A stretch of DNA of 64,000 nucleotides from Undaria pinnatifida (lineage: Eukaryota > Sar > Phaeophyceae > Laminariales > Alariaceae): positions 12,131,580 to 12,195,579 of the forward strand of contig JABAKD010000030.1 of the NCBI GenBank assembly GCA_012845835.1, read 5' to 3'. Both the position numbers and the translations under genes were made by a program. The notes beneath the pieces are model-generated. The model was not told the DNA's origin. It saw only the letters and a list, made by a program, of their open reading frames with translations, and did not search any database. Below, in pieces: positions 1 to 64,000 of this stretch. The stretch's first letter is position 1. Each line of letters begins with the position of its first letter.

Positions 1-235
1 GCCAGTCGTTGGAGTGGGGTAATTTAACAGTGTAAGGTAGTTTATGAAGATAGTTTAAGGTAGTTTATTAAGGTCGTTTAAGGTAGTTTTTCAAGGTCGT
101 TTAAGGTAGTTTATTAAGGTAGTTTAAGGTAGTTTATTAAGGTAGTTTAAGGTACTTTATTAAGGTAGTTTAAGGTAGTTTAAGGTAGTTTATCAAGGTA
201 GTTTATTAAGGTAGTTTATTAAGGTAGTAATAAAG
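1..235. repeat. Minisatellite built on an AAGGTAGTTTA core
   Basis: The 12 to 20-bp unit AAGGTAGTTTATT / AAGGTAGTTTA recurs more than 15 times with small changes. It is cut by the left edge of the window. It probably lies in an intron or the 5' flank of the IQ-motif gene. Confidence 0.85.
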
Positions 236-347
236 GTACACACCTACCTCCTCAGGTGAGGAACCTCATAGGCCAAATACGCCTCACAGACATCCTACGA
301 GCGCCCCCTACCGTGTGGCGGCATCAGTCACATGCTCACATGCTCAC

Positions 348-3300
348 ATGGATCGAACACGCCCTCGCTCAGCGTGGAGATAAACTGATTAACTGCTGCT
401 GTTGTCGCTTCTGCGGCTGCTTCTGTTGCTGGTTCTGCTGCTGGTTCTGCTGCTGGTTCTGCTATGTAGGGCGGCCATAACCGTTCAGCGGGGATACCAC
501 GCCCGGGCCGCGAGAAAAAAACGCAATCTGCTTCGCTGGAAGGGGGACGTAGAAAAAGCACGCGAGAAAAACCGCGTTCAAAACCTCTCAGCCACCACCA
601 TCCAGTGCTGGTGGAGGGTCTTGCGAGCGAAGTGGCTCGCCCTTTGTCTGGTGCGGATAACGGTCGAGGTGCTGTGGGATCCAGGATCCAACCTGAGGTA
701 CTACTTCAATCATGGGCTTGGACAAGCTACCTGGGAAGTGCCAAGCATGCTGACAAGGTGGCAAGGGGAACGTGCTCGGTTGCCGGACGTGCCGGAGTGG
801 GTGCTGATATCGAGGGTTTTTGGCCAGGTGGGGTATTTTTCGTTTTTTCAAGTACGCCCCCCCCCCCCCCCTCCTCCCCTCTCCCTTTCCCCCCCCCCCC
901 CTCCCTTCTGTTCTCGCCCCTCCCTCACCCCGCCCTGGAAAACTCTATCTTTCGTCTATAGTGGGAGGGGGGTAGTGCCTGATGTGGAAGCGAACGTATC
1001 GTCTCTATTGCCCATAACTAAATGCGTACGGCCGCTTGTCTGTGCTGCTCCCTCGGCCGGCAGTCGTACTTCTACAACACCCTCAGTCAAACGAGACAAG
1101 ACGACAAGCCGGCCGGGTACATCCGGTGCCTCTCCTGCCAAACACAGCTCGCCAGCCGCAGGTGCACGGTGGAGGAGCGGGACTTGTGCTTCGTGTGTTA
1201 CCGGCAGGAACACCTGGAGGGAAACGAAAGGTACCAATGTTTTAGCCATGAATAGACGTGAAGGGTACAATGTCTCACACCTCGGATAGATCACCATCTA
1301 GATCCTATAGAAGATGATACCATAGCTCATACACATCATGTATCATACCAAGTATATTATAAAAATCAAAATAGAATCCAGCTGTGAGATCGAAGATTTC
1401 GTCGAAACTCATCTTGGCAAGCTGTGTGTGATACTCCGATCGCGCGTATTACTGGGTGTGTGTCTTCATTAAGGATATACAGGTCGGCGACTCCCCTTAC
1501 AACTACAGTGTAGCTTGTACCAGGGTGGACAGGGTGATATTATTCAGTCTGTGCGTGGAAACTATAAAACCCGTTTTTGAGAAGGATAAAATCTGCCAGC
1601 TGTGGAAGGAAATGCATCAGTTTATCAAATGAATCCTGTAAGTCGAATAACCGGTGAGGTGAGGGCGGAGTTTTTAAGGACGTGGGGGCCTGGGTTTGAA
1701 CAAAAGGGAGCGGGGGGAGAGGAGGGGGAGCGGGACGGACGGGGCAGCTCAATCTGTGCGTGGAAACTATAAATCCTTTAAGGGGATAAATCTGACGGTT
1801 TTGGAAAGAATGCACCAGTTTATCATGTATGTCCTGTAAGTCGTACAACCAGTGAGGAGAGGGCGGAGCGTTCGAGGGGGTGGGGGGGGGGGGGGGGAGG
1901 GGGGGGGGGGGGGGGCGGGGGGGAGGGGGTGGGGGGGGGCGAAAGGGTTTTTTAAACACCATCTTAGGTCGCATAGATGTAGGGGTTTGCTATACGTGTG
2001 GTACTAGGTCTAGGCGATGGTGCGGGTGGTAATAAACTTCTTCAGACTTTCCCCATGTCGAACTTGAAAAATACTGTCGCCGGTATCCCCAGGAAATGAA
2101 ACCGCTTGGATATTGACAGGTCCGCCCGTATATCCGGCGCACCTGCTATCCCGCCGTTTCAGGGGGGGAGAGTGTTATAAGGCTTAGTTTGGGTAAGCTA
2201 TTGGTTAACCTTTTTGCAAGTGGCCAAACGGACTAATACCCCACTAATACCTTGACATAGATAATATAGATCATATGGATCACCTATATCATCTATATCA
2301 TATAGATCCTATCATCCTGCCTATGATATGCTGTGCAGGATCTGTGTAGCACAGATCCAAGGCAGGAAGCAACTGTTGTAGTAGTGCTAGATCATGCAGA
2401 TCGTTCGGCCTTCACCCGCAACATGCAAGGTTATCTATAGGCCACGTACTGTAGATCGCATTGTTAATATTTAATAGCTATTAATAGTGTTGTAGCTAGT
2501 ATATGCCATCAAAGGAGTATCTGGTAGCAGGGATCTGATGTGCCCAACGTGTGGAACGTTTGGTATATTCAGGGTGTGATCTGAAATATTGTCAAGGAAA
2601 CGCGTCAAACACGTCAGACTCTGCCATCGAACATATTGGACGCACGAAGACAACCGCAAAAAGCTAATGCAGCTCTACACAGTATCTGCAAGAACACGCC
2701 AGCATAACGATACCCGACGGCTGTCTCTGATTTTGGTCTTGCTCGTCGTCAATAACGACACGTACTTTTTTGGTCATTTTTATGAATAGTTTTTGGTGTT
2801 TTTGGTAATTTCTATCTATAAAATTTAATAACTAGGTGTACGTTGTCACTTTTATCAACAATACTAATCATAGCTGCTGGAACGAGTGGGTGGTGTGAAA
2901 AGCTTACGCATACCGGATATCATGACTGTCAACAACATTATATGGTTTTTGTCCTTTTATCGATAATATTTTGGACATCTTTAGCAATACCATTCCGTGC
3001 TTTTGGTCATTTTTATCGATGCTGTATCATATTAGTAAGTGCCGGCACGAGTATTAACAAGTTCCGGCACGAGTGGGTGCCGTCTAAATATTACGCTTGC
3101 CTCGTGTGCGCGGTACGAGATGCAACACCGCGGTGTGCGCCGACTGCATCGCTCGAGCACCAACATTAGTTATCATTTTCACCAAGAACATGACGTGCTT
3201 TTTTCGGTTATTTTCATCGCTGATATTGGGTGCTTTTGATCATTCATATCCATTTAGAATTAAGGTGCTTTTGGTTGATTTCACCACTAGCAAAATGTGT

Positions 3301-3747
3301 GCTGTGGTCATTTTATTGAATCAACAATTTATCAGGTGCTGGCACAAGTGGACGGCGTCAAAAGCTTACGCCTGCCGAATGTGCGCCGTACGCGACGCCA
3401 CCGTAGTGTGCTGCGTCTGCAGCGGTGGTCTGCCAGACAAACCAAAAGCCGAGCGCAACAACATCACCATCAGCAGGGGGGCAGAGGAAGAACGAGGGCT
3501 CGTGCTTTGCGACAGCTGCTGGGACAGAGTCCACAAGCACACGGATGTTCAGCACAATATGCTTACCGTAGAGCAATGGGTAGCGCGCGACCGTCACACG
3601 GAGTTAGGGCGTGACCTGGGTGGGGCTGTTGTTGCTGTTGATCAGGTTGAAGCATGGGAAGAGGCTGAATGGGGGTATGATGCCGGCGGCGATGGGGTGG
3701 CTTATTACGCTGGTGCAGAGCAATACGGTCTAGATCCATACTATTGA
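348..3747 (+). CDS. IQ-motif, WW-like, cysteine-rich (B-box-like) protein; four exons, 5' end uncertain
   Basis: Proposed exons are 348-373, 470-827, 1064-1230 and 3336-3747 (stop TGA); all joins keep phase and give 320 aa. Residues 12-27 (ITVQRGYHARAARKKR) and 52-64 (TIQCWWRVLRAKW) are IQ calmodulin-binding motifs. Residues 78-100 (WDPGSNLRYYFNHG..TWEVP) resemble a WW domain, and 119-144 look like a second one lacking its last Trp. Cysteine pairs follow: C150/C153, C170/C173, C197/C200, C209/C210/C212 and C242/C245 with nearby His, suggesting B-box-like zinc binding. The C-terminus is acidic and Tyr-rich. Inference: a calmodulin-responsive scaffold; the true function is unknown. The first exon is weak: its donor is GTGGAG and intron 1 would be only 96 bp. 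The gene may instead begin left of the window, since an AG acceptor at about 255 is followed by a frame that joins in phase. Intron 3 carries two relic copies of the last exon. Confidence 0.72.
846..912. repeat. C-rich tract in intron 2 of the IQ-motif gene
   Basis: Runs of up to 14 C broken by T, starting with the word AGTACGCCCCC. The same word starts C tracts at 5796, 41791 and (opposite strand) 9954, so this may be the tail of a dispersed element and not simple slippage. Confidence 0.7.
1870..1940. repeat. Poly-G low-complexity tract
   Basis: Nearly pure G with single A, C or T interruptions in intron 3 of the IQ-motif gene. It could form a G-quadruplex on the + strand. A Pro-rich reading frame on the minus strand here is only a shadow of this composition. 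Confidence 0.8.
2028..2257 (+). mobile_element. TRIM-like element fragment: internal region plus 3' terminal repeat
   Basis: Fossil of a short non-coding LTR-type element. 2173-2257 matches the 85-bp terminal repeat of the complete copy at 50139-50520: it starts TGTTATAAGGCTTAG and ends in CA. It follows a purine tract (AGGGGGGGAGAG) and the shared internal sequence with GAAATGAAACCGCTTGGATA. No 5' terminal repeat was seen, so it is incomplete. It lies in intron 3 of the IQ-motif gene. Confidence 0.75.
2871..2920 (+). pseudogene. Relic copy of the start of the IQ-motif gene's last exon
   Basis: TAGCTGCTGGAACGAGTGG and the following AAAAGCTTACGC align with the real exon start at 3332-3380 (TCAGGTGCTGGCACAAGTGG...AAAAGCTTACGC). 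Similarity fades after about 50 bp. With 3054-3165 it forms a decayed tandem series. Confidence 0.65.
3054..3165 (+). pseudogene. Second relic or alternative copy of the last exon of the IQ-motif gene
   Basis: The open frame reads HEWVPSKYYACLVCAVRDAT against HKWTASKAYACRMCAVRDAT in the real exon, keeping both cysteines of that CxxC pair. The only nearby AG (before TTCCGG) gives phase 0, whereas the upstream exon ends in phase 2. Constitutive use would therefore break the frame. It is more likely a relic, though use with another donor cannot be excluded. Confidence 0.65.
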
Positions 3748-3857
3748 AAGATGCCTATTAATAGTACCTGGTACATTAAGTTTCATGTCTATTTTGTGGG
3801 TGGGCTGTGTGTTCGGTTGCGCGAGTGTCTCTATTTGCGACCCTCGTCGTGCAGAGG

Positions 3858-4397
3858 GTTAATGTTAATGATAACGTTAATGTTAATGCTAATGTTAATG
3901 TTAATGTTAATGTTAATGTTAACGTTAACGTTAACGTTATCGTTAATGTTACTGTTAATGTTACTGTTGATGTTGATGTTGATGTTATTGTTGATGGTAA
4001 TGTTATTGTGAATGTGAATGTGAATGTGAATGTGAACGTGAATGTTAATGTTAATGTTAATGTTAATGTTAATGTTAATGTTAAAATGAGTGTGAATGTG
4101 AACGAGAATGTGAATGTTGATGTTGATGTTGATGTTGATGTTGATGTTGATGTTGATGTTGATGTTGATGTTGATGTTGATGTGAATATTGATGTTAATG
4201 TTGATGTTGATGTTGATGTTGATGTTGATGTTGATGTTGATGTCGATGTTGATGTTGATGTCGATGTTGATGTGAATGTGAATGTGAATGTGAATGTTGA
4301 TGTTGATGTTGATGTTGATGTTGATGTTGATGTTGATGTTGATGTTGATGTTGATGTTGATGTTGATGTTGATGTTGATGTTGATGTTAATGTTACT
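3858..4397. repeat. Hexanucleotide array (GTTAAT)n / (GTTGAT)n
   Basis: About 540 bp of 6-bp units, GTTAAT, GTGAAT and GTTGAT in blocks, starting about 110 bp after the IQ-motif gene stop. Both strands stay open for long stretches (Val-Asp/Asn on +, Ser-Thr on -) only because six is a multiple of three. I do not call a gene here. Confidence 0.95.
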
Positions 4398-5693
4398 GTC
4401 AATTTTGTTGTTTTTCCGGTAATTGAAAGTGGTGTATGTGTGTACCAGGTAGTATGTGTTACATCCCGGCGTCTCGTGTACAGATTGAGCGTGAAAATGT
4501 ATAGGTGGAAAGTAGCGTCCCGGCAGCTTCTCGTGTTTAGGTTGAGCGCGAACTATTTTATTCAGACTTTTTGTACCGGAAACCGCCGGCGTGCACGACG
4601 GATTTTACAGTAAGTAGTAGTCGCAGTGCAGCAATATGTTTGGTATTTGGTATATAGAGATGGGTATAATAGTGGCAAAGCTGCCTGCACCCACCGACCG
4701 GTGGACACATCTGTGATAACAAATAGATAGATGCGATATACCCCCACTCGATCCCCTTGGTCGCACCACAATCAAGCCGCCTATTATAGTTCGTGTATTC
4801 TCAACGCACACAACAGTTTTATATCTCTCGCTTCATCTGGCAACCTCATTTGCAACCGCCCTGCTACTTTCTACTCACTCAGTCATTCGGTTCAAAGATG
4901 TCGTGAGTCGATCGTCGATGTGACTGACGGCTATTAACAAGCAATTCCAACGAGAGTTACAGTGCGCACAGCACACGCACGCCCCGAATGGTGCCCAACC
5001 CTCTTTCAGGACATTTTTTATCAACTTTTTATTATCCTCCGGCGGATGTGACGAAATAAAGCGTATGCTCACCACACTTCCACGTATTTTCATACACGTC
5101 GTGCGTCGATTTGACTCAATTGCGTTCGCAATCCAGCCGGTTTTTTGGCGTGTGTTCTTCGTTTCCCGCGATAGCGATAGCGCGAGCTGCCCCTAGTCCC
5201 TACCGCTGGTCCCGGTTACTACTCCGGCCAGCGCAAGCTATAGTTAGTTGTATACGGATGCGTGAGTATGTTGTTGGTATGTCGACCCGACCTGACCTCT
5301 GGAGGTCAGGCGCAGTGGAGACAGCCACCTGGAACGCCATCATTGCGGGTAGTGTGGGACTTGCCCAAGCCCACCCACTAACAAAACCCCCGGCCATGAG
5401 AAAACAGCCTTCGTCACGACGGCCATGGTCCAGTTACGGTCCACCCTACCCATTTGGCCGTTGGTCCTTGGTACGAACTAGAACTACTTCGACAATGTTA
5501 TAATTAGACTGTGGGTAGGATGTATCACTTTCGCGGTAGGTGGTAAAAATGTGGCAAAAACAAAATAAAAATCACGACACACATAGTACGGGCAGGTGAC
5601 CACAGACAGACCGCGAACCAGGACAGGAGAGGATAATAAGCGAGCAGTTTTTATGTTATACATTTTTAGACTATCGAAAAAGAGTAAAATGAG

Positions 5694-5815
5694 CGCCCAA
5701 ACGTTGGAGGTGTCTCTATTAGGAGTAGGAACGGTGCTCCGTCTCGAAAGGTATGCGTGGTCAATGGTCAAATGACTGAGCCAGCAACAAATGAGTACGC
5801 CCCCCCCCCCTCCTG
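5694..5815 (+). repeat. Dispersed repeat with C-rich tail, copy 1
   Basis: Starts GCGCCCAAA, holds GGAGGTGTCTCTATTA and GGTGCTCCGTCTCGAAAGG, and ends in GAGTACG plus a poly-C tail. It aligns along its length with 41684-41826 at an estimated 80 percent identity. Shared ends and a homopolymer tail suggest a SINE-like element; no pol III boxes were recognised. Confidence 0.75.
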
Positions 5816-7097
5816 TGTAATTCGTGTATTTATCGAAAGCGCAGCTAACAACACACAGTGTAACGCCGCGGACGAGCTGGGGGACAAAAAGTTTGTCCTT
5901 GGTTCTTCTTGCATGTTTTGCATGTAATGCACAAAGCGAACACATCCATCCATCCGCGGCATCTATCGTTCGTTCGAGCACTTCAACGCGAACCCATCGA
6001 CTGTTGATGCCGCTTGAAGATATTAAATGTAGCCTAGCCGCCGGCGTGCGTGCGTGCACGAGAAAAGAAAGAAACTCTACGCGCACGTCGTGTTATTTTT
6101 CTCTTATTTTGTGTTTTCTTCACGTCCGTGAATGCACATCGCATTCATATCCCATTCGCGCAAAAAGCGGAGGGACAACCATACCAAAATACAATAACCA
6201 GGTAACTCAAGCCAACAAGTACTAACCTACAAGTACCCCGGTGAGTACGTATCATAGCTTCGCTGTTCAATCGACAAAACTACCTCGGTCGGCGTGCAGT
6301 AAGTAAGCCCTTCCCGCAAAACGTGACCCTCCCTCCCTCCTCCGCACCCAAACCAAAAACAACCAAACACATCTCTCTCACTGCCAAAAAAAGTACACGC
6401 CAAACAAAACACGCCACGGAAGGTGGCGCCGTAGAAGATAACTACATACATCCAACATCCAAGACCCCGCAATCTCCCACACTAGCTAGACTCGTAGCTA
6501 GACTCCCATCCCCATCAACCAGGACCAACCAACCAGCAAGTAGCTCTCTCCGCAAAACCTCGGTACAAACACAATTAAGGTAAGCAGAAAAGTTGTAGCG
6601 TGCACAGAAAGCAGAAACAAATATTTCTGCCTCGTGCGTCTCTAAAAATACTCCAGTGACAAGAGAAAACCTGAACAGAAAAACTCTGCGTATGCTGCTC
6701 CAAGGAACAAGCAAGGCAAGGCGACTCGATTCGCCCGCACAAATAATATACGGATTGACTCGGACACAGACAAAAAAACACGCGCGCGCAGGAAGGGGAA
6801 CAAGGACTTGGATTTGACTGACTACACCGACGTACTTTGACATACTGCGTGCATCCCGATTGATCCACTTTTTTTCTCCTTGTGTTGGTTTGTTTCGCTG
6901 CGGTTTTCAAGAAAACCAGCATTGAAATCGATCGCGGCGATTTCCAAGACAACCCCCCCTGGAAATCCCCCGCGCAAAAACGCTGCGATATTTCAAGAAA
7001 ACCAGCACAAAAAAGGAACGCTGCAATTTTCAAGAAAACCAGCATGGAACAGTAAGGTGGATTGACGAGTCGAAGCACGTCGTCGGGCACTTACTTT

Positions 7098-7169
7098 GTT
7101 TGGTTGCTTCCGCCATTTACCGTACCCTATTTTTTTTTGTTTGGTTGCTTCCGCCATTTACCGTACCCT
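7098..7169. repeat. 31-bp perfect direct duplication
   Basis: The word GTTTGGTTGCTTCCGCCATT with its following 11 bases occurs at 7098-7128 and again at 7139-7169, separated by a T-rich 10 bp. Confidence 0.9.
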
Positions 7170-7320
7170 GATCGGATAGCTAACAAACCAAACGGACCAA
7201 AGCCAAACTCAAAACGACGCACGCGTCGCGTCGCTCGCCCAAAAAGCAAGGCATCGCTAGCCCAAAACGACGTAGGAGCAGAGCAAGGCATTGGGACTCC
7301 AATACGTAACTAAGGTGAAA

Positions 7321-7343
7321 GCCCCCCCCCCCCCCCCCCCCCT
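7321..7343. repeat. Poly-C run
   Basis: About 22 C in a row followed by TACCCCCC. No associated gene. Confidence 0.9.
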
Positions 7344-8193
7344 ACCCCCCCTTTGGGCCCTACTACGACTGCTGCACTAGCCGCATCGCCTTCGGTGCCT
7401 CAGGAGGACTCAGCAAGCAAGCAACACAAGCACAACCTCAAATCACTCAGCTAAACAAAAATCGATTTTGTGTGACCATCTAGAATATAAATCTACCTGG
7501 TAACTACAAGCAAAAATGGCTTTCATTCACCAGCATCAATCGTCATCGAAGCAGCCATCGCGCAAAGCTTGTCTAGTCTAGCCAGCCCATTCCGACCCCA
7601 CGGCAGCATCGCTGTTCGAATGTTAACTCCAGTATTTGGTGCTTAATTTTGAATCCAATTGAATCGTATCCCCAGCAGCAGCATCGCTACATCGCTAATG
7701 GATCATTGCTAGCTAGTCTATCTACCCAGCTCGTTTGACCCTTACTTGATCCTCAAACCCAAAAGCAGCGCTGCTCATTCCGATCCCACCTGAGCACACT
7801 CCGACTCCACCTGAATCTGATGAACTCCATTAGCATCGCTGCTCATTCCATCCAACCCTTCCTGCAAACAAATTGAAATCTTAAACCCAGTTATTCAGTG
7901 ATCCCGATTGAATCTTAAAACCCTTGAAAAAAAAACTAACCCGCCGACGATTCGACTTGAGGTTAGACTCAACCCCAGTGATCCCAGTGATCCGATCCCA
8001 CTTCAACCTTAATCCTAGCGGCCACTGCATCCTAGTTATCTTAGTGATCTTAGTTAGTTCTAGTCATCCCATCCATCCATCCCAGTTGAGTTTATCACCT
8101 ACCAGGTACCTTTTAATCTTATCCCAGTGGCAGCAGTTGGAAATCAACTCCAGCAAGCCCAGTTCTTAACGCTAACCTCTCTAAATGACTTAC

Positions 8194-11100
8194 TTATTCT
8201 GACCCTACTTGAACCTTGACCCCAGTGGAAGCAGCCTTCGGGCTGCTCCCAAAGTAAGACCCCTTGAACGGGCTCCGCAGGGGACTCCTCCACCCCCCCT
8301 TCTTCTCCTGCTTCTTCTTGGGCGTCCCAGCCGCAGCCTCAGCCGCAGCAGCTCTCTCCTCCTCCTTTTGCCTCGCCAAGCCTTCCTCATCGAAGAAAGC
8401 AACCGACACCCTCAGCGGACTCCGCGGGCCAGGGCTGTGCGCCCCCCTCGACCTCCCGAATACTGGGCTCGACTTGCTCGGTGCCTGATACACTTCTTCT
8501 TCAGACTCTTGCGGGGGTTGAGGGTTCCCAAAGAAAGATCCCCCTACTCCCTTCCATGGGCTGCGGGCGGCAGCAGGGGAGCGCGGGCCGGGGCTACGCG
8601 GGCCCCGGGTGGGGCTTAGGGTGGGGCCGACTTCCATGGGAAGATCGCCGATCGGGCGCGGGCTGCGCGTAGGGCTCCTGCTCCTGCTCCTCGTAGTGCC
8701 GCCGGTAATTACAACGGGAGTCCTCCTGCTAGGGCTTCTAGTATGACGTTCATGCTGCTGCTGGTGGTTGCTGCTGCTGCTGCTGACGCTGATGCTGATG
8801 CTGCTGGCGTTCCTCGTGTGGTGGTGGTTGGTGCTGGCTGGGCTCTTGGTGGAGCTGGTACGAGTAACCGAGGGTCGCTCCGGTTTGGTGGGTTCGTCGT
8901 ACGTTTCGAAGAAGGATCCTCTCAGAGGGCTCCGGATGGGAGAGGCCAGGCGAGCAGGGGAGGTGCTGCCCCCTCCTCCTGTCCCCCGAGTAGGCGACAT
9001 GCTCCTAGTAGGCGACGACGTACTGCCCCGAGTGGGGGAGGCGCCTCGAGCAGGCGACCTGCTCCGCTCGGTCGATGCTGAATGCTTAGGCGATTGCTTT
9101 GGCGATGATGTCGGTTTGTTGCTGTCGTCGTCAGGACCACCAAAGAAGGATCCCTTGAAAGGGCTGCGGATGGGCGATTGTAGAGTGCTCTGCCCGTCGG
9201 TACGGTTGGTGCGGAGGGGCGAGCGGAGTGGGCTCTGCAGGGATACCTTCCACGGGGACTGGGGGGGGGTCGCGTTGGGTGTGCAGATTTGTGTGTCCGA
9301 TGTGACGAGGCGTCTGCAGTGGGGGCACTTGCCGGACATGAAGTTCTTGTTGCCGACGGTGGAGTACCTGGACAACGGATACAGGAGGTGAGGGAGGCGG
9401 GTTTGGAGTGGGGGGGGGGGAAGAGAGATGGGAAAGGAAGAGACAATATAATTTAGTCGCTTGTCTACATTATGAATACTGCAAATAAATTAAGTCTTAT
9501 TCAGGGCATTTTTCAGTTGGTGGGATAATAAAGTCTTACTTAGGTTAGAGCACGAGGGGGTAGCGGGGGGACGAACGAACACGAATGCACTCAAGGGGTC
9601 TCAAACCCTCGAAACCGAGCTTACCATAGCAACGACGTTAAGCGACTGGATAGGGCTATACCACCAGTGACCGGGTAAATTAAACCTGAAATGTTGATGT
9701 TACGCCGTATCAAAGGCACACACCGCACGCAAGAGAAAAAGCGGGGTACCAGAACTATCGACGGTTTTCTTTCTCGCAAGTGTAATCTTCAAAAGACAGA
9801 CGGCGACAAGGCAATGGGCGCGAATGAAAGCACGCTGTGCTTGCCGCCGACCGGACTTGCGTTGCATGGGGTCCGACTGAACTAGCATGGGAGATGGTGG
9901 CGGGTGGGGGGGAAGGGGGCGTATGGTGGCGGGTGGGGGGAAAGGGGGCGTACTCACTAGAAGGGGCGGGGGGCGAGAGGGGTGAGATAGGAAAGGGATG
10001 GGGAAAGAAATAGCGGATTGTCTTCAATTAAAGTGCAACTCAGAGTGGTATTGATCAAGTAAGAGAGGGGAGGGGGGGGGTAGATGTGAAAGGTAGATAA
10101 ACTGTTAATAGCGGATTGCCGAGGTTGATGGAATGGAATGGAATGGAATGGAATGGAATGGAAGCCAGCGGAATGAATACTTCAAGTATGTTCAGTTAGT
10201 ATATGTCGGGTTGGGTTGGAAACTGAAGGGGAAATAAATACTACAGCAGTAGTGTGGATTTTTTCAGTCGAAATGAGTGAAATGCATGGGCGAACAAACT
10301 TCTCTGATCGGTTCGCTCACATACCAGACAATATACATAGTCTATACATTTAGACTACACACGTGGCGCGGGGTGTGTGTAAAACAGGACAGTAATAAAT
10401 ATACTAGTCTAATCCCATACGCGAGTACGTACAGCGATACCAGGTATAACCGAGAAAAGCAACACACTCACGACGATCTTGAAAGCTTGTGGGTTGAGTA
10501 AATAAAATAAATACCTGGTAGGGGGCGGTCGCGTGGGACGCGAAACTCCCGCGTTTTGCATTTTTGTATGTACATTTTTTTCCTACTCTGAAGTATGAGT
10601 GCTACACTATCAATACTGCCTTCTACATCTTGACCTTTTCTATTCAACACCCGAGTACCCGTGATCCATGCATGATATATTCGAGGTTTTGCTGCATGAG
10701 CGAGTGGACTAGACTATATAATGCCTGGTATTCATAAAAGCAGCGGCGATACGGCGGCAGGATTGAATGAGCGAGCGAGCGAGCGAGCGTCTCGGGGGCT
10801 GCTTCTTCGAATACATTACGTCTTGGTAGTAGCTTACCCTGGCACGTTTGTAGTCTGGTATGCTTGGGTACCTGGTACTATTAGTATATTTTCGCGCTTT
10901 TCCCTGCTTTTCGTACCCGGTACGTTTGACATGCGATATATGCGACTGCACAGAAAATGCTGACATATCTCTCTACCCATGAAGGATCAAGAATCAGTAC
11001 GGACACTGGGTGTGCTCGCTTTGCTCGGTGCGCTCAGCACAGACACTGGGTGTGCTTGCTTCGCTGGGTGGGCGTAATAGGTGGGATGTCATGTCGATCT

Positions 11101-12283
11101 GTGCATGCCACCACACCGATGCCACACGCCCAGTCGCACTTGTTTTATTTACGCGGAACAAAGCAATCGAAGTTTGGGTGCGCATATTCGCTCGCGTCTG
11201 TTTGTTCGGCGAGGGGTCAGGAGGCAAGAAGGAGGAGCGATGGGCGATCTTCAATCAATCGATCACACCTTGCCGCCATGACTGGAATCGAGTGTCACAA
11301 AACAACCAGCTCCTCTTGCTGGACATAAACAAACCGTGTGGGGGGTGGGTGAGTATACTGGAACTTGGTTGGTACTGGGACAGCGTTGTATCGGCCGTCG
11401 GATAAAGTATCGGCTCCGAAAATCCGATCACGTTTCGAGCAAACTCTCTTGATTCCGGATGGCGGCGATGGTGGGACCCTAAAAAACCCAACGGCGTGTT
11501 GCAGTTTTCCGTTTTCAACTGTTCCTGACTGTAAAATAGGCTGCTGCATGCACAACAAACAAGGCAGATAGATATTCACCAAGAACCAGGGAGGCAGAAC
11601 ATTCGAAATGTGTGACTGCTTTACTTTTATATTTGTCGATTTACATCACGACATATGCGTGCATCCCCTCCCCAACGTTCGATTCAGGGTCCGTCCAGGC
11701 CTTTCCTGTAGGCCTTTTCACGTAGTCGAAGCCAAGAGCACCCATCTGTACTGCTTGCTTGCTGCCTGCTACTGCTGCTGTACGCGTACGGTTCTCAACC
11801 ACGACACGATTTGTGCGCAAACAAAACCATCGACCTCCAAGAAGCAACCAGAAAAACAAACGACAATTCCACGAAAAACGTTCGCGCAATGTTCTCGAAC
11901 TCTGAAATCACTCACCCCACAGTCCGGTACGTAGAGCAGTAACCTCCCGGGGTTCCACCCGGCGTAGCCTCCTCCTCGTCCCCCGCGTTGTAGTACTTGC
12001 ACGACGTAGGCTGGGGTGAGTTTTCATGCGAGTTAGCATACTCCATGGCCAGGGGCCGGAACTGAGCATGCCTCAGAGGGGAAGGCGCTCTCCGTGTCCT
12101 CAAAGGACTCCGCTGCGGGCTGCGCTCGCGGGCGCTACGGTCCCGGGAGCTACGTTCCCTCGGGTTGGGGCTGCAGTCACGAGAGCGAGCTCCGCCGTCT
12201 CGAAGGCTTCGCGAGGCAGTGTCAAAGCTGAGCCGCTGGTGGGGGTGCAAGCGGACCATGGTAGAGCTGTCCCCCTGCGACAT
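8194..12283 (-). CDS. Ser-Pro-rich protein with repeated SP-x-R/K...GSFF motifs; two exons
   Basis: Exon 1 is 12283-11916 and exon 2 is 9367-8194 (stop TAA). The donor GTGAGT and acceptor TTGTCCAG join in phase (GG|G, Gly123), giving 513 aa. The chosen ATG follows AAGAAAT and opens MSQGDSST. Exon 1 is rich in Arg, Ser and Pro. After the junction lies a CPHC pair near residue 137. Five or more copies of a basic SP motif follow, for example SPIRSPFKGSFFG (about 190), SPIRSPLRGSFFE (about 265), RSPWKGVGGSFFG (about 400) and RSPLRSPFKGSYFG (about 490). Between them are long Ser/Arg/Pro linkers. Most of the chain should be disordered with many proline-directed phosphorylation sites. No family recognised; a scaffold or cytoskeletal role is only a guess. 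Intron 1 (2.5 kb) holds a (GGAAT)n tract and three TACCWGGTA motifs. Confidence 0.75.
9895..9960. repeat. G-rich tandem duplication in the intron of the Ser-Pro-rich gene
   Basis: A unit of about 30 bp (GGTGGCGGGTGGGGGG...GGGCGTA) occurs twice in tandem. On the minus strand it reads GAGTACGCCCCC followed by C-rich DNA, like the tails at 855, 5796 and 41791. Confidence 0.7.
10130..10163. repeat. (GGAAT)n microsatellite
   Basis: Between six and seven perfect GGAAT units in the intron of the Ser-Pro-rich gene. Confidence 0.95.
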
Positions 12284-13246
12284 ATTTCTTGTCAGAAGCT
12301 GCGAGTGCAGTGCAGTGGGGTGACCTGTGTTGTGTAGTGGGGTTGCGATAGAGCGAGAGACAGGGTGGGCATGAGTTGAGAGGGGAGCAAGCGGGATATA
12401 CCTATTTTTTACCAACGTGGGTGGATGGGGTGAGCGAGCGAGCGAGGTCTTCTATCTAGCGTGCGTGCTAGGTGCACAAAGCCTTGTCAGGCAGGGCAAG
12501 CAAGCAAGCTCAATCGGCCTCGCGTTTGCAACGAAACACAGACCATCAACAAAGGTTGGAGCACAGCAAGCAGTTTTCGACGAGCAGTGCCACCAGAGAA
12601 CGGTGTCCGAGCGAGAGAGGATGGAAACAAGTTGAGAGGGGGGCAGGCGAGACTATCAGCGGTGGTGGGTGAGCTATGGGCTAGCTCCTCCTCTAGCGCG
12701 CGTGCTAGGTAGTCACTTCGTAGCCGTGCAATGCCTGGCAGACCAACGGTTGTTGCAGGTTGCACATAGACGATTTTCTACCAGCAGGTCAACCAACAAA
12801 CAAACCTCACCTTGACTTCAAGCGCAGACCACAGCAGGCAGTAGAGCAGATCTCACAGCAGCAGGGTAGAAAGCGCGTTGCACCGGAAGCGTGGCCTAGT
12901 TGCGTAGTGGGAAGACGGGGTTGTGGCTTGCTTGAGGTTGCAATGTGCGTTGTGGCCGCGAGGAGCTGGTGTTCCGCTGCTGTTGGCTAACTTTGCTTGT
13001 TCCACAACAAAAGTAAAAGAACGATTGGCTGGGACCCCGTTTGGCCAGTGGGAAAATCTCGAAAATCGATATGGCGGGAATGGCGGGTCCCTCCGCTTCC
13101 AAAACGGCCCAAACCAAACAAATTCGACCAAAAACGTACAGCTGTAGATCCAAAATGAAATTTAGAATCTTAATTTATTCTTGATTCCTGGGCGGATGTA
13201 CATGCTGGCTGTTACTCTATTAATACTACTGCTGCTGCTGCTGTTG

Positions 13247-13285
13247 ACCAGGATATCAGCCAGGATATCAGCCAGGATATCAGGT
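13247..13285. repeat. Triple 13-bp tandem repeat
   Basis: Three tandem CCAGGATATCAG units with one-base spacers. Short and perfect; no gene nearby. Confidence 0.9.
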
Positions 13286-13883
13286 CCGCTCGACCCACGG
13301 CCTCTCCTCTGTCTCCTGTCCTGTATGACAGACCAGTACATACAACTGGACAGCAGCATGCAGTGGTGGTAGGTAGTATAGTAGGATTATTGGTAGTGAT
13401 GTGTGTGGCACGTGGTAGAGGAGGCCAGTCCTTCACAAGCATCCACGAACTACGAGCTATGAATCCTGCGCCTGCGCCGATCGTTCGTCCGTTCGTTCGT
13501 TTTGTTGGATGGATGCATGGATGGATGCATGCACAGAGCTCGTTGTAGTGCCAAAAGTGACACGTTGGCGACGGTTGACCTTTTTTTTATATTATTATTA
13601 TCATTTGTAGGGACTCGAACGGTTTCGAAACTCGAAATGTTTACAAGTAGTGTAGCTAAATAATGGCTAGACTAAAAAATGCCAGCGGGCGAAACGATAA
13701 ATAAACGAAAACTCGGAAGCGAACGAACGAACGAACGAGCGGGCGAGCGAACGAGCGTACTATACAGACGAGCAATCGATCAAATTCAATGCTCTGGCAT
13801 ATACTCGTATTATTAATAAAAGCTGATATTCTCATCGACAACAACAGATAGATACTTTTGTTCGTACCAGAGAGCCGGCGCAC

Positions 13884-13975
13884 CCTGTGGCTCAATAGTA
13901 AGAAGCCGGGTGACTACTGAGGCTGGACAGGAGGTGTTGTTGTCGTAGGTTCGAGCCCCGCAAGGGAATCTGTCC
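13884..13975 (+). repeat. tRNA-like pol III box pair (possible SINE head or decayed tRNA)
   Basis: TGTGGCTCAATAGTAAG fits an A box and GTAGGTTCGAGCCCC, about 55 bp on, fits a B box. I could not fold a full cloverleaf with a paired acceptor stem, so I do not call a functional tRNA. Confidence 0.4.
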
Positions 13976-14694
13976 TACAAGTTGACAGGCCGATAGTGCG
14001 GGAGCGCGAGTTGGAGAAGTTCGTGCAAATCGACGAGCATAAAAGCTGAAAGCGGGAACGCTGAATGAACAGTAACAACATGCATGCGCGACAAAAAGAA
14101 AGACACGTACCGGGAGAAGGAAGGGAAGACACCTTCTACTACTACCTCCTATACCTGTGACCACGGCTTGTTGTGCAGAAGCTCGCTTGTAGGGTAAAAA
14201 GCTCTTCTTCAAGATTACGGTTTGATTGTGAGCCGGAAGAAAGTAAAAGTGATGACACCAAAAAAATAAAAATAATGACAGTCTAATAGGTCTAGTCTAA
14301 TGTAAACAAAAAAAGATGATGCCTTCTGATAGGTGGCATCATTCAGGGTGCGGTTGTTCTTGCAAGAGGTGACCCCTTGACATCAGGTATACTACCGGCT
14401 TCTGTACTCCCACCTACGTAGAGGTTCGAGTATTTTACGGCATACATGCGAGATTGTTTGATGGGTTGTTGCTTCTCCAAGGGCTCTGTGTAAATCGTGT
14501 TCTACGAGCCTTTTTTTACAACAATCCTGCAACAAAAGCCTATTTTTATACTTGTACAATGTAAAATGCGAAGGCACCGATCGATGCCATCATACCTCTT
14601 CCGCGTGTCTGGAAGTTACGCAAGATAACCCTGGGTAGCATACGTGTGGGTAGATGCTGCATGTTCTTGGTACTACAACAAACAGCTAGTAGTC

Positions 14695-14721
14695 TATATA
14701 TATATATATATATATATATAT
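14695..14721. repeat. (TA)n microsatellite
   Basis: About 13 TA units. Confidence 0.95.
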
Positions 14722-14783
14722 CACTGTTTCTTACTTAAACCGTTGCCGCCGTAGTCTGCGACTATTAAAATGAGTTGTATCTA

Positions 14784-14880
14784 TAGTCTAAGGCTTAGTT
14801 TGGGTACACTACTACAACAATTACAGTAATTGGTTAACCGTTCATCTGTAGAGTTGTCAAACGGACTATATATTATGTTA
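14784..14880 (+). mobile_element. TRIM-like terminal-repeat fragment
   Basis: TAAGGCTTAGTTTGGGTA, then TTGGTTAACC and GTCAAACGGACTA, in the same order as in the 85-bp terminal repeat of the 50139-50520 element. It stands alone and is diverged: a solo or truncated fossil. Confidence 0.65.
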
Positions 14881-14929
14881 AGATACGCCATAGTACTTTT
14901 TCTGTGGTTGGTTTGCCGTAGAGCCTTCC

Positions 14930-15014
14930 CTGCCCCCCCCGCCACACCGGCGGCATGCGGCAGATTCTAGAGCCTTTTCTGCCCCCCCCCCGCCACACCG
15001 GCGGCATGCGGCAG
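14930..15014. repeat. Direct duplication of a C-rich unit of about 40 bp
   Basis: AGAGCCTT(C/T)(C/T)CTGCC, a C run and CGCCACACCGGCGGCATGCG occur at 14930-14963 and 14969-15014. Each copy contains the palindromic core GCCGCATGCCGCCGG on the reverse strand. Confidence 0.85.
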
Positions 15015-15089
15015 GTTTTTGATGGGTGACTATTGCCTTGTTGTAGGGTCTGCGTTTCTTTCTACTGCTTTTCTTCGCGTGTTCCTGGC

Positions 15090-15160
15090 TCCATAGCCAG
15101 ACGGTTAGAGGTGTGGGAGTGGGTTTTGAGGAGCCGCATCTTCGACTCATGGTCTAGTTC
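15090..15160 (+). repeat. tRNA-like segment at the edge of the inverted-repeat element
   Basis: AGCCAGACGGTTAGAGG resembles an A box and GCATCTTCGACTCATGG a weak B box and T arm. CCAT and ATGG could pair at the ends. Incomplete as a tRNA. Confidence 0.3.
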
Positions 15161-15330
15161 GTAGAACCGGAGTTTCCCCGAATCTCCCATATTTCTGCAT
15201 ATGCGACTCATCAGGGTGGGCTAGTGTTAAGATACGGCCTCGAAAGGCCTGTAAGTATCCGAACTTGAGACCATTTGGATGGGTTTCGTACGATAAGGTT
15301 GGCGGTTTATATTCGGGGAAGTTAGGAATT

Positions 15331-15356
15331 AGATCGGAGGCACGTGCCTCCGATCT
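15331..15356. repeat. Perfect 26-bp palindrome
   Basis: The arms AGATCGGAGGCAC and GTGCCTCCGATCT are exact reverse complements with no spacer, centred on CACGTG. Confidence 0.95.
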
Positions 15357-15489
15357 CAGAAGCTATCCCGGGCTCTGGTGGAAACGAATAAAGCTATATC
15401 TCTACGAAGGAACGAAAGTGAGTACTCTCCGAGCACCTGCTCAATTGGCAGACCTGCAGGGGGCACTCTGTGTCCCCCACCTTTAATTC

Positions 15490-15799
15490 AACAATTACCA
15501 CCCAACGACGTCGGTGGCAGGATCATGGGTTTTTGGGTCGTGGGTTCGAATCGCACCATCCACCAATAAATGACTCTTGCGACTTTCGTCGCCATATCAA
15601 ACTTGAAAAACACTCGCCCCGACATCCCCAGAAAATGGAACCGCGTGGATATTGGCACGTCCGCCCGTATACGCGGCTGACCTGCTATCCCGCCGGTTCA
15701 GGGGGGGCGAGTGTTATAAGGCTTAGTTTGAGTGGGCGACTGGCCAACCTGTCACCAGTAGTCATACGGGCTACTGCGATACCCTGTAATACTTTAACA
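15490..15799 (+). mobile_element. TRIM-like element fragment: tRNA-like internal part plus 3' terminal repeat
   Basis: Matches the internal region of the 50139-50520 element: GGGTCGTGGGTTCGAAT with a B-box-like core, AACTTGAAAAA, CCCGACATCCCC, then GGGGGGGCGAG. The terminal repeat at 15712-15799 starts TGTTATAAGGCTTAG and ends TTTAACA. It is an incomplete, diverged fossil. Confidence 0.7.
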
Positions 15800-18317
15800 C
15801 TAACACGTGGTCACGAAAGGTACGAGCGCTCTGATAGGCAGTTTACAGGTAGGCAGGAAAATGTGTGTGTGAGAACGCGATAGCGTCTTGGACCGATCAT
15901 GACCATCGCCGTATGACTGGGTACAATGCTGTACCACCCGCGCATACTACGACCATCGCATAGCGCAAGGCGGGTACTCGTAGCAGGGGCACACAGCACT
16001 GCTGCCTATTATACAACAGCCACTCTGGTGCCGATGCTATATTGAGCAGGGAGGAGGGGAGGATCGCAAGGTGGCGGGTCCACTTCACCGCTGCATGACA
16101 TGAAGAGATGTCTGGGACACACCCGTATCCCGTTTCTGGTTTTAGTCTTTGAGGTACGTGCCCCGTTGTCACAAACCTGTGCTCCGTTGAAGAAGGGCTT
16201 CGTTGCATTACAGCAGTATCCAATCACTCGGGCGGGTGAAAGGTCTCTGGTAAGAGGAGGGGACTCATTGCCTTGACTCGTCCCTTGATTTTCCTAAACG
16301 CACATGCCACGCAAGCAATACGTCAACCCTAGCCCGTGTTCTCCAGTACTACATCCTGGTCCTTTATCCTCTACTGGTTTATCAGGTAAAACCATAACAA
16401 CAGCCCACCCTGATGAGCCGTGTAAGCATATACACGGCAGATTCAGCTCCACGAACTAGAACAAGAATGCCAGATGCGCCCAGACCTCGCTGCCACACCT
16501 CTACCTTCCGAGGCTACGCCGCCTCATGAAGGCACATCAAAAGGGAAAGAAAAGGAAGCCTACGGCCTGTCCGTAAGCAAGGGAGGCGAAAAATTCAAGC
16601 ATCGGAGGTACCGAGGAAGTACCGCCACAGCCCGAGGAAGGAGAGAGGGGCAGGGTGAATACATATCTTTGAAGACAGGAAAGAGACAAAACCCTCACCA
16701 CATCCCCAGCGGTGGGGGGTGCGAACATGTTCGTTAGCTCCGATGGTGGCAGAGGGGGCAGGGAGGGCAGCTTGATAGGCGAGTTGTTTTCTGACGGGGG
16801 TCGGTATTTTTGGGCCGGTCACACTTGCTCTGCAGTCACGTGAATAAGTGGGCCAGTGGGTAGTAGTGCTATATAACCAACAAAACGATGGGTCGTCGGA
16901 AATTGAAATCTCCTTTTCGTCACGTACGAAGACAGGGCGCCCACGATTATTCTCCTATCGTGGGGCTGTGGCTGCTGTACCACGTTACCACAATGGTGTT
17001 AATTGATAACTACAGTAACTAACCGTCATACTCAAAAATCCCCAAATCAACAGGACATGCCTTCGGAAACTGGAAGAAACACTACAGTAGCGAGGGGGGG
17101 GGAGGGAGGGCAAAAATCCGCTGAACGGAATTACACTGCTGCTGTTGTACAATATCTATGTACCACTACATCCGCGGCAAGGAGTGGCGCGGGGGACATC
17201 GATGCGAAAGGCAAAACACCAAACTACATCCCGTGCCGCAGTATGAATGGCCGCATTCCTAAACAACAAACCCTTACACTAGATAGAGATGTTTCACGTC
17301 CGTCATGTTTCAGAAAGAAGACTGGTTAAACAACAGGCCCTGCACCCTTAACTGTACGAGGCGGTCAGTTGAGCGACCGACCCCTCGAGCGCCAGAATCG
17401 TCTATGGTGATCACCGCAGCTTGAGTGACATGTCTTTGCCGAGAGAGTGTCGTACACTTTTACAGAGTATCTACAGTACATGTCTCCGGTTGCACCGCAA
17501 TTGATTGTGTAACGGTGCATCTATCAGATATTTACGACTACAGCGTTTTTCGTTGGTATCGGCCTCGGTTCACCGCCCGCTCTTCCAGCGATGGCAACTT
17601 GCCGGGGGGTTCTAGGATGGTTTCGAGTTGCACCTGCTGGAGGGTTTCGAGATACTCTACGCCGACGTGACGGCCGGCCAGTCTTAGACCCTACGAGGGG
17701 GGGCAGTACACGCAGAGCTCCTCGGCGATTACAAGGGCAAGTGCAACTTGAGTTATAATCAACTCGTTTGGGCGACGTACAGCGAGCGCCAGCCAAGCCT
17801 TGGACGTCTCGATTGCGTCTTATCTCAGACGAATGCCGCCGTGCAACGCTTGAAGTGCGGTCGAGCTTGAGGTACATTGGGACGAGGGCTGACAGTAAAT
17901 AATAATAAGAAGGTTGGCGAGGTCGTGGCTGCCCGATGGCTTGTCCGCCCACAAGCGCCAGAAATAATGTTTGCCGCGTTTGCACTGCTGTACTGAGGAT
18001 TGAACATGGACCACGCAATCTCAGAGTGTGTTTGGCAGTTAGATGAGCGTGCTCACGAGGCACCGACGGGGGTGAAATACTGAGAACCCTACATCCCGAT
18101 TCTCTCAGCAGCACACTCATTCTGAAAAGGCCGTGATTGCAGATAGGTGAGATCTCTGCCCCCCTCCCCCTCGGCGTGAATTCCTTGGTTATATCGAACA
18201 GAAGGCTCATAATTTTCCGCTGCGCGTCGATTATCGTCGAACTGTTCCGCCTCAAGCCTTTGCGCTTTCGACGACGGACATCAAGAGACACATTGAAAAA
18301 GTTGTTTGATTTTGGGT

Positions 18318-18400
18318 TTTTACCGGGATTTTAACCCCCCACTGTCCGCTCGCAGGGTTACAAGTGATAGCCTACCATTTAGACCACCAACCCCGCACAT
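18318..18400 (-). repeat. tRNA-like sequence, minus strand
   Basis: The reverse strand reads TGGTCTAAATGGTAGGCTA, a good A box, and about 35 bp later GGGGTTAAAATCCC, an imperfect B box. The anticodon arm does not pair. Probably a tRNA-derived repeat. Confidence 0.35.
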
Positions 18401-18717
18401 ATGTGTTGAAGAACACCGAATAAAGATAAGTACTACTCCACGACTCGCAATACCAAGAACCAAGAATAAAACGCTTGCGCTTCGCGCTTGCGCGCCTCGT
18501 TGTTGTTGCGACTCCGCAGTCGCTATACGATCACACTGGTCCTACCCGCGGCCTCTTTGGTTACGCTACTCTCTCTTTCGAAACCGTCTTCCGATGTTCC
18601 CAGCTCAGAACCGGTCCAGAACTCAGCACTCCCTCGCGGCGACTTGTTGCGACTGGTCTTCGTGGTGCTCCGTTCAACTTTCTTAGCTGCCAGTCGCTTT
18701 TTCGAAGTCCCTGGCAA

Positions 18718-19182
18718 CAATGCGTTGCGCTTGATGATGGCTTGTCGAACCTCCTATTAATTAATTGTGTTGGTTGGGATTGATCAGGGGTGATTACAAA
18801 CACAGCAAAGGCGGTGCGCTTAATGATGGCTTGTCGTACCTTCTAATATGTTGTTTGGAGTTGGTTCCAAACACAGCAAAGGCGTTGCGATTCATGATGG
18901 CTCATCGAACCTCCTATTTTGTTGATACTAAAAGCATCACGATCGTCAAACGGTTCGTTTTTCGGCGTGTTTAAAACGGGCGAGCGAGGGATTGCATCCC
19001 CGGGGATGGCCTTGATTGTTCCTCTATGTGTAACTTAAATTACGCTGGCGTCTGTATTATTATCAAATGCCTCAAGGTTGATGGTGGTGTGTCGAACTTC
19101 CCAATTTATCGTTTGGGGTTCATGAAAATCATGGCAACGGCAGCACCCTTAAGCATGGCTTGTCGAACTTCCTCTTACGTTG
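18718..19182 (-). repeat. Degenerate tandem array with an exon-like unit (EVRQAI-x-KRNAFA)
   Basis: Five copies of a word near GATGGCTTGTCGAACCTCCT (+ strand) lie at about 18735, 18825, 18895, 19085 and 19160. On the minus strand the copies translate as EVRQAIIKRNALLPG, KVRQAIIKRTAFAVF, a stop-bearing EVR copy, EVRHTTINLEAF and EVRQAMLKGAAVAM. Three copies are preceded by TAG resembling a splice acceptor. This may be a decayed array of short exons; the family is unknown. Confidence 0.55.
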
Positions 19183-19925
19183 TTTTGGGTATCCTTGCTA
19201 ACACAGAAAACCAGCTAGTCGATGCTAGCGCTCTGTTGGCGACGCTGGCTCAAGACGGAGCGTAAACAAACGTAACTCGTATGTAAAGAGCCGACAAAAA
19301 CTGTGAGGTCTGTATGGTAAGTGGATCGTAAGTTTTAATAATTCGGAGCTAGGGTAAGGAAAGGAGTACGGTGCGTTTGCATTGCCTCCTATCCTCTGAG
19401 TGATGATACAGCAGGGAGGCACTTCTTGTTGGTCCTCAACGGCGCTGCAGTTTCTTTTCAGACGCGGCTGTGCGCAATACAATCTGTCCACGACTAAGCC
19501 CGCTGAAATCGAGGCCACGCCAAATGTTTGTCGATGAGTTTTGTTGTATAGTAGTGGCTTGGTTGTGCCAGGTATTAGACTATAGCAGTGTCAAACGTCC
19601 ACCAGGATTTTTCATGGCTGCTAGGCGGGTTATGGTACGTCGTTGTAAGGTGTGGAGGTTCGTCGGCGCTTCCCCGGTGTCTCGTCACCATCAGCCAAGT
19701 AACGATCTACGAATGCCGCTCTGTGGGGCTGAAACGATCGATTAAGAAACGATCGAAGTTCGATTGACCCCTTAATGGCCGCACCCACGTTTGTGGGGAC
19801 AAACTACTTGGAATTATTATTAATATAATTTTTAATATTGTTTTAGTTCAAAAAAGGGTTGAGACACGATTTGACCACCGACAATATGTCTTTTTAATGG
19901 TCGCGTTGGAAGAGTTCTACAAGGA

Positions 19926-22900
19926 TTAATAAGCATTTTGAACACCGGAAAAACGGCTTGCCTGGTCTCGTTGGAAGAGAATACCAGCAAAGAACGCCTC
20001 CTCCACCTCCTTGTCCTTGTCCTTCTGCTCCAAGGTGAGAGCCATTTGATTGCTTTTCACTTCCTGGGCGCAGTCGAACGCTCTCTCTAGCATCGTGTCC
20101 AGCACGAACGCGTCGGCCGCGATCGGGTTGATGTGCTGTGCCTCGAGCTCCCCGGCTACCTGTCGTGCGACCGTAAAAAACACACGCTAACCTTTTCGGG
20201 ATCCATGAATACCAACCAAAGAAGCGACGAATGCCATCTAGGCGGAGCGCGCAGCAGTACGAGTGCCGCTGTGCCGCCCGCGTGTCCTGCAGCATCCTTG
20301 CGTTGCAGAGTGAGTGGGTACATCCCCTACCGCCACAGCCCGTGTTGCTTGTGTTGCTTGTGTTGCTTGTGTTGCTTGTGTTGCTTGTGTTGCTTGTGTT
20401 TCTTGTGTTGCTTGTGTTGCTTGTGTTGCTTATGTTGCTTGTGTTGCTTGTGTTGCTTGTGTTGCAAGTGTTGCAAGTGTTGCAAGTGTTGCAAGTGTTG
20501 CTTGTGTTGCTTCGCCTGGCATATGCTGCAACCTTGAATTACTTTTGATTTTTTTGGTTCCGAAACCTCCAAGGAGTCAATAGTGTTTTGTTAACAGGTC
20601 GAAGCGTGACCCGGGAGGAGTCGATTATCGAAAAAAAGGCTGCACTCATGAGGAAAAAAGTGGGCTTGTTTGTCATCATCGTTGGCGCGGAGTTTGTCAG
20701 AGGCAAGGATAAAATCAGAAGTCCAGCGTGCGGGCGTGGTATGGTTCTAGGGTTGTTCTGGTAGAGATAGCTACCATAGGAAGGAGCAACAATATATTCA
20801 TCATGCACGTATCTGCTTGCTGAAGACTCACAAATCCACTCCGGCTATTGCAATGGGAAAGCCCTCTACTCTTCACAAGGCTAAGGAGAACGATCGCCAC
20901 GCGGAATGCGTAGGGAGGGCCCATATGTAAATGGAGAGACGTAATTTCCACATTCATGTAGCAGTTCCAGTCATAGTCTATCCGGGGAAGCGGGGAAGCG
21001 GTGGTGAGGGCGCGGACTGAGGACAAAGGGCCAGTTATTTGTTGCATGTCTCGCGTGCTCGTATAGCTTTGGTCGTTCTGATACAGACAAATTGCGTACG
21101 TAGACAAGTCGTGGGAATTCAGTGAATTCGCACAGAAGAACTGCATGGAAATAACAAATACAAGGTACAAAGTCTAAGCATGACGCCTCAACTTGACAAT
21201 GCTACGAATAAGACCACGTCAGCAAGAGTGTTCCGAACCCAAACCTAATCCCAATTAAGCGCACATGTCAGGGTCGACGTATGCCAACCGTATACACGAC
21301 GCGGTGTACTTGACAATTTCCCAACCATTCCGCGGATGTAGAAAGATCTCACTCACCTCCTGCCAAGCCTCCCCCACTCTGAAGTCCATGTACGACGAAG
21401 CCATGTACGACGCCTTGAGATCACTGGGTCCTAGGCCGTCTGTGGCACCGCCATCAAACCCCACCATCCCCAATACGGCCGCTATTTTCCCTCGCAGATC
21501 TAAGTGACCCATGGCCTTCGAGAACAGCGAATCAACACCTGAATGTGACGCGTTTGTCTCCTGCCCCCGTCCCTCGCTCTGTCCCGCCTCCGCCGCTCGC
21601 TTCCCAGCCTGCAGAGAAAGTGTCATCGCCGAAGGTGTTTCGCTAGAATTTTGTGTTTCGCTAGACGCTTGGGAGATCCGGGCGGTCTCCAGTACCCCAC
21701 CGTTTTCGCTCATTACCGCTGCTAGACCGGCAACAACGCCATCTGCTGAGGCGCCCGCGGTTCTCTCTGCCGATTTGTCGAGCTCCAGCTTAGTGTCGCT
21801 GGCTCTTGACCGGATCTCACGAGCACCCATTGTAGTATCGCATCCGCTTGCAGTCGTCACAGCGTCCGTGCTTGCCCCGTTTGTCGGCGTGATAGATCCC
21901 TCTCGCTTGGCAGACTGCGCAGTCCACTTGCGGCGGCGGCTTCCCCTGCCGTGTGACTGAAGCGGCTGCCATAAGTTCTGCAACACGCCGTTTGGACGAG
22001 AAACCCCGAGTCGTGCTTCTTCGGCGACCCACAAGCGCACCATGAGCTGGGTGATACTGAGCATGTTGAGATCGCTGCGCCAGGCCCGCGCGTACGGGAT
22101 GGAGCGCTTGTTGCGCAGGAGGTCTGCCACTATGCCGGTGACCTTGGGAAGGCGTGCGAGAGATTACCGTTCAGCAACACGACGGGTTTACAATTAACGG
22201 GGAGTCCGAACCCCAGCCACTTAGTCTAGCTACTCAGGCCTGTGTGACCGCCTGTAGAGAGTGTACCAACACCATTCCCGAATAGGTTTTGAGCCTCGAC
22301 AGTTGTGGTGTGCACATCAGGGTAATCTCGAAGACGTTTCATGATACGAGAGCTGACTGTGGACGAGTGCGGGGAGAGCGGTTCCATCTTGGGCAACACG
22401 GTGTATGAAGTCACACGCGGGTGTTAGTGTCGAGGGCACAGCATATGCTACAACATACACTGCAGCACATACTACAGCATATACTATGGCATAATCGAAC
22501 CCACGAGTACAGACGATTCACGGGTGACAGGGTGTCTTCTCTCCCTATAATACGATTTGCTCGGAAGCACACGGTTATGTAAATTATTTTTGTTCTAACA
22601 ACGTGAAATGCTCTCTGCTAGCGATTGAAAATGCCCACAATATGAATAGCTCCCCTCAGATACACTATTCAGAGGATGTGTGGCGGAGTTACTAACGAGT
22701 TGTAAGTGTTCGAGTTAGTGTTGCCCTCAGACAGGGAGCGACCGACAAAGCCAGCCCCATAACTCACAACGACACTTTGCCCACGCCTGGAACTCAGCAC
22801 TATTGGTGACTGCAGTTGATAGCGTTACTACAGCCTATGCCAAAATCCGGTTTGGGCATTTCGATGGAAACCGCACTTAGACCTAGTGGTATGAGAAAAA

Positions 22901-25900
22901 TTAATTTTGGCTCTCATAACTGGATTATAGGCCAATTACACCGGTTTTATTCGGCTGGACTGTCAAAAACACCGATACACTCCTCAAGATCCATCGCATA
23001 GTTTTCCGAGGGCTTCTGGAGCAGTTCTCCGTTTCTCCAGGGTCTCATTTTGATTTTTGGCGCAACCAATCAGTGTTCAGAAACATGCATTGTTGCTCGA
23101 ACAGACAAACGACGAGTCTGAAGAAACGGAAAAGTGCGTCAGAAAGCTCTCGGAAAACTACGGGGAGCATTCTGAAGAGTCTATAGGTGTTTTTGGTCGT
23201 CCTGCCGAGTAAATCGCGTATGATGAGCCAAAAATCTCAGTTCTGAGGGCCCAAAAATAATTTCCCATAATAGCTGGTCTTAGCCACTTCTTTCGACAAA
23301 AGCGCACGAATAGGCAGACAAATACGCAGGTATAGGCATATTCTAATGCGGCGGATCTGCAGTAATGGTGCCACTACCGGAAATCAAACATGTGAATCCT
23401 GCTCACCTGGTGGCGCATGAAGACAGGGCACAGCTCCAGGAGGTCCAGCAGCGTGTCCAAGCCCTCGCACTGAAACAGCCGCGCCTCGCTCCGCCGGTTT
23501 CCCACAACGGCGCACCACAAGCAATCAATTATGTGGACTAGCGAGGGGTCAACCCTCTCGCCACTCGAATCTCCTGACCCCAACCACGGCGCGCTACTTC
23601 CAAGGCCCAACGTGGACCCACCCGACCCCACCCCTACGCTGCCCCCACCCCCCTTGCCGGCAGCGCTTTCCTGTTGCATAGCTTCGCTTTGCTCCTGACA
23701 ATACGCCTTTACCGCGGCCATCATGGTCGGCACTCCGTCGGCTTTTCGAAACGCCTCCTGGTTTTCCGGGCAGTTTTCACAAAGGCGACAGAGTATTATC
23801 ACCGTGTCGGTGCGTAATTCGCCAGCCCCCTCCGCACCACCGCCGCCACCGCCGCCGCCACCACCACCGCGACCGCTGCCACTGGTACCCCGAGGGCCAT
23901 TACCACACCCACCTTGCTGCTCCCGCTTCCACTCATCCGAAAACCGGTGGAGCATTATCCGCACCCCGTCCATTTTTCCAAGCTCTTCCTTAAGCCCGGG
24001 GAGGCCGACAACGGTAGCTAGCATCTTCGTTGCCACCTTGATAAGCCGGTGGTTGTCCGGGCGAGACCCAAGCCTGTCCAGAAGGCGAAGGGTGACCGTG
24101 TGCCCCCCTAGCGCCTGGAACTTTTTGGGGCATCTTGGTGCTAAAACAAGAAGCGACGCCATCGCCTGAGCCTGCAGGAGCTGTATGGAGGTTACCTGAA
24201 GGCGGACAACCGTAGCTGGCACGTAAAGTTGTGTAAGACCCACCTCGGGTTCCTCCCACTCCCCACCGGCGACCCCCGAAGACGCGTCTTTCGAAGAAAA
24301 CGCGTTGGGCGCCGTTTTCACGTCGCCCTCGGGTGAGGCCAGCCCTTTATTGTTTCTGTCGCTTGGACCCTGGCGTGGCAGTCGTTGAGGATCACTGCCT
24401 GCTATCGGGGCGACGGGAGAAGAAGAGACCGCCGAATGCGGGTGCCGACCTGGTTCTTTGACTACACCAGGTATTCGAGTTTCGTCCCCAGCTTCCAGTA
24501 AAGCGGAGGTTTTCCCGAAGGCTGTGGAGGCGGTTTGGCTAAACCCCAACGGGGGCATTGACGCAAGAGATACCGATCGGCTAATGCCAGGGGGTTGGTC
24601 CTCGACGGTTTGACCTTCTTCGACGACAAGGTCCATGTACATTAGAAGCGTCTCTATCAGTGGCGATGCTCTCACCACCTCCATGTTTAGAGCATCCCTT
24701 TTGCATAGATCTGACAGCAACGACCACATTAGCAGCTTCAGTTCCATGTCCACTTCAGACATGGACGCGAAGTTCCTCGGGTCCGCGAGAGCCCCAAGCT
24801 CGGGCATCTCTTTACGTTCGAAGCTGCTGCTACTATGGCTGGCCTCTTCCCCGACTAGCGCGAACACCCTAGCTTCCGCCTCAGCAGCGTGGGGATCACC
24901 GTCGGCTAGCCCTGTCTCAATAGCCGTCGAGTAGCGCAGCAGGAGCAGCAGCATTCCGGTGGTGCGAAAAAGTGGATGGCTACGGCCATTGCTGGCGAGG
25001 TGGCTGGCGACGACAACCACCTCATTCCGTAGCTCCTTGTCTTTGTTCCGAAAACCTCCGATTAGCAGAGCTTCCACTGTGTCCCTAAGCGCGCTGACTC
25101 CGTCCCAACTCGAAAGAGCGAAAGCAGCGTTGCTCTTCCGCGCTTTGCGGACAAGACTTGTACGGCTGCCTGCCGGAGGGCCCCTGCTCATCTCGTTCTG
25201 GCCGTGCTCGAGGCAGTTCCACAACATTTCCAAAGTGATCGAGAGGGTGGGATCGCGGACGCTCCGCACCGCCTGCATGGCTTGCACCAGGAGAGAAACA
25301 AGCCCAGCTTCAACCATTGCTGCCGAAGCTGTGGCATCGCTCGACAGCTCCCGCACCAGCTCCAGTGTGGAGACGAGAACCTTATGTGTCATCGCTACGT
25401 CTACGGCAATCCCTTCCTCGTCAACCCGCCCCCCTTTCAGTTGATCTTCACCGACCCTCGCCGTAGAGCCTTCGTTCTCGCGAGAGATATCAGCACCCAG
25501 CTGCCACTCAACCTCCTCTTCCGTCACCGGTTTGGTCAGTTCGCCTTGTTGTTCCTCCAAAACTCCTGTTTCCACTCGTTTCCCGCTGCTGACGTCGTCG
25601 AAGCTAGAGCTCTGAGACGAGAAATCGTCCAAACCTGCCACGCTCGCTAGCATGCGGATCATCACCGTTTCCAGAAAAGTAACCGCCGAAGTAACCACAC
25701 CGCAGTTCAGCAGCAGCGCCAAGTTGATATCTCTAGCTTTGGGTCGGAGATCGTGCCGACATTCGCCGAACGAAGGGTTGTTTTCCCCATCGTCTGGGGC
25801 ATTTGGTCTGGTTGGATCGTTTCCGCGAGCTATTTTTTTAAGCGCAGTGGCAGCTGCGCATTGAACCCCGGCGTCCGACGACCACAGCACCCCTCCCAAA

Positions 25901-28048
25901 ACGCGAAACAAGGAACGCGCGGCAGCTAAACCGCCCTCGGTGAATTCTTGATTCGCGCGCTCGCGCACCGGTGCAAGGGAGCAGATATCCAGAAGTTTCA
26001 ACAGAGGTGCGCGAAATTCGCTGTCCTGAGTCGAAGATACTCGAGCTTCGAGAAGGGGTAGAAGCTTCTCCACGAATGCGAGCTCGCTGTAGGCAAATCT
26101 GTCGTAAGAGAACACGAGCCAACAGGAGGGTATCATGTAAAGGTATAACTGTAGTATCCCCTATCTACATACCTGGCATTTTTTCAAAAACATGAGTTGA
26201 TGTGCATAGGAAATCCAATGCCTTGGGTGTTGACGCGGCCAGCCTGTAATATTCCACCCTGTATAGTCGTAGATGAAGATCACGCGGCGATATAGATATG
26301 GCTATCAAAAACATCAAGAATTAGGAAGGGAGTTTACGGCTATTCGGAACAACGACCAAAAATTGAGGCAATCGACGATAGACCTACCCCACGCCTAGTA
26401 AATGAGGCAAGAGGTCGATCTTAACATTTCGCACAATATTTCAGTTTTAGATGACATTTGAAACTTTTACCAAAATCAACGAGGGTTGAATCTTAACCAG
26501 TACGAGCCTCAGTTAGCTTGCAGAACAATCGTCCACTCGGCGAAGAACCATCACTGCAGCAGCAATGCTCGCGAGAGTCACCCGCGTGGTTGTCCCACTG
26601 GAGTCCGCCTGAGTCGTAGGCAGGCGTCGGTGCCTTGGCGGGTGAAAACCACCACCGACTGGTCGCGCTGAAACGCCCAACGTGATAAAAAAAAGCCCCA
26701 GCTACTGCCCTCAGCGAGCTCGTTCGGTCGGCCGCCGTGGTACGGTCCCTTTGCCATTTCGAAGAGAGAGATTAGAAACTCATTACGCCTTCTGCGATTA
26801 GCAATGACCTGCCAATGACTCGGGAGCAACCCTGCTCAGTCTTGTGCGCTCGCGAGTGGTGCCACAGCTCGAGCGGTGCAGCTGCCCGATCCTCTACGCC
26901 TTCCTTGTACCTAAATTTCTGTTTTTTCCTGAAAAAAAATTCCAAAGTTTAGAACCGATTTTTTCTAGGGTTAAAACTTCTCACGTTTCCCGAAAGGAAT
27001 TCGGGAAAATCGTTTTTTTCGCCAAAATTATATTTATGAAATAATCTTTTCGTTAATATCCACCCTAAGACGCCTCTGGCGAAACGTAAACCCTTCGTTA
27101 CAACCCACAGGAAAACTTGGGGGGGAAGACAAGGACGCAAAATAAAGCAGGAAATAATTGGGAAGCGGAGAGAGGAAATCAAAACTCGGCATCATCGTAC
27201 CAAATAAGGGATGGGGACGGCGACGACGGTGGACGCAAGGGGACTAGCATGAGTATTTGTGGCGCAAGCCGGCAAAGGAAGTAAAGGGTATTCCTCCATA
27301 AAGAGAAAATGCAAGAATAACTCATGATTACTCAGTGTGCTGTCACAAGTGTTGTTCGTTTTCGAGGGCAAGCCCTGAGGGATTCCCTGCACAATCTGGA
27401 AAGTTGCATTCATTTGATGTGATTATTTTAATGTTTTTATTGACGACATGTTGACTTGTATCAGCGAGCAGCGACCGATCTCACTATAAACAGAACATCA
27501 GCCGTCGACGTAAGTCAGAATACAAACGTCGACCCAATCAATGCAGACATCCACGATACTAACGGGGTCAGTAGATGCTGGACGCAGAACGATGAAAGCA
27601 GAATAATTTCATACCCAACACATGGAAGCCTGAGCATTTATGAGCCGAAGCATGTATGACACCATGTATGACACCATATAATAGCCCTGCAATATCGTAC
27701 AGTGTGTGGGGAGCAGACGTCCACGTTTCAAACAGGGTCGGTAGATAAACTGGAGAAGAATCATAACGAACACATGCATGCATACCCAACACAAGGAAGC
27801 CTACGAGGACGAGCCCACAAATCATACTCGTACACTCGTAGATGAGATAGCTCTGTTAAGCTTAGGTAAGCTATGAATAGCTCACTTTGAACTCACCCTC
27901 TTTCGCGAATCTTACACACGCGCCGAAGCACGACGAGCTGGCGAGTTACAAGGTCAGTGGTGTCCTTGTCGGTGAGCAATCGAATCAGCCTCTCCAGGTC
28001 ACTCGTCCCACCCCCCCCTGCATCTATAGTCGTGCCGGCCGTAGTCAT
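19926..28048 (-). CDS. CFAP69: CFAP69-like cilia- and flagella-associated protein; four exons
   Basis: Exons 28048-27897, 26098-23407, 22142-21357 and 20186-19926 join in phase to 1296 aa. CFAP69 is an all-helical ARM-type axonemal protein needed for normal flagella in animals. Similarity to the human protein as I recall it is collinear: DLERLIRLLTDKD (N-terminus), LEMLWNCLEHG (about 345), GFRNKDKELRNEVVV (about 403), TDTVIILCRLCENC (about 818), IIDCLWCAVVG (about 908), LMVRLWVAEEARLGV (about 983) and YMDFRVGEAWQE (before 1210). Exon boundaries fall in conserved blocks. It is longer than the roughly 940-aa human protein because of acidic and Gly-rich inserts (near 600-700, a poly-Gly run near 800, and 1000-1150). 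The C-terminus after FSGVQNAY is shorter than in animals, so a further 3' exon is possible. Introns are 1798, 1263 and 1170 bp. It diverges from the one-helix protein gene. Confidence 0.9.
20337..20516. repeat. 9-bp tandem array (TGTTGCTTG)n in CFAP69 intron 3
   Basis: About 19-20 units; a block of four reads TGTTGCAAG instead. The intron lies on the minus strand, so the transcript carries CAAGCAACA repeats, close upstream... in transcript order just after the exon 3 donor region. Frames across it are composition artefacts. Confidence 0.9.
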
Positions 28049-28580
28049 GATTCCAAAACTAAGGCTCCCTCCGAGATTGGTATAATACGTAAAGCTCTTG
28101 TGGTGGGCGAGATCTTATAGTGACCGACGTCACATACGGGCGTCTTCGTTGTTCACACGGCTGATCTTGTCGTTGATTTCGACGACGAGGTCATGCCAGG
28201 ACAACAGCGTTCGTGGTAATAACTTCATCACATCTTCTCATGAACGTAGGCCTTGCGTGCTCTGTTAAAGCCAACGTTGGATTGTGGAATCTCTGATATG
28301 TGCTCGAGGATCGCCATATCACCCACGACGTACGCGCAATCAATGTACATGTACATGTACAAAACGACGACTCGTAGCATCGTGTGTTTCCTCTTCCCCA
28401 AACAATTTTTTCGGTTACAAACCTTAAAAACGCCTTTATATCTTTATAACGCCACACATGACGCATACTCACGTGATGAGCACCAGTACGTGTTATTTTG
28501 AGCACACTTTGCATTTACTGCAGCACGAACTCTCTCCTCGCGCTTACCTGGCCGCGCAGCATATCCAATACGATCGGAGG
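28049..28580. promoter_or_regulatory. Divergent intergenic region between CFAP69 and the one-helix protein gene
   Basis: 532 bp between two opposed start codons, so it must hold both promoters or a shared one. It contains a (GTACAT)3 stretch at 28344-28361. I recognise no TATA box or other known element. It contains no TACCWGGTA motif. Confidence 0.6.
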
Positions 28581-31500
28581 ATGCGCCTCTCAGCAGGACT
28601 CGCAGTGGGGGTGGGGTGCGCTTCGCTGGCGCAAGTGTCTTCCTTTGCGTTCGTCCCGTCGGCGACATCAGTGAGCACGTCCGCTACACAGCAGAAGGTA
28701 AGGCCTGAAAGCTTGCATTTGTGCTTTCTTGACTTTGCCTGTGTACGAGTACACCTGACGCAACTTGAAATGATACCAGCTACGGGGGAGAGCAGAGTCC
28801 GCTACGGTACTCGTACTACGCTACTCGTATTGAAGGCTGACACCCCTTGAGTTGAGCACACGTTGTGTCAGCAGCTCCACATCGGCAGCGCTGCACGACG
28901 GAAGACAGGGTTGCGCCGTGTGTGGCGTATCATGCAGTCATGTACTGTACCAGGTACAGCAGTAGTACCTGGTATTATACTCGTAGCACCCGAGCAGTTG
29001 TTGAAAGCAGGACGTACGTGGGCTTTCGTTGGTGCGTTGATCTGGCTGCGCGGCTGTCATCTCATACCTGGGGAGTGTACGGTACCAGTGCGATACCACC
29101 GACTAGATTTGAACATTTGGTGACCTGAAGGATTTGCGCGTCCAGTAAGCTCGAGGCAGCTGGAGGCAATGCGGTGGTGTTGCTTGATCCGGGCAGGCAA
29201 CCAGGGACCGGGAGATGCTCGACACCACATTGCAGATAACGTACGTGCAATACAAACGAGTACCTGGTATCAATTGATAACGTCACAATTTGTTCTGATT
29301 GGATTGCGGTCGCGGCGGTTATGCTCGAGCCTATACTACGATCATACTGCCTGGGGCACACTGCTGCTACTGTGTACTGCTGCACTTGGTATGCTATCAC
29401 AATTGCATCATGTACCGGCACAAGCTGCCGTGCATACGTATGGTGTTATTCGCAGCGAGCGCCGGTTTGGCGCGCCTCCCTTACCTATCGATCACAACAC
29501 TGACGGATATCACGGATCTCACGACATGTATGTCCCACCCAATCATGAATATCATAAGCGCCAAACGGCGCGAGCTCCCGCGGGCGTGCTTACCATCGAT
29601 ACCTCGCATGGCGTACGCCATAGCTGTACTGTCCTGCTGTACGTACACATGATAGCATGATAAACGCTCTTTACCACAGGTTGTTATTATCAATAGGCAG
29701 CATTTGGCACCGCAGCAAATACTGGCTGCCTCTGTGATATAGATAGTGCTGGTAAAAGGGCGAGTGTTCCCAGAGGAAGCATTATTGATACCTGGTAAGC
29801 ATCTCGTGGACGCCGTTGCAACCCGGCTAGGGCTATATAAGTACGCACGGAATACGCCTACTCAACTTCGTAGCCGGCATGGAAAATGCCAACGTGACCT
29901 ACGGACTCAGGGCTGCAGGGCGTCTTGGTGACACTCAAGTGCAGCTCCAAATACCGCAGTACAGTAGAAGAAGTATGTACGTGCCAGCAGTGCAACAGCA
30001 TGACACTCACAGTCGACTGTATCTCCACGTACACACAGTACGGTGCAGAAAATCGCCGTCGACACATTTCCAACTTTTACTATAGCGTTATCGCCGGACT
30101 CGGTACGCACGTCCGCTTCGTAAAGGAACAAACCCTTTGAGCGGTACTTAAGCCACTCCCCCCCACGTGCACATCGCTCTCCATTCATCTGCGTCGTGAT
30201 AATGCACAGGCAAGGGGACACCGTAACTTATGCGCTAGGCGGGGGGGACTCTCGGTGGCAATGTCCGCATCAGACGACGAGGGAGCGGGGGGGGAGGGAG
30301 CTGAGGCGGAGGAGGAAGACACGTCGAGCCAGGTGGCGACAAAGCGCAAGAGGGGGAGCGAGTTGGACGACATTATGAGCGAGGTTGCCGGCCGGGCGAA
30401 CGACGAGCCCATCGTCGTTCCGCGAATGCCTGCGGTTGCGGCGACTTCAGATGAACCTATTATCGTGCCACGTGGGGCTGGCATCGCACCCATGGCACCC
30501 GGCCCCATTAAGCCGGATCCCATCCCTGGCATGGACTGTAAGTCGCAGTTTGTTGGTTTTTCTGGTGTTGCATACTAGGTACCAGGTACGTATTTGACAC
30601 ACTTGACAGATTGTATCTCCGTATCACCATCCATGAGCTGTCTTTCAGGGAAGATACAGTAGATTATTGGTCTATGTGATCTGCATGGCCTAGCTCATAC
30701 TGCCGGCCGTGGGGCCGTATGGTCTTATGATGGTATGACTTATTTCCTCGCTTGGATTTGTACTACACAGATCGGACACAATATATCATGACGACGATAT
30801 TTGTCTATGTAAAAACATGCATTTTTTGTTTTGTTTGGCATATTGTTCTCGGGCGGCCGAGGGTTTTTACTCGCACTTTCGGCTGCAAGGCAACAGAGGG
30901 GGCCGTCGGTATATTTCGGTGCATGTCGGGATCCTAGCCGAGCTCCGTAGCGGTGCTTTGGGCAATCGACGTCGCTTTATTTTTTCTCTTGTTGAAGACG
31001 ATGACGCTGTCCTTTGTGTGCATATGTAACAGAGACCGACTGAGCAGGACAGAAGAAACAATGAAACATCAGCTCAAAGACGAGGCATAATTTTGCTGCA
31101 TCAGTAAAACACGAGACTTATTTGATCGCTGGCCACTTGGTATATACACCCCCATTTGCCTTGTGGCGTTGCAAAATGTACCGGGCGCGTTTGTAGGCCC
31201 GTCGCGTATGTTGGACGTGTGCGTTTCGTCTGTGGGTGCAGGTGTTATGTTCGCTTTTGTAGGGATAGCCAGCAGCGGTTAGTTTGTTTCTTGTTGCTCC
31301 GCGTTGTGATTTTGCCGCGACTAGCGACTATAAATAGCGATTACCACCTGTTGCCTCGGACTTGGCCGTTTTTAATTACGTCATTGTCTGCTTAGTTGCC
31401 GTGTTGTTTGTCACAGCCTTGCGTTGCACAAGAACGAATCAACACCAAGTTCCTTATGCCCTCACATAACAACAGTTTTGAATCATGATGAAGTTCGTCG

Positions 31501-34500
31501 CAACGTTCCTCGTCGTGGTGCAGATGGAAGTACCTCAATCGGTATGTTGATTCTTCAACGGGTTTGTTCTTGAGCGCAATCGCAGACTTCCCCCCCCTCT
31601 GGTGCACGAGGGGCACACATGCACCTCACCAAAGTTTCCGGATATATATTTTTCAACTCCTGAAGCAGGGTGTGTGTAGCATGAAGGTGTAGGGTATACT
31701 TGGATTCTATATGCTGTTGGGGCACCGGGGTACCTACCCGAGTATGACCAAAACAACCAGGTTTCTTACTTGGACACATATCCAAGTATAACATAGCCAA
31801 AACAACCTGGTTTCGTACGCGGGCATTCCAGAGTACATACCTTGCTGTTCAAAAAACACACTATCAACCCTTTTCGGACTTGGTTATAGTGAACCGACCA
31901 AAAAAACAACGAGAGCGATCTAATCGAGGTGATGTAATCGAGAGGCTGCGAAGAGCGTGCAACGGTACGGTTATCGTCTTACTTCGCGCGTGCCTTACAG
32001 CCTTTCGTCATTGAAGTTTGGACAAATATCCCAAGAGGGAAAAAATCACACCCTTGGGTGTCCTATTTGCAGCGACGCGTAAAGACGTTAGAGCAAGGCA
32101 ACCGAAATGAAGGAATGGTGGTCTGACACGGCATGTCAGCTTGTCGTAGCGATTACCCGAGCGTTTTCGGTTTGAGCGTGATGCGCTGTTGTCGTGCCTC
32201 GTCAATAGCAGTGGCATGAGGGGAACACGGCACGTCTACCCCCCACGCAGTCGCCATATCAAGCGAAGCAAACCAAGCATGAAAAACGACTGACGTTAAC
32301 AGCAGCAACCAGCAGGTGTTCTCGTTACTTTTTTGCTGCCGTTGTGCGTTTCAACAAACTTCAACACTTCAACACTTCGACACTTCAACACTTCAACATT
32401 AGTAGAACGCAAGGCCGGTAAGAAAATGCAGAATTATAGGATTAACGGCACAATTTATTACCAATTCCGCTCTTCCGCCGCCCTTGTTAACCCGTGCCAC
32501 AGCCCTCGACGTTCCGGGCAAGATCGTCTTAGATCCGGAGACCCTTGCCGCGCAGCAGAAAGGGCTGGAGAAGATCGCGCAGCAGCTGAGGAGGGAGCGC
32601 CTAGACAAGGAGGCGGTAGATGCCATCACCTTTGGCTTCTGCCCTAGGGCAGAACTGTGGAACGGAAGGTGCGATAGGTTTTACATAATCCAAGACATTC
32701 ATTAGTTTCCACCTTCGAGAGAGGCGACATTGTTGGAAGCCTTGTGTCCGCGCGTTTTCACGACCCAGTGTCCGGCATGGCCGCGAATGTTAGCGAATGG
32801 TCGCACACCATGTGGTATGTTTGTATGTTTGAGTGTTATAACTTGGTGCAGCGAACGACCCTCAAATATGATGCTATCGAGAGACCGGTCATTCTGCCGC
32901 GTCAATCAATACCAGTACCTATATTGTATACTAGTTTAGAGTAGGGAGCGGTCATTCGAGAGGTCCAACCGCGGTCTCCTACGTAGCGTGTTTCATGATG
33001 CCCGTGTGGGCTCTGGAAACACGGCGTCTGTCTGTCTCACTCTGCAGTGTACGGGTAAAAGTCGGGGTGCTATTCTTATCGGCGGCATACTGACAAACTG
33101 TGTTGGTACAGGTACAGGAGGCCAGAACGGGCGGAACTATGGCGAACTATAGTGCTGACTACTGGAAAAAATACCTAGCGCTAACTCCGAGTAGTTCGTC
33201 CCGAAAAACAGGGTTGGCCGAAAAACATGGTTGGATTCTATGGGGTTAGAGCTGCCGCAAGAAAAAACGTTCTCATGTTCACTGCGAGGCCGGCCGGCGT
33301 CGAGCATATTTTCGGCCTTTGGCACGGAAACGATAATTCCACAAGCTGGGCCGGCCAAGACGCCGTGAATTAACGAATATCGCTGTGCCCCGCTCAGTTT
33401 TTGGAGTTTGGACGTGAAATTTTGACACGTGATCTAGAGCACGCTCATCGTAACACTTCTTGGAAATCGCACAAAAAATAACAAGAATTTCGTTGACTTT
33501 ATTCGTCCGTTTTATGATCATGGATTTCGTTTGGCCGCTCGTATGTCGGCAAGATTCATTTTTTGTTGTTGCAATTTTCAAGTAGTATTTGTTTAAGCTT
33601 GCTCTAAATCACGTGTCAAAATTCCAGGTCCGAACTCCAAAAAATGAGCGGGTCACAGCGATATTTTTAATATTCTCCATTTTTGTCGAAAACACTTTAC
33701 TTATATATGGAATCGAGTTTTGGCAATATCTCTTGATGGGTTGCGAATTGGGCAATGAAACTTATATTGAGGTTTTTTTAGTCTTCAACATAGTGCCCAC
33801 CAAATTTCACCTTGATCGGATTTTCTTCTTCTGTACGGATTTTTTTTTTCAGGTTGGAAAAGTTGGTGCTTTTGAGTTTTCGCGGATATCTCGGCGAGAT
33901 CGAGTCGGAAAAACAAAGCCTTAGGTTTTTTCAAATACGTTTTTTTTTGGCATGTGCGCTGTGGTGTCAGGGGTAGCGCTTCCAATTTCAAGTCCTAATT
34001 CGTAAAAGTGGTGGCGGAAGAGCTTTCTGAAATATTGTCGGTTTTTTGGCCGGCCAAGCTTGTATAACTCCTCGTGCGTTACTGTAGTTTGATTACATTT
34101 TGTTTCGTGCAGTGTTTTGTGAAGCACTTGCCGACCTCACCAGATAAGCACGTGACGCGTTACCGCTGGGCGTAAGCACGCCTTATCACACACGTCGACG
34201 GGCGTCGCGTCGCCGAGGTTCTTCCTTCAACCTAGCGTCGAGATTGTTTTCCTATCGCGTGATGGCCAGCATTAGCAAATCGGTTTTATTGCGTCATACG
34301 CTTACTGATTGCAGTGCTGTTCCTGTAAATGCTTGCCCTGACGATTAAGATTGTGTTGGCTTTAGTTACAAATGACCGATCCGGAATGCCGCATTCGTCG
34401 CGCTGGCTGCAAACTCAGTGACTGTTGTGAATCTCTAACAAAATCGCCCTTGCTAATTTATCCTGTCGACTCTGGCACCATCCAGGGGAGTCATGTACTT

Positions 34501-34992
34501 TTTTTTTTTTTTTTTCTGTATCTTGAAAGAGTAATGCTTCTGTAAAAACACGCAACCGGAGCATCACGCAGCTTGCAAAGATAAGCGTCGGCCCTTAAAT
34601 TGATCGAGCTTCCAGCTGACGTATTTAAACAGTTTCATGTATGCGATATACTGTGCGTGGAGTGATAAGAGACCGCGCCCTGTTTCCTCACGACTTTTTT
34701 TTTGCCGATCTGGTTACGATGACAAATAGACTACGCGGAGTGTGGTAGAGACCGTGCCCTGTTTCCCAATAGTCGTCTTTGTTTTCAGTGTTACCGCCTG
34801 TATCATACACCGCTGTGATTCTCTAACGAATTGTCCACCTGATTGCCATCGTATGATAGGGCCGCTATGTTCGGGGTGACTGTGGGTATGCTCACCGAGC
34901 TGTGGACGGGGCAAAGCATCCCGCAACAAGTCGAAACCTTCGCGCAACTCCTCGGATTGCTGCCCTTGGACTACGAGACATACTTCCAATAA
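28581..34992 (+). CDS. Plastid-targeted one-helix LHC-like (OHP/HLIP-type) protein; four exons
   Basis: Exons 28581-28697, 30210-30537, 32503-32668 and 34860-34992 (stop TAA) join in phase to 247 aa. Residues 1-27 are a signal peptide ending in VSSFAFVPS, the heterokont plastid ASAFAP-type site; an Arg-rich transit stretch follows (ARGHRNLCARRGG, 40-52). Residues 58-145 are acidic and then Pro-rich with paired DEPIVVPR/DEPIIVPR repeats. At 199-209 stands ELWNGRAAMFG, the chlorophyll-binding ExxNGRxAMxG signature, opening the only membrane helix (to about 222). The split codon of its Arg spans intron 3. In the family such proteins bind chlorophyll and carotenoid and assist photosystem assembly or photoprotection. 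Which class (OHP, HLIP or another) is not decided. The long charged N-terminal region is unusual. Introns are 1512, 1965 and 2191 bp. Divergent from CFAP69. Confidence 0.86.
32353..32398. repeat. 8-bp tandem repeat (ACTTCAAC)n
   Basis: Five to six units in intron 2 of the one-helix protein gene, about 105 bp upstream of the exon 3 acceptor. Confidence 0.9.
34465..34640 (+). repeat. Dispersed repeat family B, copy 1
   Basis: Shares CATC(C/T)AGGGGAGTCAT, then TCTGTAAAA-CGC, ACG-AGCTTG and the following bases in order with 58180-58350. A 17-T run interrupts it. It ends about 220 bp before the last exon of the one-helix protein gene. Confidence 0.6.
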
Positions 34993-36585
34993 TTCCACGG
35001 CTACCAAAAGGCAATTTCCTCTCGAAACTGATCGTGGGATGTTTTTTTTTTTGCGTAAGATCGTCGGCTGAATTTGTTTCTTGTAACAGTCTAGTAACAG
35101 TCTACTGCGGGCGAAAGGAGGGTAGACAGATGTATGCAGAGGGGTGTTTAGAGTGGAGCTAAGCGCGGTGAGCTGTTGTGTCAGGTGGGTGGGGTGTCCC
35201 CGGTGACACGTCGCCAAATGTCCGATGTGCAATGCATGGGTGTGAGATCCAAATGACAAGATTGACTTGCGGGCCTACAAGAGTGCAGCATTCGCATACT
35301 ACGCGTTATGACTGTATTTTGCGCGTTCGGTCAGGCGTTCAACATCGCCTACATGACATTTTGCGGGGAGGCCGAGTATACCTACAGCAGTGGCCGCTAA
35401 TCGGAAGCGAGACGGCTGTGGGGCTGCGGGTCGTTTTATTCGACGCATTATTGCTTTCTTCGTTGTGCGCTGCGCCCAATCACGTGCCGGCATGGTCGTA
35501 GAGGGTGTACAAGTGAAGAAGTTGACCCCGCGGATTTGGTCTCTTTATGGTTTTTGTAGATGCAAGGCGTTTGGTGGTTTTTGATGACATGTCGTTTTTT
35601 TGGTGATGAAGAAGGCGGATCGCACTGCGCACCACGTGGGGGCTAAACTTTTGGGAACGGCCTTGGTAATCCCTGAAAACAGCTCATCGTATTAGCACTG
35701 AAGACTTGAGGGCTTCGTGTGTGGCGGCTTGCACCTTTCGCCTCTCTCCCGTGAAGTTGCCGTCCATAATAAGGTGGTGGTGACTGATTGACAAGATCAA
35801 ATATCGCGTAACAAAATAGCTTACGGTGTCGGTGGTGGGATGATAAATAGTTGGCCAGTCTTTGATGGAGGCCTGTTTGTTATAAACACCGTTGGACGTC
35901 GTGATTCGAGACAGAATATGCGTCGTGGCCCTTCAGAGCCACATTCTACGTGGGTCCTCATGTTGTCCCGCATGTTTCCCGGTGCTGTCTTTTATCTTTG
36001 TTTACACCGGGAAATTGCGGTGTATGTGTACCGTACAGAGGTTGAAGTACTGTGTACGCCCTCTGTTTGTCGTCAGCTTGTTGCAAACATTTTTTACGCA
36101 GTGCCTTATTTGGTAGCCGCTGTTAATGCACCAGAACATGCCAGTTTTATCTAAGGTGCCCATGACTCAACTATATTGCTCACGACGCGATTCCATCTTG
36201 GATTGCATGCCAGTATACCATACGATAGCTCTTGACACATTAGGGCCCGTTTTGGATTGCACGCGCTCGGCGGCGTTGCAAAATGTCCGGAAATAAACCC
36301 CCAGTTGAATTTGTGTGGGTGGCTGATGTTTTTCTCGGTGTGCTTGTTTTTCGTCGCATAAGATGAATATTGCGGACCTCGCGGAACCGACGGATCGAAA
36401 ATTGGGGAAGTGTGGCATCATCGACGCGTTCAACTCTGCGCCTGCCACACGAAAGAGTAAAAAAACAGCCGTTACCACTGTTACCATTGTAATAATAGTC
36501 TAATAGTCTAAGTAGGTAACATTGGTGAGCGGCAGAGACGAAGTTGCTCAAATATCGTGCGGCTCAGTGCCCATTACCTGGTAGA
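34993..36585. other. Convergent intergenic region, no gene seen
   Basis: Lies between the 3' ends of the one-helix protein gene (+) and the DPF protein gene (-). Frames here are short and without motifs. A TACCWGGTA motif at 36575-36583 lies 2 bp beyond the DPF gene stop. Confidence 0.6.
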
Positions 36586-37719
36586 TCACACGAACCAATC
36601 TCCTTCGTTTTGATCGGAGTGGTAGTCAGGGAACACCACGTCAACATCAGGCATAGGCGACCCGCTGCTGACAGGATCGTGGTTCATGACCAGCTTCAAC
36701 AATTCACTTACACTTACTCGTCTTACCGCAGCTTCTTTTACCCTACGCTCATGCCTCTCTAGAAACTCGGCCGCAGGGCTTCCTACTGGGTGGCCCATGT
36801 ACATGGCTGGCGGTGCGTGAAAGGACGGCCTTTTTTCGCTTGCTGGCTTGTTGTTCGCGTTGTCCTGCGATGATCGTGGAATAAACCTGCGCGTGCCGCG
36901 ACGTGCAAAAACAGCACCAGCACGCTTGAACCCTTCCTCGCATACTTCCGTGTCGAGTGTGTTGTTGGTGGGAGATGATGCTCCGGAGATGCTCTCCCTG
37001 GACTCTTGCGATGCTCCCGATTTACTATTGGACCCCTGCTCTCCGCCCGTTAGGTCGGTCGGGCTCTTATCGTCATCGGTCGTCAGGCTTGGGGCATCCG
37101 CATTCGGGTGCGACACCTTGAAAGTCCCGGCGCTGTCGCCACCGCCATCGCCGCAATTGTCTGCCTCGTAGAGGTTTGGAATGGGAAGGACTTGCACGCT
37201 TCCTCCAGCCTCGTTTTCGTTGGGCCCCTCGTTATTGACGATATGATCATGTTGCCCGTCCTGACTTTCGGAAGGCTTGATACTAGGATTCAGCAGCGAA
37301 TCGGTATCGACTAGATCTGTGCTGGCACCTGGTTCGGCCGCCGTATTCGAGATACCCGAGGCATTCGATGCATCCAGTACGCCTTTACCATCTTCCTTGT
37401 CTGCCGATGGAGAATGCAGACGATCCTCCCCTACAGCAGCAGCAGCGTCCGAAGGATTAGCGAATGGATCCACTGGCGGTACTTTCTCCTCCTGGGTAGG
37501 CAAATATGCGGTAGAACCAATTATTCTCTCTGCTGGAATAGTCTCCTCGGAATCAGGCCACGGCGTTGTCGAGGAACCAACGACCCCTCCCTCCCCTTGC
37601 GGTGTTTGCTCTACGCGGGTTGCTATCGGTGCGCTGACAGCCTCGACATGGGCTCCACCCTGGGCTGTGTCCGACGTGTCACTGAAAGGATCGCTCTCCG
37701 TTGGCACAACCTTAGGCAT
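36586..37719 (-). CDS. Acidic, disordered protein with DPF motifs; single exon, function unknown
   Basis: A 377-codon frame (stop TGA) with ATG start MPKVVPTESDPF. It is rich in Asp, Glu, Ser, Pro and Gly, so mostly disordered. Two DPF tripeptides (ESDPFSD near residue 9, VDPFANPSD near 83) are of the kind that bind clathrin-adaptor appendages; this link is only suggestive. Near residues 255-285 is a basic patch (FARRGTRRFIPRSS). Near 325-347 a likely amphipathic helix (ERHERRVKEAAVRRVSVSEL) precedes an acidic tail ending in DWFV. Coding support is the length, the even composition and low Trp/Cys without simple repeats. No homolog recognised. Its start faces the NADH dehydrogenase gene. Confidence 0.62.
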   Translation of the reverse strand: MPKVVPTESDPFSDTSDTAQGGAHVEAVSAPIATRVEQTPQGEGGVVGSSTTPWPDSEETIPAERIIGSTAYLPTQEEKVPPVDPFANPSDAAAAVGEDRLHSPSADKEDGKGVLDASNASGISNTAAEPGASTDLVDTDSLLNPSIKPSESQDGQHDHIVNNEGPNENEAGGSVQVLPIPNLYEADNCGDGGGDSAGTFKVSHPNADAPSLTTDDDKSPTDLTGGEQGSNSKSGASQESRESISGASSPTNNTLDTEVCEEGFKRAGAVFARRGTRRFIPRSSQDNANNKPASEKRPSFHAPPAMYMGHPVGSPAAEFLERHERRVKEAAVRRVSVSELLKLVMNHDPVSSGSPMPDVDVVFPDYHSDQNEGDWFV

Positions 37720-38473
37720 GATTCAGCAATATTGAGGCAATCCGCTTCCTTTCCGCCGCTACAAGGACGTTTCGAAGCGCGACCCGGGGAACATTCCGAC
37801 CTCGCCACCACGACACACTGCAAAGAGCTTTCCACACAATCACGGGTGTTGGCTTGGTTGGCTGGCCGTTGGGTGAGTGACGCGGGTCCGTGGCGTGCCA
37901 TACGCTGAATTACCGCCACCAACCCGTATCCTGTGTCCTGCCAGAAGACACGTTTGAGCTGTAATTGCGCCGCATTTCGTGTAACAGCCAAACATCAAAC
38001 ATCACTGGTCAAACTGCAAGGTGCGGCGGTGGGTGCGGTCCTCCTCGTATGTGGGTGGGCCAAGGCACCTACTCAAATGTTGTTGCGGAGCTCATTGCAC
38101 TCTACCAGATCACTCCGGGAGGGCATCTTGCCCGTATGTCCGCCCACCTCCTCTACATCCTACGGACAAGTGCACGCGACGACAGAACTCGCCCTCGTTT
38201 TTCTTCACCAGGAGCCAATCAGCGTCCAGGTCTCTACAAAATCAGCCAATCAGAGTCCGTTCGGAAAGCGGGGTGATTCCTGCTTCCTGTCCCCGCTTTC
38301 CGCTTGGCTTTCCTATTCCCGCATCCTGACTCCCGTACCTCGTATAAATGCGCCTAACCACAAATTTTACCGCTCGGCTTACGCAGCACTGGACCTTGGG
38401 TGTTTGGGCAACTACGACAGAAGTAACAGATAAGCAGGAAGGAGCTGGCTGTGCTGCTCGGACCTGAGCGGTG
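37720..38473. promoter_or_regulatory. Divergent promoter region with two CCAAT boxes
   Basis: 754 bp between the DPF protein ATG and the NADH dehydrogenase ATG. CCAATC at 38215-38220 and CCAAT at 38246-38250 stand 31 bp apart, in the same orientation and both followed by CAG, about 225-260 bp before the + strand ATG. CCAAT is the NF-Y site in most eukaryotes; its use here is inferred. Confidence 0.5.
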
Positions 38474-41400
38474 ATGTTATCGACGTCTGCTAGGCGATTG
38501 CTTCGAGTTCGAGTTGGCACGGCGGCGCCGCAGCTGCAGCTGCGCGGTATCTCATCGAATGCTGCTGCTGAGCGCAGGCAGAAGCTCGTGATACTTGGGA
38601 CAGGGTGGGGCGGGTTTCGGCTTGGTGAGTCGTTCTTGGTGGTACTGGCTGGCTGCATTGTGCGTGAATGGCTGCGTGCTCTCTGGGGGATAGGGAGAGA
38701 AAATGTTGCGCTATACCTGTGGTATATTGCATCCAGATTTTGATACGTAGGCATGGCGTGTGGTACGTCCAATACGTGCCTGTAGCAGCACAGAGTAGTT
38801 GTTCTATCTACAGCAGCAGTAGACTAGAGAAGCATGGAAGATCAAACGATAGATCAAACAGGCTCAGTTAATGCGTCACCAGGCTGGTGTTATCGTGCAG
38901 AGGTACCAGGTATCAGACTGATGACAGGTACCCTGGTATGATGCACAGCCGGCAGCTTGTTCTATGCCAAGGGAGCGTCCTCCTGTGCAACAGCAGAATG
39001 CCTCGATCCAAAATTGCTCGTCACGCCAGTGCAGTACCAGGTATGCGATGATGATTGTGGCCCTTTTGGGGTTATGGATGTGTGCTACAAAAAGTATGCA
39101 CGTGCAAAAGGAGTCGTACACCAGTATATCCAAAGAATAACCCATCTGTAAAAACGAGCGGCCGGTGTATCAAACATATCGACCCTACATTTATCGAACG
39201 CGCAGCTGACGAGAATATATAGTTTTAGTAAAACCGGGAACGGCCATTAAAAAAGGCGTCGATCGCGCCAAATCCCGTCCGCTCGGTGAAGGTAACCGGC
39301 GTGGGGCCAGGCTAGTTCTACGGTGGGGACCATGGGGACCACGCGGGAAGCCCTGGTTCTGTTCCTTGTTTTACGTATATGCGTTTTTGCGTTAGTTGTC
39401 TTCTGGAGAGCAACTACTTACAGTCCATGGAGTGCAGCTCTTTCTGCGAGTGCAGTCCGTGCGCTATTCCACCAACCCTAACCACAACCCTATACCCGAT
39501 ACATGTACAGAGTTGTGCCGGTATAGTTGTGCACGGATTGAGTGGGAGCAGGGCGCCGAATGGGATCCGGTCTGTCCGGTCGGGATGAGGGTAGAGGTAT
39601 TGACTAATAAAAATGGAGGCGTGGTCTATTGAGCACCCCATTTCAACCGTTTCAACCATACAACACCAAAGCACAATGGTAGGGTGTGGACTGTGCTTAA
39701 TTTCCGCCGTCCATAGGTTCTAAGAAGTAAAAAGGCGCCGTCGTCCTTTCGCCCATCTGCGCTTCTGCTGGCCGCGGGACTTGTGGTACGATACACGATG
39801 CGTAGATTGCACGAGTACACTTCATACTCCCGAGTACGCTTCGAGTGCTCGAAGTCCGTACTCCCGAAAAGCTGTAAGCACTCGCAGTACTGTGCCGGAT
39901 GTATCATACCATCGATGGGTTTAAAAGTCAGTTTCATGTGAAGAACACACACCTCCAGTGCTTCCCGCCCGAGAGCCTACGGAGGGTGGTTTTTGTTGTT
40001 TTTTTAGCATAATACCTCGAACTGCTGCAGTACTAAAAAGCATTGCGGCTGCTTTTTTTATAGTTGTATTTTGCTGCAACTTTGCCATCTTTACCCCTAA
40101 GTATTGCATGATTGGGTGATTGGAATCATCTGTGATAGATTGCTGTGTGATGTGCGTTTGGATCAACGGCGGTGGTCGCAGATTGCAGTAACACAAACAA
40201 ACGTTCGCGCCATGTTGTAGTAGTGTTGGGCAGGCCCTGCTGACGACGCCTGTGCAGTAGTATTGGGCAGTATGGACCTAAGGACCGTGTACCGCTACGA
40301 GTATTCAGGGATGCCTCTGCCTCTGTATTGGTCACTCATGCGAGGGTTTCTTGGGTGCTTCATCTCTGGTATTTGGTTGGTTGCTGTCCCCCTCACACCT
40401 TCTGACAGAAGGGGGGGCGGAGCCGTTCGTCCAGGCAGGCGATAACGCCTGCCAGCTATAAAGGGGACAACTGATATACGTCGTAACGCCGCAACGGGGG
40501 AAAGGGGACACCGATACACTACTGCCGGGAAGGGGGTATATGCTAGCTAGTATATGCGTAAATGCTAACGCCAGCGTGCGCTTTTGTTGACCGTGGTGTT
40601 CGCTGCTGCTACCACTGTAACCAATGCTGCTGTCTTGGCACTCCGTATGCGCTGCTGTGCACAGCACGCGAGGTGAACAAGGAGCGGTACGATGTCACGG
40701 TTGTCAGCCCTCGCAACCACTTCCTCTTCACTCCGCTGCTGCCTTCTACCACCGTCGGGACGCTGGAGTTCAGGTAACAGCAGATCCAGGTCATGGCTTC
40801 ATCTTGGCGCAACTAAACATCGCCTGTTCGCATGTGTGTACGAGGATGGATGATTTTATTGTAAACCGATTATACTTCTTGTGAGCGCTCGTTGTAGTGC
40901 CGCCGCCGCTTGGTCGGCGCACAGATGGTTTGGTTTATGTGGCCAGAGGCGGCAGAAGCCGCGAGTCCTAGCTGTAGTTTTTCGGCAGTAGTTTGAAGGA
41001 TATGTCATTGACGAAAACAATTTGCCTCGTCGTCAGCAGCGTAATTCGAAAGAGAAGCGTTCTGCAACGCACAGCCGGGTTTTGTATTCTTTGTGAGAAC
41101 CCTCGATTTTTTCTTCAACGATAACTCTAGAAACCGGCTCCGGTTTGCCTCTTCCATGTTAGTTCTACCCATAGCGCAGCACTGGTTTATTCGTAGGAAT
41201 CAGGGAGTTATACATATTGACAGGCGTTACCGTGGGCGTTCCAGCAGTATCGATAGTCGGATCGCAGATTGTACTTCCAACGATGCACTCATTTTTCTCT
41301 TCCTAGTATGTATCGACAAGGTATATCTCCTCTCCCTCCGACGTCAACGTGCGTTCTGAGCTAAGGCTTCCCGCCGAGCTAGCTTATCTGTCGATACCGT

Positions 41401-44400
41401 GAAGTATCGAACATCCCATGCCTTCGTGGCATCGCTGCAGGTGCATCCAAGAACCAGTTCGGACTATCAAGGGCCTTCACTATCTTCAGGCGCACTGCAC
41501 AGGTGTGAACACGTGAACACCGTCCGTACGCACCGCGCCTGTGTCAACTTGCTGTCGCTCAGTGACGGACTCCGTGTCCACTAAGGGAGCAAGGTTGATC
41601 GTCGTTGAAACCTTCAGTTTGGTGGGTTTTGTTCAGTGCTTGTTTTGTTTGGAATACCTGGTATGTGGAAGAAACGTAATTAGCGCCCAAAAAGGAGGTG
41701 TCTCTATTACGAGTAAGAGCGGTGCTCCGTCTCGAAAGGGAGGCGCGGTCAATGATCAAAATGCCTAAGGCAATCATCAAATGGGTACGCCCCCTCCCCT
41801 CCCAACCCCCTTTCCCGGCCCGACTCTCGCAGGTGTCGACTTCGTGTCGAAATCTCTGCGCTGCCGAGAGGTGTTCAAGGGGACCGAACACGACCTCGAG
41901 TATGATTATCTCGTCATAGCAACCGGCGCCAAGAACAACACATTCGATGTGCCGGGCGTCAGCGAGGTGCGCCATTCGAGCAGACCACCCGAGCATTGAT
42001 AACTTTGTAGCCTTGAACATATACCTATAAATACCAAATATTGCGTTATTCAGGCGTTGTTGTTGTCTCGTGAGCGTGAGATGAGTGCTCGTGTTGCATC
42101 GAGTCTCATCTCCGCCCAGTTTCACCCGCGCCACGTGACGTTTTTTTTAGCTCTTAAGATAGGACGAATTCAGCTCTCTGTCGCAATGTTACGATTGCGC
42201 GTTTGCGCGGTTGGAGATGTATCATGGTCCCTTTTGAGAGCTCCGACTACCCGCGCGTCATTTGCTTGGGCTCGATGAACACAATGCATGCATCGTTGAA
42301 TGGGTCGTCTCAGGCGAACCCGCCGTTTTGCGCGTGTCATTGAGCACGCGCCGAGCTGCCTATCCCCACCCTGCAGGAATCTGTCTAGACATTGGCCCAG
42401 CTTCGCCAAAAATGGTTGAAGCACACTTCACTCTTAACCCTAACCCTAACCCGGACCGCCTGAGAAAACTTCTGAATGATGGCTACGGAATTAAAAAGTA
42501 CTTAGGATTTAGTGTGGATTAGCTTGTTTGTGGCGGCGCTGGGTCAAGCCGTGAGCACTATATACAGATCCTGCAGGCCGTGATAATGGTGTTGTAAATT
42601 GGTCCCTCCGGCACTTCCCCCCCTCCCCCCCCCCTCCCCCCCCCCCGCTTCTACCCCCCCCCCGAAGGAAAACAACGTGTTTTTTCTAAAGCAGTTGGGC
42701 GATGCCCGCAACATTCGCAACCGGCTGCTGGAATGCTTCGAGAGGGCCGCGAGTCCCTACATTTCGGACAAGGAGCGGACCAGGCTCCTCTCTTTCGTCG
42801 TTGTTGGTGGAGGACCCACCTCCATCGAGTACGCGGCGGAGTTGCACGACTTTTTGACGACAGATGTTAAGCGGTGGTACCCGGATCTGCTCAACAAGGT
42901 GATCTTGTGAATGCGAAGATCGCGCACGATTAGCAGCCGCAAGTTAGTGCAAGACAATACTGAGCTGAGTTGGTTTGCCATAGAAACATTAGAAACATTA
43001 ATGCAATGAAAACAAACTGTTATTAGCCAGTACTCGTAGTGCATTATGTGCGCTCACAGGTGCTGTTTTGTTTTGCCGTACATGAAATAATTGTAATAGT
43101 ACACCATGCTACTTGTCCTTGACCAAAAAATAGACTTGGTCGTGTCTATGCTATTCCTTCTTCGCTAAATATCTCCCAATCTTAAGTTTGGCGCAGTACT
43201 AGTGGACGAGAGACTGCCGCATGCCAGCATTGCCGTTGTGTAGGACGGCTGCGGGAGATCCTAGCATGACGGATGGCGTCTCCACGTCGCAGTCCCAGAA
43301 AGGCGTGTGTTTTGAAAGGAGATTTCTGACGCTTCCATGACGTGAGCTACAAGGAGGCCGGAGGCTTCTGCGGACCGATTTTCCTCGGCGACGGTTCAGT
43401 GCCTTTCTTGCTTCGTGATGGCAAGTTTGGTGGCCAAACAGCTCAACTAAGGATGTTACAAGCATCATACGAGGGTGGACTTGATTTTTCGTTGTTCCAA
43501 GACATTTCCCGTGCAGAAGGTTGGCTTTAATCGTTGCGGGCGGGACGTCCCAACCATCATCTCCAGTAGCACAATTCCGATTGAAGACAAGGCACTGACA
43601 TCATGTCGCCAGCCCAATGTTTTTCCTTCACCGGCCGTGCCCCTCACACCAGATTTTCGGCCATCGGTCGATAATCAAGGCTATTATATTCGTCGAGGTT
43701 TGGGCCAATCACTGCTGTTGTTTTGTCACTTTATTGTTGCCTGATCCAATCAATGTGAGATAACGTGCGCAATCTGGATTCGCGCGGTAGGTGTCGGTAC
43801 AGCTTGTGGAAGCGAGTGACCACATCATGGGCAGCTTTGACAAGAAACTGATCGACTACACAACACGCCTCTTGGAGAACCGCAAGGTCAGTCTGCGCTT
43901 TTCAGTTTGTTTTCGTTTGCGCCTCAGTTGAGAGCGGCCGTTACCATGACCGCCGGTGGTCGCGGCAGCTCACGCTGGCATCACAACGGCTGCACCGTTG
44001 CTTCGGCGACATCGTTGAACAATCACACAACATTGACGACGTGGAACTGTGCTGAGCGTAAGGTTCATTTTTACCCATCCACTGACGGATAGAAAATAAA
44101 ACGCAAGCAAAGAAAAAAAATATTGTCGTTTGGCACGCCCTGCCCCTCATTGCCTGTTTGCTCGCTGGTTAACCCTTCAATGGCAGTCACCAAATCGAGT
44201 AGTGCCTACAAAAAACAATGCTGTACAGACGGAAATCAACAGTGTTCGGGAAGCTACAGCTGGCGGCGGCGACCGCCTCCGGCTGTCCTTGTCAAGCGGG
44301 ATGTTTTCTGCTAATTTTGTTTTGAACGAATCCCCAGGACATGAGGAGGCGAAATCGATCTCGACCACGGGAGCAACCTGCTGCCGACCTATGAATCGCT

Positions 44401-46907
44401 CACTGGAGACGTCAAGAAACTACCTCGAGCACGATAGTTTTTAATCGCTCTTGAATATTGTCGAGAGGCAGGCCGGTGAAGGTGTACTTGAATCCCAAGG
44501 CGTCACTGCTGTGCACGCAGCACAGCTCTCGCTGTCTGTCGACAGAGCCGAAGCCCCCGCCTTGGGTGACCTGCCAAACGCGGGACAACGAACAGACCCA
44601 CAACCTCCGCCAAGCTCACTCTCTCCGATTCCCACCCGCTGTTCCTCCTCCCGCGGCCGTCTCGCGAACACGCACATGTACTCTAATGCATTTTAACCTT
44701 GGAAGGTTAAAGTGCATCTCAACACCTCGGTGAAGATGGTCCGTCACTCCGAGTGCACGCTTGGCGACGGGAGCACGCTACCGTTCGGGCTGATGGTGTG
44801 GTCCACCGGACTAGCGCCGATTGATTTAGTGCGGGACATGGAGGGGGTCAAGAAGGAGAGGGGGAGGATCGCGATTGACAGAAGGTTGAGGGTGCCGGGG
44901 ATGGAAGGCGTGTTTGCGATGGGGGATGCCGCGGTTGACCCCGAGAGCCCGCTGGGACCCCTGGCGCAGGTGGCCGACCAGCAGGGGAAGGTGAGGGAGC
45001 ACATTGTACCCTTCGTTACGTTTGGTTATGTTCTACCAGGTGTTACGATTTTTTTTGTGACACTAGGAATACGTGAAGTCGGCGTGAGTCGACGAGGGAA
45101 GAACAATCTGAATTTTTATCGCGATCAAAACGAACGCACGCCGCACCGTAGGAGGCAGGGGCGAGGAGTGCCTACTATCTGCCCTCGTTGTGCCTACTAT
45201 CTGCCCTCGGATTTGACTTGCGAAATGGGACGGGGCTTCACAAGAAAGTGCAAAGACAATAGATAAGACCTAAGAACAACTGTAGCAAAAGATGCGCTGG
45301 ATTTAGCGGTGCTTTTTGCGCCTGTTCACACCCTTGTCGCGAGGCTTGTGCATTTCCGTGCCTCCATCGAATGGTGTTGGCTTCGCTGTGATGGGGACAA
45401 CTTTGGGTCCGGCTTGCTTGCTTCCTTCAATGAGATTAATTTAGAATACGTGGTGGTGCGGAGATGCTTCGATGACGTGGACGAATCGCGCCATAAGCTC
45501 GAGTATCTACTTTTATACTTATAAAAGTTGCACGTATCCTTTCGCGAATTGGCCTATACGGGCGACGAGGTTCGACGTTCACGCACCACTCGCTCTTATT
45601 CTGATGTTAAACGAGAGACAGGCAAGACACACGCCCCAGGTCTATTTGAAGCACCTCAGCCTCTCTCCCCGCCCGCGTATCTATGCTCTTCTCCCAGTAC
45701 CTGGCGAAACTGCTTTCCAACACCGATCCCCTAGCCGGAGACATCCCTCCATTTCGCTACCGACACCTCGGCAGTATGGCCCAAGTAGGCGACTGGAAAG
45801 CCATCGCGGACTTGAAGGGCATCGCCGGCAGCAGCGGTGATGATGGTTTCAAAACCGGGCCAGTGTTGGAGGGCTTCTTGGCCTTCGCAACGTGGCGGAG
45901 CGCGTACTGGACCAAGACTGTCAGGTGGACGAGCAGGAGTGTCTGCCAACCCTTTGGGGCTTGATTATTTTACATCTTATTGTGATTATATAATACTCGT
46001 TTGGTTATTATTACATTTTATCACTATTTGCTTTCGATTATGATTTGGTTTGATCATGATTTAGTTTGATTATGATTGCATTTGATTATTATTGCGTTTG
46101 GTTGTGATTACGTTCGATTGTGACTTATTTTTATTATATCGTTTGATTGTGACTGCTTTTGGCTACAATGATTACATTTAATTGTTACTTTGGATCATGT
46201 TTACATTTCGATCATGTCCACGTTTGACTACGATTGCCTTTGACTATGACTACGTTTGACTATAATTGCGTTTAACTATGCATTACGTTTGACCACGATT
46301 GCGTTTTATTATGATTGCATTTTGTCATGATTGCAGTTGATTATAGTGTACCGTGTGTACAATTTGTACAATGAAGATTATAGCATCGGCCACGTCATGG
46401 GATAGGGTGTGTCCGATAATATGTCCGAAGTACTTTGCGAGGGGGTGTACGACATGGGAAGCATGAGGCCATTCGTACTGCTGCGCGCTGGTACTATCCA
46501 TCCTCTTGGGACCTGAGAAGGAAGAAGTTGATCCGAACGACGTTGAAAGGAGTCATACAACGCGGGCACGTCATCATCCTGCTCGTATTGCTGCTCGCCC
46601 ACAGTGCTCATTGACAGTTGGTTAGACCAAACTTTCTCATTGTTTTGGTCGCCGAAAAAAACAATGGGGTTAAAGTGTACGTGAGCGGGCCACGGTGATA
46701 CGATGATACCCCCATTATATAATTCCTTGGATACCCCACTGGCGCATTCGCGGGTGAACGTCACATTAGAACTGACCCCCCCCCCCCCCCCCCGCCCCCC
46801 CCGCCGCTGTCTTTTTTGTTGCACTTTTCAGTATCGCCAACAAGGCTTTGATTCCAATGCATTGGTTCAAGGCATGGGCTTTTGGACGAGACATCAGCCG
46901 CTTTTAG
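38474..46907 (+). CDS. NDH2: Type II (alternative) NADH:quinone dehydrogenase, mitochondrial; nine exons
   Basis: Exons 38474-38624, 40665-40773, 41441-41502, 41833-41966, 42668-42898, 43803-43886, 44706-44990, 45698-45924 and 46832-46907 join in phase to 452 aa. It oxidises NAD(P)H and reduces ubiquinone without pumping protons. The N-terminus ([15 protein letters not shown]) is an Arg-rich presequence typical of mitochondria. The FAD-binding site is GTGWGG (42-47), then [15 protein letters not shown] (65-79) and ATGAKN. The NADH-binding site is [11 protein letters not shown] (196-206). [10 protein letters not shown] (329) and [11 protein letters not shown] (345-355) are the second FAD block and quinone-side helix, and AFGRDISRF is the conserved C-terminus. 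No EF-hand insert is present, so calcium control is unlikely. Exon 5 ends LLNK and exon 6 begins LVEAS, where relatives have three or four extra residues; a micro-exon may be missing. Intron 3 holds a dispersed repeat next to the exon 4 acceptor. Confidence 0.95.
39147..39215 (+). repeat. Dispersed repeat family B, partial copy
   Basis: CATCTGTAAAAACGAGCGGC, then AACATATCGACC and TTATCGAACGCGCAGCTGAC, match in order parts of 58250-58340 and 34535-34625. A shorter trace (TTTATCGAAAGCGCAGCTAA) lies at 5829-5848. In intron 1 of the NADH dehydrogenase gene. Confidence 0.5.
41684..41826 (+). repeat. Dispersed repeat with C-rich tail, copy 2, abutting a splice acceptor
   Basis: Aligns with 5694-5815 from GCGCCCAAA to the tail (GGGTACGCCCCCTCCCCTCC). 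The tail ends a few bases before the CAG acceptor of NADH dehydrogenase exon 4 at 41833, so it appears to provide that intron's pyrimidine tract. Confidence 0.75.
42435..42452. repeat. Short interstitial telomere-like repeat
   Basis: TTAACCCTAACCCTAACCC, about three CCCTAA units (TTAGGG type), in intron 4 of the NADH dehydrogenase gene. Confidence 0.8.
42608..42665. repeat. Poly-C tract directly before NADH dehydrogenase exon 5
   Basis: Mostly C with a few T and A, ending at the CCCGAAG acceptor (exon starts at 42668). It serves as the pyrimidine tract. Confidence 0.85.
45965..46345. repeat. Degenerate AT-rich minisatellite with a unit near TTTGATTATGATTGCG
   Basis: About 22-25 diverged units of 14-17 bp in intron 8 of the NADH dehydrogenase gene. 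Base composition is much richer in A+T than the flanks. Confidence 0.85.
46779..46806. repeat. Poly-C tract upstream of NADH dehydrogenase exon 9
   Basis: About 26 bases, nearly all C, ending 25 bp before the TTTTCAG acceptor of the last exon. Confidence 0.9.
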
Positions 46908-47714
46908 GGGAAACCGTTGTCGCCGTGCAGGCGTGCATAGCGAGCAGGAAATGGACGATACAACCTTAAAGTTCAATGCGCGTTCCTTCTTGTACAGTGC
47001 TACAAACGGCACAACTACCATTTTTGCTGTTGTGTCGAGTACCTTTTGTTCCGAATGCCTTTAGTGCGGGACTTGCTATGGTTGCTGTGTGTTGGTTTTA
47101 TTAATTGCTTTTGGTTTAGGACGTGTTCTTGTAATTGTTGTTGCTTTTGATGGCGTTGTCGTTGTTGTGTTTTTGCATTCCTTTGGGTATACGGCACTTG
47201 TACTGCACGCAGCTTCAGCGAAGGTGACATCAGCCACCGGCAACTAAACTTTAGGGACTGCAGCAACACTTTGGTGACGGCAGCAAAAACTTGAAATGGC
47301 GGCCGTGTTCGTACCCTTGATTTTTTGTTTTGATATACACGCTACTGGCCGTGTTCCACCGCAAGTTCAGTTTGGTGACTTTCCCACGGAAAATTGCGGA
47401 TCTGGTGGATAGGGGTCCGCAAGTTCGACAGGAAGATCCTACAGAGGAGGTGCTGATCGCCCTAGCTTGGGTAAGGGTGCCCCGAGACATGTGTGCATGC
47501 TTATTCTTATGAGGGGGGGCGTCCTACCCAAGGGACTGAAGTTTGGGTCTGACCATCATCGTCTCGACGTTTCTGGGCCTTCTAATGGCCGTAAGAAGCT
47601 AGCGTAGGGCCGCCTAGACTTATTCGCCTTGTTGCGTTCTCCCCTAAGTGCTCTTCATGCACTTTATACCCTCTATGTGCCCAATACCGCCTTTGGTCCG
47701 TTCCTATAGTATCT

Positions 47715-47832
47715 GCTATCTTGGTGTTATTTTCTTTTCCTTTCCTTGGTTCCTCTCATTTTATTTTCTTTCCTTTTCTTTCCTTTTCTTCGTTTGTTTT
47801 CTTTGTTTTTTTTTCTCTTCTTTCTTTTCCAG
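47715..47832. repeat. CT-rich (CTTTT)n-like tract
   Basis: Long run of TTTTC, TTTCC and CTTTT words. Low complexity. Confidence 0.85.
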
Positions 47833-50138
47833 TTGACTTGAGTCTGTCGAACGCATACGTAGTGATGGGTACTAGATAGGTACTACGTACAATGCATACG
47901 TGGTAGTCTTATTCCGTTTTTGCTGGCTTAGACCTGACGTGTATTTTCTGATTGGTTCCTTTTCGTAGCGATGTGTAGCTGGCCTTACCTCGCTACACTC
48001 CTCTGCTGGTCTACGCGACTTAGTACGTACGTATTATTGTCTTTGGTTCGTTTTCTACTTGTCTCGTTCTTTCCTTTCTTTTCTTTCTTCCTCACTACTA
48101 ATAGGTATTTATCTTCTCCTCGGATGTTTGCATTGGTTGCGTTCCTTGGGTGGCATTGGTGTAGTGCATGTTATTTGTGTAGTCGGTTCTCAGATGCAAG
48201 AGACGTATGTACCAGTATGGGCCTGGCACGAACCTAGGCTGACTTCCGATTTCATTTGTTTATATTTTTGGCGGAGGCATGCATTGCTTTAGCTATGATG
48301 TATGCGTGTACCACGTGTGGTTTGCTTATGTTTTTCCCTGGGGTATTCTTCAACTCCAGAGTGACTGGAGCCTGGCATGTGACCACGGGACTTGATTATG
48401 CGAGTTGATGAGAGAACAACAATTTTGGTGCTTTGTCCATGGCTTTGTCCAGCAGCACCGGAAGCAGTGCTTCTAAGGCGCGGTATTCGATGGTGCGGTC
48501 GTATATGTGTTGTGTGTTGTGGCACGTGTAACATAGAAGTAGCAGTTTTCGCCTGAATCGTTTTCTGAAGAACGGAGCTCCTTAACCCCTTAATACAATC
48601 GTCGGAAAAACGAAACATCTCGATCAGGTCATTGTTGTGCATGATTATCGTTGTGTACCTAGGCCATGGGAATGTTTCATCCAGTAGCAGTTTTGTTCTT
48701 GCCCAAATTCTCAGTTTTTTGGAGAACGTCTTAAGCTCCCAAGTTGAGGAACCTCAAAGAAAAAACAGCAATGATTACTTCGCCTCTATCGTAGCACGCG
48801 TGTTGTGTTGCTCTCGAACGAGGAACCTTTCTAGCATTTTTTATTTCGCGACCAGCTGGCATTGCTACGTGGTGAGTACCGCAATTTTTCTGCGACACTC
48901 TCTGGTCTATGTAGTTGCCGTATCCAGCTTCCAGCTTCCTCCGACGCGCACGTACACGCCGCTTTTCGTACCCCGTGCAGACAATTATATTTGTCGGAAA
49001 GTGTGGGGGGACTTCCCTTGGTTTCAGCATGCGCACGATGTTCGTTGAAAAACGACCGAAGGTCGCCGTTATATTTGTGCCAGTAAAGACTTTTTCCTCC
49101 GAAGTTTGAGGGCAGCTCTGGGTGTTCTTTTGGCTTTAGTTGTTGGTAGCATGTCCGCTCTGAAGCAGCCGCCATAAGGCGCGTTGCGAGTTAAATATGA
49201 TGTTTCATTTGTGCGTTGTGTTGCGAGCATTTATGACTGGGACCTTCGCTTACCGCAGCGCTTGGCATAGATATGCAGTGGCACGTGGCATCACTTAAGA
49301 ACTTGGGAGCTGATATATATATTGTGGCTGAACGTTTGAGCGAAACCTGATTAACCCGTTTTTTGCTCTGAAATTTGCGCGGAAAACCACAACTCAACAA
49401 TCCGACATGATCCCGGAAGATTTTTTTCAGACCCACAGGTCCGATATTTGCTGCAGGCAACAACAACTTATACAAAAATGGATGAAGGACATTTTTAACA
49501 GGATCTTTGAACGCCAGGAACCGGAAGAGGGATGGCCGTCTTGGTCTTCGCAACCTAGCCCGATAAGTCGCCATGCAGATTGATGACAGGCTCGAGGAAG
49601 ACCATTAGGTTCTACTTGCTATTATTATAGAGCGTGAAGCGAATCTGCGTGCGCCTGCCTCATCAGACCCACCCCCGCAACTCGCCAACCTGCGAGGATG
49701 CGAAGCCTCCTGGACTGACGACGGGACAACGAAGAAGGGAAGTAGACTTAGTCTTCTTACCCCCGTAAGGGGCTCGAATAGAGTCCAAACACCCGCCCGG
49801 CGGAGTTGTCGCCGTCTTCCCAGAAGGAGGGGGGGCGGGGGGGCGAACTGTTACATCGTCGAAGACAACGTGTGTGTGACGGAAAGCACGTTTATGGCTT
49901 AGCCGCGCAAAGGGCGGGCACATACCACCTCGCATATAACCAGCAGTCCCCCCCATCGAAACGAGGAAGTAGGGGGCGTCGGCGGGCAGGACTAAAGGAT
50001 TGAACGCGAGCGCCGATAAATTGAGGAAACGAACATCGACCATGTGATGGGCCCAGATCCATGCGATAAAAAGGGACTGGGCAGTCGGAAACAAAAATCA
50101 AGGCACACGCACTCTTCTTATTATGATACCTACCGTGG

Positions 50139-50520
50139 TGTTAAGGACTTCAGTGGGGTATTAGTCCGTTTGACCACTTGCAAAAGGTTAACCAATAGCT
50201 TACCCAAACTAAGCCTTATAACACTCTTCCCCCCTGAAACGGCGGGATAGCAGGTCGGCCGGATATACGGCGGACCTGTGTCAACATCCAAGCCGTTTCA
50301 TTTCCTGGACATACCGGGGAGAGTATTTTTCAAGTTCACCCATGGGGAAAATCTGAAAAGTTTATTATTGTGGATGGTGGGGATCGAACCCACGACCCAA
50401 AAAACCCATGACATTGTCCTGCCGACGACGCCATTTGTTAAGGACTTTAGTGGGGTATTAGTCCGTTTGACCACTTGCAAAAGGTTAACCAATAGCTTAC
50501 CCAAACTAAGCCTTATAACA
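50139..50520 (-). mobile_element. Complete-looking TRIM (terminal-repeat retrotransposon in miniature)
   Basis: A 382-bp LTR-type element, sense on the minus strand. Its 85-bp terminal repeats (50139-50223 and 50436-50520) are almost identical, start TG and end CA. GTGG flanks both sides (50135-50138 and 50521-50524) as a likely target-site duplication. On the sense strand a purine tract (CAGGGGGGAAGAG) precedes the 3' repeat and a TGGCGTCGTCGGCAGG stretch follows the 5' repeat, in the place of a primer-binding site. The 212-bp interior has no coding capacity and carries a tRNA-like GGGTCGTGGGTTCGAT core. It looks whole and young, and would need enzymes from another element to move. Relatives lie at 2028, 14784, 15490 and 50650. 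Confidence 0.82.
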
Positions 50521-50649
50521 GTGGGGAGAAAGGTGTATCCGTCATGTAACTGCTGTACACGAATCAGTCCCGCCCTCGCCCGCTTCAACGAATAATAATG
50601 CCCCTAACATGCACCTTGGTCCGTTGCACAACTAACTACGAGTAAATAA

Positions 50650-51050
50650 TTCCTCAACAAATAAATGGCGTCGTCGACAGATTGGGTTTTTGGGTCGCGT
50701 GGGTTCGAATCCCACCAACTGCCAAAATAAACTTTTACGACTTTCCCCCGACATGACAGGTCGCGTGGGTTCGAATCCCACCAACCGCCAAAAATAAACT
50801 TCAAGACTTTCCCCCGACATGAAATACATATGTCATGTCGACCTTGCAAAAAAAAAAAAAAAAAATGCTCTCCCCGGTATCCCAAGGAAATGAAACCGCT
50901 TGGATATTGATATGTCCGCCCGTATATCTGCCGACCTGCTATCCTGCCGTTTCAGGGGGAGGGCGTGTTTTAATTTATAGTTTGGGTAGACTAAGCAAAT
51001 AGTTATCCTTTTGCAAGGTGTTCAAACGGACCTGTGTGTGACTTGTGTGG
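50650..51050 (+). mobile_element. Older TRIM copy with an internal duplication
   Basis: Same family as 50139-50520 in opposite orientation. The tRNA-like unit GGTCGCGTGGGTTCGAATCC with its flank occurs twice (50693-50760 and 50761-50822). An 18-A run follows at about 50851, then GAAATGAAACCGCTTGGATA, a purine tract and a diverged 3' terminal repeat from 50966. No clear 5' repeat. Fossil. Confidence 0.65.
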
Positions 51051-51742
51051 TTGCGGCTACTTGATTGACAATGTATGTTCAGATAATAATATAAATGCTA
51101 CGCGGGGTAAATATTCTTCCGCGAGTTGAGCTGGAGAGTATGATCATGTGATGAATCCACTAGTCAGTACATACATTAAAAATGAGTGCATAATGTGCAA
51201 CGTGTGTGTAACGTCGAAGTGTCGACGTGCTGGATCAAGACTCCACCAGCGGCGGTACTCGGTATCATACCACCCGCCGTTACTCCGTACGTTCCATCAT
51301 GCCATATGATACGAGGCAAAAAACTCGACAAAAAAAGGCCGGGAGCTGCATGCCATACTACTGCCGTGCATGCGTACTTAGAGTCACAACAAGCCGTCTT
51401 CCCGCTGCTCCCGCTCCCCCCCGTCCCCTTCTTTCTTTGCTCCCCATCAAAAACCTGCTCGGGGGGTTGGTTGGGTTGCGGCTCAAAAACATAAAAACAT
51501 GGTCGCCGTTATTTTCCCCGCCCCCCGGGAAAGCCTACACGCCTCCGCAAAACGAGGGATATCGGGTTCAAGTCGTCACCGCCGTCCAGCAAGAAACTTC
51601 CTGGTTTAGGTGTTGGTTAGGGCTAGGACTGCTGTGGGAGGCCGACGGTTCGACGCTCACGGACGCCATACCGGCACCTCCCTGACGCACTACCCGTTAT
51701 AGCCCACCCTATTGGCGCTTGCATCTTGCTAGAGCGAGCAAG

Positions 51743-54700
51743 ATGGCTTCGCCTGCAGCGAGGAGCTGGCCTTTGCCCTTCCTCTCATTCATCCAGCTGC
51801 TGCACCTTCACGTCGTGCTGCTTCTTGCTCTCTTTGGTGCTTCGGAAGCTTCGGGGGGCATCGTCTGCAAGACTCGGGGAGGATGCCCTCTGTCTCGCCT
51901 GCAGGCGGCGTTCCAGACGCCCTTTAACTCGCTCTCGATGGCTCTGCATGGACCAACGATGAGCACCTCGTCTAGTAGTACGAGACCGTGGGGTGCAGGT
52001 GCGGCGCCTTCTTTCGACGACTCTTCTATTCCCGCCTCAGGAGTAGCAGCTCCTCGGTGGGTTACCTCAGGAGCTGCTTCCGTCTCGCGGCCGGCACGGG
52101 TGCTCCGCTCGCGTAAGGTGGACGTCCTTCCCTTGGGCATGTCGGCTGTCGAGACGAAGCAGGGCAACAAGCGGGCTGCGGAGAGCGAGCCCGAGTCTAC
52201 GGAGACCAAGGCTGAGAAAAAGGCCCGGAGAATGGCGGCGTCGTCTACCCCGCTGGGGGTGCACGTGATCGGGCTGTCTCACCACAACGCTGGGGTGGAT
52301 GTGAGGGAGAAGCTTGCCGTGCCTGAGCACGAATGGAACGATGCTTCAGCTAAGGTATTACCGACTAGCTTGGCGTTCGCTCTTTGTCTCACTGCTCTGC
52401 GAGACGTAGATTCTAATACACTATCCAAAACCCACAAGATGGCTTTTGTTGGCACGTCGTGCCTCACTTGATATGAGTGTGCGTGGTACCTGGTTCAGGC
52501 AGCAGCACGAAGCGAAGAACGGAAGCAAGCATTTTCATGACGGGAGTATATACAGGAATGAAACGCGATTGCTGGGTTACGAGAGTTTTCCTCGCGCAGT
52601 CTGTATGGCTCGCCTGCTGTCCTCCCGATCCTCCCACCAGAGGCTGCTTGGTAGTGATTGTGGAGGCAACCTACCCGTAGGCCGTACAGGCAGAGAGAGG
52701 CGAGGTTTACCACCGTCATGACCAACATGCTTCGAGTAGGTCTGGCTCTTGTTGGATTACCTTCGCCGGTTGCATGGACCGACGGTTTTTATTTTCTAAT
52801 TTTGACCGATCGTATGAATTGATCTATGGAGGCAGTACACCGCCCTGCTGTATGCTGGTACCAGGTACCAGGTATACAACAAGCACACCAGTCGCTTCAT
52901 GCGCTTTATCCGACTGACCGCTCTTGGCTAAACGTGCCAGAGCGCTTGTACGAGTACTCGAAAGTTGGTGGGTCTCGAAACCCTTATTCCAGCTGATCTT
53001 TCTGTACCGGCTCACGCACTTCAAGGTAGAATACAGCGAGCGCCGTCCACCCCCGCCCGTTACTACTGACTGCTGTTTAAGGCCGCGAAGGCATTCATAT
53101 TCATTTTTGTGGACGTACCAGGTTTCATGTATTAAAAGCCTCCAAACTGGACTCCTCCTCCTTCATCACTGACGAGGAGTGACGCTGCTGTGGGCCCTGA
53201 CTCGAAGTTCAGTATGTGGCTCTGCCACCTGTTGATACCTGGTATAATATTCAAGTAACTTCTGTATAAGGGGAATTGATTCACCCGTCTCTTTTCCCAC
53301 CCCGCCGCAGCAATCTAAACAGGCTTTGCAATGCTTGCTCTGCCCTATGATACGTACTGGCACGATTTAGTCTTGACTGCTTCTATTGTTGCTGTTGCAA
53401 CTCGCGATGCCTCGGCTCCCTTCTTCTCCCATCCCCCCAGTCTTCGGCGCTGTCATAGTCGTACATCGCCAATATGGACGGAAATTTAAGGACCGTTTGA
53501 TATTTATATTAAAACCCAACCTTTCTTATATTTCCATCCATTTTATTTACCCGCAACCTCCCCTGTCCCTCTTGGGCTTCCTTCTGCTTGCTGCGTTCTG
53601 TCCGGTTTGCTTGCTTTAGCTTTGCGAGTTCCCGAACATCAGCGAGGCCGCGGTGCTGTCCACCTGCAACCGGTTCGAGGTGTACGTTGCATCCCACGAC
53701 TCGCACGCTGCCATCCGAGATGTGATGACGTACCTCCAGGAACACTCGGGCCTCTCACAGTCGGAGTTGAGGCAAAACCTGTTTATGCTCTCTTTGGAGG
53801 ATGCGGTGTGGCACTTGCTCAAGGTCAGCGCGGGGCTGGACTCGCTCGTTGTCGGAGAAGGACAGATCCTGTCCCAGGTGCGACTTGTGGATGGCGAATG
53901 AGGTGGTTCAGGACCGGAGACGTTAGGGTTTTGCTGGGGCTGGAGGGTTTTGCTGGGGCTGGAGTGCACGTATTTGTGTCGCTGCTGTGCATGTGATCGG
54001 GGACAACGGGGATACAGGATGCGGGTTTGGAAGATGACGAGCTCTTATATCATTAATATTATATTAGTACGTAAGATGTGTGTTTTCCCTCCTCCTTGCC
54101 TTGTCGCTCTGTGTTGTGGGTTATGTGACGTATCGTATTTGAGCGGACTGCGACAAAAATGGCGCATGACGCATGACGTGGCTGGAGGCATGGCCTTCAG
54201 TCACTACTGCTGCTGCTGCTGTAGTCACCATCAGCGATCTGTCCCTTTGCCAGCTGTGTGGGTGACATAACAGAGATCATACTCTGTACCAGGTACCATG
54301 CACAATCCCAAGTCTATAATAGGGTGTGAAAACGTGAAAACCACGTCACGACGAGTGTACACATGTATCTCGTGAGTAGTACAAACAGGAGTTCCAGCTG
54401 CATGTTGGCTTTGTCTTCAGTGTCCTGTGTCACTTTCTCCCTTGGGGCGGGATGCATTTTTGGTTCTGAAAGGCGCTCGAAGGCCCTTCGTGACGGCTTA
54501 TTTCATTTCTTGGTAACGAACATATCCTAACGAGATGACTTTGGGGCTGACAAGGAAAACGTTGAACTTTTATCTCGTAAGCCGGAGAGCGCCACATCCA
54601 CGAGCACCGTGTCAGGTTGCCTGTACGTGTGGGAACAGTCGTACGAGCAGAGGTGGAGTGCTGGCTCGTCTCGTACTACGGCGAGGAATAACAGGACGTG

Positions 54701-57700
54701 ACTGCTGTCTGTTTTGACATTTACTGGAGCAGTAGCAGCAGGATGAACAGCAAGAGTGCCCGCCAGACGGTTGACGAATGCTGCGCGTAGCGTATCAGTG
54801 TAACGACAAAGTGTCTGCCCTGCATTTGCCCTTACGCTGTGGATGGCGCCTGGCTTTCGTTCGACTGTGAGGACCGTGCGATCCCACTCGTACGATGAGG
54901 GAGCGTTCCCCGGACGGTTACGGTTTCACGACAGCACGTGGTCGGACTAGGGATTTTTGCTTGGGGTTGCAGTTTCAAGCCGGCACATGATTGGTTAAGT
55001 CCTTGCTTGGGAGTTACAGGTTCAACACAGCACGTGATTTGGCAAGGCCTTGCTTTGTTGCGCCGATTACGCCCGAGCCTTCACCCTAATAGCACTGCGC
55101 GCATTCTCCAGCTGTACTCGTGTGCCCGAGTATGGTTCCTGGAACGTCGTTTCAGCTGTAAATATATGGGTCAAATAAGAGTTAGCCCTAGATCCTAAGT
55201 GTTTCCTTCTAGCTGCTGCATTTCGCCCCAAAGCTCCCGCCCTGAGGGGCTTCGACTCGTGCTTTCGAAGTTAGTCCCAAAACCTCCGTCCCTCCCTCCT
55301 AACGTCTCCTCGATCGCACGATCGCGCTCAATTGTTTTGTTTGCTTCAGGTCCGACAATGCTACCTGCGTGGGACGGAGGAAGAGGGATCGGCGGGGAAG
55401 GTGGTGGCGCGATTGTTGAACACGGCCGTGTCGGCGGGCAAGCGGGCGAGGTCCGAGACCAGCATTAGCAAGGGTAGGCCGCGTATACAAATTATGTATT
55501 GGGGTTCGGATAGAGGGGTGGTGACTGCAGAAAGGCATTCCGTCGATTGTAACCCTCTTTAGTCTCAAGGTAACCCCTTAATCTGATGCCTCTCGAACTG
55601 CTGCACTCATGTTTGCTTGGGGAAAAACTACTTGAATTTAGTGTGGAGTGATTTGCGCAGTAGGAAAAGGGCAACACCCCCCCCTGCTGTTTGGACCCAA
55701 ACTACTTTGAAGTAGGTCGAACGAATTTTGCTGTCGGTGAAGGCCTTATAAATAACGCCGGAGATGCTTTTCGGCTCAGCCCAGCCACTAGCATGGTGTT
55801 GCGGCGTTGTAATGCAAGGGGGTCGCAAACAATGGCTGATTCACACGGCACCTTTGGTTCTACATGTTGAGAGATCCGGCGGAGGCTTGCATCGGTTAGT
55901 TTTATCGGCGTGCAGCATAAGCTGTGTTCGTGGGAGCTGTTTGTCAGGAGGCTACCCTTGACGGTCTAGCCGGCAGATGTTTTCGTGGATGCTGGGGGGC
56001 ACGTATTTGGGTTGATATTTTGGACTGCTTGAGGGGCGGAGCAACTCTGGGAAAATGAGCGTGGTTGATTATGGCGGCGTTACGCTGTTGCGTGGGGTTT
56101 ATTCAACAGTTTGTATTGAGATGTCTGTGGCGTTGTCGTTGCTGTTTTTTTGTAAACGTGAGGCACATGCTGAAATTTTTCGGGGGTGTGGAGAACTGCT
56201 GTTACGATGGTGGACGAGAAATCGTTCACCGTTGCCGAAACGGGTTGCCCATTTGACAGCAATGTTTGGACTTAGCGAAAGCGACGGCTATCCGGTTGAT
56301 CGGTAGACGGCTGAGGGGAACAGCAGTTACACTGTGCTCACGAATCGGTGCGGTCGAATACTTGTTTGCTGTTGGTGCTCTGACTGCACAGCAACAATGG
56401 AGTTGCTTGCCCAAACAACACGTGCTTGTCGGAGAAAGCTTTTAGCTTCTTTGTCGAGCAAGCTTTTAGCTTCTTTGTCGAGCAAGCTTTTAGCTTCTTT
56501 GTCGAGCAAGCGTAAGACTCGTCGTTACCTTTCTCGCCGACAGTAGTCAGCCGCCCTTGATTGGTTATGCCCTTTTTTTTCCCCATTGGTCGGGGCTTCT
56601 CCTTTTTACGATATGCGATCAACCTACCTAGTCAGGCCTAGTGTGTGTTTTACGTGGATGTGCTCCGTGGCTGCCGAGGGCCTCGGGAGGGTGTGCTCAT
56701 TTCGCTTTTATCTATATTTGTTTTGCGTTTCGAGCTAGCGTCGCCTTCCGGAACTATCCGACTCGTGCTCGGCGGCAGACCGACTGAATCAACCGCTTCC
56801 AGTTGGCGGCTGATTCCCTGTCAATGGGCCCCTAATCATTCTCCCACTCCACGGGGGGACAACTACTGTTGACCTAACGATCATAAGACTTTCGGCCGCC
56901 TTCGCAGTTGGCCCGCTGTTTTCCCATCCATCCCTCAATGCCGGGGCGAATCATTTTGTTTCATGAATCTAGCACTAGCCGTAGCTATACCAAAGACCAC
57001 CTGGTCGGTGTCCTCGATGCCAGGTATATTTTTCTCTCCCAACGCGCGAACTTCGGTGCGTTTATCTCTTCGCTACTTTTTACACGTCTCGCTCGCGACG
57101 CTCGTTTCCCACCCATAATTACCCTACCACCCATTCTCCGCTATCTTTTCTACCCCTTCCCTTCCCTGCCTACCTGCCCCTGTACCCATTTTACTCTAGG
57201 CGCCTCCCTTACCCAGATGACTTTATCCCTACCCTGCGTAACGTACTCGTTCTTACCCTGCAAAAAAACCCTTGCTCTATTTTGATCGCTTCAGGCGCGG
57301 TTTCGATTTCTTCCGCAGCGGTGGAATTCAGCAACATGCGTGCTGGAAAAGACCTCAACAGAACGTTGATGGAGTCTACCGTCGCTATCATCGGCGCAGG
57401 AAAAATGACACGACTGCTCCTCGTGCACCTCGGCTCCTTGGGCATGAAGAAAGTCATCCTTGTCAACCGATCCATGCCGAAGTGCACGGAGCTGATCGAG
57501 GAGTTCCCTGACATGCACATGGATGTTCGCTTGGGGGCGGAGGACCCTACCGAGCTAGAGCGCGCTATTAGTGAATCGGATATTGTGTTCACGTCGACGA
57601 GCGCTACAGGTTGCATCGTGACGAAGGACCAGTTGGAGAGGTTGGGAACAGGGAAGGACCGACCTGTAGTATTTGTCGACATTTCGGTGCCGCGCAACGT

Positions 57701-59577
57701 GGAGGCGGATTGCTCAGACGTGCCAGGCGTTTTCGCGTACGATGTAGATGACCTTAAGATGGTCGTGGCGAGAAATACAGCGTTGCGGCGACGCGAGATG
57801 CTTGAGGCCGAGGATATCTTGGCGGAGGAGCACATGAAGTTCAGCGGCTGGCAGCAGTCTTTAACTGCGACCCCCGCGATCTCTAAGATGCAGGAGAAGT
57901 TCGAGGACATGCGCTCGCAGGAGATGCGAAAGGTGCGTTTTTGCGAAGGATTTTGGCGTTATTGAGGGAGGGTGTCAGGGTCGTGAGAGGAGGAGATGCG
58001 GAAGGTCGAGGGTCTGGGTTTTGTGTCCACGTTGCTCCGCGTTCTTGTTGAGGGTTTCGGGGTCGTGGTCGGGGATGCAAGTTGGAGGAAAGTGCTCCGC
58101 TGGTATGCGTTTGTACGGGTTGCATATTATCAGTGCGCAGAATGATTATGGACCGCGACCGCCGTGGGTACAGTTGTCCTGTTGATCTTGACCCTCGCAG
58201 CATCTAGGGGAGTCATCGACCGATATCCTCCAATATGTCCTCGAAGAGGAATACATCTGTAAAATCGCGCGGCTGGAGTAACACGTAGCTTGAAAACATG
58301 AGTATCGACCACTGAACTGGTCGAACCTACAATTGACTTACTTGAAATATCTTCGTTCACGTGGTGTTTCTGTTAATGGGAGTTACTAATAATAGTAACT
58401 TGAGTGCCCGAATTACAGGGTCAGTTTGGAGGGCTCAAGTCCTGGTGGGATCGGGTCCGGGTGGCATCAGGCTGCCAAGAAGCAGGGTGCAAAATCGCGT
58501 GTGCGTGTGTTGAACCATTATAAAGCATTCGCGAAACTCGAGTATTTGGCCCGCGGACGGGTTTTGTTGAGTACCATATATGTCGTTATACCCACCTGGT
58601 ATACGATATGTGAGCTCTACTGGCCAGGCTTGAGTTGCTTTTGGTGTATCTGTGCCCCGAAGCGTGAGAACTGCGTACGTATGACTTGGCCCAACTACTG
58701 TACGACAAAATGGTTGCTTGGCTTCAAGTGTCAAGCCCTATCCCTGTCCGCGACCGCCTGCAAAAATTATCGGAAGATGTAATGAGGAATTAAGAGCGCC
58801 CATTCTATACGTACCACCCTGTTGGTACCACCCTGTTGAAGTTGAACCAAGTCATTAGCGCCACTGCGAATAATCGCTGTTGAAGCACAAGTCGTTCTGT
58901 TATTTTGTTCAATGCGGGAGTCGTCGTCTGAATTTTTTGTCGCCGTGTTTTTTCGCGGCTGATCTCCACCGGATTGGTTACCCCGATGCTGGAGTTTTAA
59001 GGTTGATGGAAGAAAGCGTGAGAGCTTGGCTGGCCGTTACTGGCTTCTTTTTGGCAGCCATGCGTTCCCTCCGCTCGTCATCGCTTTGCGTCGCGAACGG
59101 TTTCGCCACCAAGCTTCTCGGGAAGTTTCTTGTTATGTTGGCGTTTTTTTTTCGCTTTTGTTGCGGGCGAGAGTCTGAAAAACCTCCACAATCAGCTAGC
59201 TTTTGGAGACTTTTGTTGACGGTTGATGTTGCAGGTTTCTGTGGCATTAATCTCTGTCACCTCTACACCCACGTTTTGGGTGACGTTGCGCATTATATTT
59301 TGTGTGGGATGCTTGCTGCAGTGCTAAACCGTTCCTGCTCTGTCACTGTTCCCTCCCGGTGTTCTCGACCCCCTTTGGCCTCGACCAGGCCGGGAACAAG
59401 CTGACAAACCTGTCCAAGAAGGAGATCGAGGTGGTCGAAAAGCTGTCCAAGGGCATTGTCAACAAAATGTTACATGGGCCTATGACGGCCCTCCGCCAGC
59501 CCGACGGGCCGGAAGAGAAGAAAAGGATGCTCAAGTTCCTCAAGGCCATGTTCAAGCTGGATATCGATAAGCTCTGA
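51743..59577 (+). CDS. HEMA: Glutamyl-tRNA reductase, plastid-targeted; five exons
   Basis: Exons 51743-52354, 53620-53877, 55350-55473, 57295-57932 and 59389-59577 (stop TGA) join in phase to 606 aa. The enzyme reduces glutamyl-tRNA(Glu) with NADPH to glutamate-1-semialdehyde, the first committed step to chlorophyll and heme in plastids. A hydrophobic signal peptide (residues 9-35, WPLPFLSFIQLL and on) precedes a Ser-rich transit region and a Lys/Arg-Glu linker (about 145-170). GLSHHNA (near 183) opens the catalytic domain. The active-site Cys220 lies in STCNRFEVY. Then come SLVVGEGQILSQVR, the NADPH site GAGKM (364-368), VNRS, DISVPRNV, and the dimerisation domain ending IVNKMLHGPM. All key residues are present. 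The ATG was chosen because upstream in-frame starts are not ATG. I see no classic ASAFAP Phe after the signal peptide, so the cleavage site is uncertain. Introns are 1.3-1.8 kb. Confidence 0.96.
56437..56511. repeat. 24-bp tandem repeat, three copies
   Basis: AAGCTTTTAGCTTCTTTGTC plus GAGC repeats three times almost perfectly, in intron 3 of the glutamyl-tRNA reductase gene. Confidence 0.95.
58180..58350 (+). repeat. Dispersed repeat family B, copy 2
   Basis: CAGCATCTAGGGGAGTCAT, CATCTGTAAAATCGCGCGGC and ACACGTAGCTTGAAAACA match 34465-34640 in order, and part matches 39147-39215. In intron 4 of the glutamyl-tRNA reductase gene. Confidence 0.6.
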
Positions 59578-62296
59578 GCCTGCCCCTCAGCTTGGCAGCT
59601 TTGCTTTGTGGCGGCGCGCGATTAACGCAGCAGCCGGCCGTGGGTGGGAGGGGGGCAAGATGCTGGCGCCAGGGTAGATATTTGTTGTGCTTTCGATGAT
59701 GTCGGCGCATCGGGTGAAGGTTGGCGAAGGGGGCGCTGCGGGACGTGCAGCCAGGGTAGCACAGGGTGACATGACATGGCATGTTTCGTTTCTAGGGGCT
59801 CTATTTTGTCTTTAGCCGTATTTTTGGTGGGTTTCCGTCTCTTTCGACGGTTTTCCATATTTTTGCAGGCTTGGTCTTGCGTGGTATTGCCGGTTTTCTG
59901 TCTTTTTGAACAGTTTCCGTCTTTTGTACACGGGGCAGAAGCGGCTGGGAGTTGTCGGCATATTCCGTGTTTTTTTTTTCCGGGGGGGGGGAGGGAGGTG
60001 TCGTCGGTGCCTGTATTGGCCAGGGCTGTACTGACCAGGGCTTGGCTCGGGTACGCCGTCCAAGTATTAGGGGTTTAGCAAGCGTGATCCGTGTGATAAG
60101 TGATGTCATAGCGTTAGCCGTCGCCTTTCTCAGACGAGCAAATCATTCGAAGATCCGACGATAAAACTAAATCAAATCACATATCCTATCTTGAAATCAA
60201 TCAGATTATCACCGTCCGCGATTAGACTGCGCTGGTGGAGGCGTGTCTCGTCGTATGCCTGTATGGTGGCGTCGGCATTCTCTTGGCGCCCGCGGAAAGC
60301 CTTAGCCGTTGCACCTTTTCAGACGTACTAAAACTGCGAAAATTGTGGTTCTGTTTCCGTGTATTTGTCTTAAAGACGTCGGTGCGGTTTTTCGTGAAGG
60401 GCCTGGTTAAGCTTGAGCTGCTTGGCATCAGGTACCTGGTACATCGTAGCAAACATGGCGATGTCACAAGGCACATCGAGGACCGGCCAACTCGTACGCA
60501 CAAACCTCAGAGAACAGACATTCCAAGTATTAGACAGTGCGCAGGCGACAAGCAATCTCCCGGAATGATTGGCACGTTCAAATTTAAGGCAGTGTGCACG
60601 CAGCAAGCAATCTCTCACGAGGCACCAATAATGCGCACCTACAGAGAAGATTATTATTAACAGTTGAGTTCCTATCGATGCGCGGTATCAGCGCCAAAAA
60701 TACAACGAACAAAGGCGGGGCCAGACGTGATTCTTTGTCAGAGCGTGAGTGACTTGTTGGTGCTATTGATAGTTACAATCGTGCGACAGTGTTTCGTTCG
60801 GAACTTGTCAAGACCATCTCGTGAGCTGCCTGCACTGAGTGCTACACGCACTCACTCCAGGAACGGTTGTGTTCCATTTTGATATTCGCTCCACAGGTCT
60901 ATTAAAACCCCCTCTAGAGAAAAATTAGCCGTCAAAAGTGACCACTCCAGATCGTGATTGCAAGCAGTCCTCGATGCCGAGGCAGAGGGTGCGTCCGACC
61001 TACAACAACGATGAAAGATGATCTCTCCGATACGTGCGGCATGATACTACGTATGATAGTCGTAGAGTAGCACGCTCCCGCTAGTCGGTTGACAAGACCG
61101 CACCAGCACCAGCACCGGCACCAGCACTAGGCATACTCTTGGGCGCTACACCGGGGCTACAAAAAGGTTAATCGTCGATCCCCGGCTTCCTCCCAATTGG
61201 TGGGATCAATCGGCCAGATAACAACTGTTTTCAAAGCACGCGACTAACTTTAACATAGACTGGAAGTCCCGAGGAATCCGGTCAATCTCGTACCATACCA
61301 TACATAGCCCGTTTCATGTACCATAATAATACAAGGCACACAATCGATACGATGCCGACCAATGAGCAAATAACTGATAGGTTATACAACGTCAGATACA
61401 AAGAGGAAGAATCTATGGTACAATAATCGATCGTGTGCATTCAAAAGCGATCGCGATTGGAAAGAAACAACTACCGTGTCGTGTGTATGCGTAGCGTAGC
61501 GTCTCACTTCGCTCGACGAGTAGGCGGAGCTAACAAACAGAAATCGGGGGGGGGAAAGTTGTCGACACCAAGACTTGACAAACAGCGCACAACCTCTTCA
61601 ACCAACCGCAAACACACCTACCGTACGGCTCGAGCAAGAACGGTATTCTTTTTTCCCCTGCTTGGCAGAATGCGAGCAACGGCGCGCCCTCGCCCATCAA
61701 TTATCGAACCCTCATCAACAGAATTTTAGGACAAGCATGTCCACCTATGGTCGCACTGCACGACCGCCATCAACGAAGAGTCGATCTTCAGTGCGGGTCG
61801 ATTTATAGTGGAAGGATAGAAACAGGCTTTGGCCGAAACGCCCGACTTGTTCATGACGTTTCGAAATAATATATTGCTCGACGAGCGTTCTCGCCGACCA
61901 CACCCGCGCCGCTGCCGTACGTCACACGCCTTGCAACAGGAACAACGCGCCTCAAATCTCCATTCCCTACTTCGTACATTTGACACAAACCACGGGAAAA
62001 AACTGCGCGCGTGGGGAGAGGGGGTCGAAGAGTTAGAAACGCTCAAGTCCACAGCGTCAACACCGAAAAGAAAAAGCTGCTCTTCGTCATGCCCCCTCTA
62101 GCCTTTGTTGCCTGGCATATATTTTTCGCTGTCATGGCCGATCGGCGCCTCCCAAGCTTGAAAGCGGTCCCCAGGAGCGTCACGTACGTTCCGCCGCAAG
62201 AGCGCGAACAAAAAACGACCGACACAGCCGGCACCCAGGCTATCGCCCCTCCCTCCCGTTTCCTCCCTACCCTACCCTATCCTAGTCCACAACGAA
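59578..62296. other. Convergent intergenic region, no gene seen
   Basis: 3' flanks of the glutamyl-tRNA reductase (+) and PDZ protein (-) genes. A CAGCACCAGCACCGGCACC run lies near 61103-61125. A direct repeat of about 45 bp (core CAAGCAATCTC) occurs at 60535-60560 and 60590-60615. A 141-codon + frame at 60235-60660 has no motif and spans that repeat, so I do not call it. Confidence 0.6.
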
Positions 62297-64000
62297 TCAA
62301 ACAAACGTCAGCGTTACCGTGTCGCCCAACCCGCTCTCCAGCGCCGGCAGCACCGCGGCAGCCCAGCCCTCCCCCTGCCCAAACGGCAGCGGGGCGAAAG
62401 ATCGGTACGCGGCCGGCGACACGTCGAAACCGTTAACGTGGGTCAAAATTGAGCCCTCCCCGACAGGCAGCCCCGCCTCCGCACAAGGCGAAGCATCTGC
62501 CGCAGCAACCGTAACCCAAGAGCCCATCGGCCCCGCCCCCTTCGCCTCCACGTGCGTGAGCCCCAGCTTCTCAGACGTGGACTGTTTCGGAAGCGATACG
62601 GTCCGCTCATCGGGGAAGGAAAACCACAAGCGTACCGCCTGCTGGAATGTCGAAGGTCGACCTTCGAAGGTAGCCGCGTACGCCGACTTGACATTGCGTG
62701 GCAATGTCACCGTCTGCATGCTCGCCACGTCCACGCGGATGCCCGCAGAGCGGAACCCGTTCACGAAGCGCTGAGCGCGTGCCATCGTCGCGTGTACGTC
62801 TTCCCATTCCTCCCCCCCGTATCCTAGGCCAATAACGCCTCCACTGCTGCCGCCGCCGTTGTCGCCGTCGCCCCCCCCGGCTAGGGTTACACCTGCGCGG
62901 CGCTTGAGCGCAGGCAGCCACGTGCCGACGTGCAAGTGAGGTTTCTTCGCCTCCTCCAACACCAACTCCGCAGCTACACTCGCTCTGTAAATTGGAGGCG
63001 CACGCCTGAACAGGATTTTTACCTGTTTTGAATGAGATATGCCGGGAGGTGGGGGGGGTACTCAATTTTGTGCATGGCCGTAGTCGTATAGACCCTCGCA
63101 TCCCTACTATGCCGAGACGGAGCACGTCGGGTTTTCACCAAACAGGCAGACATTGCTTGGGGGGGGTAGCTTATCTGTCTATAACATATCCGATACCTAT
63201 TTCAAGATCTAGGACTATCAAGAACAATCAGATCCCCATGTCATAATGTATACATCTTTTCGGACAGATAGATCCCTACTCATTTTTTCAGATGGAAAAA
63301 AAACAGGAACATCCTTAACAATCAGCAAATCTATTTTCAGAAGAAAAAAATTAGGAGCATCCTTAACAATCAGCAATCATGGTACATACTCACCGCCTCG
63401 TGCTCAGCAGCGGCAGCCTCCAACACCTTCCGTACATGCTGCACGCTCTTTCCTTCCACGCTCTGCCCCGCCACCCTCAACAACACAGCACCGGGTGACA
63501 ACACCTCTACCGCGCCCCCAGCTCCCTGCCCCCCCCCCCCCCCGTCAACCGGGATAGCCGCCGTCCCCGCGGTCGAAACGCCACCCTCTTCCGGGAAAAC
63601 CAAAGCAGAGGCATAGTCCTCCCGTACCCTAGCCACGACCACCCCGAGGCCACCCACCATCTCCGCCATGGCGAAAGGGAGGCCTTCCACGCTAGCCTCC
63701 CTAGCGGCAAACGTTAGCACGAACGCATCAGACGCGCCTGCAGCCGTGGAACTCCCGCCGGCGCCGGACGCAGAGCCGCCAACGTCAAACCCGTCGCGCA
63801 CGGCGCTCAACCCAGGTTCCTTGACCTGAAACAGGTTCCCGAACCCCGCAGCCATGGCCTTCATGCGGTTGCGGAACGCCTCGCCTCCCGCCCCTGCAGC
63901 GTGCGCGTCTTCCTGTCGTAGCGTCGTCTTTTCGCGGAATCTAACGACCAGAGGGAACGCTCCACCTCCCTCCGCTGCATCCGACAGATCGACTGATGGT
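62297..64000 (-). CDS. Multi-PDZ protein, 3' part; runs off the right edge
   Basis: The 5' exon is open from the window edge (64000) to a donor near 63394 (GTGAGT) or 63390 (GTATGT). The last exon runs from about 62984 to 62297 (stop TGA). Peptide AFPLVVRFREK at about 63950 looks like the last strand of a PDZ fold. VEVLSPGAVLLRVAGQSVEG (about 63510-63450) with the following helix is a second PDZ-like domain. LGLTHVEAKG ... DASPCAEAGLPVGEGSILTH ... LGDTVTLTFV is a third, ending at the C-terminus. A helical stretch near 62760 (ARAQRFVNGFRSAGIRVDV) lies between. The exon join is not settled: GTATGT with the acceptor two bases after TTTACAG keeps the PDZ frame (HEAV|TSVAAELVLEEAK), while the stronger-looking pair does not. 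PDZ domains bind C-terminal peptides; the partner is unknown. Confidence 0.72.

Follow-up and report, generated by a model that had tools for sequence, protein, structure and literature searches.

The nonamer TACCWGGTA, present 21 times in the 64-kb stretch of DNA analysed here (the window), is probably the excision footprint of a Tc1/mariner-like transposon, with the over-used words TAGWCTA and TACGAGTA as the footprints of two sister families (Table 1). A first-pass annotation of the same DNA had put forward three readings of the word, namely a site bound by a protein, a site of methylation or a target for insertion. The evidence favours a near neighbour of the last of these and points not to a target before insertion but to what stayed behind as a scar once a transposon inserting at TA had been excised. 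In the proposed mechanism, an element would insert at TA and duplicate it. Upon excision, one strand would be cut five bases inside each end, by which both flanks would keep a 3' overhang CCAGG (or CCTGG). These overhangs would pair via CC/GG except for an A-A (or T-T) mismatch in the middle, and would then be joined; repair of the mismatch to A-T or T-A would turn a plain TA into TA-CC(A/T)GG-TA. TAGWCTA would be a 3-nt and TACGAGTA a 4-nt footprint of the sister families.

Table 1 Positions of the three TA-framed words in the window. TACCWGGTA entries are exact matches, the others word matches; the strand applies to TACGAGTA
Site	Positions	Strand	Remark
TA-CCTGG-TA	3765..3773		
TA-CCAGG-TA	4443..4451		
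TA-CCTGG-TA	7494..7502		
TA-CCAGG-TA	8100..8108		
TA-CCAGG-TA	10438..10446		
TA-CCTGG-TA	10512..10520		
TA-CCTGG-TA	10869..10877		
TA-CCAGG-TA	28948..28956		
TA-CCTGG-TA	28966..28974		
TA-CCTGG-TA	29261..29269		
TA-CCTGG-TA	29789..29797		
TA-CCAGG-TA	30580..30588		
TA-CCTGG-TA	36575..36583		
TA-CCAGG-TA	38904..38912		
TA-CCAGG-TA	39035..39043		
TA-CCTGG-TA	41655..41663		
TA-CCAGG-TA-CCAGG-TA	52859..52874		nested pair, one TA common to both copies
TA-CCTGG-TA	53236..53244		385 bp ahead of a glutamyl-tRNA reductase exon
TA-CCAGG-TA	54287..54295		in predicted glutamyl-tRNA reductase intron (exons assigned by eye)
TA-CCTGG-TA	60433..60441		856 bp past last glutamyl-tRNA reductase exon
TA-GAC-TA	5667..5673		
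TA-GTC-TA	7574..7580		
TA-GTC-TA	7714..7720		
TA-GTC-TA	10338..10344		
TA-GAC-TA	10351..10357		
TA-GTC-TA	10405..10411		
TA-GAC-TA	10710..10716		
TA-GAC-TA	13668..13674		
TA-GTC-TA	14293..14299		
TA-GTC-TA	14690..14696		
TA-GTC-TA	14784..14790		at TA of diverged SINE-like fragment
TA-GAC-TA	19576..19582		
TA-GTC-TA	20974..20980		
TA-GTC-TA	22222..22228		between two CFAP69 exons
TA-GAC-TA	34727..34733		
TA-GTC-TA	36496..36502		
TA-GTC-TA	36504..36510		
TA-GAC-TA	38820..38826		
TA-GAC-TA	50987..50993		in SINE-like repeat copy; other copies TA only (empty-site evidence)
TA-CGAG-TA	8859..8866	+	
TA-CGAG-TA	13802..13809	-	
TA-CGAG-TA	15975..15982	-	
TA-CGAG-TA	27825..27832	-	
TA-CGAG-TA	28744..28751	+	
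TA-CGAG-TA	28808..28815	-	
TA-CGAG-TA	28822..28829	-	
TA-CGAG-TA	28978..28985	-	
TA-CGAG-TA	40296..40303	+	
TA-CGAG-TA	41708..41715	+	in repeat; paralogue 5720-5727 reads TAGGAGTA
TA-CGAG-TA	43031..43038	-	
TA-CGAG-TA	50637..50644	+	
TA-CGAG-TA	52949..52956	+	

Dinucleotide shuffles of the window yielded a mean of 0.34 copies of TACCWGGTA (largest 2; 0 of 100 reached 21), and an order-3 Markov model predicted 0.43 for both forms combined, which bears out the over-representation reported by the first-pass annotation. Its list of starts was exact for 20 of the 21 copies, the remaining one beginning at 54287 instead of 54297. The central base is T in 11 copies and A in 10, while C or G occupies this place in a single occurrence in the window; the 10:11 split means that the word is one non-palindromic 9-mer lying on either strand. 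The window is rich in simple repeats (poly-G, CAG, hexamers and others), but it is scarcely credible that composition or such repeats produced the excess, as the copies are spread over 16 one-kilobase bins and neither shuffles nor Markov models of orders 1-5 yield more than 1.2 per form, compared with the 11 and 10 observed. On average, TACCWGGTA occurs about once per 3 kb, and the three words combined would represent as many as 53 TA-x-TA scars within the 64 kb.

Statements made earlier on the location of the copies could be upheld in part. None of the 21 lies in the 5,356 bp taken as coding, but this absence is within chance (probability of no copy 0.16 by bp, 0.40 by TA count; not significant). 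The TACCWGGTA-free gap between 10.9 and 28.9 kb is real (P 0.025 against random TA sites), although the stretch, thought to be non-coding, includes a CFAP69 gene as well as 13 sites of the two sister words. Distances to stop codons of 17 and 2 bp are in keeping with the putative open reading frames 3088-3747 and 36586-37722, respectively.

Beyond one base, the flanks of TACCWGGTA are at background level and no flank is common to the copies. The longer form RTACCWGGTAY fits 15 of the 21, a count that agrees with the earlier one, its symmetric R/Y flanks being weak. None of the copies is located inside any of the 31 self-similar blastn pairs of the window, so that the word does not represent one repeat family, again as first noted. 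The repeats at transposon ends are short and inverted, and words from such ends can be over-represented; the copies could in principle be what is left of a single short repeat or MITE family that decayed save for its end sequence. This is highly improbable in view of the flanks and blastn pairs, of the lack of convincing end pairs in the window, and of the TA on either side of a five-base core, between which an element would not fit.

No convincing element with terminal inverted repeats matching the words was detected within the 64 kb. The best of 76 end pairs with CCWGG cores matched at 9 of 15 bases beyond the core, where about 0.4 such pairs are expected; an excess at six to seven matches is, we think, explained by the TA that footprints have in common after the core. 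With GWC cores, one of 550 end pairs exceeded the control (54222-57378, 13 of 17 beyond the core). It is implausible as an element, having an end inside a glutamyl-tRNA reductase exon and spanning another exon. The 150 longest of the 246 stop-to-stop frames of at least 85 aa in the window contained no recognisable transposase family. For rice mariners, about two insertions per excision are reported (PMC4423477), from which so many scars should be accompanied by elements.

A screen of all 7- to 9-mers (at least 10 copies, at least 5-fold the order-3 expectation, at least seven one-kilobase bins, simple repeats excluded) was passed only by TAGWCTA (19 copies), TACGAGTA (13) and TACCWGGTA (21), besides words within or overlapping the latter. 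All three have the form TA-x-TA, in which x is self-complementary save at its centre. The complementary arms, with the centre resolved either way, are seen in each of the cores CC-A/T-GG, G-A/T-C and C-GA/TC-G, a symmetry that annealing of overhangs would demand. The framing TA, which the word itself imposes on 21 of 21 copies, is found in every dispersed outlier word; frames of AT, GC or CG gave simple repeats or far weaker words (ATGTACAT, 6 versus 1.0). Cores of 2-4 nt are usual for footprints, albeit not strictly defining; those of the sister words are 3 and 4 nt long, that of TACCWGGTA 5 nt.

Direct support for TAGWCTA as a scar at a formerly bare TA comes from comparing repeat copies. 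The SINE-like copy at 50765-51044 reads GGGTA-GACTA-AGC, where GGGTAAGC stands in three other copies; the five bases are absent from a fourth as well. A diverged SINE-like fragment (14787-14868) carries TAGTCTA at another TA and suggests a second scar, less secure than that at 50987 as the upstream homology is too short for certainty. Only one TACGAGTA site, that at 41708, lies in a repeat; its paralogue shows TAGGAGTA instead of an empty TA, which counts against a scar, and no credible empty paralogue was found within the window for any of the 21 TACCWGGTA copies. Because the SINE-like pair shows only five bases gained at TA, and no convincing element was seen in the window, a replication or repair process, or site-specific insertion by an enzyme as yet unknown, might have added 5-7 bases at TA where a transposon had never been. 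This is distinctly unlikely: we know of no enzyme that inserts 5-7 bases site-specifically at TA, and symmetry with a central mismatch is precisely the outcome expected of two inverted transposon ends.

The main rival of the scar reading is that TACCWGGTA is the putative site of an abundant, sequence-specific dimeric protein, such as a transcription or chromatin factor, with TAGWCTA and TACGAGTA as sites of others, all kept by use. We consider this doubtful, albeit with several points in its favour. The 9-mer is exact and has weak symmetric R/Y flanks (15 of 21); its copies occur in groups, some with sister words nearby, as in regulatory modules; one copy falls in an intron, and five are 2.9-4.5 kb away from the upstream edge of the mapped CFAP69 exon. 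Neighbours from different families within 150 bp number 9 versus 4.8 (P 0.04), the values within 50 bp (2 versus 1.8) and 400 bp (15 versus 10.6) not being significant. Moreover, in 238 viral and prokaryotic loci chosen for word pairs, 243 of 636 copies read GTACCWGGTAC, often in spaced pairs, which makes recognition of the core by proteins quite plausible in other settings. However, binding sites usually tolerate some letters, and here one-mismatch relatives are scarce (20 versus 10.6 expected), their excess being confined to transitions (12 versus 3.7, P 0.0005; transversions 8 versus 6.8). Three unrelated proteins would also need common TA/TA flanks, TAGACTA arose in the clean SINE-like pair as a 5-bp insertion at TA, and two TACCWGGTA copies overlap in one TA.

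With TACCWGGTA as a scar, a transition-only excess of near-misses is as expected for unconstrained, mutating relics; the near-misses of the sister words are without it (21 versus 22.8; 18 versus 14.5). The nested TACCAGGTACCAGGTA is consistent with an element having come a second time to a TA that belonged to a scar already present. Gaps between neighbouring TACCWGGTA copies of at most 50, 150, 400 and 800 bp number 2, 4, 7 and 11, with 0.4, 1.1, 2.7 and 4.9 expected (P 0.06, 0.02, 0.01 and 0.0006), clustering that local hopping would give. The 9-bp word is probably a scar by analogy, by its transition-biased decay and by its one nested copy. The word statistics, the common TA-x-TA form, the decay and one clear pair of empty and scarred copies for the 3-nt word are observations, whereas we infer the type of transposase, the 5-nt stagger and an origin like that of the 3-nt word.

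TACCWGGTA is accordingly placed beside the Tc1/mariner footprints as a probable and not a proven member. Its core has the five bases, CCAGG, with which Mos1-type mariner ends presumably start, and TACGAGTA has the letters of what we take to be the Minos-type 4-nt footprint, TA-CGAG-TA. Of the 13 TACGAGTA sites, however, one has a paralogue that is not empty. For the transposases of Sleeping Beauty and mariner, the nick is reported to fall three bases within the element (PMC7827188), whereas TACCWGGTA would need five. Core lengths are 2-4 nt for reported footprints (PMC7913693) and 0-4 for Passer (PMC9976928); a 5-nt scar is beyond the reported 2-4, which counts against a footprint. For both Sleeping Beauty and Frog Prince, the footprint is given as C(A/T)GTA (PMC3878927, Table 1). 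As in these entries, TACCWGGTA would combine TA, end bases self-complementary but for a central A/T, and TA, with 3' overhangs joined after excision; the core is the five-base CC(A/T)GG instead of the three-base C(A/T)G, and there are many presumed fossil genomic scars, the element not having been found, instead of assay footprints. Triticeae Stowaway/mariner elements similarly leave TA, short terminal fragments and TA, and re-insertion at a scarred TA, one TA being visited repeatedly, is described (PMC1925063). Their footprints vary and lack symmetry, with 2-4 bp on one side and 1-2 bp on the other, whereas TACCWGGTA is uniform. Hsmar2 footprints too are often irregular (PMC3770610), while shortened products in the window are at most slightly raised (TACGTA 22 versus 12.8, TACCATA 11 versus 6.0; TAGACCTA, from the GWC word, 4 versus 0.7).

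It is conceivable, though very unlikely, that the elements were excised so efficiently and repaired so uniformly that nearly only scars remain, for example by programmed developmental removal of TA-bounded elements. Such removal takes place in ciliates; here it would leave a 5-base scar and occur in a flagellated photosynthetic eukaryote.

In conclusion, if TACCWGGTA is a footprint, scars of excision rank with the most prominent dispersed word signals in a genome. The end sequence of transposon families and the stagger of their cuts could then be read from simple word counts, even where all elements have gone. An exact, dispersed, palindromic and non-coding word need then not be a binding site, a caution for motif finders. 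A stagger of 5 nt would also lie outside, and so extend, what has been reported for Tc1/mariner-like enzymes.

The palindrome TACCWGGTA occurs 21 times in the window, against a mean of 0.34 and a maximum of 2 in 100 dinucleotide shuffles, and Markov models of orders 1 to 5 predict only 0.16 to 1.2 copies of each of its two forms (11 and 10 counted). The over-representation reported in the first-pass annotation is real, and all starts listed there by eye are exact except 54297, which should read 54287. Either orientation has A or T at its centre, which makes the two forms one 9-mer read on both strands; the form with C or G in the centre is present once. When spacers of 0-14 bases between TACC and GGTA were compared, only the one-base spacer was enriched, and other spacings, including TACCTAGGTA, were therefore rejected. 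A general surplus of one-base-spaced palindromes was likewise rejected (254 vs 264 for arms of 4, 71 vs 69 for arms of 5). A splice or ratchet site (CAG/GTA) would have a single orientation, and this reading was discarded because both orientations are equally frequent (11:10). The longer palindrome RTACCWGGTAY, also noted earlier, fits 15 of the 21 copies; it adds one weak base per side, past which the flanks are at background. As had been proposed, the word is not one spreading repeat: none of its copies lies in the 31 self-similar pairs of the window.

Every 7-, 8-, and 9-mer was counted, and words were retained if they reached 10 copies and 5 times the order-3 expectation; poly-C/G together with variants of it, repeats of CAG and TAA, and words in six or fewer one-kb bins (arrays) were set aside. 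The survivors were TACCWGGTA (21 vs 0.43, 16 bins), TAGWCTA (19 vs 3.3, 12 bins), which was the sole passing 7-mer, and TACGAGTA (13 vs 1.8, 10 bins); the remaining ones were solely words inside or overlapping TACCWGGTA. In shuffles, TAGWCTA reached a mean of 4.1 and a maximum of 10, and TACGAGTA a mean of 1.1 and a maximum of 5. The three words have the common form TA-x-TA, in which x is CC(A/T)GG, G(A/T)C, or CGAG/CTCG, its arms being complementary and its centre mismatched. With AT, GC, or CG frames in place of TA and tandem arrays masked, simple repeats and far weaker words were obtained, such as ATGTACAT (6 vs 1.0). At 7571, 10707, and 14290, an identical triplet (GTCTAGTCTA or GACTAGACTA) stands just before the word, in 3 of the 19 TAGWCTA sites, which look as if a scar word had been placed upon another scar with the loss of one TA.

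The best account of the three words is that they are fossil excision footprints, or scars, of TA-targeting transposons. Tc1/mariner transposases are described as cutting one strand at the tip of the element and the second strand a few bases further in, after which the 3' overhangs kept by the flanks are joined and the end bases stay between two target TAs (PMC7827188, PMC3878927). An element whose inverted ends are CCAGG...CCTGG and whose cuts are staggered by 5 bases would leave overhangs that pair CC with GG around one central A-A mismatch, to be repaired to A-T or T-A. This would predict TACCWGGTA with an even A:T split, no C or G in the centre, random strand, and unrelated flanks, all of which is observed if the single C/G-centred word, as would be expected from chance or one mutation, is set aside. 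The footprint of Sleeping Beauty and Frog Prince is C(A/T)GTA (PMC3878927, Table 1), whereas the core of TACCWGGTA, CC(A/T)GG, has five bases; as the range reported in PMC7913693 is 2-4 bp, it would be a variant. The uniform repair of CCWGG scars could be explained by the four pairing overhang bases. Actual footprints are described as often irregular (PMC3770610), and in the window shortened repair products exceed expectation only slightly, if at all (TACGTA 22 vs 12.8, TACCATA 11 vs 6.0); that of TAGWCTA, TAGACCTA, is present 4 times vs 0.7.

Relic scars would be turned by point mutation into one-step neighbours, chiefly through transitions. For TACCWGGTA, the nine transition classes hold 12 neighbours vs 3.7 (P 0.0005) and the 16 transversion classes 8 vs 6.8; taken at face value, the transition excess would point to a mean age of ~5% divergence. 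No such excess is seen in the two sister words (21 vs 22.8 and 18 vs 14.5), for which the background is larger.

Features of the window on which the sites were mapped or compared
Feature	Position	Strand	Remark
CFAP69	21.3-26.1 kb	minus	ciliary protein
Glutamyl-tRNA reductase	53.6-59.6 kb	plus	chloroplast-type
NDH2-like gene	near 44.7 kb
SINE-like family, copies and fragments	2030-2249, 15540-15787, 50148-50393, 50444-50520, 50699-50747, 50765-51044, 14787-14868
122-bp element	5688-5809, 41678-41799		two copies, 83% identity
MITE-like imperfect self-palindromes	22898-23263, 33376-33665		~370 bp, ~290 bp
Hexamer array	3858-4403		546 bp, ~91 copies of GTTAAT

The gene models contain introns and are eukaryotic. 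Together they point to a photosynthetic organism with flagella, possibly a brown alga to judge from its long introns and GC content. The main domain of the glutamyl-tRNA reductase was matched by a profile and by an Arabidopsis relative, its N-terminal domain gave a weak match among frames scanned together, and two more of its exons were read by eye. The exon list was set by ourselves from gene matches, sequence, and coding score, one NDH2 stretch by score alone. Scanning the window for tRNAs and Rfam families gave no matches. TACCWGGTA at 54287 lies within an intron of the glutamyl-tRNA reductase gene, and those at 53236, 52859, 52866, and 60433 lie at most 0.9 kb from its exons. At 52859, two copies share a single TA (TACCAGGTACCAGGTA), a scar inside a scar. 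As had been claimed, none of the 21 copies lies in the coding set of 5,356 bp. This is weak evidence, because the absence is not significant, whether judged by length (P 0.16) or by TA content (P 0.40); the 53 sites of the three words together are also absent from it, with P 0.01 and 0.10, respectively. TACCWGGTA sites cluster relative to random non-coding TAs: of the four distances tried, the smallest (50 bp) gave P 0.06 and the largest (800 bp) P 0.0006, with 11 neighbour gaps vs 4.9. Clustering would be expected from local hopping and also from regulatory modules, and TACCWGGTA is possibly a protein-binding site.

The excision footprint reading was compared directly with putative empty sites by joining the flanks of each site at one TA and matching these against the window. 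Among 1000 random control TA sites from which 7 bases were removed, 80 gave a junction-spanning match at E<=0.1 and 55 at 1e-3, against 6 and 2 of the 53 footprint sites; weak matches are therefore meaningless, and weight is given solely to 50987, where the alignment runs through TA without a gap. There, TAGACTA lies in a copy of a SINE-like repeat whose sequence is GGGTA-GACTA-AGC; three other copies have GGGTAAGC, and the five bases are also absent from a fourth, which is more diverged. This is a clean empty-site case for TAGACTA. In the diverged fragment 14787-14868, TAGTCTA stands at a different TA position, where TA is found in the copies; this second case is only suggestive, because homology ends just upstream. 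In the same fragment, a longer TA-bounded insertion (14805-14823) is present at the GGGTA that is scarred by TAGACTA in another copy. The family starts with a tRNA-like sequence (GTGGGTTCGAATCCCACC), and several copies adjoin at 50.1-51.0 kb. At 41708, contrary to the scar reading, the paralogue of TACGAGTA carries TAGGAGTA at the same place, so this is either a shared scar of greater age or not a scar at all. TAGACTA and TACCTGGTA are found at equal distance upstream of the block common to both copies of the 122-bp element. A common TA position of 5667 and 41655 was dropped as weak; by our own count, the stretch from the word to the shared block agrees at 7 of 18 bases. The 21 TACCWGGTA sites have no credible paralogue within the window.

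The main difficulty for the footprint reading is that no convincing element was found to go with as many as 53 scars within 64 kb, given that insertions of mariners should be more numerous than their excisions (~2:1 in the rice data of PMC4423477). Among 76 CCWGG end pairs in the window there was no convincing element; past the core, the best pair agreed at 9 of 15 bases. Of 550 GWC end pairs one exceeded the control (54222-57378), but it would cross coding exons and was dropped, as was a weak 442-bp inverted-end pair at 28948-29391 with 3 mismatches in 16 and CCAAG as its right end. Of 246 frames, the longest 150 showed no recognisable transposase family, and no scar cores were seen at the ends of the MITE-like palindromes, as far as looked.

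Several published systems were considered and set aside. The intergenic palindromes bound by MoIsw2 in Magnaporthe are mentioned without sequence in the text available (PMC11481914), the account of phaeovirus integration sites gives a 'CC' core (PMC13236599) and that of Amoebophrya inverted repeats at introns (PMC7789003), both without a TACCWGGTA-like word in the parts available, and the available part of the Ectocarpus 3D-genome study names no boundary motif (PMC11541908). No title among those listed concerned TACCWGGTA or its variants. Viral contigs scanned with the glutamyl-tRNA reductase, CFAP69, and the SINE-like word yielded no relative. For word-pair scans of viral and genome contigs, the matches listed comprised 238 loci, and none was conspicuous as a relative of this genome when title and word density were taken as the sole criteria. 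In these pair loci, GTACCWGGTAC accounts for 243 of 636 TACCWGGTA copies among the matches listed. Bacterial contigs carry repeated GTACCWGGTAC pairs (L144:60-2495, L172:595-6514, and L138:7081-7821) spaced ~21-23 bp, or pairs as inverted repeats (L153:2898-7846), which are possibly operators or REP-like repeats.

In conclusion, an origin as excision footprints is poorly supported for TACGAGTA, is supported for TACCWGGTA by its form and statistics, and is supported for TAGACTA by direct comparison at one site.
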